From Gamarada debralockiae (taxonomy: Eukaryota; Ascomycota; Leotiomycetes; Helotiales; Hyphodiscaceae): 64,000 nucleotides of DNA. Made by a program: the position numbers and the translations under genes. The notes beneath the pieces were generated by a model. It searched no databases. It saw only the letters and a list, made by a program, of their open reading frames with translations, and had not been told where the DNA came from. Location: the NCBI GenBank assembly GCA_002803225.1, contig NXFV01001382.1, positions 1 to 64,000 on the forward strand. The letters run 5' to 3'. Each line of letters begins with the position of its first letter. Position 1 is the stretch's first letter. Below, piece after piece: positions 1-64,000 of the stretch.

Positions 1-1
1 A

Positions 2-331
2 ACGAGTGTATACTGTCTCGCACACTCACTCGCAAAGCGAGACTCTTTTGTCGAGGCCACTACTTTGTATCAGAGGGCATGTGAAGGCTACAGCGTGGTC
101 TTCAGAGATGATCACCCAACTGCGCGTGCATGTCGGCGACATTATCTAGAGATACTTCAAAGAAAAGAGCAAAGTGAGCTCATATCGACAAGTGAGGCAT
201 CACGTACTGTGCTGAGCAATAAGGAATCAACAAGTGAAGATGGAAGTGGGGGTAGCCAGATGCGTAGAACGTCAAGACTATCACGTGGGCTGGCAAAGCT
301 CAGGATTAGAGCCTTGAAGCACGAGAAGTAA
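2..331 (+). CDS. C-terminal end of a TPR-repeat protein (cut by window edge)
   Basis: The frame is open from the left edge of the window to a TAA stop at 329-331, so only the last 109 codons are visible. The segment LYQRACEGYSVVF followed by DDHPTARAC matches the kinesin-light-chain type of tetratricopeptide repeat (a helix pair with a GPDHPxT-like turn). This repeat type is common at the C-terminus of fungal NLR/STAND proteins and TPR proteins. About 40 further residues form a charged, serine-rich tail with no recognised domain. The upstream part, which would carry any NB-ARC or effector domain, is outside the window. No ATG is seen in the visible part, which agrees with a gene that starts further left. 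The repeat call rests on one and a half repeats, so the family is probable and the full architecture unknown. Confidence 0.5.
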   Translation, partial: TSVYCLAHSLAKRDSFVEATTLYQRACEGYSVVFRDDHPTARACRRHYLEILQRKEQSELISTSEASRTVLSNKESTSEDGSGGSQMRRTSRLSRGLAKLRIRALKHEK

Positions 332-876
332 TCAATGCAATATATGTTCATGTCAAACTATGGATTGGAATTTCAGCTAACCTTATACGTTATATATTCG
401 AACGCTGCTGAGTATCTAATTGGCATTTCTATGTGTAGCAAGACGTATCACAGCTAACACTGTAAGCACGTGATAGCGTACATGAGCTATTGCAAGACGG
501 ACTTCTCGCTTGGGTAGCTACACCACCAGCCACACCTCATCCACGGCTATACTACTTTAAGCTATATCTTACGGACTACGGCCCGACCCTTGTCCATTGA
601 CAGCAACCGGGGTGCCATTTAAATGACTGCAGCGGGGCAAATATCATAAGTGGAAGGTACAAAATCTCGGGATAATTTCTTTACATGCTGAACTAGAAGA
701 AAAGTGCTTTTTACGCAGGAGAGACAAGTTGTGGGCAGCCAAGCTTGAACAGGGGGAAGAATGTCAAAAAATACACCCAAGATATGAAGTGGTATTGTCT
801 ACGAAGTGAAGGTCATAAGCATATGAAAACGGCATTTAAATAAAGCTAGACATTTGCGCTCTTTATTCTGAGAATG

Positions 877-1076
877 TTATCCCTTGGTCTGGCAGAAACT
901 ACCACAACGCTAGCCTATCTTAGTAAAGTCGAACTTCTGTGTCCTCTGATTAGATATTAGTTACGCTTATTTCACGTGACTCTCTGTTTTAGGCATAGCT
1001 ACGTTCTAATCTGCTAAATTCATTGGCCAAAGGTCCTTGCTAGCGTTGTGGTAGTTTCTGCCAGACCAAGGGATAA
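877..1076. repeat. Perfect 38-bp inverted repeat with 124-bp spacer
   Basis: Bases 877-914 are the exact reverse complement of 1039-1076 (38 of 38). The first mismatch on both sides marks the arm ends. The arms begin TTATCCCTTGGTC and end CACAACGCTAGC. Perfect arms in an otherwise decayed region suggest a recent foldback insertion or an inverted duplication. No target-site duplication is obvious. Confidence 0.8.
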
Positions 1077-1207
1077 GTTCTAATGTAAAGTTGACGTCGT
1101 TTAGTGGGAAGATGCCGGCGAGTTCTCGGCACACAGGGTTTCTCGCCTCGCAGGGAGGGACGTTACTTTGGATGCCTATGTTTTCACGCTGCCTCATCCG
1201 CAGGCTG

Positions 1208-1338
1208 TGAATCACTAATTCTACTAGCTCTGGTTACTAATTTTCCAAGCTGAGTCATTAAGTTTCTAGGCTATCGGTCGCTAAACTCTACCCCATCAAT
1301 CGCTAAGTCTCCAGGCTGTTAACGGCTAACCTGTGTGG
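1208..1338. repeat. Degenerate ~21-bp tandem repeat, about five to six units
   Basis: Successive blocks of 20-23 bases share the pattern (A/T)CACTAAnTnTCnAGGCT, for example CATTAAGTTTCTAGGCT and CGCTAAGTCTCCAGGCT. Units are imperfect, as in an old or RIP-worn minisatellite. No long open frame crosses them. Confidence 0.45.
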
Positions 1339-1931
1339 TATGGGTAGAGTAAGATATGCTATTGATTGTTAATTTTATGGGTTATCCATCACCAACAAAC
1401 ATGCCAGGCTCTAGATGCCTGGAAAACGGCCCATAAAAAGCAAGGTTTTATTCAAAAATCAACATGTTAGGTTTGCCCCAAAAGGTCACATCTAGTATTC
1501 GTGGCGATGGAGTATATTTCGACTACAGTGAGCAGCCATTCCCTATATCGTTCTCTACGAGCTGGGGATGTTTGGCAGAAATGCGTGGAAGCTGTTACAG
1601 TAGTCTTATGAGTTGGAGAAGACGATAGTGAAGGGGGAGAAGCACCTACTGCCATTCGATCAAGTATCGTACGACTATCCCTTCGACTGTACGTGTAATA
1701 CTTTGACTAGTGGCTGAAATTGTGGCCGGTAAAAAACAACTTTCCACAAAAATTCGTGTAAATAGCAGTTGCCAGGCCAATCGAAAGGGATAACAACTCT
1801 GTGATTTTTATACAAATACACGATTTACGGAAATGCCAAAATTAGCGATTCGAAAGGGGGCTGACAACACGACAGTTCTACTGAGGCGTTCGCCTTAAAG
1901 TACGAGAAGCCTCGCAGAAGAACCGTCATTC

Positions 1932-2650
1932 ATGAATACGATAAATAGGTCTACTGGTACGCAACAACATGTGCTGATCTTTTCGTTAGTGCCGGCATTA
2001 ATAGACTGGGACTACATCAAAAACTGCACTTTGAAAGGGAAATTGAACGATCCTTTCGTCATGACAACAGAAAGCAATGTCCATTTTCGCCTTCTTGAAA
2101 AAGTTGCCAACAAATGGGCCAAAGAGTCGCTGACGGGGAGCGCCAGCTCCCCGTCAACTTTATCAGCGATTATCATCACCTACAGCAAATACTTAAGCCG
2201 ACCAACAAAACCGAGTGGAATACGTTCGGCGTGTCGAATCAGACGATATTGTATGGTAAAATCATGTATGTATTGATGTCTCTAAGGAAGGAAAGTTGGA
2301 GGGTTGCCAGAACCCGAAATATGTGTACACAACCGTTGCCATAGCAACCAGTTCATCTGACAGGCGGATCTCGATACATGGCTCACCAGAAAGATGCCTT
2401 CGAGCAGTTCCTCAAACGCGTCATGATGACTTGTATAGGAGAAGCTTTCCTCTTCGGGCCTCTGTTGATCATGGTGTTGAATGAAAGCCTTCTAACCACT
2501 TTGTTAACGGCCTCGACCTGCGTGTTTGCATTCAGATTAGTCATGGCGATTTTCTTGGAGAAGCCTTTCAATGAACTGTCCAGTACTGCAGCGTATGCTG
2601 CAGTTTTAGTGATGTTTGTTGGAGCGAATAATGGTGGAACTCATTCTTGA
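1932..2650 (+). pseudogene. Remnant of a DUF6594 membrane protein
   Basis: The 3' part (2378-2650) encodes 90 residues ending in a TGA stop. It begins MAHQKDAFEQFLKRVMM and carries two to three hydrophobic helices (AFLFGPLLIMVLN, LLTTLLTASTCVFAF) and STAAYAAVLVMFVGANN. This matches the C-terminal membrane part of fungal DUF6594 proteins, whose hallmark is an ATAAYAAVLVVFVG-like last helix. Upstream pieces at 1932-2344 lie in shifting frames, with stops between them and the membrane part. No continuous N-terminal half can be assembled, so I call a truncated or frameshifted remnant. DUF6594 proteins are fungal membrane proteins of unknown function. The pogo-type transposon starts only about 115 bases downstream. 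Confidence 0.55.
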
Positions 2651-2764
2651 AGGTTGACATAAGTAGATAGAGGATTGTCTCTTTGGCATCGGAAACTTTG
2701 GTCAAGGCCTTGGGGATATCAAAGTCTTTCCTTCAAATTGACAGATTCACAACATATTGGAGTA

Positions 2765-2857
2765 ATCGTGGACCAACCGACCCACTAATTTTTACGGCTT
2801 CGCCTAATTAGTGGGCTTCAGCAATACAATCGATTTTCATCAATACGATCGATTTTT
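2765..2857 (+). repeat. Left terminal inverted repeat of the pogo-type element
   Basis: 93 bp, matching the reverse complement of 5128-5220 at 89 of 93 positions. It contains an internal palindrome: CCCACTAATT at 2781-2790 pairs with AATTAGTGGG a few bases further in, separated by a short GC-rich loop. Each transposon end could therefore fold into its own hairpin. Confidence 0.9.
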
Positions 2858-3058
2858 CAAGGTACAACAACTCTATTATAGATTATCTCAACGTCACGAT
2901 TGTTTTTTTTAATAGTATAAATACTATATAAAAATAGAATAATTAAGACACAATCTACGAAATTGTTAGGTCCATAGTACAAAGGGAAGGTCCTGATATT
3001 TTCATATTTACCTCGTCCACAACCCCTCAAAAAGCACTCGATTTTACAAGAACCTTAA

Positions 3059-5105
3059 TTAATCAACCACCACAACTAATATCGTGTCACCGACAATTGT
3101 CTCTAAACCGTCTTTCTCTATTCTAATAAGATTTCCAAATCCATCGTCATAAAAAGAAGGTGTATACTCAAAATTTCGAGGCTGTGTAGACCATGAATCT
3201 TCATACTCATTAACGTACTCATTAACGTACTTATCAAAAGGCTCCTTTTCTAACGCGAGCTCTTGATCGATTCGAACTGTTTTGCGTAGCATTTGAACCC
3301 GATGAAGATGTCGAATGACCTCTTTGTATTGGCTGCGATAACCTTGTCGTCTAAGGAGAAATCTCGACTAGTGTATATTGAATTGTGACTTGGGTTCATC
3401 AATACAAAAGGGTCTATTAGTCTTAATCTTTCGACCTTTCTTCTCGCACTATAGCTTGCCTACAAGCTTTGATTAAAGAAGATCAGCTGCTTTAATTACG
3501 CGATTCAACTTTATATTCTTAGCTTTATCTTGCTTATTCCAAAAGGTCTCCTTCTTATAGCGTATTTGATTAGCCCCTATTCCCTTTATTAGAACCCTAT
3601 GAGATTGTACCTAAGCGTTCAAGCCTTCTTTCCTTTGCTTTACTTTGATATTATACGCAGCTTTATTAATCTCTCGCTCTTGAATCAATTGAGACTTTAG
3701 TATCTTTGGCTCTGTGGTTTGCTAATATGCTCGCTAAGATCGTACGAAGGAAGGCGTCAACTCGATATTACAGTCAATGTAATCGTCTAGGCGTATGTCC
3801 AAGTACTTTATATAAGCCACACGGTTTACAGTTGTTAGGGGGCGTTAGAATAGCTTAAGAGTTATTAGTGTTTTTAAAGGCTCTAGCTCTACTACTGCCA
3901 TTGGAGTATTTTTCCCTTTACTTTACTGGTATATAGCTAGCTTTTTATAGACTACTTGTAGGTTAAATAGTTCTAGGCCAGCCTTTCTCTAAGCTAATTT
4001 AATAGTCCGCGGCCGAAAGGTTTAATATCGAATAGTTCGATAGGTATTTAAGAAGTCGACTTTCGTGTACTCGCAATTGCTATACTAAATAGTGTTCTAA
4101 ATATCAATTTAATACTAATGCTTAAGGGGTTGAAAAATACTAATATCAAGTGGTTAGAGCAAGTGCGTACTATGTGGAGGAAGCTAAAAAGGAACGATTT
4201 TATGTTGCTAACAATAGAATAAAAAGCCCTCAGAAACATGACTTCTATGTCTATTAAAGATTAATATCCGCCACTTTCCCTTTTGTCTTTTTGTATATAT
4301 TATTATAGAAGTAGATAAGATATTTTATAGCAAGGCCTTTATTCGAATATCTAAAGGGACTCGTACTAAGAAAGGTCTCGTTTTCAAGGTTATTTTCAAA
4401 GTACTTCTCGAGTAGGACATCTCCCTTAAGGATAAGTATAGGAGGAATTGTACTACCGTCCGTACACACTATCTCGACCACAGTCAAGGACTCTCGATTG
4501 TCAGGATCCGCGAGGTAAATAGCCTTAGTCGATAAGTGTGTAATAACAATTCTGCCTATAATAACTCTAATCCAAAACCTTGTCTTATCTATATTGTATA
4601 TATCCGAGGAGCTAATGCCATACTTGATTATCGTATCATTGAACTCATTAAAGTGCTTTTCGAGGTCCTTCTTCTTGTACGCTGCCTTCCTCTCTACCGC
4701 TAGTGTCTTCGCACGAAGCTATTTATACTAGCCCTTATTTCTGTTAAACTATCGACGCGCCCATTACATGTCTAGTTGACGCGTGGAACCAGACGCACGT
4801 AAGATGGAATTTACAGCTAACTTAATGTAAATCTTATTAGCCTAATGCCCACAGTAAACCAGGAAGTCGATATACAATCGTAATACATCCTCCTAATTAG
4901 TATTTAAAGCTTTATTAGTTCCTCCTTTTGTGTTTTGTATTGGACAGCCTTTGAGACGCGCTTTAAAGAGTTGATAAGGGACGTGAAACTTGGCTGCTGC
5001 CTTCGATTTTTTGACTCCTAGCGTTTCGTCGTAGTACTTGATAGCCTTAGTAATATTTGCCTCCCTCTCTACATTGAATTTGGTTATGTTATTGATTTAT
5101 TATGA
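3059..5105 (-). pseudogene. Degenerate pogo/Fot1 transposase (HTH-psq + DDE-1)
   Basis: Read on the minus strand from about 5105, the sequence gives an N-terminal HTH-psq-like domain: NVEREANITKAIKYYDETLG, then KKSKAAAKFHVPYQLFKARL. It is followed by a stop (near 4895) and many more. Further in, 4254-4487 encodes VVEIVCTDGSTIPPILILKG, the strand around the DDE catalytic core of pogo-type transposases (family form VIExISADGxxxPPxxIFKG). A 3' segment (3059-3292) is open for 77 codons and contains a small internal duplication giving VNEYVNEY. Stops and AT-skewed codons fit RIP. The product would bind the element ends and cut and join DNA at TA sites. No functional protein can be read. Confidence 0.8.
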
Positions 5106-5127
5106 ATTATTTAAGAATTAAGTGTTA

Positions 5128-5220
5128 AAAAATCGATCGTATTGATAAAAATCGATTGTATTGCTAAAGCCCACTAATTAGGCAAAGCCGTAAAAATTAG
5201 TGGGTCAGTTGGTCCACGAT
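5128..5220 (-). repeat. Right terminal inverted repeat of the pogo-type element
   Basis: 93 bp, the inverted partner of 2765-2857. The four differences are all C-to-T on the inward-reading strand. The subterminal palindrome CCCACTAATT / AATTAGTGGG is kept here too. Confidence 0.9.
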
Positions 5221-5222
5221 TA

Positions 5223-5665
5223 ATTTGAGATGAATTTATATTCTAGAGAAGAAAAACTAAGCACAAAGCAATCAAACAAAAGTCAACAAGCTTAGTCAAA
5301 GCCGAACAAACAAAATAAAATAAACCAAACCGAATAAATTTTGAACACATGGCATGTCCTTGCGTAGTACTCCCTCCGCACATCCACTCAGCCTCATATG
5401 CGAAAGACCAGTCCGCAACCTGGAATCCAATGACTCTAACGATCGCGTTTCTTCAACAGTTCATCCGTGTAATGCGCGAGGCGATTACGAACGTACAAGC
5501 TAGTCATGTGCGCGGAGCGTGATCTCTGCGGCTGTCCAGGGATAAGTACGGTGTTAGGCATAACCAGCTGTCGCTGGTTACTGTGATCTTTTGATCAGGG
5601 TTATGGGTGTGTACGAGCCTAACTAACATCCTTACAATCCGGTCCCAAGTCTATCGTCCAACCCC
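5223..5665. other. Gene-free interval between transposon and MFS pseudogene
   Basis: About 440 bases with no supportable gene. A short A-rich tract (5250-5340) follows the transposon end. A small hairpin, AACCAGC/GCTGGTT, sits at about 5561-5579. Nothing else is recognised. Confidence 0.5.
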
Positions 5666-8252
5666 TTAGTGTCTCATACGACGCTGATGGTCAATCAACT
5701 TGTCCTTTCTCAGGAACTCCCGGTTGCACGGGCCGGAAGGGCATAAGTATCGAAGAGCATTAGCGTCGTGCGAGAGTGAGTGACGGTCACGATCGTGAGA
5801 AAACTTTGGTACAGTTTGGGCACTGGAAGTTGCGACGGGCGGGCCTAACAGTTGCTGCAGGTACAGTGGCGGGAAGAGGGAGGATATTAGCCGGATTTGG
5901 GCTGAGTAGATTCCTTGCTCAAGCCCTGGAGCATTTATGATATCCACACCCTGTGCTCTGGAGTCACGGAAGCCTGTAGCACCCCAGACGAGGATGTCCG
6001 CAGCGCTGATCTGAGGCGCATATATTTGCATCTTGTTTTCAAGGGCTTGTGTGAAAATAAGCTCGGCGAAGGAGAGCATCAATGTTCCACCGAAATTCTG
6101 CATGAATACGAGCATGGCGTTTCCTATTGCCACGTTTTCTTTGGAGAGGTAGTTCTGAATGGCTACTAGTGGCTGTGGAGAATGGGCTGGTTAGCGGGAT
6201 TGTGGGAATAGTTGGGATTGAAGTTGGGAGGGGTCAGGGCTGGAGGGAAAATGGGATCGGAGAGACATACGATTTGCAGAGACATGCCCCGAATTCCGGT
6301 GAGAAATTCAAAACCGACCCAGTCTCCTGTTGAGCTGTTGGGCAACAAAATCGTGAGGAGACCAGTTCCAATTGCGCCTAGGCCTAGACCCAAGGCTCCG
6401 AAGGGGATGTACTAACCAACTTTCGACACTGCGGCCGTCAGTACCAGCTCTTCTAGAACAACTCCCCTCGCAGGATGAAAGATTCACTCACTTAAAACCC
6501 CACCACCGACCGCAGTTAGGATCTGAGCTCCCACCATAGGCACTAAATAAGCGCCTGCGATGGTGGGACTCCTGCCCCGAACAGCCTGGAACCACACTGG
6601 CATATAATAGATCGTGACCATCATCGCGCCCATTGCAAAGAATTGCACAAGAGTCGCAGCAGCGACCACCCTCTGACGGAACATAGCCAGTGGCAACATA
6701 GCTGTAGCACCCCGATGGTGTTCCCAGGCAAGGAAGATAGCGAATACCGGTGCGGATCCCATAAAGAGTCCGATGATAGAGGCGGAGTCCCAGGGATGGC
6801 CTGCAGTTCCACCCCAGCTCAGCGCCAGCGAAAACATGATAATTGCGAGGGCAAAGATCGCGAAATCGATGACATCAAGCGTATTGAGCGTTTGACTGAT
6901 GGTCGTGAAACACGCTTCAGGTTTTACACCTTGGGGGATATGGATAATGAAGAGCACGCCCGCGACGAAGGCGCCGCATGGCAGATTGATGAAGAAACAC
7001 CAGCGCCAGCTAGCGTACTGGGTCAAGGAGCCGCCGATGAAGGGTCCTAGAAGGTTTGCAATATTTGCACAGCCCACTCAATGCAATATTTGCAGTCAGT
7101 ATTACTTATTCTAGAATATCTAAGGGTTCTTGATAACTCAGAAGCAGTGAGACATGTTCTTAAAGGAAGACCATATTCCGCTGCTTTAGAATCATCTAAA
7201 GGGAGATATTGCTCTGATGTTGATTTACTGACTGAGGATTCCCATCATGACTATAACAAAATATCAGCAAGCGGAAATCACCAGCGTATACACGGTCTTA
7301 TCAGGCATGCTATGCGTTATTCCTTGCTAAAGACGGAATCGAGTATTTGAGTTCAGGTGTCTTACGGGGTCACTTTACGAGAGGAACGGGATGGGCAATG
7401 ATTGTAAGTGCTCCATTTAGCAAACCTGCGCATCCCATTCCTGCAACTGCTCGTCCGACGATCAGCATTTTGGAACTGACTGAGACGCCACAGAGGAGAG
7501 AGCCGAGTTCGAAGAGTCTAAGGAAGGATAAGAAGACAACCTGACGATTTATGTTAGCTTCTCATTATTTCGTTGCACTCTTGCGGGGCTTATTCGGGTT
7601 ACCTTGTTGTTGAAGTGCGTATATATTTTCCCTGAGAGAGATTGTACTGAACAACTAAGGATAGTCAATACCTGTTCTCCTCGATAGCGTATGGTCGTCA
7701 AACAGGAGGATACTCACTTGGCTAGGAGATACGCCAAACCGTACCAGCCAATATCTGCCTCGAGTGAAAATAAGTAGTGATTTTCAGGATAGCCTGTAAA
7801 TTCACCCATCAGCCCATTGTTCCGCATTAACGCAACAGCATGAAGGCCAGAAGAACTTCAAAGCTAAATCAATAACCTACAGTAACAACAACAGAAAGAT
7901 CCAGAATCATGAGGAAGGCAGCCATTGTGACGGCAACCAACACAGCCGTGAGCTTCACCCCACTGAGATAGTCATCTGTGGGAGCAGCCTTTGTGTTGCT
8001 ATCTGATGTTGCCGTGCTTGGACCTGCGCGCTCGGCTTTGATATCTGTGGTGTCAGGGATATTTTCTTCTATTGCTAGATGAGCGGCCTCGTTGGATGGG
8101 CCATCGAAGGTTTCTTTCTCTTCTTTCTCCATTGTTGAGACAGAGGGTTTTATGGCGGAGTGGCTATCGAAAGTGGACGTCTGCTTGTCTTCATTCTCCA
8201 TGTACGCCCGAGTTGGTGAATTCAAACTGATAGATCGAATGGCGGAGTACAA
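5666..8252 (-). pseudogene. Broken DHA2-type MFS drug/toxin exporter with a C2H2-like tail
   Basis: Exons read on the minus strand: 7881-8252 (charged N-terminus, then LTAVLVAVTMAAFLMILDLS), 7718-7793, 7603-7654 (SVQSLSGKIYTHF), 7389-7540 ([29 protein letters not shown]), about 6492-7078 (LLGPFIGGSLTQYASWRWCF), 6271-6428 and 5666-6172. This order is that of 14-helix DHA2 major facilitator exporters. Four defects show decay. In exon 2, ILKITTYFHS and LEADIGWYGLAYLLA lie in different frames. About ten residues expected between VPL and the GPFIGG helix are missing, replaced by a 300-base spacer. An in-frame TAG lies at 6412-6414, in SKVG*YIPF. The last helix is lost, the frame instead running into a C-x4-C-x12-H-x5-H motif near 5670-5745. 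Its neighbour is a Zn2Cys6 regulator, a common pairing for exporters in secondary-metabolite or resistance loci. Confidence 0.75.
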
Positions 8253-8552
8253 GTGGAATGGTTTTGAAGAAGTCGGGAGGCGAAATGTTAGACTTTTAAA
8301 AGAGTGCCAACAGAATGATTCAAAAATAATCTTTTGTGAAGTAATGGAATTCCATTCTATTTAAAGACACTTTCGCAAATTAAAAGAAGTTGTACTTAGC
8401 AATAACGCCTGATGTGCTCTATTATCCCCAGGGAGCGGTGAGGAGGCACGGGATGCCGTTCGTGCATTAGCTTCATACACATAATAGCAATACACCGAAG
8501 GACCTAGGTATCTGCCAACGGGTACCTACGGTGTAACTACAGCTTGTTACAA
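8253..8552. other. Short spacer between exporter pseudogene and regulator
   Basis: 300 bases. Both neighbours are on the minus strand, so this is the regulator's 3' flank and the exporter's upstream region. No recognisable motif or gene. Confidence 0.5.
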
Positions 8553-10735
8553 TTAACCCCAGTTGCCGCCAATTATATCGGACATCCAGTCTTGCTCCCA
8601 GAATCCTGCCATGTTCTCTAAATTTATTATATCTCCCGTATCTAAATTACCCATCTGCTCTGGTGCTGAATTTGCAGAAGCCATCTGGGCTTCATACAAC
8701 GCGTGCAACTTTCTCAGCTTACCTGATGTTCGCGCGAAAATGGCAATATCATTCGAATTCGATGGCTCTGCTCCTCCATATCTCATGGCCTCTTCCATCC
8801 GGTTGCGTACCTGATCCACGACATTCAGGAAGTTTAGTTTCTCCGAGACATAGTGCAGATCCCACGTCGGATCTTCGAAAACCGAGAGTCGCTGGAGCAG
8901 ATTAATAGCAAATGCGAGCTGGGAGAAGTGAACAAGAGACAAGTCCCAGTAAGATGCTGCTGGTATTTCTAGGAAATTGTCAAAGAATTTTTCTACCGAA
9001 TCCAGGCATGCATACAGTATCGCAAGACGTTGAAAATCGTTCGAGTGAGTTGTCGCTGGAAGACGCGCTTTTGAGAGTCCGATTTCGTAGAGTCATCTCG
9101 ACGCTATAGTAGTGCGAAAGGAGCCTCGCTGCAGTAAGTTAGAAGGAAGTTGACACAGTTGGCCTCATACAACTTACAATTCTGTGAAAATTCCGCCTGC
9201 AAGTCATTTTTGAGTTCTTGCAGCTCCCCTTGAAAAGCTTTGATAAAAAGAGTTGGGGGGCATCCTGCAGATTGATCGGTACCATCGAACCAAGGACTTG
9301 AGTTGATCCTTTCCACCATGTGCTGCATCTTCACATACTGAACCAAGATTGGATCTGTGTTATACTCATTGGATTTCTGGAGTTTGTCAAGGCACTCTTC
9401 CAGGTATGGATTCCATCTCATGGGATTGATATTTTGAAAGTAAGATGAAGCCCTATCATAAATTAGCATCGTATATATGCCAAAGATGAACATAAGTGAT
9501 GCGGTGGAAGGCGGGATGGTTCTACCCAGTGACCAGAAAAAAGCACCCCAAAGCAGCTCTTCGCTCTTCAAGAGTTCGGTCTGTAGTCGGATGCATGATG
9601 CTACCCCTCCCAACGAATCGCTCATCAAGAACAAGGACTCTTGGATTTCTAGAAGGGGCCTTATTCAGCCCCAGGTCAAAAAGCAATGCCAATGCTTCAT
9701 GAAGCAGATTTGTAAGTCTTGGTATAGCATGAATTTGGAAATGACCCCTGCGAACTGAGTTAATTCTCTTTGCACACATTGACGTGAAGAGATTACATGT
9801 AATAGCATAGTTTACGTACCACGCAATGTGTACCAGAACTCCAAGGAGCATATCCAAGCTCTTATCTCCTAGTTGCAGCATGTGAAAAGCCAGATACTGC
9901 ATAATATCTCTTACTTGATCTCTCTGATCGTTGGGATTCTGCTCAGCCGCAGCCATAATCGTTCTGTAGAGAAACGGCCTCTCCCTCAATAATGTCTTGG
10001 CATCAACTGTCGGTGGAACAACAACGAAAGGAAAGAAAGCTATCATCGTCCGAAATCTATTTAAGAGAATATTCGCTCTCACAAATTTCTGTTCATCAAG
10101 CTCTTGGAAGACCGTTCGAGTAAAAGAAGGGACTGAGACGCGTCCTAGTTCCGGTAGTTGAACTTGTGGTTCATACCTCATTTCGAGACTGCTTACGTCA
10201 CAAGCAGGGCGAGAATTCTGCGAAGGCAAATTCTGAACAGCATCCATATGCGAGGATGAGGAAGAGCTAGACTGCGGTGTAGGCATTGCAGAGAGTTGCT
10301 CCACAAGCTCCACAGTCATTGCGCTATTAGACGTATTGTTAACAAGCAAGACCAAACTGTCAAGCTTTTCCTCAAGCTTTGCGACACGACCACTTCAGGA
10401 GAATCAGCGAATTGGTTGGTTCGAGAAATATGCATAGCAGTTTTACTCACGCCTTCTTGACCGATTTACGTCGTTGAGCCACTGCTGGTTGCTCACACGA
10501 CTTACCCAGCCGCTGGCATCTTTGGTTAATTGTTAGCTTGGTATTAAATCAATGATGATTGGATGACATTTAAGTGCAGGAAATCATATAACAACCTTTG
10601 GCATTTGGGGTTTGAATCAGTACTCGGCACACATCTCGCCTTTGCTATTGAGCATGCTTTGCAAGCCCGCCCATAAAGCCCTGGAGAGGCGGAGGTTCTG
10701 GCCGGTAAAGCAGCCGCAGAAGTAGTGTCCGCCAT
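8553..10735 (-). pseudogene. Zn2Cys6 fungal-specific transcription factor with a one-base frameshift
   Basis: Five exons read on the minus strand: 10596-10735, 10452-10520, 9526-10392, 9178-9452 and 8553-9128. The start MADTTSAAALPARTS is the first ATG before the zinc cluster. The binuclear cluster spans the first intron: CKACSIAKARC, then KCQRCQRLGKSC, giving C-x2-C-x6-C-x9-C-x2-C-x6-C. A basic linker (AQRRKSVKK) and a short coiled coil (RVAKLEEKLDSLV) follow. The middle homology region contains ERRAALGCFFL and NPMRWNPYLEECL, typical of this family. In the last exon, HYYSVEMTLRN and DFQRLAILYACLDS are both conserved but one base out of register (near 9037-9043). The summed exon length leaves one surplus base. 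The product would be a nuclear DNA-binding activator of about 641 residues. The frameshift may be inactivation or an assembly error. It likely controlled the neighbouring exporter (inference). Confidence 0.8.
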
Positions 10736-12109
10736 ACACAGATTCCGAAATACGATGGATTTCAACGGGAAGGGAAGTCCAAACGCCTATGATCGAGAAT
10801 GTCAATCGTACCCAATAGGCAACTTTGAGCCAGAAGATTGTGAGTGAGAATGAGAAACGGAAAGCCGCTGTTTTGAAGATATCCGGTCAGGGAGCTCAAG
10901 AATCGGGATTCCTGTTTCTTTCCGATGCCGACTTCAGCTACGCAAACTGATTGGCCAAGTGCTGCTATGACGGCTTAATCGGAGTCCCCGATCACAGTCA
11001 CATGCCGCATCATGTGACTATGACCCAAGCTTACCTAACGCAACCAGAACCGGAACATTGCCGAAGAGATGTTGGTTGTCGCCAATTTACCGTCGTCAAC
11101 CCTTACGGAACAAGTCGTCTGACTCAAAAGATCTAGTTGTCCAGTCCTAACTTACCTCTGTCTCAAAGGATCTCTCGTCGTCTGATCTAGGGTGGCGGCT
11201 GCATTAGGGATAATGGATTACTGCTATCGCGAATCTCTCATATATGTTCAATGGGAGCTCTCACTTCGATCAGAGCATACTGCTGCTCATTTGAAGGGAG
11301 GGGACCCACCTTGACTCGGCTTTGAAATGCGGTCCGTTGGGCACAGAATCTATGTTTCTGCCTAACTCCAAGGCATTGGATGCCATGCCTCTGCTCAGCG
11401 GCTTCTAACCATACATCTCGGTCTAGGTATCGGGTGCTCTGTTCCAGCAATTGGATCAGTTCAGAGTCGGCCTAAGTCAACATTTGGCCATCGGGCATTG
11501 ATGTCATCTTTGGGGAAAGCTAGGTCCTTGCAGTAGAAACAGTTTGGGAGTTTGTATCTCTTCTTGTTGAAGTTTGGGGGAATATCGAAGGAAGATGCGG
11601 GTCACGGTGTGCGTGGCCTGGCGTCGGCATTTCACTGACATGATCTGTGTAACACCAGACAGAATATTATTTTTGCGGTTGACAACTCCACAGGCTGATT
11701 CCGTGTCAGAAACCCTTTTCGTGCTGTGTTCTAGCTCCAACTTCGACTGAGGCTATAACGCTCTTCATCTCCACACTTTCTCAACTTTGCATCTTTCGGG
11801 TTGAGTCTGCTCACATCAACAGCATATCGCTGGGCTTCGTACGTGCTGGCTTGCTGTTACCTGACCCTTCTACCCAATCAAGGATCCCGGTCTCATTGAC
11901 AGCTTACCCCAGTGACTGAGTACTTTCATACAGCGTTGCCCTACTTTTCTTGTTGGGGAAGCAATGTGGATGTCCGATGCTGCTCTTATCGTATACACAG
12001 TACTCTGGATCCGTCCATGGCTTGGTTTGGGGTCAGAACGTGTGGCCTTTCTCATTCCAACCAGCGCTCTGGCAGGTCTTATTGTAATATGGTTAGCATC
12101 TCAATCGAA
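10736..12109. other. Gene-free interval
   Basis: About 1.4 kb upstream of the Zn2Cys6 gene. Open frames up to 78 codons occur on both strands, but none has a conserved motif, plausible splice continuity or codon bias. I see no repeat or RNA gene. The right part runs into the decayed MYND end of the SET-MYND pseudogene, so its true limit is vague. Confidence 0.45.
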
Positions 12110-13700
12110 CAGGATAGGCTCAGATGACTGGCTTATTCCGTTGAAATACTAGAAAAGCGAGCACTTGGCACACTTCTTCAAGGAGGCCGCCTGCCTACCG
12201 CACCCGTAACATATCCTTGTACCATTCATTTCCATCGAGAATTTTTGAACCCGGTCGCTTAATGCTAACAAGTGGGAGTATCTGTGGGAACACGTTGTGT
12301 TAGAAACGTAGACTAAGTTTGTTGTCTTGATGACAATTGTAATAGTACCTTAATATTCATAGGCTCCTCATAATGGATTCCCGGTTTAGAAAACATAAAT
12401 GCGCGACGCTATACGTAGAGAATCGCAATAGTGTACCCTTTCTAAACCTGTGAAGGTGCCAATTCACTGCGCGCCCGTTTGTATAGAAGAAGAGCGGAAC
12501 CGTTATACTATCAACATCTTTGATATCCATCTATAGACGAAGTAATATAGCGAAGTTGATAATCTCGGCTAGGAACAACCAATGCCGTCGTATTCAGTAA
12601 GTAAACCCATCACTACTTGTATAGAACTTAGGACCAACGTCGTTCTCATCTAGTATGTTAATGAAACTCGAAAACGTCGCCTAGTTACAAAGTCTGCTAG
12701 CTCTCTAGGTCGTTTTGGCTTCTCCCTCCTTTATAACTAGTCATCTAACTCTTTCGAGTCAAGTCCCTAAGGAATGTCATCCATGGCAGTCTTCCATTTC
12801 ATTGAAATCTTATATAACTCGTACGTCGAGGAGTCCTGGGACAGAGCTATGTTTTTGAAGCACTTTAAAGCTGTTGTCACCTCCAAGGAAACCCCATCCA
12901 AGCGCCGCCCACTCAGCAAAAATTTGTGCCCTGGCTAGGTCTCCATTAAAGATAACGATTTGTGCGGCGTCGAAGAATGCCCTTGGCAAATCGGTGTTAT
13001 TCAGCCCTTGTTCATTGTAAAGACGAACCTGTTGATCAATATATCGAAGTTTTTGTAGTGGGCTAACAAGATCCCTATCAAGTCATCTCTACTAATAAGA
13101 CCTTCTAGCTTGAGGACCTTATCTAGCCTTCTATCGCTTTCTTGACTTTGATCTAGTAGCAAGGAGCAAAGACGACACGAGCAAGTAAACGCGAATTTTC
13201 TTCAAAGAGCCTCTTGGCGGGCTTCGCGGTGGGTGAGGATGCCGAGGTAGTAAATTGTGATCTCCTTGCCCTTCTCGATGTCTCACAATACGTAGATGGT
13301 GTACTATTTGATATTCTCGTTCTAGCTTTTCTAGGCACAATTGTTGTAGGCATAATTAATACAACATATATTAAGGAAAATACCCACTTCCCTTACATTG
13401 TCTTTGAAGGGGAGGGTATTTGTTTAGATAATTCCAAGGTACTGTGAGGCAGTATCGTCAACATCAATGTTATACATGGAGAGGAAGGTTCGTTGTTGGT
13501 CCGGAGTGAGCGCATCGACTTGCTTGCGTATGGATGCTAGTAGGGTCTGGCTGTTAAGTACAGCTTCGGGCACTCTGACGATAGGCTCTTCAGAGAGGAT
13601 GCGGCGTACCCATAGGGATCTTTCTTGTGGCGACGAGTTCTTTGGCTTTCCCAGGGACCTCCTGAAGGGCGTATATTAGGTCACTTGCCGAGCTGGACAT
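12110..13700 (-). pseudogene. RIP-degraded SET-domain / MYND-finger protein
   Basis: The minus strand from an ATG at 13698-13700 begins MSSSASDLIYALQEVPGK. After one inserted base near 13603 it continues RILSEEPIVRVPEAVLNSQT and KQVDALTPDQQRTFLSMY. Next comes the SET core, EVGIFLNICCINYAYNN, where intact relatives have INHAC-N. After that come IEKGKEITIYYLGIL and REARQEALEE (frames vary). A long helical C-terminal region is clearly readable: LQKLRYIDQQVRLYNEQGL, then AQIVIFNGDLARAQIFAEWA, then SSDGFTY*IRRHWLFLAEI. It ends with half a MYND finger, CYGCGRQAASLKKCAKC, at about 12146-12212. Many arginine or glutamine codons have become TAG/TAA/TGA, as C-to-T decay gives. The family is a fungal SET protein (SMYD/SET5-like), a presumed lysine methyltransferase. 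This copy cannot be translated. Confidence 0.78.
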
Positions 13701-14466
13701 TTTCGCGCACTATTCCTTCAGTTCAATTTCGTATTCGAGTGGCAGTGGCCTCACGTTTTATCGTATCCTGTCGAAGAACGGAAGCACGTCACAAGAGAGC
13801 TCGTGGAGCTTCAACTGGAGCCTTTCCTTTACAATCCCCTTTCCCGTCGCGGAATTTTGGCCTTCAGAAACCTGTGAAACATACTCAACAAGAGGATTGG
13901 CTGAGTATAATGCGTTGATACTGTAGGACTGTGATAGGAGGGAACTCACCAACTGGGCGAGGCCTCCAATTCTGCGGCATGCGCACGGGCCTCAGGAACG
14001 TGCTACTTGTCCTTTCGACGATAGCAGCGTCGACGAAGCTCCTTCCGCCTGAAATTTGCTCATTTCAAGAATCCAGATTGACTGTCACCTGCTAGAAAAG
14101 GAACTTGTCGCTGGTTTGTGCCTTGATTTCCTTGGTGGTATGATGGAGACGCTCGAAAAATAAGGACAGTGAGAGGGATACAGTGACATCTGCCAAGAAA
14201 AATGAGACTGGGAAATGCACTACTGCCCCCTAAGATCACGATCGTAGTGGCACTGGGCTCTAGTTTGGCATTGGCACTGACCAAGGATAGTTCTCATTAC
14301 CATTTACATTAGAAGTATATACTTATCATCAATGTCTCAATATCAAACCATCTATAGACATCCAAATTAACATCTTGAACTTGTTTCCGTCATAATGCCC
14401 AACGCCATCCAGTTACTCCTGATATATACATCCTTCCCTCCCTTCATTACCCCCATTGTATCTCGT
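13701..14466. other. Gene-free interval between SET pseudogene and GH128 gene
   Basis: Holds the upstream region of the SET-MYND pseudogene and the 3' flank of the GH128 gene. Short open frames (60-97 codons) on both strands show no recognisable motif. No repeats noticed. Confidence 0.45.
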
Positions 14467-15479
14467 CTAGTAAAGGCAAAACGCAACCACAGCAAGAACC
14501 GTCGCTGCCCACAGCGAATTAACGCCATGTTTGTCCGCACCGCTGGCACTTGGGATATTATTCGTCGCCGCACCACCCAGATACCAAGACCCAATATTCG
14601 TCAATCGTCCCTTTTGGTCCAGCATAGCAGCGTTAGGTCCAATATTCGAGACAGACGATCGGAAGGCGCCAAAGTATGAGTATCTCTCAACGTAGTTGAG
14701 ACGATCGAAGTATTCGGCTGAGCTGTTGAAGAAACTTTGCGTATCGGTGAGGTCGGCATTATTGAGTGCGTACTCTGTGATCCAGATTGAGGTATTGGGG
14801 TATCTGTTTATGGAATCAAGTTAGAAAATAGACCACAAACAAAGGAGGAGAGGGACGCGACATACGTTCCAACAACCTGTCCAATATGGCTTGCCAATCC
14901 CTCAAAATTCCCATACCAATGAATGGGAATAAAATCCGCCGTACAGTTTGTTCCCTGGCTCGCACACGCACTGAAGAAACTGCTCAACCACGTAAATCCA
15001 CCTTGACTTCCCGTTACTGCCGGAGCACCGGTCTTAACACCTAGTTTCCTCAATGGCTCGATCTCTCGAATCCACGTCGTTGCCGCAACAGTCGGATCAA
15101 CGTTCGAACCTCCTGTGCTTGCTGTTCCATCGGGCTCGTTGAATGTCAAAACATGGCTGATATTCGTGCCTGCTTTTATTAAGGCCTCCACGCCATCAAT
15201 GAATGTTGTGTCGGAGGTAGAACTCGGTGCACCCCAGAGCATAGGCACAAATTCGAACTCGGATTGGGAGCGGTTCGAGTATGCTGTTGAAGGCGTAGCG
15301 CCGTAGTTGTAGTACCAGGTCAAATCACTGCCAGATTCAACCCATATTTGATTATCGGCGGGGTATTTTGTTGAGGGGACGAAAACGAGACCGCGTTTTG
15401 AAGAGCGTTGGAAGGTTGCTTGTGCGAGTGATGAAGGGAGAAGTGTTGCTGCTGCGAGCAGGGTCGTAGATAAATACAT
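14467..15479 (-). CDS. GH128 (Glyco_hydro_cc) secreted, probably GPI-anchored beta-1,3-glucanase
   Basis: Two exons, 14866-15479 and 14467-14803, joined in phase, give 316 residues. The start is the ATG at 15477-15479, because it opens a clear signal peptide (MYLSTTLLAAATLLPSSLAQA, hyphen-free here only as family-typical length; cleavage near SLA-QA). The domain begins KRGLVFVP and carries LTWYYNYGATPS, FEFVPMLWG and LTFNEPDG with the general acid/base Glu. After the intron comes SIWITEYAL with the nucleophile Glu. These are the GH128 landmarks (Asl1-like fold). The C-terminus has a small-residue/serine stretch, then SLWAATVLAVVAFCLY, a hydrophobic tail typical of GPI attachment. Such enzymes act on beta-1,3-glucan of the fungal cell wall or of competitors. 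The gene is intact, unlike most neighbours. Confidence 0.88.
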
Positions 15480-17629
15480 CTTTGGAGCGATTGGAGAAGA
15501 TTCGGGATGTGTGGATGCTTTTGATATGTTCAATTAGGTCTTAGATATTTGTTTCTTGGTCGAGAACCTCCACGATGGGGAGTGGTGTTTGCAAGGCAAT
15601 ATCAAATATTCCTGCTGGGTCCAAATCAAGGAAGAAAACGTGCGGTTGCAGTAACGAGTGGCGATGGATTCTCATGCAACCAATGCTCAAAACGAATGTC
15701 GAGGAGAATTGGGAGAGAGGTGTCCATTAGAAAGAAGATGCTCGCTGGTGAAAAGTTGTTATGGTCGTATTTCTAGGAGGTCCACACTAAATGTAGGCGT
15801 TCGGATGGTCTGGAGTTCACTACCCGGTTTATCGAGATGTTTCCAAATAGGGTAGAGCACAGGCGCCAAAGAGCGCCAAATCCACCTATTTTAGGCTCCG
15901 CACGGAAGGGACGATAACGTCAGGTCCTAGTCGTTCTAGCTGGCTTGAGCGGCTCTTCTCGAACGGCGTGGGAGCTGCACATCCGAACGACTCGAGCACA
16001 TATATTGTTAAGGTATTTAGAAAATGTGCATGATCCTCATGTATTCGTCAGCATTCAACTGACAACGGGCATATCGATTGATAATCTGGTGGTGAATTTT
16101 AGGTGCTGATACGCCTCGTAAAGGAAGTGCAAGGGTACGTCGTATTTGGGCTTGGAAGAAGCTAGCTGATTGTGCTACAGTAGGAAGGAAAATTGAGGCT
16201 ATCGATTTCGACGCAGCGTTCCGTTCTTGGCTTTCTTCGACCCCTGAGCGAATGAGGATGTGGAAATACTTCGAGACAGGGGTGAAACCGAGAAAGCTGA
16301 GGAAGCTGATGCTTCATGAGAAGGGGTTTGGAGATGCGCACGTTCAAATACAATTCGTTTTACGTTGGCAGGAGAATCGTGACATGGAACGTGCGCAGCT
16401 CCTCGTGTCAATGAGAGCCTTTGGATTATTCCACGACCTGTCACCCTTAAACCAAGAGAGTATCGTTATGGCACAGTCAGAATGACAACAGTTCGAGAAA
16501 CTCTATTCCATGTGATGCAGAAGTTTTTACAGGACACTTGCTCGCCGTCAATCCTCGAGGTGTTTTGTGGGTTGATGCTTCACCAAACACGAACATACCT
16601 AACTTCTAGTTCTCGAGGGTTTATATATCTGTACCGTGCAGTCGGGGGCTATCAATCTGGGGATCAAGGATCGCGAGGTACAATACATGTTCATCAGCTG
16701 AGCCCGAGTCTTCCAGCTGTCTACATACCCTGCCGTCGAGAATTGGCTGCCATGCTCTCGCCGACTCTTCAAGGAGTTCATCGCTCGCGAAGAAGGCCAT
16801 TTGAAATTTGGAGAGTTCCTCAGTGATTCAAAATTTCTCGAATGAGTATCTTTTCTTTCGCGCTTCACAATTCCCTCCGCCAGACTGGAGTTGCCAATGG
16901 CCTCCTCTTTGTCTCTTTCATCCGTAATTCTAGATCCTAATTGCTCTGTACTCTTCGGATAAGAGCCTTTTGACCTTTCAAATGTTTCTAAACAGAGTCC
17001 AGTGCTGTAAGTAGGGGCGGCCTCGTTCATAATCCATCAATTCCCAGAGGCACTCTTGATGGAGGCTCAGATCTTCGCCGGGCTCCCAAGGGTTGAGCTC
17101 TTGCCTGCAAAATTTCTCATCTATGGCATTTGTATTTGTCCATGACACTCACTCTAACCTCCATACTCTGGAAAGATGGGATGAAGCTGTTTGGGATTTA
17201 AGGGCATTTCTCAAGCGCTATTCCCATTGTCAACGTATGGCTCTTCTGTGCAAACGGCAAATCACAGCCGATTCCCATTATCAAGTGATTTGGACTTGGA
17301 AAGAAGACTCTGAACATAGCTCGACGTGTCAATTCGATCACAGAACTTGTTGGACAGAAGCTTCTCTTGACGTTCTTCAAAGCCTCTGAATCGTCCAGCA
17401 GAAACAAGAGCGGTTGCTGTGACATTGTCTGCCTTGGCGAGGCTGTCTTCGACGCGTCCTTAGACTTTCAATCCAAAATTGCTATTCCGACCTCCACGAT
17501 GACCACTAATTCTAGACTGCGCCTCAACCTCGCCACGTTGGGCTTCAGCCTCTTTCACCACTGGAAATTATTTGTGAGCCCTCTCTCCCACCCTTCATTA
17601 ACCCTTGAACATCGTCCTTTCTCATAATC
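15480..17629. other. Gene-poor interval with faint coding traces
   Basis: No gene can be supported over 2.1 kb. On the minus strand near 16700-17110 there are protein-like stretches (ELNPWEPGEDLSLHQECLWE; ELSKFQMAFFASDELLEES) separated by stops. They suggest an eroded gene of a family I do not recognise. The plus strand near 16200-16490 has one 77-codon open frame without motifs. No RNA gene or transposon end is seen. Confidence 0.4.
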
Positions 17630-19167
17630 ATGGCTGGGATCGGGGCAATCGCCAGCATCGTTGGCGTCGCTAGCGCTGGTGCAAAACTTTCGCTGCTTTG
17701 TACGAATTTGCGGATGGCGTAGCCTCAGCAAGGCGTGAGATCCTTTCAGTTGACCGCGACATATCGCTTTTCTGCGCTGTATTAAGACAGCTTGGGTCGG
17801 CCCTTGATTGTCAAAAGCAGCGAGATTCCCTTCAACCGCAATTGGAACGACTCTAGATATCGTGGAAAGATGCCATGATATCTTCGGGGAGATCGGTAGT
17901 GTTGTTCGGAATCTGAAGAGGGACAGAGATGATGGTACAGAGCCTTCTGTCAAGTTTATCGCGAAGGTGCAATGGACTTTCAAAACGGTCGAAAGTTAAG
18001 CTTTTGCTGGGGACTTTGGATTCGATGAAAATTACTCTTCAGTTGATGTTGACCACGTTGAACTTTTGGGAGAAGATATACTCCCGCAGGTGAGTTGAAC
18101 TGACAAAAATATATGCTCAGGAACCAGTATTAATTGTCGATAGGAACTTGATGATCCAGACATTCGATAGAGTAGACGAGAATGGCGAGGATAGAGAAGC
18201 CGAAGCTCAGGTTGTCGTCGAGAGTCTTGTGATTGCTCATCGGCTGTCTATTGAGAATCTTCAAGAGCTTGAGGGTGAAAATGAAGACGGAATATCTATG
18301 GAAGAATCCGGAATGATTTGGCAGCAAGGCGCTGAAAATGGACCAGCACCCAAAGAAGAAGAAGATCCCGAGAGCCGGCATATTCCCACACCATTCAAAG
18401 CCGCTTCCCTCGCAGCTTCTAGTCGGAAATTGCAACAGAGGGTATCGGTTTGGCTCTCTGAGGTCGCATCTCAATACTCGTTATCCAGACCAGGAACTCC
18501 TGTATCTCAGATGTCCGAAGTCCAACAGCAACCCCTCCTACTTGCCGGGAAATGGACAACTGAAGGTGGCATTCCTAATACCACGGCAAAGCAGAAAAGA
18601 GACGATGGAAACCTTGTTGGTTTCCGATCGCGAGTAACGCAGGAGCGTCAAAGACGTCAAGCTCAGGTCGACAGGAGTCAAAAGCCTTTCCCTTCTAACC
18701 AACAGGCCTCGAAGGATACCCAAGACCCCGCTGCTGAGAGTTCCAAAACACAGTATAGGTTACTCCAGGCCTTCGAGAGATGGGAGACCCTTTCTTCTCA
18801 CTGGGAAGGTCTACAATCCTTCTGGATCAGACGCCTGCAAGAAAGCACAAACGAATTAGATCGGTTTCCTCTTACGATGCAGCTCTCACGGCAAGTCACG
18901 GATCTTTCCGCCGCTGGTGCGACCCTCTTCCATGTCGTGGTCGAATTGCAACGTCTCCGGGCCTCGACCGAACGCAAATTACAACGCTGGTTTTTTGAGA
19001 CGAGAGCAGAGCAGGAACGAGCTAAGGAGATACAGGCAGTGACAGAGCACGCTCTCGTAGGCCTGCGTTCTCGCGTCCAAGCTGAACAGAAGAAGCGGGA
19101 AGAGGCTATTCGATTACTTAGTCCTGATCCCGAGTTCCTGGCTGTAGCAGACCACAGCATGGTTTGA
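17630..19167 (+). pseudogene. Frameshifted protein with a fungal STAND N-terminal domain (PF17111-like)
   Basis: The ATG at 17630 starts MAGIGAIASIVGVASAGAKL, then breaks by one base near 17691-17697. In the next frame comes ALYEFADGVASARREILSVD followed by ISLFCAVLRQLGS, the helical N-terminal domain found on many fungal STAND/NLR and lone proteins. A second shift near 17805 leads to TTLDIVERCHDIFGEIGSVV. A third near 17990 leads to KVKLLLGTLDSMKITLQLML. An intron (about 18090-18144) then joins RR to the intact 3' exon (18145-19167), which encodes about 340 residues rich in Glu, Gln and Arg. That part has coiled-coil-like helices (LQRLRASTERKLQRWFFETR) and no NB-ARC domain. The three one-base shifts suggest inactivation. 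If they were assembly errors, a protein of about 500 residues would be restored. Function is unknown; the domain is thought to act in self/non-self or stress signalling. Confidence 0.65.
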
Positions 19168-19691
19168 AGAAAATAAGAGATTTGATGTATCCTTAACTGT
19201 AAGTTAAATCACTGATGCGCATAACTTTCGCGTTTCTGCTCGAGGTTATTTTCCTTCTTCTAAGTAGCCACTCTCATTGTCATGATACTTATGTGCTTAT
19301 AATATCTTATTTTCAAATTTCTCTATATCAATCGATTTCGTCGAGGGCTCAGGAATTCCCCTTTTCGGAGCCAGGCGGCTGATCGAGGTTCGTCGCTTTC
19401 CCGGGACACCTTCCCCTCCATTGACGCAGACCTCAAGAAATACTAATCACTGCTGTGTTTTTCACAAAATTTACGCATCTTCACTGGCTGAATGCCTCCC
19501 ATCAGTAATCAATTCCTTCTCCGTTACCCCACGTGACCCCAACAACTATTCGGCCCTCCGAGGGTTCTCCAAAGCCGAGGCACAATTCCCCACCTTAAAA
19601 TGTAAGCTTCCGGAATCTTCAAAAGCAACCACTATTCCTCCACAACTCCATTTTCTCCCTGGAACTTCAATCTCTCCATAAAATATTCAAA
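19168..19691. promoter_or_regulatory. Upstream region of the thiolase gene
   Basis: 524 bases between the STAND-domain remnant and the thiolase start. A pyrimidine-rich stretch just before the ATG (CTCCACAACTCCATTTTCTC, 19636 onward) resembles promoter/leader sequence of ascomycete housekeeping genes. No specific factor site is claimed. Confidence 0.35.
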
Positions 19692-21046
19692 ATGGCAGGC
19701 GAAAGACTCAGCTCTATCCTCAAACACCTCACTCCTGGTTCCTCAGGATTATCCTCAATGTAAGCAACACTTTTAGACGTCATCAACACCTGCTAATCCC
19801 CAAATCAACAGCACCTCCAAGAACGCCGATGATGTAGTTATCACCCTCGCCATCCGCACACCGCTAGCAAAGGGCTTCAAGGGAGGATTGAAGGACACAC
19901 AGCTCGATTTCCTTGTGTACTCTCTCCTCAAGAAGGTCATTGAAAAGTCGAGAATCGACCCTCAATTGGTCGAGGATATCTGCTGTGGCAATGTAAGCTT
20001 GCTCCAACCCCGCCAAGTCCACAACCTCTAACATGGCGCAGGTCAATAATGGAAAAGCCGCCTACCTCGTCCGCGCTGCTGCTCTCGCAGCCGGCTTTCC
20101 CAACACCACCGCCGCCTCAACCGTAAACCGCTTCTGCTCCTCCGGCCTCAAAGCCACTCAAGACATCGCGAACCAGATCTCCAACGGCAGCATCGACATT
20201 GGTATCGCTCTGGGCGCAGAAATTATGTCCGCCGGTGGCGACCGTCTCGAGAAACCATTCCACCCCGAAATTCTCAAGAATCAGGAGGCGGCAGACTGCA
20301 TGCAGCCTATGGGACAAACATCTGAGAACGTGGGCAAGGACTTCAATGTTACACGAGAACAACAGGATCGCTATGCGGCGGAGTCGTATAGACGTGCGGA
20401 GGTTGCGCAGAAGGCGGGATGGTTCGACGATGAGATTGTGCCTATTGTTACGGAGGTTAAGGACCCTAAGACCGGAGAGATGAAGACGGTTACTTTGACC
20501 AAGGATGAGGGTCCTCGATGGGGGACCACTTTCGAGTCGCTCAGCAAGATTCGTCCTGCGTTCCCTGACTATGGAGACAAGTCTACTGGTGGCAACTCCT
20601 CCCAGGTCACTGATGGTGCCGCTGCCGTCCTCCTCATGAAGCGTTCCCGCGCCATCGAGCTCGGCCAACCCATCCTCGCCAAGTTCGTCGGCGCTACCGT
20701 CGCCGGTCTCGCCCCCCGCATCATGGGAATCGGCCCCTCTATCGCCATCCCAAAACTCCTCACAAAGTTCAACATCACAATCGACGACTGCGACGTCATC
20801 GAAGTCAACGAGGCCTTCGCCTCCATGGCCGTGTACTGCAAAGACGTGCTCAAGCTCCCACATGAGAAGATGAACCCTCGAGGAGGAGCCATTGCGCTTG
20901 GTCACCCATTGGGCACTACTGGTGCGAGACAGATTGTTACGGGCTTGAGCGAGTGTAGGAGGCAGAAGAAGAAGATTCTGTTGACGAGTATGTGTATTGG
21001 TACTGGACAGGGTATGGCGGGGTTGTTTGTTAATGAGCAGTTGTAA
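19692..21046 (+). CDS. POT1: Peroxisomal 3-ketoacyl-CoA thiolase
   Basis: Exons 19692-19759, 19812-19992 and 20042-21046 give 417 residues, the family's usual length. The enzyme performs the last step of fatty-acid beta-oxidation, thiolytic cleavage of 3-ketoacyl-CoA to acetyl-CoA and a shortened acyl-CoA. Residues 5-13 (RLSSILKHL) are a perfect PTS2 signal (R-L-x5-H-L), so import into peroxisomes through Pex7 is expected. The acyl-accepting Cys115 lies in NRFCSSGL, His371 in ALGHPLG and the second catalytic Cys401 in CIGTGQG. The start is the ATG giving the PTS2; both introns are short with GT..AG ends. Long antisense open frames over exon 3 are shadows of its GC-rich third positions. A core metabolic gene, intact, amid decayed accessory DNA. 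Confidence 0.96.
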
Positions 21047-21653
21047 GATGGATTTAGGTGGCATTTTTTGAGTATACAAAATTGGATTGCATGAGTGAAA
21101 CTGTTAACAAATCACCTAAGAGCTTCTGAAGTTTCATTGCTTGGCAAAGATCCGCTCTGTGTTCGTTGTTCGCTGATGCGCAGTGTCTAAGATGCCATCC
21201 TGCATGACAGCGTTGGAAATGTCACTTGCCAGCATATTCATGAGCAGAAAGTGGCACAGGCTGTTTGTTGATATACGCTGTCCAATGTATCATCTCTGGA
21301 CGACAGCTTCCTAAATTCACCTACAAGCACATTCATGGTCGGGAAACCACCTGGTTCTTCGCCAATGTCTAACATCTAAGGCATCACTTCAGGACGATAT
21401 CTTCCAAATACACTTACAAGAACAATTTACGAGACGAAAGCCGCGGCAATCTCTTCGCCAGAGTCTATAAGACGACAGACGATGCTGGAACCTGTCACAT
21501 TACTACTCACTAACCTAGCCCTTACACACTCCACTAATATACTTAGAGCTATTGGCTTCAGAGCTCAGAGCACTATAAAAGCCATCAATCCCAATGGAGG
21601 GGGGAGGGGGGAGGTTAAGGGAAGCTTCAGAAAGCGAATTCCATAACTGACAC
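21047..21653. other. Gene-free 3' flank of thiolase with degenerate repeats
   Basis: No gene. Most of the interval consists of the degenerate ~95-bp units listed separately, plus a GA-rich tract (GGAGGGGGGAGGGGGGAGG) at about 21596-21614. Confidence 0.5.
21175..21470. repeat. Degenerate ~95-bp tandem repeat, about three units
   Basis: Three successive blocks share the order: AATGTCTAA-like start, ATC.CT, GACGACA/GATATC, TTC(C/A)AAAT, CACTTACAAG, then ATTCATG/ATTTACG. Examples are CACCTACAAGCACATTCATG and CACTTACAAGAACAATTTAC. Spacing is about 90-100 bases. Identity is low, so this is an old tandem array or worn coding repeat. Its function is unknown. Confidence 0.35.
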
Positions 21654-22050
21654 TCAACCAGACCTATACCCGAAACCAACAACACTCCCATGAACAGCGA
21701 TATAAGTTGGCCGATGATCAAAAGGAAGCCAAAGTAAAATTTCCACGTCTGAACTTACCCATTGCTCCTTGACAAATACAGAGCGCGGGAGATTCGGTCG
21801 AGAAACGGCTGCGCCATCGGAAACAATCGCGGTGTGTAACACTCCCCTATTAGTCTGGACGAATGTCCCATCATTAGAGAACGAAAGGGTCTGAACAGCA
21901 GCGTCAATCTCAAGTGTCTGTAGCGCCCCTCCTGAGCCGGCGTCCCACAGCTTGACCGTCCTATCATGAGATGCCAGCGCTAGCACCAGAACGGCCTCAG
22001 AACAGGGGTCAAGAACAGAGGGTTCAACGCAGCCCCTACGAGGCTAAAAC
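21654..22050 (-). pseudogene. WD40-repeat fragment of an NLR/NWD-type protein
   Basis: On the minus strand, an open frame of 110 codons begins with LALASHDRTVKLWDAGSGG, a canonical WD40 repeat ending. It continues AAVQTLSFSNDGTFVQTNRG, SVFVKEQWV, ILLWLPFDHRPTYIAVHGSV and VGFGYRSG. These are the usual last repeat and tail of WD40-type fungal NLR proteins (HET-E/NWD-like). A short conserved stretch lies just upstream in another frame. No NACHT domain or further repeats precede it, so this is an orphan 3' end of a lost gene. It lies beside the HET-domain gene. Confidence 0.65.
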
Positions 22051-22199
22051 TTCGTTTGCATGTAACTTAGTAACCGTCGAATTAGAGGTACAAGGTAACA
22101 TCAGTAGTAGTAGCCTGCATATCTCATTAAGGGAGGCGTCAGGATATATGAAATACAACAATAACAACGACTTTATCTTGAATAAAATCATGAGAGTCG

Positions 22200-24298
22200 T
22201 TAGACAATTTGCAGGGGTGTCCACCCTGCAGGTTCCAGCTTGGCCATATTCCGTCCATTCCCTCCCATGAGCCCATGAACATAGCTCTCTCCTATGAAGG
22301 TATACTTATCCTCTCCAATTTTCCTCAAAATTACGGGCACACTACATCCCTTGACGATAAATACCATGTCTCCATGCTGGACCGCCTGCTCACCCTGGGC
22401 ATTAGACGGTCCTAATCCGAGCAGTTTGAGATGATGTGTACGGAACATTTGTCGATTCCAGACTGTTTGTCGTACCTTCCTGATGAAACTGGCCGTCATT
22501 GAAGATCCGCAATAATTGAGGACACGTTCAGTGTTCAAATCCCATGATGCAGTGTCTTTCCAGGCATGTTCACATGCTTTCCCATACCAGTTAGGGGGCT
22601 CGCCACCACCCAGCCCTTGACTGGCAACAAGAGTGCGCCAGAACTCCGTAGGCACACCTTTAGCTCCACCTGGCTCCCATTTCGCGAGCCTTACCCACGC
22701 CGCCGGAATGCTTCCATGTATCGAGGAAGCGCAAATCGCTCCCCCATCACTTCTGATCTCGTCTACAAGGACACCTCGCAATTTTAAGATCCAAGGAGCT
22801 GTATCTATAGACTTGTTGAGGTTGTACTGGTCGTTCATCGTAGTGAAAGTTGATGAGTTGCTTGCCTTGTAGATTGGTCGACCTGGTTGGCCAACGAATA
22901 AACTTGCGTTGATCCGGTCGTATTGCACACCAGTAGTCCTATTTCTGGGCGCGAATTCGCTAAAGGTAGTGTCGCGAATCCATGATGGTAACTGAGTTTG
23001 AGTTTGTTGGGTTGCTTTTGCCTTCGCATTCCATGCCCCTATTTCTTCGCGTGTAGGAGCCCAAGGTCGACACAATATATCCACTGATTTAGAACTGTCA
23101 ATTGCCTTCCAGACTGCCTCACTTAGTACGTGGACTAGAGGCTTGTCGTAGTCAACTTTTATTTCGTATCCGTTGTCAGCAAGAGACAAGACGGCGTAGA
23201 CCGTATCCCAGGGGTGGGACACCTGGAACATCGACAGGGTTGAAAGCAGCCCCTCCAAAGAAGCAACATTATCACCCAGTCCCTTGTTCTGTTTGTATGC
23301 AAACATCCTGTTGGTCGTTGCAACAAGAGTACTCGCCCCAAGACCTTGAAGTTCGCCGAACTCAAAACCGTCACTGCCGAACATGCTTTGTACTTGAAGA
23401 GAATTTGCTTCAAACAACGCAATCGCCAGCGCAAAGATGCCCCATCTCACTGATTCTTTGCCACAACGGACAATTGCACCTTTACGACTACCAAAATACA
23501 GTTCTTGGACCACCCATCTTCTGTTGAACCACTTTCTCCTTATTAGTTTCGCGAAAGCAGCCCACTCTGGCTTATACCTCTGGTCTTTGACAAGCTGGTC
23601 GATTTGGGACACGTCGGACACTTTCTCGATGAACTTCATGGCTATAGCACTATTGTCTGCTTCAGGTCCTAGCCAAATGTATACCTCCTTGGCCTGGAAG
23701 TAGATCTGCTTCATTTGGGGAATCTGTGTCGCGGGCTCGTGGCTCGAATCCTGATTAATGCAAAGAGCGTCGACCCAGAAAGTTCGTGGACTCCATTCAT
23801 GTCGCAGTTGCTTTAAGGCCGCTTCTAGATTCGAGGTTACCTTTTTCGATTTCAACTCTCCGTTAACGTCAATCTTTTGTAGTGTCAGTTTGTTGACATG
23901 TATGAAGTATTGCAGGTGAAGATTCCGCAACCATCTCTCCTGGCTTCTGGCTACCCAGCATGTATGCATTTACTGGGCATGTTCAACTTCCAGGGTATGA
24001 AACTCGGAAATACTGAGACGATAAGTACCTTAATAATTTTATCATCATCCGTGCCATCACCATTCTTCCACGTATATGAAAGCGCAACATATGTATTTTC
24101 ACTTGCCGTCATCAAAGAAGTGGAGAACTTGATGCGAATCTGATCAGATCCTGATCCGGGCATCAAATCAAAAAGGCGAATATCTGACTCCGTCAACGAC
24201 TCAGAATAGCGAAACCAGTTCCCGCTTGAGGTAGGTTCGTGTTGTCTCTGGTACGGATTGAGCGCCTCAGCAGCGTACGTTAATTCGTGACGGATCAA
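22200..24298 (-). CDS. HET-domain (heterokaryon incompatibility) protein
   Basis: Two exons are supported, 24029-24298 and 22200-23873, joined in phase (DDKIIK then IDVNGELKS). The HET core is complete: SDIRLFDLMPG, TYVALSYTWKNGD, FWVDALCINQDSS, QMKQIYFQAKEVYIWLGPEA. The C-terminal half includes FVKGCSVPVILRK-like text near the stop (GDMVFIVKGCSVPVILRK) and ESYVHGLMGG, the usual end of large HET proteins. About 647 residues are visible. The start is unresolved: the open frame to 24298 has no ATG before 24163, which would cut into the conserved beginning. An upstream exon from an ATG near 24394, spliced at GTGAGA, is possible. HET proteins trigger cell death or growth arrest on non-self fusion. 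The WD40, TPR and STAND-domain remnants nearby suggest an allorecognition-rich region. Confidence 0.88.
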
Positions 24299-24633
24299 AA
24301 AATTTCGAAGGACCGTATCTCACCATAACAACTTTTTGAAGAAAATTAAGTTGACTACGCGATTCTGCACTATAGATAGTACAAATCGCATACACATCTT
24401 AACTGTTATTTCGAAAGTGATGAGTTTTGTATTCGTTTGAAGAATTTCCGACCGTCACGAGTAGTTTGTCCCCCGCTGGGGAATTCGCTGACTAAGAAGG
24501 CACTAATCCACATCGGGCACACCGCCATCCCTCAAAAAGCGGCAGTAAAATAATTCTTCTTCACTTCAAGCCCTGTCAACCATTCAACATCACCATCCTA
24601 CCTCTCCTTCTCGAGACACGATCACCGTCCAAG
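24299..24633. other. Divergent spacer between HET gene and ESF1
   Basis: 335 bases upstream of both genes, which point away from each other. It may contain the unresolved first exon of the HET gene. No specific regulatory motif is claimed. Confidence 0.4.
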
Positions 24634-26920
24634 ATGCCGAAACAAAAGGCTCCCAAAGGAGGATCTGCATCCACCGAAATCAATGACTCCCGCTTCTCCA
24701 ACTTCACCACCGATCCACGATTCCGCCTGCCCTCGAAAAAGACCAGTCGCACTAAAATCGACAAACGTTTCTCGCGCATGCTCAATGACGAGGATTTCAC
24801 GAATTCTGCAAAGGTGGATAGATATGGAGTATGTATTTCTCATCTATTACTCTCAGATTTAGGCCGCATTCGAAGGACCCAATCTTTCATCTCCGTTGAA
24901 CGATTCTTGGAACGCTTGAAGTCTACTTAGTTCTAATCCTTCACATCTGATGAGCGTTTGTTGGATCCTTGAAATCTCCTTAGTTCTAATCATTCACTTC
25001 CATTGAGCGATTGCTAACTCCTAATTTTCCCCTCAGCGGAAGCTAAGTGGCAGTGCCAAGAAGAAAGCCCTCGAGAGATTGTATGTACCAGAAGATGAAG
25101 AGGAAGAGGCAGGGGTAGAAGAGGACGAGATCGTTGAGAAAGAATTGCGGAAGTACGATGCTGCCCGCGGTGGTGGATTTTCGAGCTCCGAAGACGAGGA
25201 GGAAGATGATGGGGGTATGCAGATCGAAGAGGAAGAACAGTTCGAATTTCCAGATATGCAAGCCGAACAAGCGGGGGTTGAGATGGGCGAAGTGAGCTCC
25301 CGGATAGCCGTCGTGAATCTGGACTGGGATAATATCCGGTCTGTCGATCTCATGGCCGTATTCAGCAGTTTTGTACGACCGGGAGGAAAGATACACAAGA
25401 TCTCGATATACCAGAGCGAATTCGGCAAGGAGCGCATGGAGAGGGAAGAGTTAGAGGGTCCACCAAAGGAGATCTTTGCGCGGAAACAAGAAGAGGAGAT
25501 CGAGGAAGAAGATAGCGAGGATGATTCTGAGGACGACGAGGAAGAAGACGAGAAGATCAAGAATGACTTGCTGAAGGAGGATGAAGGCAAAGAATTTGAT
25601 GGAGCGGCTCTACGACAGTACCAACTCGAGCGATTACGGTACTACTACGCAGTGATAGTCTGCTCAGACAACGACACAGCACAACAGATCTACGAGGCTA
25701 CAGACGGCACCGAGTATCTATCCACGGCGAACTTCTTCGACCTTCGATTCATACCTGATGGCACCGACTTCGAAGATAAGCCGAGAGATGAATGCGATAG
25801 CATTCCTTCTGGCTATAGACCCGCCGAATTCGTTACAGATGCTCTGCAGCACTCTAAGGTCAAGCTCACCTGGGATATGGACCCAGAGGAGGCGAGTAGG
25901 AAGGATGCCATTAAGCGTGCGTTCAGTGGCAGTCGAGCAGAGATCGGTGAGAATGATCTACGGGCATACCTGGGCAGCGATTCAGAGGACGAGGAAGAGA
26001 ATGAGGTCCAGGAAGAGGCCGAGGTCGATGCACCAAAATTAAGCAAGAAGGAACTCGCAAGGCAGAAAATGCGTGCTGCCCTTGGCCTTCCAGACGAGCC
26101 TACTTCTAAGTCCAAGAAGCCGGCCGGTCCTGTGGGCGATATGGAGATTACATTCACAGCCGGTCTCAGCGGGAAGGAAAAAGGCTCTATTTTCGAGAAC
26201 CAGCCGATCAAGGAGGAGACTACACAAGAGAAGTACATCCGGAAAGAGAAAGAGCGGAAAGCCCGAAGAAAAGAGAAGGCGAAGGCTATTCGTGAAGGGC
26301 GCGATCCAGAGGCGGAGAAGGAAATATCGGCTGAGCCTGAGAAAGATGCCGATCTTGGCTTTGACGATCCGTTCTTTACTACAGACGAGTCAGTTAAGGA
26401 CAAAGCGGCGAAATCTCTCCGTAAAGAGGAGCGGAAGAAGAAGCGTGAGGCCAAGGCTAAAGAGGCTGAGGAGAAAGCTTCGAATCGCGCTGAGCTAGAA
26501 CTCCTCATGCAAGACAACAGCAACGAAGCCGCACCGCATCTTGACCATTTCGATATCAACGAAATTGCTCGTGCAGAGAAGCAGGCGAAGAAGAAGGGCA
26601 AGAAGAGTAAGAAGGACAAAGTAGTTGAAGGCGGTAAGAGAGGCGGCCTGCAAGAGAGTTTTGAGATGGATGTCCAAGATCCGCGTTTTGCGAAGGTGTT
26701 TGAGAGCCATGAGTTTGCTATTGATCCGAGTAATCCTAGATTTAAGGGGACTGAGGGAATGAAGAAGCTTTTGGAAGAAGGAAGGAGGAAGAGGGGTATT
26801 GAAGCTTCTGAAGAGCAGGTGCCGGGGAAAAAAGAGAAGAAGCGGAAGCATAGCTCCGGTGAGGGTAAAGGAGAACTAAGTGGGCTGGTGGAGATGGTCA
26901 AGAAGAAAACTAAGAAGTAG
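24634..26920 (+). CDS. ESF1: ESF1, pre-rRNA processing factor
   Basis: Exons 24634-24828 and 25037-26920 give 692 residues, the usual size. ESF1 is a nucleolar protein needed for 18S rRNA maturation in the small-subunit processome. The N-terminus (SRFSNFTTDPRFRLPSKK, IDKRFSRMLND) and the RRM-like core (RIAVVNLDWDNIRSVDLMAV, then SSFVRPGGKIHKISIYQSEF) are diagnostic. So is the C-terminal NUC153 motif (QDPRFAKVFESHEFAIDPSN). Long acidic (EEEDSEDDSEDDEEE) and lysine-rich stretches are as in relatives. The single 208-base intron carries three tandem copies of the window's intronic palindrome. Long antisense open frames are shadows of the acidic repeats. Confidence 0.96.
24881..25012. repeat. Intronic palindrome family: three tandem copies in the ESF1 intron
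   Basis: Copies of the 9-7-9 palindrome lie at 24881-24905 (arms AATCTTTCA / TGAACGATT), 24935-24959 (AATCCTTCA / TGAGCGTTT) and 24988-25012 (AATCATTCA / TGAGCGATT). Start-to-start spacing is 54 and 53 bases, and the DNA between copies is also alike (CTTGAAGTCTACTTAGTTCT and CTTGAAATCTCCTTAGTTCT). The intron was therefore enlarged by tandem duplication of a ~53-bp unit. The last copy is followed by GCTAAC, a likely branch point. Confidence 0.85.
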
Positions 26921-27450
26921 AGTAGCAATTCCAAGTACAGTGCTGTGAAATCCCAATCGTTCAAACTATTTGAACAATTCAAAATCCCGAATTTTTGATT
27001 CAGTATTCATGTATTTCTGGATTGTTTTAAATTATTTGAACGATTCCAAATCTTCATCTAATCCTCCAAGTCACAAAGGGAAACTCACTTGAGACGATAA
27101 TTTGGTGGCAAAGTCTTTTATATCTGCCTAAAAACACTTTTTCCGTTTATGCCCATACCCCCCCTTTTAATGATATGCCCCTCGGTAAAATCAGCGAATA
27201 TGTGGCTAATATACAGAAATGTGAAATATGCAAGTGTTAATATCCCTTTGACCCAGACTGTAAATGGCTGAGATGAACGATCGAAACTAGCCGGGGAAAA
27301 GAGCGAATCCACATCCCGTCAGGCTCCAACCGGTCAATCCCTCCCATATAAGCACCCTCGCCCAAGCCCCCATATCCCAATCGCTCAATCGCCCACAACA
27401 ACTGAAAAGGCCCCATGTAATCCCATTTCCACCATCACCAACGAACCAAC
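26921..27450. other. Convergent 3' spacer between ESF1 and the SNF2 helicase
   Basis: 530 bases between two genes that face each other. No coding sequence. It contains two copies of the palindrome family at 26955-27045. The rest is AT-rich and presumably holds both polyadenylation regions. Confidence 0.5.
26955..27045. repeat. Palindrome family: two copies in the ESF1 3' flank
   Basis: 26955-26979 has arms AATCGTTCA / TGAACAATT. 27021-27045 ends in TGAACGATT, with a worn left arm (ATTGTTTTA). They are 66 bases apart and share AAACTATTTGAAC / AAATTATTTGAAC. This pair lies just outside the ESF1 stop codon, so it sits in 3' UTR or intergenic DNA rather than in a coding-gene intron. Confidence 0.7.
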
Positions 27451-30400
27451 CTAGTCGTCATCCTGATAATCAGGCTCAATAGACATAATCTCACCATCAG
27501 CATCCGTTCTCAGAAAACCAAATAGCTGCGCAAGCTCTCTCAAGCTCAAGCTCGGCTTCTGCTTCTCTTCGCCGGATTCCATCGCAGTATCGCAAGCACG
27601 TAGCTTATGCATCTGCATAGTAAGAAGACGCATATCGACGGAGTTATTGACGATAATACGGGTCATGTAGGTGTCTTTCTTCTGGCCGATACGGAAGATA
27701 CGACCGAAGGCTTGCTGCTCGACGGCATGGTTCCACTGTGGATAAGTCAGCCCTATTCACTAAGAATCAAGGACTTTGAACGATTGAACATCCGACTGAA
27801 CATAGGAGGAAGAGCTTACCCAAAGATCAAGAGAAATGCAGCGATTAGCCCAAGGGAAGTTGAGACCTAAACCACCACACTTGAGACCGGCGATCAAGAT
27901 CTTGATATCGTCGTTATCGCGGAACATCTTGATGGCTTTGGAGCGGTGCTCGAGGGAGCACTCGCCGGTTAGGTAGAGAAAGCCCCATTTTTCTGAGTCG
28001 CAGATGCGGCCGATGATTTTGGCTAAGAGGCGGAATTGGACGTAGACAACGACCTGGATTGGAAGGGTTAGCTCTACCTTTTTAATCGCTGAGAGGGCAT
28101 GAGCGATTGAGATATTGGGAAAGGGGGCCTCGGGAATGTGCTAAAAAGCGTGATTTTTGAATCGTTCAAATAACATGAGCTATTAGAAATTGGGCAATAC
28201 CTTATCCAACGGAGCATCGGCGAATCCCTTTAATAAAATGGCCTTTAGCATAGCTGTCTTCGCGGACGGTACAAGGGGAAAGTCGTTCTCATCGCTCTTA
28301 TCGACCCAAGTAGAATCCACAACCTTAGGTTCATAATCAAGCGCATCGCGTCCCTTGCCACTGCCGCTGCCATATCTATCCTTACGCTTCTTGCCCTTGC
28401 TGCTGCTGCTGCCACCATTAGCAGACTCGCCATCAATACTTTCGCCTTCCATGCTGTCTTCGTCGTTGGCTTGTGGACCACGGTAAGGCTTGAAGGAAGT
28501 GAAGATTTTGTCGCAGGCGGGACAGGTCGTGTAGTCGTCGGCGTCGCCGAGGGCGGTCTTTCTGTGCATGTAGGAGGTTATGCATTCTTTGCAGAAGATG
28601 TGGTTACACTGCCAATAATTAGCATCAAAGTCCGTCGATTCCAAATCGTGCAAAGAAATTGAACGATTGGGAATCGAACTCAAAGGAAAGTACTTACGTC
28701 TGTGAGCATTGGAGAGCGAGGAAGGTCGGAACAGAGGGAACAGGTGACACGTGAGTACATGTCCTCTTCAGACAAGGTCTTAAGCGCCTTATTAATCTTA
28801 AAAGCATGACCATAATCGGAAATACCAAACGGCATGCTGTCACCTGTCTGGCCTGTCTCATCCACATCCTCACCTCGATCTCTAGCAGCCTGTCTCTCCT
28901 CTTCGCTTTTTGTAACCCACACCTGACATTGCTCGTAAAACGGAATGTTCATTCTACCGAGCGATTTGAGACGGGTGCGCAGTTCCTCGAGGTCGGAAGA
29001 GGTCCAAGATTCTTTGATAGTGTGCTCCAGCATGAAGGGGTGGGAGGTGCATTGGCGGAGTCGAAGGAGTTGGACTAGAAAGACGGCGTAGTTCTTGGAG
29101 GCTGTGCCGGATGCGAAGTAGTTGTTTAGGTTGGCGCGGAAACGATTCTCGGTCTAATCATTCAGTTAGTTTGAATGATTGAAGAGCAGCGAATAGGTAG
29201 AGGGAAAGGAGCATATGGGCAATCGCTCAGTTCAGTTGAACGATTCAAAGACTAACGGATAGAGGGGTAAGAAGGCGAAGGTCGGAATCGCTCAATTTGA
29301 ATGAACCACTCAAAGAACAACGGATGGGTAAAGAAAAGAGAGGGGCCACTTACAATACGGTATATAATACGCTCTTCATTGGAAAACTGGACGAATCGAA
29401 TTTCAGGATGAGGAGGAGGCAGAGTAATGATGGCGCGGTTGAGAATCGTAGTCTTCATAGTACGTCGCATCATGGTGTAAGAAAGGAGTGTCGCAATTCT
29501 CGTATTGCAGTCCTTGGCGTCCGGATCGCAGAAGTATCGCTGGAAGACCTTCCAATCCATAGAGTAATTGGCCTTCAAGAATCGCAGGTAAGGGAAGAGC
29601 TCTTCAAGTCGATTGAGCAGGGGAGTACCCGTAAGGCACCATCTGAAGACGGATCTCAGATTCTGGCAAGCTAAAGACGTTCTGGCCGAGTTATTTTTAA
29701 TGGCATGCGCCTCATCAAGAACAACCCGATACCAATAAACGTCAAACAAATCACCCATAGACTTGCAAGCCTTCTTCCACCACTTCTTATACCCAATCTC
29801 CGCAATCAGCTCCCTATCCTTCTGATCAGGAAATGGGAATTGTCTCATAACCTCCTGATAAGAAGTAACAACAATATCTAAGTCTCTCAAAACAGCGACC
29901 GGGATTTTGGCGGAGGCTCGATAGCGCATGATTTTTGGGAATACGGAGACTTCGGCGTGGTTGCGGATTTCGTCGAGCCATTGCTCTATCACAGAACTGG
30001 GGACGACGATGAGGGTGGCTTTTACGCCGCGAGAACGATCTTTTTCGCCTGGCGGATTGCCCACCATGCAGGCAAGTGTTTGGACTGTTTTGCCGAGTCC
30101 CATTCCGTCGGCGAGAAGGCCGCCGTAAGGTGCTTCGTCGCTGAGTTCGCGTTGGATCATCCATTGGGCGCCGAGGAGTTGGTGATGATAAAGAGTGGAT
30201 TTCATGCCTTTGATCAACCATTTTCCGTCAATGGCCTTGACTTTAGCGTATCCGAAACTGCGGGATGCTTGTTGAAGTTTTGCTTTGTCGTTCCTGGCAT
30301 CTTTGGTGTTGCTTCCCTCTGGGATATTGGCGAGGAGACGTTGGAGTTGGGTTGTCTTGGTGTGTTGGCCGCGCATCTCGGGCTCGGGACCGACGTTGAA

Positions 30401-32296
30401 GATGGGGTTTTGGAGACGTTCCGTGATAGGGTCGTTGTTCATTAAATCGTTGATGATCATTTGGCCAATCTCGTCGACTCCACTGCGTTGGTTGAATCGA
30501 GAAATAGCTTGTGGTACACCAGAAGAGGAGTTACCAGCACTAGATCTGCCACTCTTTGCAGCAACCTTGCCTTTCTTTCCCATCGGAGCTTTGCCCTTTC
30601 CAGCGGGTTTGCGACCCTTGCCACCTTTAGCCTTCTGCTTCCGGGCCTTAGATCGGTCTTTTTCACGACGTTCATCTTCCTGTCGATAGAAGAACTCGCG
30701 TGCGTCCTTAGCAACCTTCTTGCGAGGCTTTTTCGGCTTAGTGACTTCCTTCTTGTTCGGGGCACCTTCAAGACCATCACCATCTAACTCCTCTTGCAGC
30801 ATTCTGGACAGCGCCTCATCAGAAGCCTGACTCGACTCCCGCTCACCAGTCTCATCGCCTTCGCCCTCAGAAGGACTAGCCGCAGCTGCTTGTCGAGCAC
30901 GCTGTTCGCGTCTTTTGCGTTCAAGAAGCTCCTCCCGATCAGCAGGCACGAAAAGACTCTCTTCCTGTGGCTGACGACTGGGACTACCTCTCGCGCAACG
31001 AAGGAGCTTCTCCTTGAGCAACCACTGCTTGCGAAGTCGACCAAGTTCGTACAACTCCGCCTCGTTGATCTTTCCGTTCGCTTCTCTGCGGGCTAGCATC
31101 TCTATTTTGACCTTCATTTCGTGGCATTCGCGGTCGTCATCGCCATCGGGCTCTTCGTGCATCCAGCTGTCGTCTTCTTGTGAACCAGTGCGCATGGCGG
31201 CATCGACTTGTTCGGGGTCATCAGTGACAACTTGGCCTTCGCGACGGCGCTTCTTGGTGTTGGTGGTGCCGGGAGAGGTTTCTTCTCCTGCGGGACGTTG
31301 AAGACCGTTGGTGTGAGAGGTATTCTTGGGGGCCTTGTTCTTGTTGAGCATGGCTCGTTGAGTTGCGATGATCGCTTCAATATCGGCCTGCTTGGGCTGC
31401 TTTGGAGGATTGGGTAGAGTAAGAGTGTGACCAAAACTGTGTTTGGGAATGCGGAAGGAAACAGGGTCGTCATTGTCATTGGCTGGCTCGGCCTTGACGA
31501 TTGGTTCTTCATCTTCGATGATAACAGGAGGCCGTGGTTCTTGCCATTTGCGCTTAGCAGCCACTGAAGCCTGAGCTGCGTCGATGACCTCAATATCATC
31601 GCTGCTATCACTATCGATGCTCATGCTTGCCTGTGGGTCGCTGAGACTCTCCATGGCAGCAGTGCGACGAGGGCTGAAGCTGACTTCGTTGTCGGAAGAG
31701 GCGAATGAAGTTTCGTGAGATTGGGGAATAGGTTGACTGGCGGTTGTCTGAGATTGAATCGGCTCTCGGTATGGAGTCGTGGGTCCATACAAGTCGTCTC
31801 GATTATCCTCTGCGTCCTCATCCTTGATCTCTTCTTTGTCCCGAGCTATTAGGGGACCAAAGATGCTTCGAGGCTTGGTGTAGACCGTGCTATGAGAAGG
31901 GTTGAGGAAGCTGGGAGGAGAGTTGGTAGGAGTCTTTGTAGTGTTCGAAGGGTTGACGAAGCTGGATCGAAATATCGGAGTCTGCAGACCATTGGAAGGG
32001 CTGAAGAAGCTGGGTCTATTTTGTATTGGAGCCTTCTTACCGCTCGAGTGAGTGAAGAGGTTGTCAGGTCTCGAAAGCTGAAGAGGTGTAGCAGGCCATT
32101 GAGAAGATTGCTGAGTATCAGGAACCTCAACAGTAGGCATGGGAATATCGGCATCTTCATCGGCATAAGGTGAGACGTAATCATCCATCAAGTAAAGATT
32201 CTCATCGCCAGAGTCATGTCGAGCGACCTCATTATTGTCAAGGAGCCAGTCGGCTGGGCCACGGGAGTTGTTGAGGAAGTCTTCGAGGTCATCCAT
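27451..32296 (-). CDS. RAD5/RAD16-like SNF2 helicase with embedded RING finger
   Basis: Five exons (29354-32296, 28698-29153, 28201-28608, 27820-28140, 27451-27735) join in phase to 1470 residues. A long, low-complexity acidic N-terminus precedes the SNF2 ATPase domain. Walker A is LLADGMGLGKT near residue 732. The Walker B/DEAH box is VVLDEAHAIKN near 859, followed by RWCLTGTPLLNRLEELFPYL. A C3HC4 RING finger is inserted between the helicase lobes (CSLCSDLPRSPMLTD then CNHIFCKECITSY, near 1120-1160, and later CPACDKIF). The C-terminal lobe ends with CGGLGLNF and WNHAVEQQAFGRIFRIGQKK. This layout is that of RAD5/RAD16/ULS1-type translocases: DNA-dependent ATPases that also act as ubiquitin (or SUMO-targeted) ligases in repair and chromatin. 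All four introns carry the palindrome family. Confidence 0.92.
27761..27785. repeat. Palindrome family copy, helicase intron 4
   Basis: It lies in the 84-base intron 27736-27819. The right arm is exact (TGAACGATT); the left arm is worn to TAAGAATCA. This is the weakest of the helicase copies. Confidence 0.55.
28160..28184. repeat. Palindrome family copy, helicase intron 3
   Basis: It lies in the 60-base intron 28141-28200, so the 25-nt element makes up over 40% of the intron. Arms are AATCGTTCA and TGAGCTATT. Confidence 0.75.
28644..28668. repeat. Palindrome family copy, helicase intron 2
   Basis: It lies in the 89-base intron 28609-28697, which splits the RING finger coding sequence. Arms are AATCGTGCA and TGAACGATT (8 of 9 pairs). 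A further GATTCC/GGAATC extends the inverted symmetry outside the core (TCGATTCC ... GGGAATCGA). Confidence 0.8.
29156..29310. repeat. Palindrome family: three copies at 65-bp spacing filling helicase intron 1
   Basis: Copies at 29156-29180 (arms AATCATTCA / TGAATGATT, perfect pairing), 29221-29245 (AATCGCTCA / TGAACGATT) and 29286-29310 (AATCGCTCA / TGAACCACT). Spacing is exactly 65 and 65 bases. The 200-base intron 29154-29353 is essentially three such units. In transcript sense, the copy nearest the 3' splice site reads through ACTAAC (likely branch point) and abuts the AG. The element thus supplies splicing signals. Confidence 0.88.
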
Positions 32297-34608
32297 GGCT
32301 ATGATTTCGATATGGTATGTTGATATTTGAGGTAGGGCATCCGTCCGGTATTGAGACAGACGAAGAGCTTAATTAGTAAGAGGAGACTTGCGTCGTATGT
32401 ATTCACGCTCTCGTTAAATGTTTGTAGTGAACTGAGGCTTCGGCGAAGAACATGAAGGTGAGGATTCCGTTTCCGTCGTAGGTTTTGGGCATTGAGGCAG
32501 TCGTCGGATGTTTGAAGTTGAACAGGAGACCGGCGAAGAGCTTGCAATTTTGCTTCGAGGAGCTATTTGGCAGCGAGAGATCGTGTTCTTCGATGAACAA
32601 GAGGCCGTTGGAGAGCAGATGTTCTGCTGCTGCAAATGTTAGCTGGCTGCTAAGAAGAAATATTGTTTGTATGTATGAAGGTATGCGTAAGTATGTGTTG
32701 ATAAAGAGAAGGTATGAGTAAAAAGTAGTGTTGTGATTGAGAAAGCTAAATGTTTGGCAAGAAGGGAAGAGGAGGCTGGCGGGAGATTTGCATGCTTATG
32801 CAAATTTCCTTGAGATTCACTCCAACTGTAGTTGAAGCAAACCCTCAAAAATACTCGAAGATAGCATTTACATGATTCCCCATCAAAGCGCCAAAGATTG
32901 CTGAAATGGTGTCCACTTGATCCGGTATGTGTGTATGTATGTAAGAATGACGTTGTGTAGAAGAGTAGGGTTGAAGAAGTGGATGCGTTGATGTGTGGTA
33001 AGAAGGAAAGAGGGACGTTGAAGGAAAGTTGGGGCTTATATGCTACTTTTTCGGGGGATTTACTGAAGCTGCTGTTGGAGCTAAGTGTTGAAGATTGTTG
33101 GAGGTGGCATTTTACTGAATCTCTTTCACTTGATTGATGCTCAGGGGAGAGGATAGTGAGAGGGACTCGAAAAGCCAATGTCCAAGATTCATTGAATGAA
33201 TGACTTGATCTGAAATCCAAGAGATGTGCGAATAGCCTACTTCGAAAGTCCATTCCTCTCGTCTGATGTCCATCTGAACAATGAATGATCACTAAGTGAA
33301 TGGCTCAATCGGTCCAACTGTTTGAACAATTGACGGCTAAACTCCGGCAGATTTGCCCACTGGGGACAGAAGAAGGGAGGGCAATATGTAAATTGACGAC
33401 AGGAAATGAAAGAATGAAATCGCATACGAGTGGGTTGTCCGATGCCGATTTAAGTCCCAATGAAAAGCTGCTCTCGCTGTCGATGTCGGGTTTGTAAGGG
33501 TCTGGAAGAAGATAAAGAGCCCAAAGAGATGGAAAGTGATTGTTAAAGCGCGGCTCTCGGGGAATGAAAGTAATGAGAAATTGAGCTTGCCCATCCCACA
33601 GAAGTGGACTGTGGAGGTGCATTTGTGGGGTGAAGATGGCTGGAAGCTGATACTGAACAAGGAAAGCTGGACTTACTCAATAATATGCGAAACTGAAAGC
33701 CTGTGCTCTGGAAACTTGAAAGAGATCAGAACGGTTTGTATGTGTCGTTGCTGGTGTATGATGAAAGAGTGGAATGGGCTAAAAAATGCTGAAATGGTTG
33801 GACTGGTTGTTGGTTATGTGAAGGAGGATATTACGGCTTTGGTGAACATCTAAGTGGTGAAAGTAGAGATTGAGAATATTGGTTTGTTTTTGAGGAAGTA
33901 AGAGGATGTGAACTCTTCAATGTCGATGTCAGAATGAATGGTTGAGTGAAGTAGAGATAGAGATTGAAAGGCTGGTTGTCGTGGGTGTTGAGTATTGTTG
34001 AAATGCTTGATCGTTGTCGTGATGGTGGCTAAAGTCTACAGCTGTGTGAGTGATTGAGAAATGGTAGTTGAGTAAGAAAGTGATAAAGAAGTCTGAGGTT
34101 GTTGGTGGTTGAGTGACTGAAGTTGAATCTCGGCGACAGGGGAATCGAGGGTTGAAGCAGAGAAAAGATTTACTTACAAGGTAACTAATGAGCGGTTTTC
34201 AGTGATTTTGAAGGTGGTCGAAGAGTAGAGTTCCCGGACTCTGGAGTTTGATTTGCGAAGTTGAGCAGAACAATCAGCCGAAGGGAGGCAGGTCGTTGAA
34301 GTAAACTTGAGTGAATGAAGAGCCGGAGTAATTTGCTGAATCCAGAATAGCATTTGCTGATTTCGTTACGTTAGTCGAATCTTACGGTAGTCACGAGCAT
34401 TAAGTCGGTCTTGAGGTAACTTTTATTCAATTTCCTACTTAGGCCGCCGATCTTTCCATCTCGAAAAATCCTTGGCCAACAAAAGTCAGGCCGTAATCAA
34501 AACAAGGACATATTGAAGTCCAGTTCAACGCTCGAATCGAAGAATATCCCAACGCCAAAAACTCCTCGCCCATTCTTTCCTCCCTGGGACAAGATTACAT
34601 ATACTTAT
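32297..34608. other. Long purine-rich upstream region of the helicase gene
   Basis: No gene is supported over 2.3 kb. The plus strand is strongly purine-rich (GA/GTTGA runs), so the helicase-sense strand is pyrimidine-rich. This creates long but motif-free minus-strand open frames full of Ser, Leu, His and Tyr. Blocks such as AAGATTGCTGAAATGG and AAGATTGTTGGAGGTGG recur loosely at about 170-base distance. One palindrome-family copy lies at 33307-33331. A long 5' leader or upstream-ORF-rich promoter is possible. Confidence 0.45.
33307..33331. repeat. Palindrome family copy upstream of the helicase
   Basis: Arms are AATCGGTCC and TGAACAATT. It lies 1 kb upstream of the helicase ATG, outside any recognised intron. 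Confidence 0.55.
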
Positions 34609-34610
34609 TA

Positions 34611-34733
34611 CGGAGGTGTTAAGGTAAGGTGTGTTACACCGCCTTCGCTCGCAGGGATTATTTTGTATGAGCAGAATGATTTGGTTGGTGGCAGAAAAAG
34701 GCGGTGTAACACAACTTTCCCCTAATGCCTCCG
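34611..34733. mobile_element. 123-bp MITE with ~35-bp terminal inverted repeats, TA-flanked
   Basis: The ends are CGGAGGTGTTAAGG... and, inverted, CGGAGGCATTAGGG.... They align over about 35 bases with one indel and share the long core TGTGTTACACCGCCTT. TA dinucleotides at 34609-34610 and 34734-34735 fit a Tc1/mariner-type target duplication. With no coding capacity and only ~50 bases between the repeats, this is a Stowaway-like miniature element. Confidence 0.8.
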
Positions 34734-34735
34734 TA

Positions 34736-35171
34736 TAGGTGCAACGAGAACAAAATCGACCAGGCTATGGCGGATTTCGTCGGGGTATGTTTTATACAAA
34801 GGAGATTGAGTGAGAGGTGGGTATGAAACGTATGCAGAAGTGGCCGAGATCTTTGTGGGTATAGTGTAGATCAAAACGCTCTGCGTCTGGGGAAGAAATC
34901 GAAAAAGTAGAGCGTTCGAAATCAGGGAATTGTAAAGCGCGCATTTTGGGGGGGTTGCGTTACGCACGAGGGATGGGGTTTTCTTGTCGGGGTAGGAGTG
35001 TGGAAATCGTGTGAGGTGAAGAGTTTTGCTGTTCTTTCGATCTTCATCGCGGCTCCGTTTGTGTCTGCAGATTTGATCTTTTTGACTGCAGCTTCTGGAG
35101 ACCCGTGGGGCGGTGGTAATATTGGTCCTTTGACGCCTCTTTCTCCGTTGTCGATCGCGTCCTAATTTTAT
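34736..35171. other. Gene-free interval
   Basis: About 440 bases downstream of the Ca2+/H+ exchanger. No coding sequence or repeat is recognised. Confidence 0.5.
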
Positions 35172-37100
35172 TTATGAATTGGGGTTGCATACGGTGGAAT
35201 TAGCTCCGGTCGCAGGATAGTACCAGGCGCAAACAGCAATGATCCTAATGATAGTTAGGATGAAAATCCAGAACAGGAGAGCTTGGCAACTCACAAATAC
35301 AGACATTGCAAGAGCATGCCTTCAAGCCAATGAGACCGGCCATCCATAATAAGATAGTTAACCAACAGGACAGCAACGAAGAGAACAGCAACTTGGAAAC
35401 CGTCAAAAGACAAGTGCATGCAGTCGTTGCCCATAATCCAGCCAATAACAACCATCAATGGGATCAGAAAGAGCGAAACCTGCATACTGGAACCAACCGC
35501 AACACCAATGGCCAGGTCCATTTTATCTTTGACGGCGACAGTGACGGCAGTTGCGTGCTCTGCGGCATTTCCAACGATCGGGAGCAAGATCAGACCAACG
35601 AATTCGACGGAGATGGATCCGCTTTCGGTGATAGAACTGATACCATCGACCATGAATTCTATTTCCGATCAGAAGCTGTAAATTGAATGTATTTGGAGTA
35701 TATACCTGAGCAAAGTCCAATGATAGCAGTAGACCCGGCAAGAGTGGCCCACGCAACCATGATATGAAGCTGCGCTTCCTCGGGATGATCATCTGCCTCC
35801 ACGTGGGCAGTAACATTGATGAGCTCATCATTGGGTGGCCGATCTTCCAATCGAGCTCTACCGGTGGCAGCACCCATACCGCCGACCTTGGCCAGACCTT
35901 TTGCAATAGCACCTTCCGGAAGGTCGTTTTTTCGTGGTTTCATTGCCACCTTCTTGCTCTCCTCATTGAACATGTCGGAATGGGTATTCAACTGGAAGAA
36001 AAGATAGCCACCATAAACCACGAGAAGGATAATAGCAGTTCCACGAGAAAGCTCGGCGATGTCGGCGGTGGATGTCTTACTGAAGGCGTTGAAAGCGGTA
36101 GGAATGATAACACTGCCAATGGCAAGAGCTAACAAACTGGCGGCAGTTTGAGCGACAGTCTGGTTGAAGAACTGCTCCTTTCTCCTCAGTCCGCCGAAGA
36201 AGAAGCACATGCCCAAAACGAGCAAAAGATTAGAGAGGATACTGCCAATCAAGGAAGTCTGGACAACGGTAATTTCTCCCTTTGCCAAAGCAATAATGGC
36301 GACAATCATTTCGACAGCGTTTCTATTGAAGATCAGCAAAATGGTTATACCACCACAGATTCAACTAATTACCCAAAAGATGCGTTCAAAAGACCTCCTA
36401 AACTTTCCCCAACATGAAGTGCGATTTCCTCAGTTGCAAAACTTAGCATGCCTGCCAGAGGAATGATAGCAATAAAGTTGACGCAGAAGATGACCTTGCC
36501 ATTAATTCCCGCATAATTGAGCGCAATACCGACCGGAGCAGCAATCAACAAAACGTTAATCCACGAGTTGAAGATAGTTCTCTGCAGCTGATTCCTGACC
36601 GTGAATGGCTGATGTGGAACCTCCTTTCCTTTATACCAAGGCGCCTTTTTAGGCTTGTCCTCATCCTCGGGATCTCTCGATTTCTTGTTTCCCTTTTTAA
36701 ATCTGGCCAAGAAACGACGCCGAGCCTTCTCTTCATTGCTTCTTGGGCGCGTCGATACTCTCTCCACCACTGTTGCTTCACTATCTGGATCGCTCGGTCT
36801 GCCACTCGAGCTTCCTGCTTTTGTCATTTCATAGTCTTCAGTTTTCGATTCGCTGCGGATCTCGTTGTTCCCATCATGGTTCGCATGTCGTGGAGATTCG
36901 GGAATAGGTTCAGTCGCAACGTTCGACAGCGGTGATCCTCCTTCTACTCCTCTATTTAATCCCTGCTCCAGATCTTGAGTGTCGACGGATGGATTTCCTT
37001 GCCATGTATTTGATCGCGTAGTTTTTCGAAAAGGATTATAGGAGTCGCCATACCAGGCCTCTTTTCGTGCCTGGCGCTTTATCTGGTCTAAGCCAGCCAT
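35172..37100 (-). CDS. Vacuolar Ca2+/H+ exchanger (CAX/VCX1 family)
   Basis: Four exons (36373-37100, 35706-36322, 35295-35658, 35172-35244) give 593 residues. The start is the ATG opening MAGLDQIKRQARKEAW, after which a hydrophilic, basic N-terminal domain of about 180 residues precedes the membrane part. Both CAX signature repeats are present: GGLLNASFGNAVEMIVAIIA and LLPIVGNAAEHATAVTVAVK (GNAxE motifs with the ion-binding Glu). Eleven or so hydrophobic helices surround them, with a charged loop (residues about 330-390) between the halves. The protein exchanges cytosolic Ca2+ for vacuolar protons, so it helps end calcium signals and stores calcium. Introns are short and lack the palindrome family. 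The last exon encodes only about 24 residues. Confidence 0.95.
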
Positions 37101-40100
37101 TGTAAGTATACGACGATACAAAAAGAGAGAAATAGTAGATGGAAAAATGCATTTCTGATCATGCGCAAATAGAAAGGAACTAACGCATGCTGAAATTCGA
37201 CGACATTGTGACTGTTAGATTGGGATGCGAAATTGGGATGCGAGAGAAATGAGTTGGCCTTGTTGTTTTGGGCTGCTAGCGAGGCGGAATGTGCAGCTGC
37301 GGGCGGTCGGGGCCCTGTCCGTTCGTAAGAATGCGTGAAAATAAATATCGCACGAGAGACCGAGTCAGATAAGTTGCGCCGTTGCGTGAGAGTTTGCGAT
37401 CTTATCAATCAAGATCTCAGGCGAATAATGAGGCAGGAGAATGACTGTTTCGCAAAGGTAGATTGCGTTTGAATCGTGTTGTACACAGCCTCGTTGATTT
37501 GTGGCCTTGTTTGGGGGCTGCGAAGGGAGAGCTCGGACGAATGTAGCGTGTTTCGATGGCGGAGTCGAAAGATCAGACCGTCAGATGGGTCGCCGTGTGA
37601 GAAGCCTCGTGGTACCACCTGTATTGTTGCGAAAAAATCTCAGGCTCCCTTTTTGATCGATATCCAAAGACGGGAAAAGATGGTGAGAAGAAGAGTCTCA
37701 CGGTAAGATTTGAAGGAGAAACACCCAATTTCGGGCGGTCTCCCTCTCATCAACCGCGATGGGTTCTTGGCAACCGCACAGCCCACGTCCACCCTCTTGG
37801 CAAAATTGGATCTTCACCAAAAACTCTATTAAGGAGTCCACTATCCGCGTATGCTTCATCTGCGGTAAAGATTCCTTTGAAGCTCGCGGTCGTTACTCCT
37901 TTTGTTCAGAGACGCGGTGGGGCGAATTGCATTCCTCATTTTATTTACAGCAATCGCCCATCATCTACGTTGTCGAGTTATACAGTATCTGACATCTCAC
38001 TGCAGCTGCCAAAATATGTATGACGCCCCTTGTTCTTCTCTCTGACGTTATTCCGGCATTTTCAAAACCAAGAAAGTCGGCACTTGGCGACTTGGCAAAC
38101 TCTACTTCTTTCCTTCTTGACAGCACGATCAAGCACCTCAAGCTCAACACTATTTCTCTTCGATTCGGGGGCCTGCTTGGAGTTCGATGGCGACTCGTCA
38201 ACAGCGCATCATCGCGCAGCGAAGATCACCTGCCTTCTGTCATCGACCAATTGAAGTTTTACGATTTGAAGGGTTTGGAGGATTTTGTTTCGTTTCTCCT
38301 GTTGATCAGCTTTTTCGTTGTGGCTGAGACCCACTGACGCATTTTGAAACATGACCCTTGCCACTTGATCACGTGGCATACGCGTGATGCGCAACGTCGT
38401 TGGGCCTAAATGTGCCAACCAACGCGCGTTGTGAGTCAGAGAACGGAGATACAATGTTCTTTGGGACGGGAAAATTCAAAACTATGAGCGCGGCTTCGCT
38501 GGATCTACACTTGCCCGCATGGCTGGGATCTCTGAGGCGATCAGTCACCATCCAAGCGGTGAGCCGCAGGGCCTCCAATCGATCGCCATGCAGTGTTTCG
38601 AGGATGTGAGTTCCCGATTATGTTTTGCCACGTTGTCCCCTACTGCAACAATGGCCCTCCAATCCTCGCCTGCCGCACACTTTGTCCCAACATGACAGGA
38701 TTATCCACCTCACAAACCCGAGCGTGAGCAAATGTCACTCTTGCACTTGGAAATGCAGAAAATATTCTGACAGCGTCCGTGACGTAGCCGTCATTCAAAT
38801 CATTGAATTTTCAGTGAAGCAGGAATCGTTGCCCAATGCAAAGCGATCAGTCCACAGATCGCTGTCCCATCATTCACAGTCGTTCATGGTGTTTGTCGTT
38901 GACGACCGACATGGCGCTGACGCCTGTTGGGGCTGTTCATAGTCCTACATAAAGAGGGAATCCGCGAACTAGTAACTGGGTTATGGGTACGACATTTTGC
39001 ACAATTTTATTTTGTTCAGTCTTGTTGAACGATTGGCAGAAGTCGAAGGATGATGTACAGGTGGGAAGTTGGAGTAATAACCGATAAGGAGGTGGACCAG
39101 ATTGCGCGAGCTGTTCTTAAAGCATCGATGGTGAGCACCCTTAGGGTTCTTGCAATTTCACCGAGATCCTCTACCAACTTGCCCCGATCGATATTCGATG
39201 ATCGAGTTGTTCAACCATGACAGTCAGCGTCTTCTCCATTTGTATAGTCCTTGGCAGACGTGGTCTTCTTCGGTTTAGAAGGGACATCGGAGCATAAGCA
39301 CCATTAGAGCCATCTTCATTGCCATCAGCTTACAAGGTGATATACTTCTACTTGTCATTGGTAGGCAGAGCAGGGCATCAGCGAGGAGAATGAAGTAGAG
39401 ATCATTCTTGGGCACGGCTGAACTCATTCTGCCTGCCAGGAGAGTGTTTCGGACTTGAGCTCGAAAGTTATCCTATAAGATCGAAATTCAAGCATCAGTT
39501 CTACACTGCAAATCATTCACCTCTCGCGTCTAAATTGTCACATCTGTGCTTCGTGGCTACCTTCTAACTTCTGAACTCAGACTCTTTCTGTTGAGATCAA
39601 TTTAGAGGATTGGAAGATGCAATGACTCGGCATTATGGGTTTAAGCAGTCAATCAACAAATATCAACGATAGATCTTACATGATTGAGTGGTCAAGTATC
39701 TTTACTTTTCAAGCCCTAGCGTTTACTCCCGTTGTCTATTTTTCAGCGCCGATCGAAATGTCATCATCGATCTCTCCGCCTACGTGGGCAGCTTCGAGGC
39801 AATAAAAAAAGCTTTGTCTATAGCGTATTCAAGAGCAGCATGAAACTTCTAAGTCAAATGTAGAAATTGAGATGGGATTCTTCGATCTCAATGCAGTTTA
39901 AGGCACCTTCATGTACTTATCATGTCTTGCAGTCCTTGTGGTAGAAGTGCATCGCAAATCGGCATTCCGCAGATCTCTTTTCAAATTTCCTCTGCTTAAT
40001 ATAGACCTTGAAAGCACCTTTCTTCTAGAAGAGTACTCGAAGGGAGGTTTGGACAACGCCATGGGTACCCGTCGAACTGCCCAGAAGTTTGAGGCGGCGT

Positions 40101-41525
40101 TCGGTTACTGAAGTGCCTTCGATTGGGTGAATCGGGGGTCGCAAAGCCTCAAGTCATGACATTCCAGATTGTGACAGCCCTCGAGTTCGGCATACTGAAT
40201 TGGCAACGAGCAACCTGCGTTGTTCGAGCAGCAGGAGCGAAGCATGCATTCAGCCATTGTCGGCTCAAGATGATGCTCAGAAGCAAATGCATATTTTTCA
40301 GGAGTCTGCTCTGACTATCTGGCTGGCAGTTCTGCGACGACGGTCCGCAATCAACGTGAGTGGCCGTGGAGCTCGTGCATTTAGCAGCGCACGTCTTCCT
40401 GCTCGCAAGCAAGTCGAATGAAACTTCTAGACGCGTTCGAGCTTCAGATCGATGACTACGAGGAAAAACTGGTCGACTTGGAGGTTCATAAGGAAGCAGT
40501 GAAGAACAAGTTGAGTCAACGGGAGATTGATGGTGGTCGCTGAAGGAGGCACGACTGGCCACCTTGGATGAAGACGTGAGCCCTCCCGAGAGGCAACCGA
40601 TTCCGTAAATGGGCAAATGGGGACGAACTTTCAACAATGACAGATCAATTGACAGCGACAAAGCCACCAATAGTGATAAACCCATTTATTTTTGAGACAA
40701 CTCTTCGAATTAAGTGAGAAATTTGAAGAACGGGATGGCACCCTGGCCGTCAATTTATACGTGGTGGTCGGCAGCTGTTTCACTAGCAGAAATGAGAAGG
40801 GGAAATTGGCTCATTCTGTCAAATTCTCTCTTCGTTCGCCAATGAACACGGACCTGAACTTTTGCCGCGCTGAGGTATTGTTCATCTAGACAGCATTTAG
40901 CTGTCCAGCAAGGAGCAACTCGGTCATTCTATCTTCATCGAAGACACCTTTTTACTTTCGACACTTTCAGCGGATTTTTGTTCTTGTTCGTGTTTTCAGA
41001 AATTGACGCCCGTGTAGCAGGACTGCATGCCTACTCTCAGTAAATTTTCGCTTCGGAAATTCAGTGAACAGCAAGTGCTGCACCCATTCTCCAATTTCGA
41101 CGTTAGTAAAGAAGTTCCCCAGTATAGTCTGAGACACATGAATACCCCTGGGGAAGTGACCCAATGTCAGATCCACGGGTTCCCTTTCCGATGATAATGA
41201 TTTTAGTCGGGATGTTTGTGGTTTCTGCGATTGGAATGGTGGCGAACAATTGGGGCAGAAGGGGGGCAGTAGGTAGGGACCTTTAGGTCATATAGAGGCG
41301 GGAATCAGCTGGATCACGCTGCTGAGGAAGTTCCGCTAGAACCTGAGTATGGGATGGGATTCGATTCGGAGTACCTTGAAACCGGCCTTAGAAGAACTTA
41401 GATGAGAAGGTGGAACGGGGGTATTTCGAGTCATGATGTGGGAAGATGGAATTCCGTTCGAAAACTATCTCAGATCTACACCATCCACTTATTTCTCAAA
41501 GCTCTCTGACGGCTGAGTCGCTTGG
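37101..41525. other. 4.4-kb interval without a supportable gene
   Basis: Both flanking genes are on the minus strand. Open frames reach 178 codons (40149-40685, minus) but show no conserved motif or consistent splicing. A small coding-like patch lies on the plus strand at 40420-40542 (ATG-initiated, about 40 residues, charged and heptad-like: FELQIDDYEEKLVDLEVHK). It may be an exon of an unrecognised gene with the open frame ending near 40350. One palindrome copy is at 39010-39034. I see no transposon ends, tRNA or tandem array. Confidence 0.45.
39010..39034. repeat. Palindrome family copy, intergenic
   Basis: The left arm TTTTGTTCA is worn; the right arm TGAACGATT is exact. It lies in the gene-free interval, so it may mark an unrecognised intron or an intergenic insertion. 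Confidence 0.5.
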
Positions 41526-42707
41526 CTATCCAGTGATATCCCACATCTGGTCACCCAGCTCCTTTTCCCACCGAACCTTGTGCACAAACGGCATTCTGTA
41601 CGGTTTCTGTTCCGGCCAGTGCTCCTGAATGAGTTTCAATAGCTCATCAAACACGATCTTGTACCCGCTCGGATTGAGATGCAGACCTGGAAGTATCAGC
41701 TATCTTCTGGTTTCGCCTCATTTCATTCCACTTCATGAATACGAAGCATTGAGTAAATCGACTCACCATCATAGAGTAGCTCCGCAAGGACCTCGTTCTT
41801 CCCACTTTCCTCACTTCCCGGCAGAACACCCTCGCCCTTCCATCCGGCAGCTTTCATACAAGCACCCCAAACATCCAGCACCTGCACACTGCATTCCTTT
41901 CCAACTTCCCTCACCGCATCTGCATATTCTTTGGCATCTTTAGCTCTCCGGATCATATCAGTACTTCCATTCTCCTTGTTGATATCCAGCATGACAGTTT
42001 CTTCAACCGGTGGGTTCGTGAAGAGCACGATATGTGGAGCTTGTGCTTTCACCAAGGGGTGCTTGATGATGGATACGAGATTAGTTTTGAAACGTGGTAG
42101 AGGAACATATTGATTCCAGCCGGGGTCTCTGCTGCAGTCATTGGCGCCGAACCAGATGGTCTAAATAGATGTGAGATGAGATGAGGGTAGAGGGAGGAGG
42201 TGAAATGACATACCAAAAAGCGAACTTTCGCTTGAGCTGGCGTGGGAAGGACATTTTCTACGCAAGTAATTCCATGATCGGTGTTGTAGCCGCTGTCGAG
42301 AATTAGTTGGGGAAACTTAAGTGAGCATGTGTGCGATACTAGCCTGAAGCCGCGGTTGATCACATCCATTCGTCTGACGTATGCTTGGCATTTGGAAATT
42401 AGTCGCAGAAACTTCTTATCAGGGCCGAGATGGCATTGGTGAATAGAATCTCGAACAGTGTATGAAGAAATGGTACAGAGGAAGCATACCAGCTTGAAGT
42501 TCTGCAGCCAAAGCAAACCCACGTGACTGATCATGCGCCCCTTGAGTTAGGCTGTCCCCTAAAAGTATCCCTGTCAGAGAGATACACTTCTTTCAAGTAT
42601 TCCTGCAACTAACCAAACATAATGAACTGATCTAATGGCGCCTATGAGATAGTTAGCATAGTATACCCAGACCCCCACCTCCGAGAATATGGAATTCGTC
42701 TCACCAT
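41526..42707 (-). CDS. SGNH/GDSL esterase, IAH1-like (isoamyl acetate-hydrolysing type)
   Basis: Seven exons: 42705-42707 (ATG alone), 42614-42641, 42490-42558, 42344-42383, 42214-42292, 41767-42160 and 41526-41686. They sum to 774 bases and 257 residues, the IAH1 size. SGNH blocks are in order: FGDSLTQGAHDQ (nucleophile Ser), RGFSGYNT (block II), IWFGANDCSRDP (block III Gly-Asn) and DGLHLNPSGY (block V Asp and His). There is no signal peptide, so a cytosolic esterase cleaving short acetate esters or acetylated sugars is likely. The first coding exon is only the start codon. The intron after GFS (42293-42343) begins GC rather than GT; these junctions alone keep the conserved blocks in frame. 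It shares a 548-base divergent promoter with the GH1 gene. Confidence 0.9.
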
Positions 42708-43255
42708 GACAGCTCAACAGATTCTATCTCCACCAGCTCTAACTATGATCCAAAATGCTAATCTCTATATTAGAACAGTACTTTTTAATCAGTCTTCAAA
42801 GACAACTGATCGTCAAAAACATGGCATTTACCTCGTGTGACTGAAAGTGATGTGGCACGTGATTCATGCACGCCAAAATACCCGATTCAGCCTCTGGTCG
42901 TCCGATTGAACCGGATTTAGGCTGTGCAATCGGCTGCCTTTAATTCAACCACACATTTTCCTCCAATCGCGAATAGTAGCATTTGGTACTGCATGCAATT
43001 TTCGGCAGTATTTACCTAGTGGGGATCTGAGGAAGTGGACTAGACTGCTGGTTCCATAACTTCCACCATCGTGAATCTCGTGACAAATTCCGCCAATGCA
43101 GTGCTCCAGGCTCGGTCGGTTTTGATACGAGGTTGAGCTTCAAAGATGGAAGCTTGAAGTGTTGCTCATAAAATCATTTTGGCTCCTTTGAACTTCGAAT
43201 TCCAAGAAGTGTTCAGCATCTTTCATTCCCGCAACTTCGTCGATCACCCAACACC
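42708..43255. promoter_or_regulatory. Bidirectional promoter between esterase and GH1 beta-glucosidase
   Basis: 548 bases separate two divergent starts. The right end is pyrimidine-rich just before the GH1 ATG. Co-regulation of the two genes is plausible but not shown. No specific binding site is claimed. Confidence 0.4.
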
Positions 43256-44768
43256 ATGATTCCCGAATCAGCAAAAGACCTCAAAGGCGTTCTCCGCAGT
43301 GACTTCTACTGGGGCTATGCGACAGCAGCAACTCAAGTAGAAGGAGGTTGGAACGCAGACGGCAAAGGTCTGTCGATTTGGGACACTTTCGCCCATACGC
43401 CCGGAAAGGTGAAAGATGGCAGCACCCCGGATGACGCCGTACTATCCTATTACAAGTACAAAGAGGATGTTTCACTTTTGAAGTCCTACGGTGTGACTGC
43501 GTACCGCTTCTCGTTATCTTGGTCACGGATCATCCCTCTCGGCGGCAAAGACGATCCAGTGAACGACGCCGGCTTAAAGTATTATGAAAATCTGATCGAT
43601 GAACTGCTGGATAATGGAATCACGCCGTTTGTGACGTTGTTCCATTGGGATACACCCCAAGCACTCGAGGACCGGTATGGGGGCATGCTGAATATGGAGA
43701 GGTACACTCCGGACTTTCTGAGATATGCAAGGGTGTGCTTTGAGAGACTGGGCGGCAAGGTGAAGCATTGGATCACGTACAACGAGCCTGGCGTGTATAC
43801 GTTGGCAGGCTATGCGGCGGGTGTGCATGCACCAGCTAGATCATCGAATCGGAAGCTGAATGAGGAGGGTGACTCGAGCACCGAACCCTTCATCGTCGGG
43901 CACACGGAGTTGGTATCACATGCCTACGCTGTGAAGATGTATCGAGAGGAGTTCCAGCCGAAGCAAAAAGGCATGATTGGAATCACCCTTCATGGAAATT
44001 GGTCGGAGCCTTGGGATGAGGATGATCAACTAGATCAGGAAGCTGCGGAGCGAGCGAGAGAGTTTGAGATCGCGTGGTATGCGGATCCAGTTTATAAAAC
44101 AGGCGACTATCCTGCAAGTATGCGTGCTCAGCTTGGTGATCGATTGCCAAAGTTCACACCCGAGGAGTCGAAGTTGGTGTTTGGAAGTTCGGATTTCTAC
44201 GGGATGAATAGTTACACGTCATTTTTTGTGAAACACAAGACCACGCCTCCACATATCGATGACCACTCTGGCAACATTGACAAGCTGGATACGAATAAGC
44301 AAGGAGTGGAGAGAGGCCCCGCATCGGATACATACTGGTTGCGAACAGCTCCTTGGGGCTTTCGCAAGCTGTTGAACTGGATTTGGAAGAGGTATGGAGT
44401 GCCGATTTATATCACCGAGAACGGGACCACGGCAAAGGGGGAGACAGAGCCGAGTGCGGACGTGTTGGACGACAAGTTTCGCATTGAGTTCTTTGAGGGC
44501 TATCTCAGTGCGATAGGGAGAGCTGTGAAGGAGGACGGAGTGGATGTTCGAAGCTATTTTGCTTGGACTTTTACGGACAATTGGGGTGAGTGACTCTGTT
44601 CTCGAGTTAAGAAGTTAGCTGACAAACATCAAAGAATGGGCTGCGGGATATACCGATCGATTCGGGGTCACTTTTATCGATTTTGAGTCAAAGGAGAAGA
44701 AGAGATATCCAAAAAGGTCGGCAGCGGTGATCAAGGAGTTGTTCGGACACTTAATCAAGAAAAAATGA
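43256..44768 (+). CDS. GH1 beta-glucosidase
   Basis: Exons 43256-44585 and 44635-44768 give 487 residues, the normal GH1 size. The (beta/alpha)8 barrel starts FYWGYATAATQVEGGWN, with DGKGLSIWDTFAHTPGK. The general acid/base Glu is in WITYNEPG and the nucleophile Glu in IYITENGT. The C-terminal RYPKRSAAVIKELF helix is usual. There is no signal peptide, so the enzyme is probably intracellular, hydrolysing imported cellobiose or other beta-glucosides. The single intron splits TDNWE/WAAGY just before the last barrel part. Its 3' end lies 50 bases from the end of the oppositely transcribed GH95 gene. Confidence 0.96.
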
Positions 44769-44818
44769 AAGTTTAAAGCTTTGAAGCAAGGCATTTAGAT
44801 TTTAAGACAATTTTTTTT

Positions 44819-47800
44819 TTACTTTGAGTAGACCAAGTGTGTTCCTGTCTTGCCTTCGAACTCGACAGTTGGGCCGCCTGGAAACGACACAAATCCGTTT
44901 TTGCCAAGGTGTGACTGGACAATCTAGACAATTTTCAAGTTAGCATTTTTTGAACGAATTGCTGAACAGATTTGAGCTATTAAAAAGCCGGATCTCAGAA
45001 ACAAACGATACTGAATCGCTCATACTCTTCGAACGAATTATTTGGAAATAGGGGCAGCTGTCAGACGGGCCATTCACTGAGTTGGTCTGAGCGATTGAGA
45101 AGTCACGTACCACTGGCTCTTTGATTTTGCCATCACTCCACTCAAATTCAACTACAAATCCTCCTCTTGCACGAACTCCCTTCAATGAGCCCGAGCTCCA
45201 AGGGCATGCGGGCAGAAGCTGGATCCGGCCGTCATGTGACTGGATCAACATCTCAATGATGCCAGCACAGCCTCCAAAATTACCATCAATTTGGAAGGGT
45301 GGGTGGTTATCGAGAAGATTAGGTAGGGTTGAGTCCTTCAAAAGACAACGAATACTGTGGGGATATCGGAATCAGTAATCGTTCAAGAGAGATGAAAGAT
45401 GAAAGATTGGAGCCGAGAAGACTTTGTGAGTTCCCAACTCTGATAGTATACTCCGTAGATTTACGTAGGGCTCATCATCTAGGTAGAATTCGAAAAGGAG
45501 TTGCAATGTGGATATACGTACTGCTCAAGGCTGCCCTCGGCATCACCCACTAGAAGATTCCAGCATTAGCATTACTTGACCAAGGAGGATACAGGAGTTC
45601 TGAGACCATTAATGAATCGCTCGTCACACTTGAACAATTCAGTCATGGTGAAGGCGGAGGTGGAAAGTCAGAAATCTCCCCGGAAAAGAAAAGAAATATC
45701 CCGAAATGATACATACATCTTGCATGTAAATTGATCAACCATGCTCGACTCCACCCGGTATGCCCTCCTCCATTTTCTGCCCTTCGCCGAAGAACGATCT
45801 CACTCGCCGCCGCAAGACTCGGCGTTCCCTTTGGTGTTATGCAGTTCCCTGGGTAGAGACCCCACAGATGTGAGGTGTGCCGATGACCAGGCTCGAATTC
45901 TTCGTAATCGTGCTGCCATTCGTGGAGTTGTCCGAATGATCCTATTGACATTGGTGGTAATTGCGCGTGGCATTCTTTCGCCCTTTTGAGTAACTCGTCA
46001 GAGGCAGAGATTCCCAGCTCGGAAACACTTTTGACAAATATGTCGAGTATGGCATCGATGATTTGCATATCGATTGTTGAACCTTCGCAGAGCACACCTT
46101 TTGTGCCCTCTTTGGTCAAAAACGTGTTTTCTGGTGATAAAGATGGGTTGGTAACGAGGTATTTGCCAGAAGAATCTTCGATGAGAAAGTCTACCAGGAA
46201 TTCCACGCATCCGCGAAGGATTGGGAACATCTTCCGTAAGAATCGTTCATTTCCGTTGAACGAATAGTTCTCCCAGATATGATAGCAAAGCCATGCACCT
46301 CCCAGTGGCCATAAAGTTGCAGGCATCCAACGATCTCTGTGGAATATCGGTAGTCAGCCTTTGATTAGGGGGATGAAAAGAGCTTCGAAGGGGCGTTTTT
46401 TTCATTTCAACACCATAGACATCCTTTCGAGCAGATCTAGGACTGCCACAGTATTTGAAATATCGAAAATCAATCATGCACCTCCCTTGAATGATACATT
46501 TTTGAGAGGGAACTTCTAGGAACACAAAGTCCAATTCGCTCATTCCTATTGAGCGATCGAAAAAGGAGATATCAGGGATGCTTTCCTTCTGCCATTTCAA
46601 GACTCTCTTGAAATTACTGAAGCGTGTGGAACGATTGATATCTTACATTCCAATGAATGCGGTAGGACCGAGAAACTCAGATGAAAAGGAATTACTTACT
46701 GTGGATCTGTATCTGCCCATATATCTGTATTATGATGGGCCGCCCATCCTCGACAACCATACATCGTCTTCGCCGTCACCTTCCCGCGCTCTGCCATACG
46801 TTCGAGATGATCAAAAAGTGGAGCTTCGCATTCACTAAGACCACAGAGATTTGCTGGCCAGTAATTCATTTGAGTATTGATATTTATCGTGTATTTGCTT
46901 CCCCAAGCAGGTTGAAATGATGGATTCCAAAGGCCTTGAAGGGTAGCTGGCAGGGCTTTGTCGCCTGGACGACTGCAGGAGATGAGGAGGTATCGGCCAA
47001 AATTGTGATAAAGTACGACTAAAGAAGGATCAGGCGTGCTAGAAGCAAGAAGTCTCTCATTTGTTGGCAGTGATTTCATATCTGTTGTCGTCGTACCTGC
47101 TCCACAGAGATGGAGCCGTAATCGTCCAAACAATGCCCTGTAATTCTCGATATGCCGCTTCTGGAGATCGTTTCGAGCAAGAGCTAACTTGGCATCTAGA
47201 CTTGCCGCAGTTTCAGGTTGAATGTTCCGGAAAGTCGTCTGGGCTGAGATCACAATCGTAACCTTCTGCGACCTCGCCACAAGGCAATTCCCTATGGCGT
47301 CGACAACTCCGTCATCTTCGCACCGAGTCTGTGCGATACAGGACACAGAATTGGCGTTCTTTCCACCACCTGCCGTAGCTTGCATCTCGATTCGGCCATT
47401 TTCATTGACATTTCTGGCAATGATCGAGTCCACAAACTCATTGGTCTCGTATTCCCTTTCACTCACTCTGGTCAATCGTATGGTGAGTTCCGTCTTCTCG
47501 GAAGCCTCAAGTCGAATGATTAGGGCATTGTCTGGTTCACTGGCAAAGATTGCCCGCGAATATTGAACCCCATCATGCTCATACTGCACGCTGGTGACGG
47601 CCGTCTGTAAGTCCAGAACTCGACGATAATTTCTCACGTCTTTCTCCTCGTGACCAAACTCTAAGGTCAATGTGCCCAGTGGCTCGTAGTGGCGTTGACT
47701 GTGGGGTGTTGCAAAGAAGGCGCGCTTCACCAGCTTCTCGGCTTCAGAATGTTGATGCGCCCGGATCAATTCGCGAAGGCGGGGCAGGTTTTTCAGCGCG

Positions 47801-48012
47801 TCGCGTGGCGTTCGATCTTGCTGGCCTCCATACCACACCGAATTCTCGTTCAATTGAAGGAGCTCTGTATCTGTTCGACCATATACCATCGCCCCAAGCC
47901 GGCCATTACCGATTGGGAGGGCTTCCGACCACACTTTCGCAGGCGCGTTGTAGTGAAGCGTGGTGCTGGGAATAAGCTGTGATCCATTATGGCGGCAGCT
48001 AGGCGCGTCCAT
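44819..48012 (-). CDS. GH95 alpha-L-fucosidase
   Basis: Five exons (46700-48012, 45717-46336, 45522-45549, 45111-45354, 44819-44923) give 769 residues, the usual size. The N-terminal domain opens with [20 protein letters not shown], the GH95 signature. The (alpha/alpha)6 catalytic part has [20 protein letters not shown] with the active-site Asn residues, [17 protein letters not shown], and [27 protein letters not shown] follows near the end. No signal peptide is seen, so an intracellular enzyme removing alpha-1,2-linked fucose from imported oligosaccharides (for example fucosylated xyloglucan) is likely. Exon 3 is a 28-base microexon whose splicing restores [20 protein letters not shown]. Every intron carries palindrome-family copies, and one copy lies in exon 2. 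Confidence 0.95.
44957..45096. repeat. Palindrome family: three tandem copies in GH95 intron 4
   Basis: Copies at 44957-44981 (arms AATTGCTGA / TGAGCTATT), 45014-45038 (AATCGCTCA / CGAACGAAT) and 45072-45096 (ATTCACTGA / TGAGCGATT). They are spaced 57 and 58 bases within the 187-base intron 44924-45110. The triplication resembles the ESF1 and helicase introns but with its own unit length. Confidence 0.75.
45377..45401. repeat. Palindrome family copy, GH95 intron 3
   Basis: Lies in intron 45355-45521 (167 bases). Arms are AATCGTTCA and TGAAAGATT. Confidence 0.75.
45615..45639. repeat. Palindrome family copy, GH95 intron 2
   Basis: Lies in intron 45550-45716, also 167 bases. Arms are AATCGCTCG and TGAACAATT. 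The two 167-base introns flank the 28-base microexon. Confidence 0.75.
46241..46265. repeat. Palindrome family copy inside GH95 coding exon 2
   Basis: Arms AATCGTTCA and TGAACGAAT fit the family as well as any intronic copy, and the N7 spacer TTTCCGT is nearly that of ESF1 copy 1 (TCTCCGT). On the minus strand it encodes YSFNGNERF, which aligns with an ordinary GH95 stretch (WE-Y-F-GN--FL). It may be chance or an exonised remnant. Confidence 0.6.
46534..46666. repeat. Palindrome family: two copies in GH95 intron 1, one with a longer conserved flank
   Basis: 46534-46558 has arms ATTCGCTCA / TGAGCGATC. 46612-46636 has AATTACTGA / GGAACGATT. The second continues with ATATCTTACATTCC and CAATGAATGCGGTA to 46666. 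This ~55-base stretch is closely matched by 61202-61256 (most positions identical). Both copies lie in the unusually long, 363-base intron 46337-46699. Confidence 0.75.
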
Positions 48013-48779
48013 ACCAATGGTCCTTGAACGGTATCCAATAATTTATTGTGGAATTAAACCTGGTAGAATCAGCTGTCGGTCGCAGACGGCCCAGTTCAGG
48101 AACATCGGGTACTCACCTGTCAACCGTCGGGTCTTTCTTCCAGAACAGGCCTGAGCACACTCAGCAGTCGCGACAGTCTCGACCTCATGTTGGCAATGCT
48201 CTTATCAACCCAGCCGTAATGTGCCAACGGATCACAAATACCATAATAGCCTTAAGACCTATCAGTATAGGCTAATACGGCGATATGATCTGATTATTTT
48301 CTGTCGTGCGAGTTGCTGTCGCCGTTGTGAGGCGTAGCAACAGGCCTCGGAAGAAGTATGACCGCAAGCCGAAGCAGGCCAACCGAGCAAGCCCCAGGCA
48401 GAGATCGTCTGTGGCTTGACCCTCGATCCACACAACTCCACACTCAGAGTGGTTATTTGATAATTTTCGTCGGATGTTATGTTCCCTACCCCAGACACGC
48501 GGAAAAACTTGGTCAAGTCCACCAATACTTTCAGCAGCATGCAGTCATCCTGGCAAGTCGCCTCACGAGAAGTATAAGTGCGGGGAACTCTCTGGGGTCA
48601 GGGGTCAGACGGGGGCAATGGTTGGTCTCGTCTCTTCCCTTATCGACGGCTTCGAGGACCGCAATTCCATCCCAAAGCCCATCCCCGCCTTGTGGAGTTG
48701 CGAAATATTGATATAACTTGCCCCAATTCCTCCTTGTTTTCATTGTTTTGTCGTTTTGCAAATCAAAAATACCGCCAAA
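48013..48779. promoter_or_regulatory. Divergent promoter between GH95 fucosidase and MFS sugar transporter
   Basis: 767 bases between opposing starts. GCGGGG (48580-48585) and CTGGGG (48592-48597) match the CreA/CRE1 carbon-repressor consensus SYGGRG and lie about 185-200 bases before the transporter ATG. That would fit carbon catabolite repression of sugar-uptake genes. The consensus is short, so the evidence is weak. Confidence 0.4.
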
Positions 48780-50573
48780 ATGGAAGAAACCAAGTCAGTA
48801 CCAGTCGCTCTGACTGAGACCCGCTCCATCGATGCTTACAAGCACGACCCCGACCACATCGAGGAAGTGGTCATCGCACGTCTTACGGAGGAAGAGATTT
48901 ACAAACTGTCAGAGGAGGCATTCAGTTGGAGATCAAAGGCTGCTCTTCGCATTGTGGGAATCATGTTTGTTCAAGGTTGCAACCAGGCCGGCTATGGAGT
49001 TGACTGGGGTGTGATCTCAGGAATTGTAGGCAGATGACATCTCAGAATCCTTGATTCCATCACTGACTCTGAATAGAATTCCTACCAATCCTGGCACACA
49101 TATTTGAACTTCACAAACTCCGGGACAACCTATGCAACCCTGAATGCCCTTATGAGCATTGGTAACATTTGTGGAGCGCCATTCCAGACATTCGCAGATG
49201 TCATTGGACGTCGAGGGATCAATTGGGTTGGCAATTTTATTGTAATCTTCGCGGCGATCCTGCAAGGCTGTGCCCAGAACATGCCAATGTTCATGGCTGG
49301 CCGTTTCTTCCTTGGTTTCGGTTCAGCGATCATGAGCTCTCCGCAGTATATGGCGGAAGTCGCACCAGCACATCTTCGTGGTCGTCTCGTTGGTATATTT
49401 GGGTCCTGCTTCCAGGTTGGTAGCGTTCTCATGCTGGGAGCGATGGTAGGCTTCACCGATCTATCCAACACCAACAACTGGCAATGGAGAGTTCCCCTCT
49501 TACTTGAAGCCATGTTCCCTCTTATTGTGTGCACCTTCATCTATGTCCTGACACCGGAAAGTCCTAGATTCCTCGTTATGAAGGGAAGGATATCCAAGGC
49601 GAGACAAGTCATTGCAAAACACCACACCGTATCAGAAGACGAGAACGCTCCCATAGTCGATGCTGTCATCCGCCAAATTGAGGATTCGCTTGAGAGCGAT
49701 CGCATTCTTAATCGCCAATGGTGGAATTGGACTGTCTTCTTCACCAAGGCAGCGCGATACCGCTTTCTCATCCTGGTTCTCTACGCTTGTTTCCAGCAGT
49801 GGAATGGAGGCGGAATCATCACCTTCTACCTCTCTCCCATGCTTGATCAACTCGGTATCACCTCGGCCAGAGCTCAGTTAGGGTGGAATCTTGGACTTAC
49901 ACTCGTCTATTGGCTTTTTACATTGATTGGCGCAACGTTCATCGATAAATTCCGCAGACGTACGCTGATCTTCACTGCTCTGATCGTTTTCGCTATCTTG
50001 CAGACTGCAGCAACTTTGACTTCGTGGGCATACAAGTAAGCTTTTCTCGTCGCTCTCTGTCTTCGCGAGATTTTCCCCCACGCACTTGCACTAACAGCGA
50101 ACAGTACCAAAGGCCATCCCCTCTCAGCTGTAGGCTTGACTATCGCCTGGGTCTTCCTCTTCCAAATGTCATCTGCAAGTATGATCGCCATCATGCACAA
50201 TCTCTACCCTGTCGAAGTTCTCGCCCTCCCTCTGCGTGCCAAGGGTCTTGGCTTGTTCTCTCTTCTTCAGGGAATCTGCGGTGTCGTCCAGACATACGGT
50301 ATCTCAGTCGGTATCTCGGACATCGGATACAAAATATTTGCTGTGTATGTCGTATACAATCTCTGTCAGCTTGTCGCATCCTATTTCATCTTCCCGGAGA
50401 CGTATGCTCTCACACTTGAGGAAATCGATGCTGTGTTCGAGACACCTGGTGTTCGTCCTGTCAAGATGTCGCTGGATATCCAGAAGGCGAAGAATGAGAA
50501 GCAGAGGCTTGAAGATCAGGCTAATGGCATTCCTGAGAAGACCGGAATACGTAAGATCTGGAAGTACCTCTGA
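48780..50573 (+). CDS. MFS sugar transporter (sugar porter family)
   Basis: Exons 48780-49025, 49077-50035 and 50105-50573 give 557 residues. A hydrophilic N-terminus of about 60 residues is followed by twelve membrane helices. Sugar-porter motifs are present: DVIGRRGINWVGN (loop 2-3), PAHLRGRLVGIFGSCFQVGS (loop 4-5), LTPESPRFLVMKGR after helix 6, LYACFQQWNGGGIITFYLSP in helix 7, and FIFPETYALTLEEIDAVFE at the C-terminal end. This is the pattern of fungal hexose/disaccharide (lactose-permease-like, cellodextrin) proton symporters at the plasma membrane. Substrate cannot be read from sequence. Its divergent partner is the GH95 gene, and the cluster context suggests import of plant cell-wall oligosaccharides. 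Confidence 0.95.
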
Positions 50574-52734
50574 GCTCGTTTCGAGGATGGCAGGTTAGAT
50601 TCTGAGTGTTGCTCAAGGAGGGTGTAACGCTGCGAAGTGCATAGAGTGGAAGTGGTTTTACGTAGTTTCTGTCGAGTATAGTAATCGATACTCGATCACA
50701 TCAATGATCACTTCCATTTGCTTGCCTTTGGACATTGCATATGTACACTCTTGTCGTGCTGCTTTCTTGCAACATAGCAACTAAAGATCTTGCTCAAATG
50801 AATGTTTTGATTGGATGAAGGCATCAACCACCTTACCTAGCTTCATATGATCACATCTCTCGGGAATGACCCCGTCATTTGACCACTTATTTCTCCATTG
50901 CAGGAACATTGATTGGAGGAAGAAAGCCAGGCATTGAGCTCCCCACGAGGCTGCTTTATGCAGCGTGGGACCAACCTTGAATCAAATTGAAAGGTCTTGG
51001 CTTTCCTATCACCTGCGCCATTGCTGGATGGCAGCGCAGGGCTTACATCAATCTCAGTGCCCCAGTGAAGTGTATGTTCTACATCGCTACAATGATACCG
51101 AATTAAGCCACTATAGGTAGATTCATAAAAGGCACTTTTTTGGGTCCCATATGGAGTAATCCGTGTCATCGGGCCTTTCACCCGCTTGGGCCATGCTCCT
51201 GAACTCAAGAGTATTAAATGATCTATTCAAGAACGTTGTTGATTGATGGAATGTTGACGATAAGTTACATATTAACACGGACTACAATCCCTGGCGACGT
51301 TGACTATTACCACAATCGTAACAACTTGCATGGTTTAGATTCTTGACCTCAAAGCGAAATACAATCTTGGATGTTGAAGCACCATAGTAAACGCTTTTTC
51401 TTCCGAGATGTCGAATGTAGCACTTGCGAGTATGAGTTTCGAGAAGTCCAAAGACCAACAAAGTGACAAAGAAGCGCAATTGATAAAAAAACAAACAAAT
51501 GAGTGCAAGCTCTGTAAAGTTGGGGTTTGTCCGCCTTCTAAATGTTGGGTAGGTTCCCATCTTCGTATTATGCAAAGGCTATGAGGACCCCATGAAAGTG
51601 TCGTGACCTTGACAGCCATGCAAAGCTGCATTTCTATAGCGAACCATGAAGTAGATCGACATCCCGCCACCCTGCTTTTGCTTGTTTTCAACACAGACCA
51701 TAAGTTCATGATACATCGGAACACCTCACATCAGAAGAATGTATGTGCCAATAGGTCAAAATGCAACACAACGTTTCGGGCATTAGCTGGAGGAAGTAAA
51801 CTTCCGGCTCAAGGGTCTTTGAATGGGCTGGCCAGTGTTGTCTAAACGGCGAAGCTACTGAGTACACAATGAACATCATGACATGACATTCTCCCATGTA
51901 CGCTTGCGCTGTTCATGAAAGAAGAGCGAAGCCATGAACTTAGGCGGCCGAAGACCGACGTGGCATTCCATGTGGCCTCTCGAAAAGGGGTAACTAGCTG
52001 AAAAGTGTAAAGTTGGAGAAAGGTTGGGGAGCGAATCCGCCTTAAGCACTTGCTCTGTACTGCATTTCCCTATTCTGTATGTGTTCCGAAGCTTGGCTAG
52101 CAAAGCGGTGGGAGAGGCACACCAGGGCTTAAGAGGCTGGGCATCGCCGCCTCGCAGCTTGTTTGCCACGTACTACGCACATGGTGAATCACAGGCTCTG
52201 TTGTAAAAGGAATGACGACTTCAGCCCCTTCTAGCGTTGCTGGGAATGGAAGGACGTGAAGTGATGCGGCGAAGATTCACTGCGGCGAAACTAGGGTGTG
52301 TCGGTAGCCCTCAAGAGACTAACTCTATCGGTAAATTTATAGGCTCTGCAGGTGTGTCACTATCCTCAGACAAAGAACCGCTTTTCTTTCCTTCGAAGTA
52401 ACGCGACCGTTTGATATATTCTTCTGATGATGAAGTCGTCTCAGATAGCCTACCTCTTCCAGCGTACTATCCCGTTCTAGGTATAGTACCTTCCTAAAAG
52501 GCTTGCTTCAACAAAGCTTGCCGCATTTGTGTCACCTTTGCTTGTGCAGGCAACAACCCCTTAAATTCCATCTCTTGCACCCTCGCTCCATCGAAGATCG
52601 TGTCTTTTTCTACGTCATTCTATGCATACGGAGGTACTGAGTGATATTCAGCAACGTGTCTCTCAGCAAAGTCTCTTCGGAAAGTCGGACTTCATTCTCC
52701 AATTCTTTATCTCGAACTCTCGATCTCTAGCACA
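50574..52734. other. 2.2-kb interval without a supportable gene
   Basis: Open frames up to 129 codons on the minus strand (51335-51724) lack motifs. No repeats or transposon ends were recognised. The last 200 bases before 52735 are pyrimidine-rich and probably the leader of the MYND gene. Confidence 0.45.
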
Positions 52735-54348
52735 ATGTCAACCAATATCATGAACAGAGAGTTGATTGAGAAGGAGGAATGCGTGCAGATTCCAGCACTC
52801 CCTCTGCTAGCTATCCGAGGGTACCTTTGCTTTCGTTGCTTATCCCGACCACCAAAGTTGACCAAATGTGGCGCTTGCAAGCGTGCGGTATATTGTGGAA
52901 AGCATTGTCAAGCATTGGATTGGAAGATTCAACATAAAAAGGATTGCAAAGTTCTACGGATGGTCAATGAGAGAGAAGCAAGAGGAAGGGTTGGTTCGAG
53001 ATCTCGTGAACTATGGACAAAATCACTTGTATGTGTTAAGCACTTCTCCCCTGGTGCTGACTTTCTCTCGTACTTGGAGCGATCTTTCTATGCTAAATCC
53101 TTTTGGCGTTCTTTTATAACCGACGATTTATTGTTTCGTTATATAACTAGCAGCGCTTAAATACTAACTGCATTTGACAGCGGGCCACGTTGATGCTGAT
53201 TCGTGAGACAACCGAAGATAGAAGTCCTTTTGACATTATAAGGTAAGTGACCGCTGTATCATACGGGCCAAATTTTTAACCGCATGTCTGAAGAGGTCAA
53301 CCGTACTGCGCAACTTGTCATCGAGGAGCTATGGAAATGCCACCGCCAACGACCCTGAGACCGTGCGAAGTCTGCCATTTGGTCTTCACATGTACCTCGT
53401 GCACCTCTTCTCACGCCCAGGAAGAATGCCAATTATTGAAAGTATTGGAAACAACGAGACTTTTCTCATCTCATACTTCGAGAATTTCCGCCATGCCGAA
53501 GTCAGAGGTGTTGGAACATCGTCCCCAAGACTATCCTATTGTCCCTTGTCAACAGTGAACACTTGGCACGAATATTTCACTGAACTCTCCGATAAAAAAG
53601 ACGCACACCGATTCATGAATCCCGATTTCAGCTTGAACAAAAACTTCGCTCAGTCCTTGCCCGAGGAAAAGACTCTAGCCCGGACGAAAGATGTGCGAAA
53701 CTACTTTCTCCAAGGAACAGCAACATTGTCGATGGCATTGACGATTCTTGCGGCGCTTGAAGATAGCATAAGCGATTTGTCAACCCGCCAAAGTCTCTCA
53801 ATTTTCCTAATCGGAGCCAAGGCAAAGGAAATACATGGTTCATGGGTATTTGAAGAACTGCTTCATTTGCTGCCGGGACTTCAAACTTTGAAGTTCATGT
53901 TGATCGGGCCAGGCTCAAAGTAACATCCCCGGATGACAACGGAAATGAAATTGAATGTGCAAATTGTCCAATTTGCATATCCCAGGGCAGGAAACGAATT
54001 CAGGGAATGTATGGTGGGCTCTATCATGACTACGCCAAAACATCTCACTACCGGAAACCGGATCTGGCTGTTCTGTTCCACAGCGGTCGTGCAGAATGTG
54101 AAGTTGAATCTTGGGCTCCAACGACTAGATTCCTAATTGATTCGAGCACGTTGACTCTGTGCACGACATGGACTAAGCGCGAGGCACAAGAGGAGGAAAT
54201 GCAACTTGACCAGCTTGGTGTACGGTACATAGTTCGGCCAGAAGAAAACAAATGGAGGAGTCTCGTTCCAATCCCAGACTTTTTGGAAGGTGGCGATGAT
54301 GCGGTTTTCTATGTCAACTATTACAGGTATTTGTTTCAGGGTAGATGA
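52735..54348 (+). pseudogene. MYND zinc-finger protein with MSS51-C-like domain, frameshifted
   Basis: Exon 1 (52735 to about 53029) encodes a complete MYND finger: CFRCLSRPPKLTKCGACKRA, then VYCGKHCQALDWKIQHKKDC. Splicing at GTATGT to CATTTGACAG (about 53180) gives RATLMLIRETTEDRSPFDII. After a second intron the reading breaks into three frames. VNRTAQLVIEELWKCHRQRP stops. PCEVCHLVFTCTSCTS, ECQLLKVLETTRLF and SEVLEHRPQDYPIVP follow in another frame. WHEYFTELSDKKDAHRFMNP and LSMALTILAALEDSI lie in a third. A last shift near 53920 leads to KVTSPDDNGNEIECANCPIC and YGGLYHDYAKTSHYRKPDLA, ending at 54348. The order is that of fungal MYND/MSS51 C-terminal domain proteins. At least three indels make this a pseudogene unless the assembly is wrong. 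MSS51 itself activates mitochondrial COX1 translation; this paralogue's role is unknown. Confidence 0.72.
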
Positions 54349-55012
54349 GGCACAGTTGAGATTGGAGGCAGAGGGAATATTCAAACGCATTCAGTACCAA
54401 ACGCCTCTGATGCATACTCTTCGCACCCAAATTTAGAGAAAGATTTCTGCTACCATTACGGCCCGCCTGGGTTGAGAACTTAGCCCAAATCAGTCACCTG
54501 AACTCGATACTCACACCCGATTCGCAAAGAGCAATGCCACATATGTCGCTAGTTTCAGCTTCCCAACGCTAAGCCTCCTGTCCCGTGTTTTCGTACCCGT
54601 CACAGTTGGCGATATCCCCAGCAATTCAGATAAACGAGATGAGAAGATACAAAAGTTTCGAGACTCGCGCAGAGGCTATTTTACATGGACACGCGTGTGA
54701 ATCTCCATTTTGTGCTTAAACTCCCTTTTCTCGCCGCGTTTTGGAACATTTGGTACCTCGGTGTACAATAGTCAGTTCAACTTGGTGTGGCACAAATAAA
54801 TGAGGCTTAAGCCACAAGGCTTAGATCCAGATTCTAAATATGCATACATCAACCATCTGTGTTGGCCGTGCGCTCTCTATATTCTGCAATTTATGGACAT
54901 GCTGTATCCCTATTCTCCTCCCCTGATGAGACTTTAGATTCGCTCTGGCGGAGGGGGCGGAGACAATCGATCTCACGACGTGTTCTTCTATTTGCGACTC
55001 GAAGCAAGCAAA
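54349..55012. other. Gene-free interval
   Basis: 664 bases between the MYND pseudogene and the DUF6536 gene. No motif-bearing frame or repeat is seen. Confidence 0.5.
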
Positions 55013-57155
55013 ATGAATACACAATCTGGGTTTGTCTGGAAGGCAATACCACTTGACGACCCAGAAATTTCGCTGAGGTATCTACCCACAGTACCCCGCG
55101 TCTCCACCAACTTCCTGATGTTTCGCGCAGAGAAATCTACCCTCAAAGAGCACAGAGGGAACTAAAGGCACCCCGGCAATACAATAGACCTTTGCCTGAC
55201 CCTAGTCGCAACCTCCAGGGTTTGAGGAAAGATGTCGGGCTTCGCGCCGGTCTTGTAGTCGTTGTCTTCGTCATCAACTTCACGGTCTTGACCTGGCAGG
55301 TCGCAAAAGGCAAACTCCATGCGACTACAACTATGTACCAAGGCTCATGCAAGAACGCAAGATCAATAGATACCTGGGTCCATGCATTCGTCAACATTCT
55401 GTCCACCTGCTTGTTGGCAGCCTCGAATTATTGTATGCAATATCTTTCTGCTCCGACGAGACCGGAGGTAGACAACATGCATAGGCGGAGGAGGTGGATG
55501 GATATTGGGATTCCATCTGTGCATAATTTGAAATCTCTGCCGAGGTCGCGAGTTGTATTGTGGGGAATTCTGGCGATTACTTCGTTGTTTATCCACCTTC
55601 TGTAAGTATACATCCAACGAATGGATTGTCAACTTCTTATGGAAGCAGATATAACGCCTCAGTCTTCTTCACTATCGTTACTCCGGATTATACTTATGTC
55701 ACCGTCACAGAAGACTTCCAAAATTTAGGCGCTTCGCAAGACTCGTACACTTCATACTGGGGTATAGATCCGACAACCTTCGATAACGTCGACCAATGGG
55801 TATACCTCTCGAACGAAGAGTGTATCAACACCTACCTCCCTACTCTCGCCTTGACCAAGAATCGCAATCTCCTCTTAGTCACTCCCTCCAACAGCACACT
55901 TTCGATCATGGGCCAGTTTCCACTCACACAACCAAACACTGTCACTGCAGACGAGATTGTGTATTGGCCCTGTGTTCCAAGCCAAGATTACAGCATCAAA
56001 ATCTGTACCACGTGCTGCACACCTGCAGCTCTCGACGCGGATGATTGGACCGTGAGCGGATACCCGATCTCCTACTGCCTCAGCCAACAGTTTGAGGAAG
56101 AATGCAGGCTCCAAGTCTCAACTACATTCTTGCTCATCGTCACAATCAGCAGTGCCATCAAAGTCGCTGCAATTCTCCTCACGATCCGAGTCTTCACTCT
56201 CCCTCCCCTAGCCACCCTCGGCGACGCCATATCCTCCTACCTACAGACCCCCGAAGCAATAACCAAAGGAATGTGTACCATAGACCGCCAACAAGCAGTG
56301 AAAGGTTGGCCAGCAGAATCCACTCCCAAGATCTTCCACCAAAAGAAGCAATTCTGGTGGAAAGCAGCCTCTTTGAAACGAGCCATCACAGCCAATCTAC
56401 TCGGCCTCATTTCTCTCGGCGTAATATCTGGACTGCTACACATGTGTCTCTCCGGCACAGCAGGAGCAACAACTCTCAAAGCACTATGGGCCGACGGATT
56501 CGGATCCACAACGCAAAAGCACTCCCTCGGCCATGCCTTCACCTTGAACCTCAGCCTCCTCATCACCAACTTGCCCCAATTGCTAGTAACTTCCATCTAC
56601 GTATCCTACAACTACCTCCTAACTTCTCAACTCGCTAACGCTGAATTCCAAAAATATGCGTTCCATCGTCTTCCTCTCCGCGTCACGAACCCTAGAGGCC
56701 AGCAACGGAAAACACACTATCTTCAACTCCCCTACTCCTACGCCATTCCCTTCCTAGTAGCTAGTGGATTGATCCACTGGCTTACCTCACAGTCATTCCT
56801 CTTCGTGCGCATTGTCAGCCTTTCTCAGACTGGTGCTGAGAGGGAAGCGGGACTCTCTGGGCCGTATTATAGCTGTATCGCAATGATCTTTTTGCTCATC
56901 TTTGCGACTTTGGTGGTTGTAGCTGGGTTTGCCAATGGGTTTCGAAGATACGATGGTATGATTCCGGTTGGTGCTACGTGCTCTGTGTGCGTTTCGGCCG
57001 CTTGTCATAACGAGGAATATCTGAAGGAGGAAGCATGGTTAGGCCCGGTGGCTTGGGGCGATGTTTCTAGATCGGAGAATAGTGTGGCAGTGAGGCATCT
57101 GACTTTCACGAGTTTGTTTGCTCAAACGCCTGTTGAAGGGGCGCTGTACTCGTAG
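55013..57155 (+). CDS. DUF6536 multi-pass membrane protein
   Basis: Three exons, 55013-55077, 55131-55601 and 55649-57155, give 680 residues. The start at the ATG of MNTQSGFVWKAIPLDD is chosen because the 53-base intron (GTATCT..GCGCAG) carries it in frame into the conserved part; no other ATG does. The N-terminal DUF6536 domain has LRAGLVVVVFVINFTVLTWQ, MYQGSCKNARSIDTWVH, NILSTCLLAASNYCMQYLSA and RWMDIGIPSVHNLKSLPR. An extracytoplasmic domain with several cysteines (residues about 210-330) follows, then six or so more helices and a short tail with MIPVGATCSVCVSAACH. The family is confined to fungi and its function is unknown. The gene is intact. Confidence 0.88.
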
Positions 57156-58005
57156 ATTCCAGCTTCGCCACTATAAAAACACAATGCCTTTGGCTTGAAC
57201 TTCAATCATTCTTACCTCCATCAAGACCACGAGTAGAAGGGGTGTCCATTTCATTGCTGCTACCAGGAGCTCCTCCTCTTCTTTATATCCCGAATGCTTA
57301 TTTGTTTCGAACGATTATAGTAATTTCTTAAACGTGCTGGAAGTGTGCCCACTGATCTCGTTACTACGGATCAATTCAGACCTAAATCATCTCGCCAAAC
57401 ACGCCTGCTCGCGCTTCCACAGCAGCGCGACCACCCCTTGCGACGACCAAATGCACCACGACAGCGAGAAGTGCGCTCGACAATGCAAGCCTATTTCGCA
57501 GTACTTTATACACAATGCAAGGCGAATCATCTGCGACTTGTACTCACAACGTCATTCGTTGGCAGAATAGCGCTTGCTCATGAGAACTCGCAGCCCGTTC
57601 ATATGAAGTGTTTTTGGGGGTCCAAGGGAGCGAATGCGCGAGTGAGAAGAGATTAACTTACTTACTTATATGATAGTTCACAAGTCGAGTCGCCATTGGT
57701 CGCAGGAGGATGGGCGAATGGTGAATTTTTATTGCTATCTAAAGCTACTTTTCCCTTTGACTGAATCCTTCCATCAACAAAAGCAAGCGAATAAACCCTT
57801 TCTTTTGTGTCATAATACTCATCGTCAACTCCGAAACATCAATGTAAAGTTACTTTTCTGTGCGAAGCGAACCCTTTAATAAGCAAGCCCAAGCAAAACC
57901 TCTTCTTTTCCTATCATAATCATCAACCATCGTCTCCAGTCTCAAACAGCCTCCGTCCCAGTCCAGCCCAGCCCAGCCTAAGTCAGGTTCCCACCCCGAG
58001 CAATC
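57156..58005. other. Convergent 3' spacer without a gene
   Basis: 850 bases between genes that face each other. A single TCGAACGATT half-site of the palindrome family is near 57307-57316. The rest shows no gene, and is rich in short A/T tracts suited to 3' ends. Confidence 0.45.
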
Positions 58006-60511
58006 CTAAACACCAACAACACATTCCCCACCAGGGAACGTAGCCTCATACTCCAACACCAACTTAACCCCACATCCCGGATTCAACTTAACATTCCAAG
58101 CAACCTCACCCTCCTTCTTCGCGGTCGCCTCCGCTGTTCCCCATCTAACCGCCCTCTCAACCTCCTTACCATTCTCGGTTCCATAAGCACTAGCTCTCGC
58201 AGTCTTAGCAGATCCCTTGCTCAAAATTCCCGTAGCAGCGGGCATAAGAGCAAAGGATGAAGAAGCATTCATGCCAGTTCGAATAGGTTCCGAACCAGGT
58301 TTGAGGCCACGAGGAGCAGTGATTTCGATGTGGAGGCGCTCGTCTTCGGAGACGGGCACTTGATCGAGGACTGTGAGTTCAACGGGGGCGTTGTTCTTGG
58401 TGTTCGTGATGGTGATTGCACGATTGAAGACATTGCTGTCTTCTTTCGAGAAAATACCAGACTGGCTTCGCCGAACCGTAGGCTTGGTGTATGAAATCTG
58501 GATAGCAGGATCAACACCGAGTGGAAGGGAGAACGACTCGCCGGCGGAGCAGCGTGGGAAGGTCGCCTGGCCTAAGAATGATCCATCAAGACTGAGGCCA
58601 AGTGGACCTTTAAGGAGTGTGATCTTCGAGGCGTTGCGGAGTCGTGCTTTGAGGAAAGCGACTTGGCGCAGTTTGCCAATAACGATGTGCGAGAAAACAA
58701 TGTTCTTGAAGTCGACTCTGGCGATCTTGTGTTTGATGGTAGAGTTGGAGGGAGCGAGTGTCTTGTGGCCAGGGACATCGTAGGTTGTGGTCATGCCAGA
58801 TTCTTCCCAGGCGCCTTCTTCGAAGACGAGGGAGTTGATGTCTTGATGGGGGCCCGAGGGCGCGGGCCCGCTGTCGAATAAGCCGAAGCCCATGTCCTCA
58901 TCCACCTCATCCTCATCTGCAGCGACAAGACCCTTATCTTGATATCTAGTGCTTTTCGCTTGGTTTACCAAGCGTGCCACAGGCTGAGCGTTCGATCCGA
59001 AAAGGCTAGAACCACCGAAACCACCGCCTCGCCCGCCTCGCCCACCGAACAGTCCTCCCGTTGGTGCAGGCGGAGGAGCAGCAGCAGCATTGGAATGCAT
59101 CCCGAATTGCGCAGCCGATTGGGACAAGGCTGCTGATCTCGAGGCAAGTTGGTCGAGTGCTTCTCCACGCTCAACCACCTTGGCAGCTCGTCGGCGTTTG
59201 TGCTCTTCAACGTACTCCTTCTGAGCACTCATGTCGACACCGAAGAGTTGATGTCTGGGTTTCTGTGCTTGGTTCGCATTGGTATTCCATTCCGTTCGCT
59301 TCATATTTAGCTCATGCTTGGACATCAAGGCGCTGTCAGTGTTGCGAGCTCCTTTCATCAAACGAACGTGCCATGGGTGGAGAGTCGGGATTTGTTCGCT
59401 GAGACCAGAGAATGTGGTTTGTGATGTAGAGAGAATGACTTTGGCATCGCGCCAGGTCTCTGAGGTGGTGTTTTTCAAATCTGCGCTATATTCGAGGATA
59501 CCGGTGCACTTGACAGAGTTCAAGTTGAGGTCGTAACGTGGGGACCAGGATGCCGAATAAGTGATGTATGAAATGGAGAGAGAGATTGAGCCATCCTTGA
59601 GTGCTTCAGGCTCGTGGAATGTAGTGGTAGCCAGATTTGTGACTTCGCCCTCGGTGATTGAGCTGCGTCGGGATGATCCTGGAGTCAAGGTCGAAGACTC
59701 CAGGGAGATTGTGATACGGTAGACTTTCTTTGCCCAGAATGAGTCTCTCTCGGCCTTGATTCTCTGCTTCTCCTTGAACATCTCAGCCTTCTTCCGAATC
59801 TTCTTCTCCTTCAACTTGGTCTTTTCCTTCTGTTCCTTCAGTTGAGCCTTTACCAACTGCTTTGCCAACTTTGTCTTCTCCTTCTGCGCCTTGGTTATAT
59901 CCTCGTCGATCTTTTCAGCCGCGGCGGCGCAAGCAACATGATCGGAGAAGATCTTCTTGCGTTCCTCATTGTAAGCCTTCAGAATGTCTGGAAGCTTTTC
60001 CGGAGGGGTTCGCTCGGTAGCGATACTCTTGCCGAAATTGTCGCAGATTTGTAGACGATTGGCAGCGTTGTTGATCTTCTCCTTCTCGGCCGAGAGAGCG
60101 TCGTTGAGTTGTTTGATCTTCTTGTCGATTGTCTTCATGGATTCGTGTTCGGGCTCGGATTCGCTCTCATCATCGTCCTCCTCCTCTGAGTCTGATGGGT
60201 AGACATCTTCGTAGACATCACGGTTGGGAAGCAGATCGACTGAGACCTCGGAGATGGTAGCTGCTCCGGTTCCTTCGACCTTGATGGAGTGTTCGTCAAC
60301 TGTAGGGGCAAGTCCGTCGATGATGATCTGGTTCGGTCCAGGCTTGCATTTGTTAGCATGATATTAGTGGTTTGGGTGAGAAACAACTTACCTTGAGGGT
60401 GATATCCTTGATATCGCGGATTATCTGTGCTCGAGTAGGGAAGAGGAGCACACTTCTGGTGCCTAGATCCCGAATGCGGAACTCCTGTTTGTGAGGGGAG
60501 TCTGTTGCCAT
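58006..60511 (-). CDS. DUF4140/DUF4139 (mucoidy inhibitor A-like) protein
   Basis: Exons 60392-60511 and 58006-60342 give 818 residues. The start ATG (MATDSPHKQEFRIRDLGTRS) opens the DUF4140 domain, which continues VLLFPTRAQIIRDIKDITLK and after the intron NQIIIDGLAPTVDEHSIKVE. A Ser/Asp/Glu acidic patch and a long lysine-rich coiled coil (residues about 120-250, KLAKQLVKAQLKEQKEKTK) follow. The DUF4139 domain has SISYITYSASWSPRYDLNLN. A glycine-rich linker (TGGLFGGRGGRGGGFGGSS) interrupts it, and the domain ends ELTVLDQVPVSEDERLHIEI and KLNPGCGVKLVLEYEATFPG. Fungal members are cytosolic proteins of unknown role, distantly related to bacterial MuiA. Short intron, no palindrome element inside. 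Confidence 0.92.
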
Positions 60512-61864
60512 GGTTGCGTTTGCTGACCTGTATCAGGTGGTGGTGTGATTGTGCTTAGGAATTAGAAGCTGAGTGACTGGAGATTTTTAACCCTGAGAAA
60601 TGATAACACGAAGGCGAAGAGATACCTTGATGCTTGGTTTGAGATAAGATTAAGAGGAAAGAGGAAGGAAAGCTCAACTTATACCTACCCCGCGCGTCGT
60701 TCGTCACTACCTTTCAAGGCAGCCTCCAGGTCAGCCTTGCTGTGCTCGAAAGAGCCAATGGCGGCGGCTTGGTACCTGACTAGACGCGAATCATCTTAGT
60801 TTTACAGCTGAAAGAAGCATAAATCCGTCAACAGGCAGCACTACGGGGTAAGAGTCACACTTTTCTTTGGTAGTCTTCTACTGCAATGCTGCGGCTGATG
60901 AGTTGAGAGGTGGAGATGAGAGAAGGAAATAAGAGGTGGCGGAGCGCGGGTTGGCTTTTCAGACGGGTCGATGCTGAGTCATCAGTGAAGGTTGAAAATT
61001 GGTGCCTACCTGGAGAGAGATCGCTCCAAACGAATCCCGTCATAATTGGAATGCCAGATATCAACCGTTCACTTCCTTGTAACGATTGTTTTCTTGCAGA
61101 AGAATCCTTAGCCGACAGAGAACCTAAGTCGCTCACCCTGATTGGGAAGTTGATCTCGAGGATAACAGTAGAAGTCCTAGCTCTCTAATGGCGGAGCTTT
61201 CGATCACCGAAGCGGGCTGAACGATTCATATCTTATATCCCAATTATTGCGGTATTCTTCAACTTTTGAACACCTGGAAACTAGGTAGGTGTTTGTCTTT
61301 AAGTTGTTCACCGCAAACCCAAACAAACCAACAAATAATCCCTCCCAATGAATCTTCTAATCTCTAATCTCACAAGCGCCCCGTGCCGCACGCTCGGGAA
61401 TTTAAGCACAGCAGGAACAAACAAGCAGTCAGACAATCCTCTATCGCGAAAGTTTGCATAACTCCAATCCCAAAGGACCATGATTCTATTCTTGGGTTCG
61501 GTGCGATGTGCAACAAAATCCATTTGTTTTGGTGTTGAGGGTTCCAAGTTCTTACGAGGTCGGGAATGGCGCGTCCTGGTCTTGTTGATGGCCACGCCGC
61601 TGAAGTGGGTTTGATACTTCCCCAATGGAGTAGGGGCGCGCGATTCTATTCTTGGAGACGGAGAATGCGATGTGCAACAAATAGTCCATCGAAGGTGGGT
61701 TTATAGCAGCTGGATTGGAGATTGGGGAGATTCTTAGTCGGTAGATCTGGGATACCTCCTGCTGACAGTTTGTAAATATCACAGCTGTGGTTCATTTGTT
61801 GAAATCGGTATCTTTGAACTTCTACATTCAATTCTATGATTCATTACTCTATACACATCATTTG
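60512..61864. other. Upstream region of the DUF4140/DUF4139 gene with repeat DNA
   Basis: No gene. It contains the palindrome-family inverted pair (61037-61256) and a loose direct duplication at about 158 bases. In that duplication, GATTCTATTCTTGG followed by TGCGATGTGCAACAAA occurs near 61485-61520 and again near 61644-61680. The right end is the 3' flank of the sirtuin gene. Confidence 0.45.
61037..61256. repeat. Palindrome family: inverted pair of the long form
   Basis: 61202-61256 is the long ~55-base form also found in GH95 intron 1 (TGAACGATTCATATCTTA, then TATCCCAATTATTGCGGTA). 61037-61087 reads as the inverted, diverged partner (TCATAATTGGAATGCCAGAT, ATCAACCGTTCA, then GTAACGATT). 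The pair frames a ~220-base segment, as in a small transposon with inverted ends, located in non-coding DNA. Confidence 0.6.
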
Positions 61865-64000
61865 CTATCCTTCAATCGCATCATAATAAACCGTCGTAGC
61901 ACTCGCATCAGAACGTGCACAATCCTCCGGAGAACTCAAAATCGCTCCAATACTCCCCATCCGCTTGATACGTTGCGTGCTCGGCGTCATTGGGTCGCTG
62001 GTCGGTGGAGTAGGCGGTTTCTCGTCTTCGGGAGGTGTAGCGACAACAATGGTGTCTTCAGGCGAGTTCCATGAAAGAAGTGAAGGTTGGGAAGGGGTAT
62101 CATCAACAACAATCGTACTTTCATTTGATATTCCTGAGACTCGTCCCGAAGTCGTAGGCTCAGTCGCAATTCCTGAAAGTCGGGCTGAAGCTCGCGTGCC
62201 GTATGAATGTGTGACAGGCTTGCGCTCAACTGCAGGTTTTGGAACGGTCTTGGATGTATGTATTGGGACGTCGAGGCCGGAAGGAGGGTGTGTGATGAGA
62301 TTGAGGCCTGCAAGGGCTGGGAAATGGTTGATGGGGAATGACCGAATGAAAATGTTATTGATCGGGAAGGGGCGGTTGTAGTGAAGCTCTTTCAACGGGA
62401 CTCTTCCCGTTTCCGGAGGTGTAGGATCGAGACCAGGGGCGAGCTTACGGAGGTACTCCCAGTATTCCGTAGCTGTTGGGGTTTTCTTGTCGTCTTGCAG
62501 AGCGCTCGTGCATGACTTTCGCTTCTTTGAGTTGACTTCTTTTGATGAGTTCTTTGATGCCGGTAGAGACTTTCGTACTGGCTTGTCCAAATGTGCTTTT
62601 ATGACAGGTGCGACGACTGTTCTGACAGGTTTGTCCCAGTAGATAGGTCGGGTGGATCGTGCGCCGCTCGAATCTTCGATCTGACTGAGCAAGTCGAGAA
62701 TCTTGAAAGTATGGTATACCCCGTTCATTTTATCGTCCCGAGTCGCCTGTGGTCTCGATATTGCCTTCCTAGCCTGTACCTTTGTATCGCCAGTTGACTC
62801 CCTTCTGACATTCAATTCCACTTGACTACCCTGTGGCAGCCAAATATCTCCCCTTCTTTCCCGCAAATCCAACACCCATTCATCACAATCCCATTCAACC
62901 CAGTAATCGATGAATTCGCCCCAGGTACTTTCCGGCGGCTTCGTTCGATTGACAAATACGACCTTTCCTCCCCTTATATGCACTGCCTTTGCGAATTCTT
63001 TGACCATGACTTTCAATCCGTGAACCTTCAAACTGGTCCCCATAATGAGAAGAAAATCCGGACCCAAACTTAAGTCGTGCGTGATAAGCGGCGCGATCAA
63101 GTTTGCATTCGGATGTTCTTCGCCGTAAAGTACAATATCAGGCCTTAATCGGCCAACAGCAAGTCCTCTTCTTCCTCTTCCGGTACGCTTTGCATTATAA
63201 TCGATACAGGATGGACAATCGGGGGCGGAGCCAGAAAGGGTTGCGGATTGGCGTTCCTCCATTTCCCAGCTGCATAGTTTGGCGCAAATCCCACACCGGA
63301 GGCCGACCAAACTTCCGTGGAGGAGAACGCATTCAACGCCTCCGTTGTGGGGGGAGTCTCCGTCGATAAGCCGAGGTCTGGGCTCACGTTGCGTTCTTGC
63401 TTGAAAGCGCGCTTTACTACCCGCACCACGCGTAAGGTCCGTAGATAGGCCCTCCCTTTCCTCCAGACAGTCAATGTTCTGCGTATAATTCCTGACAAGC
63501 CTGCCGCCATCCCGGAGGGTTCGGAGGAATTTGTGGGTAATTGTCGTGGACTTGACATCGTTGCGGATTTTTTGGCGCAAGCTGGAGATGAACATGTAGA
63601 ATATCGAAGTTGTAAAAGGATCGGACCAAACCATGGAATCAAACAGATCTCGGCCCTTCATATTAGGCAATGTCCGTGTACTGGATGATTGTGATAATTG
63701 CGGCGCGTCTTTAGGTGTATCGTCGGAAGTGCTGCTTGGCGGCGATGATTGGAATTCAGGCTCAGGCTCTATTGCGCTCGTGATATTGTCGGTTTTGTCA
63801 GAGCAACTCGGTGCGGATGAATCGGATTGTGAGAGATTTCTCTTCGAGGTATCGTCTCTTGTAAAAACACTGCTGGATCGCGAGGATTGAGATCTCAAGG
63901 ATCGCGGGCGAGAAGGTGCGGTTGCAGTAGGGGAACTACGCGTCTGCTGTGGGAGTATTGAAGAATCCTCGATCTTGAAATCTTCGCTTGGAGGCTGAGG
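61865..64000 (-). CDS. hst4: Sir2-family NAD-dependent deacetylase, HST3/HST4-like (5' end outside window)
   Basis: The minus-strand frame is open from the right window edge to a TGA/TAA stop at 61865 for over 700 codons, with no ATG at a plausible start. The first exon(s), including the GAGxS NAD-binding motif, lie beyond 64000. Visible catalytic landmarks are RNYTQNIDCLE (NID motif), LLHGSLVGLRC with the catalytic His and first zinc Cys, CAKLCSW and CPSC (zinc ligands), LRPDIVLYGE, FLLIMGTSLKVHG and KVVFVNRT. The domain is followed by a long disordered Ser/Pro/Thr-rich tail of about 350 residues. HST3/HST4 sirtuins deacetylate histone H3 lysine 56 and guard genome stability. The insertion of a Ser/Arg-rich loop (residues about 165-190 of the visible part) is as in HST4 relatives. 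Good family certainty; the orthologue is inferred. Confidence 0.88.
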   Translation of the reverse strand, partial: PQPPSEDFKIEDSSILPQQTRSSPTATAPSRPRSLRSQSSRSSSVFTRDDTSKRNLSQSDSSAPSCSDKTDNITSAIEPEPEFQSSPPSSTSDDTPKDAPQLSQSSSTRTLPNMKGRDLFDSMVWSDPFTTSIFYMFISSLRQKIRNDVKSTTITHKFLRTLRDGGRLVRNYTQNIDCLEEREGLSTDLTRGAGSKARFQARTQREPRPRLIDGDSPHNGGVECVLLHGSLVGLRCGICAKLCSWEMEERQSATLSGSAPDCPSCIDYNAKRTGRGRRGLAVGRLRPDIVLYGEEHPNANLIAPLITHDLSLGPDFLLIMGTSLKVHGLKVMVKEFAKAVHIRGGKVVFVNRTKPPESTWGEFIDYWVEWDCDEWVLDLRERRGDIWLPQGSQVELNVRRESTGDTKVQARKAISRPQATRDDKMNGVYHTFKILDLLSQIEDSSGARSTRPIYWDKPVRTVVAPVIKAHLDKPVRKSLPASKNSSKEVNSKKRKSCTSALQDDKKTPTATEYWEYLRKLAPGLDPTPPETGRVPLKELHYNRPFPINNIFIRSFPINHFPALAGLNLITHPPSGLDVPIHTSKTVPKPAVERKPVTHSYGTRASARLSGIATEPTTSGRVSGISNESTIVVDDTPSQPSLLSWNSPEDTIVVATPPEDEKPPTPPTSDPMTPSTQRIKRMGSIGAILSSPEDCARSDASATTVYYDAIEG

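Follow-up and report, generated by a model that had tools for sequence, protein, structure and literature searches.

The question raised by this locus is whether a short palindrome recurring in the introns of three genes of Gamarada debralockiae marks a family of introner-like elements (ILEs). The window, i.e. the whole stretch of 64,000 nucleotides that was analysed, was previously described in an earlier note as holding about 22 copies of this motif, with a constant 9-7-9 geometry and at least eleven exact 9-mer arms. These counts are well reproduced, as 21 copies of the 25-nt palindrome were found with ≤4 mismatches, along with 11 exact arms when both strands are counted. With ≤3 mismatches the window contains 17 copies against 0.04 expected, and its palindromes are grouped in two regional clusters (24.9–29.3 kb and 45.0–46.6 kb). 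Genome-wide (54.3 Mb), 697 copies with ≤2 mismatches were obtained compared with 1 in the reversed control. The spacer of 7 is strict: in 250 kb examined, including some overlapping loci, it accounts for 139 copies with ≤3 mismatches, and every other spacer from 0 to 20 for 10 or fewer.

The earlier note had further assigned the motif to all nine introns of ESF1, the SNF2 gene and GH95. Eight of them indeed carry it (≤4 mismatches), whereas the ninth, at 27736, has only one exact arm. Its description of the motif as occupying introns does not hold exclusively: copies also lie in GH95 exon 2 and at 26955, 27021, 33307 and 39010, outside predicted introns. Among the 43 window introns listed by the gene finder, no palindrome was detected beyond those of ESF1, the SNF2 gene and GH95. 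The features are collected in Table 1.

Table 1. Palindromes, predicted introns and ILE parts in the window
Feature	Position	Strand	Remarks
ESF1 intron, 208 nt, composite ILE	24829..25036	+	three palindromes: 24881-24905, 24935-24959, 24988-25012
3' module of ESF1 ILE	24976..25036	+	holds the palindrome, the branch point and the 3' splice site
Palindrome, 1 mismatch, between ESF1 and SNF2 gene	26955..26979	.	weaker one next, 27021-27045
Predicted SNF2-gene intron	27736..27819	-	single exact arm 27777-27785
Predicted SNF2-gene intron, 5' splice site uncertain	28054..28320	-	palindromes 28084 and 28160; sequence suggests nearer donor, ~28200
Predicted SNF2-gene intron	28609..28697	-	palindrome 28644-28668
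Predicted SNF2-gene intron	29154..29353	-	three palindromes 29156, 29221, 29286, spacing 65
Palindrome with 3 mismatches, not in a predicted intron	33307..33331	.	
Palindrome with 3 mismatches, not in a predicted intron	39010..39034	.	
GH95 intron 4, 187 nt	44924..45110	-	palindrome 45014-45038; 3' end matches module model weakly, E 0.14
GH95 intron 3, 167 nt, almost complete ILE-A member	45355..45521	-	palindrome 45377-45401 adjoins branch point
GH95 intron 2, 167 nt	45550..45716	-	palindrome 45615-45639; ILE-A profile match not significant
Palindrome, 1 mismatch, inside GH95 exon 2	46241..46265	.	overlays conserved residues, no insertion
GH95 intron 1, 363 nt	46337..46699	-	weak palindromes 46472 and 46534, each with 4 mismatches; 3' end matches ILEs weakly, E 0.15
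Palindrome, 3 mismatches	61063..61087	.	exonic according to the crude gene finder; label provisional

Comparison of sequences demonstrates an ILE family in this fungus, namely predicted introns of common descent in many unrelated genes. The suggestion of ILEs in the earlier note is thus upheld, with GH95 intron 3 (over almost its whole length) and the ESF1 intron (3' part) as the members in the window. The common 3' end of these elements consists of the palindrome, the branch point RCTRAY, about 20 nt and the 3' splice site. The palindrome fused to the branch point, TGARCGATT-RCTRAY (TGARCGATTRCTRAY), occurs in 103 copies against 2 in the control, and the 3' module TTGARCGATTRCTRACTC gives 320 matches with ≤2 mismatches against 13, a figure that counts module matches and does not imply the intron status of each. 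Moreover, a pattern of the ILE body excluding the palindrome is found 35 times against 0 in the control. The best-defined sub-family, ILE-A, measures about 165 nt between its splice sites, alongside shorter and composite relatives. Six copies of 164–175 nt can be aligned from one splice site to the other with a mean column identity of 78%. Using one 175-nt intron as query, 21 other places were matched (E ≤2e-7, 73–91% identity), and 8 of the 21 matches stop exactly at the 3' splice site. Likewise, among the best 25 pairs, similarity overruns the 3' splice site by at most 3 nt in all 19 comparable ones; the limit on the 5' side is apparent from the full-length intron alignments. The intron pairs L023/L037 and L024/ESF1 reach alignment scores of 108 and 98, whereas shuffled sequences score 34 at most, the L024 partner being an intron of a 6PF2K gene.

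The host genes are unrelated, as nine of ten host peptides match nine different Pfam groups and one matches none. Judging from splice sites and open exons, the ILE copies are predicted introns, and 16 of 20 branch-point-linked stretches are predicted introns on the matching strand, although 3 of those 16 are cut off where the stretch ends. In the window, GH95 intron 3 matches a profile built without window sequence from 45502 to 45355 (model positions 18–167 of 167, E 1.4e-14). The ESF1 intron matches a profile of 11 introns from elsewhere at 24964–25028 (E 2.3e-10) and 24906–24959 (E 8.5e-6), and its third palindrome adjoins the branch point GCTAAC. Recent gain of the GH95 introns may be reflected in two metagenome proteins, P0010 reading through the site of intron 1 and P0014 through all four, although in this protein-level comparison intron loss may also have been at work. 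Across six copies of ILE-A, a central inverted repeat is paired in 85% of cells, and two of its pairs differ on both sides; this is only suggestive, as 62 of 500 shuffles reach its covariation score. Near-identical copies are a trait of young ILE families. The best matches to one source copy are 73–91% alike here, thus the family is decaying rather than fresh.

Copied introns are known from other ascomycetes. The ILEs of the Dothideomycetes Fulvia fulva, Dothistroma septosporum and Zymoseptoria tritici are, according to parts of PMC4457414, similarly spliceosomal introns of which copies sit in unrelated genes; they exceed the 50–55 nt of regular introns, and their copies degenerate fast. Unlike the present family, they belong to another fungal class and include near-identical copies, and a palindrome placed at the branch point and also common outside introns is a feature of the present case. 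The closest protein relatives of GH95 are from Leotiomycetes such as Cadophora (Helotiales) and Phialocephala, not from Dothideomycetes, and by this protein the host fungus stands near Cadophora. The sister stwintrons and cropped introns of Hypoxylaceae, as described in passages of PMC8469720, share the copied introns, internal symmetry and absence of flanking duplications, but have terminal inverted repeats of 45–55 nt and a different central palindrome, in contrast to the 25-nt dyad near the 3' end here. A 2022 survey of introners including Pezizomycotina reports, in portions of PMC9860276, ascomycete introners lacking terminal inverted repeats and target-site duplications, and calls them outliers. 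Its main text makes no mention of Leotiomycetes or Helotiales, while its supplementary lists may include this fungus or a relative. Among the matches listed in open-licence literature, no report of such an ILE family in Leotiomycetes or Helotiales was found.

The palindrome itself is more widespread than the ILEs. Its placement was counted with a custom gene finder based on a hidden Markov model and assessed visually on three genes. Beforehand, 11 loci that were duplicates or overlapped others were left out, as were two repeated sites (74 reduced to 72 unique). As the sampled loci were drawn by palindrome matches, the resulting rates are not genome averages. This crude finder assigns 47 of the 72 unique copies (≤2 mismatches) to intergenic DNA, 19 to introns and 6 to exons. 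Equal density in exons, which the earlier note had named as evidence against its idea, was not observed, since exons are depleted with 6 of 72 copies against about 43% of bases. However, the palindrome cannot serve as sole marker of the ILE family, given the 47 intergenic copies and the lack of ILE likeness in their surroundings: when compared with the ILE-A body, 57 intergenic flanks gave scores similar to those of 66 controls (p 0.42), by which relics of ILE-A were rejected. ILE-A likeness was also not seen around intronic palindromes unlinked to the branch point (n = 33, p 0.37). The idea of a larger repeat surrounding the intergenic copies was likewise rejected, with 44 flanks showing no mutual homology beyond 34 controls. 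The locus L013 was excluded from both flank tests. No gene-orientation preference was accepted, the palindromes per kb being 0.52 in tandem, 0.50 in convergent and 0.35 in divergent gaps, and 1.27 at locus edges. The motifs CGGAT or ATCCG are about three times as frequent as background within 20 nt of intergenic palindromes.

Taken jointly, an ILE family of common descent and a palindrome acting as a protein-bound DNA dyad quite probably explain these data. The 25-nt palindrome would be a dyad-symmetric DNA site, and its most probable ligand a dimeric protein. This view is drawn from two conserved half-sites at a fixed 7-bp spacing, free loops and flanks, and hundreds of often clustered copies, many of them outside ILEs. 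For instance, 39 of 40 loops are distinct, and their similarity equals the column-shuffled null. Gaps between neighbouring palindromes are 6–8 in 14 of 33 cases and 27–31 in 12 of 33, two classes that differ by about two turns of the helix. Helical phasing is weak for gaps of 13–35 (162 of 5000 simulations equally phased) and was not seen for gaps of 36–61 (1439 of 5000), which speaks against the dyad. The transcribed strand of intronic palindromes also favours TG over CA (20 versus 7; 15 versus 6 excluding branch-point-linked ones), a bias unexpected for a pure DNA site. The ILE lineage would carry one dyad site next to its branch point.

This strand bias, as a preference for the G-U form, together with the palindrome adjoining the branch point at over a hundred places, would suit an intronic RNA hairpin whose stem upstream of the branch point helps splicing. 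Such a role is very unlikely, as most sampled palindromes lie outside predicted introns and the arms show no excess of compensatory changes: copies with unchanged arms, one changed and both changed number 40, 56 and 6 against about 45, 45 and 11 if independent. Complementary double changes amount to 15 against 19.3 expected from shuffles, although the mismatch cap lowers double changes, and none of nine stem pairs across six ILEs changed on both sides. RNAalifold was applied to 27 modules and to 11 introns and yielded no consensus structure for either set, and the folding of three introns was unremarkable against shuffles (z-scores -0.47, -1.52 and 0.16). With no compensatory excess, no consensus structure and ordinary folding, the label "hairpin-bearing" in the earlier note is not supported.

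The full proposal of that note, in which every palindrome is part of an ILE and non-intronic copies are decayed ILEs or introns of missed genes, gains from the weaknesses of the gene finder, which overlooks the ILE in L013 (559–720, E 1.7e-16) as well as GH95 introns 3 and 4, and labels the L005 ILE (E 6.5e-8) as intergenic. Some long introns are, furthermore, built as palindrome chains. It is still unlikely in view of the intergenic flanks, equal to controls in both tests, and of the palindrome overlaying the conserved GH95 exon. A bare palindrome that is a tiny mobile element, such as a miniature inverted-repeat transposon or foldback unit captured by ILEs, would account for hundreds of copies in local clusters and few in exons, for introns lengthening by 37 nt per palindrome (23 to 24 introns under 300 nt) and for the near-repeated 53–54-nt units of the ESF1 intron. 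This reading is rather improbable, because direct k-mers of 2–8 at the borders of 119 sites do not exceed shuffles, the loops lack copy lineages, the flanks lack homology and the exonic GH95 copy is an overlay rather than an insertion. A looser offset test for border duplications gave 6 against 3.3 expected.

Returning to the ILE family with its protein-bound dyad, RNA reverse splicing is the usual proposal for the spread of fungal ILEs, and multiplication by this route may be taken as the default assumption. It is a doubtful prospect that a DNA-binding protein recognising the 25-bp dyad in bare sites and ILEs spreads or targets the introns by DNA contact instead. If true, it would provide a DNA-based route for ascomycete introners, reported to lack transposon marks. 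The dyad common to ILEs and bare sites may serve as bait for its putative binding protein, and copied introns carrying the palindrome offer a handle on intron gain in fungi.

The palindrome AATCGTTCA-N7-TGAACGATT, with 9-nt arms and a spacer of strictly 7, occurs in 17 copies in the window at up to three mismatches, compared with 0.04 from shuffles. In the scanned genome (54.3 Mb in 1112 contigs, the window falling within contig C668), 40 exact copies were found versus none in the reversed control, and 697 versus one at up to two mismatches. At this last threshold, the density in the window is about 10 times the genome average (9 per 64 kb against 697 per 54.3 Mb), and six 10-kb stretches picked away from the listed palindrome matches hold one copy. 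The host is placed by a single protein, on the basis of its GH95 relatives; the best of these come from Cadophora, Phialocephala and similar Helotiales, with named ones reaching up to 71% identity. Parts of PMC8469720, PMC4457414, PMC9860276, PMC3510045 and PMC11889510 served as the literature drawn on.

Eight of the nine introns of ESF1, the SNF2-RING helicase (SNF2) gene and the GH95 gene carry the palindrome at up to four mismatches, the ninth belonging to the SNF2 gene. The latter has four predicted introns with palindromes or arms, GH95 has four introns, and further copies lie between the SNF2 gene and ESF1. Exonic palindromes with one mismatch are expected about 0.02 times per 25 Mb by a uniform-composition estimate. 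At the exonic copy in GH95, the host row shows no insertion relative to nine relatives, so that the motif overlays conserved coding residues.

Palindrome-bearing features of the window
Feature	Position	Detail	Profile match
ESF1 intron	24829-25036	sole ESF1 intron	
ESF1 intron, 3' part			E 2.3e-10
ESF1 intron, second unit			E 8.5e-6
SNF2 gene, ninth intron	27736-27819	one exact arm	
GH95 intron 3, matched part	45502-45355	model 18-167 of 167	E 1.4e-14
Exonic palindrome	46241-46265	GH95 exon 2, one mismatch	

Fungal introner-like elements (ILEs) were reportedly first described in a 2012 paper. The labels ILE-A, 3' module and body were coined in this analysis: ILE-A is the best-defined sub-family, about 165 nt from 5' to 3' splice site, and the 3' module consists of palindrome, branch point and 3' splice site. 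In some palindrome-bearing introns of the intron listing, the branch point directly abuts the right arm. TGARCGATTRCTRAY has 103 genome copies versus 2 in the control, and TTGARCGATTRCTRACTC has 320 versus 13 at up to two mismatches. Among 20 of the 103 TGARCGATTRCTRAY copies, each examined in a 451-base stretch, the 3' module lies inside a predicted intron of matching strand in 16, three of which reach the stretch end. The remaining stretches were called non-coding (L058, L063, L064) or on the opposite strand (L065); L063 and L065 nonetheless align with the family. A 21-nt pattern from the body, which excludes the palindrome, gave 35 matches versus none in the control. By coordinates, at least 12 of these have a 3' module or BLAST match on the same strand that overlaps them or lies no more than about 100 nt downstream. 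In stretch L073:1-451, one predicted intron of 270 nt contains five palindromes in a chain (up to five mismatches), the final one being located at the branch point.

Homology extends over whole introns in unrelated host genes. One 175-nt intron has 21 other genomic matches (73-91% identity, E ≤2e-7), five of them examined as sequence, and eight of the 21 terminate exactly at the 3' splice site. Six copies of 164, 166, 166, 166, 167 and 175 nt align end to end with a mean column identity of 78%, and eleven ILE introns with 70%. Overrun past the 3' splice site is at most 3 nt in all 19 comparable pairs among the 25 best. Of ten host peptides, one has no Pfam match and the other nine each match a different group (ABC transporter, Aquarius, peptidase M48, homogentisate dioxygenase, histone deacetylase, bZIP, pectate-lyase-like, 6PF2K and ESF1). 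An ILE-A copy, at L082:132-297, sits in the gene encoding the intron-binding protein Aquarius. Additionally, two introns (L023 and L037), hosted by one unassigned and one pectate-lyase-like gene, are alike from GTGAGTTATTCGG up to the branch point, suggesting a second sub-family.

The profile applied to the window was built from eleven introns, none taken from it. Beyond the tabulated matches, GH95 intron 1 matches it weakly at the 3' end (E 0.15) and intron 4 weakly matches the module model (E 0.14). For GH95 intron 2 and the introns of the SNF2 gene, neither the profile nor the module model gives a significant ILE-A match; what matches there is the palindrome. Elsewhere, L013:1-1760 holds 15 palindromes (up to four mismatches) and a full ILE-A at 559-720 with no predicted gene; it may be the remnant of a gene in which several introns were ILEs.

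P0010, an 81% identical GH95 protein from a 7.2-kb metagenome contig, passes uninterrupted across the intron-1 position and terminates exactly at intron 2. P0014, 69% identical, is uninterrupted across all four host intron positions and has a 17-residue insert seven residues past the intron-1 position. This insert looks like an unspliced 51-nt intron, and its gene caller thus seems blind to introns. At the protein level, these relatives suggest that the host introns are absent at the read-through positions, with loss as the alternative.

In 39 loci, 38 of them drawn by palindrome matches, the gene finder, run with palindromes masked, placed 47 of 72 unique copies (up to two mismatches) in intergenic, 19 in intronic and 6 in exonic DNA, the bases being about 44%, 14% and 43%, respectively; intronic copies are undercounted because ILE introns of L013 and L005 were called intergenic. 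No ILE-likeness above 66 controls was found in 57 intergenic flanks (p 0.42), nor homology among 44 such flanks beyond 34 controls, and only few bases are conserved outside the arms. Shared loops would be expected of freshly copied elements; this is not the pattern here, as 39 distinct loops occur among 40 palindromes with identical arms and their similarity (3.254) equals the column-shuffled null (3.224, sd 0.047). An open frame at L077:168-260 contains two single arms and no full palindrome at up to five mismatches. The peptide of this frame resembles a glycoside hydrolase, presumably of family GH92.

The palindrome might alternatively act as an RNA hairpin, and the intronic transcribed strand does favour TG over CA by 20 to 7, or 15 to 6 excluding branch-point-linked copies. 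However, 123 sites show 15 complementary double changes where shuffling predicts 19.3, although the mismatch limit lowers double changes generally. For T at arm position 6, exact genome counts are 40 with both arms intact, 56 with one arm altered to C and 6 with both altered, against about 45, 45 and 11 under independence. Furthermore, no consensus structure emerged in 27 modules or eleven introns, and no palindrome pair is changed on both sides in six ILEs. Gaps between neighbouring palindromes cluster at 6-8 (14 of 33) and 27-31 (12 of 33), a phasing matched by 1 of 5000 uniform simulations, with a best period of 10.9; phasing is weak for gaps of 13-35 (162 of 5000 as phased) and not found for gaps of 36-61 (1439 of 5000). 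The dyad is probably a protein-bound site.
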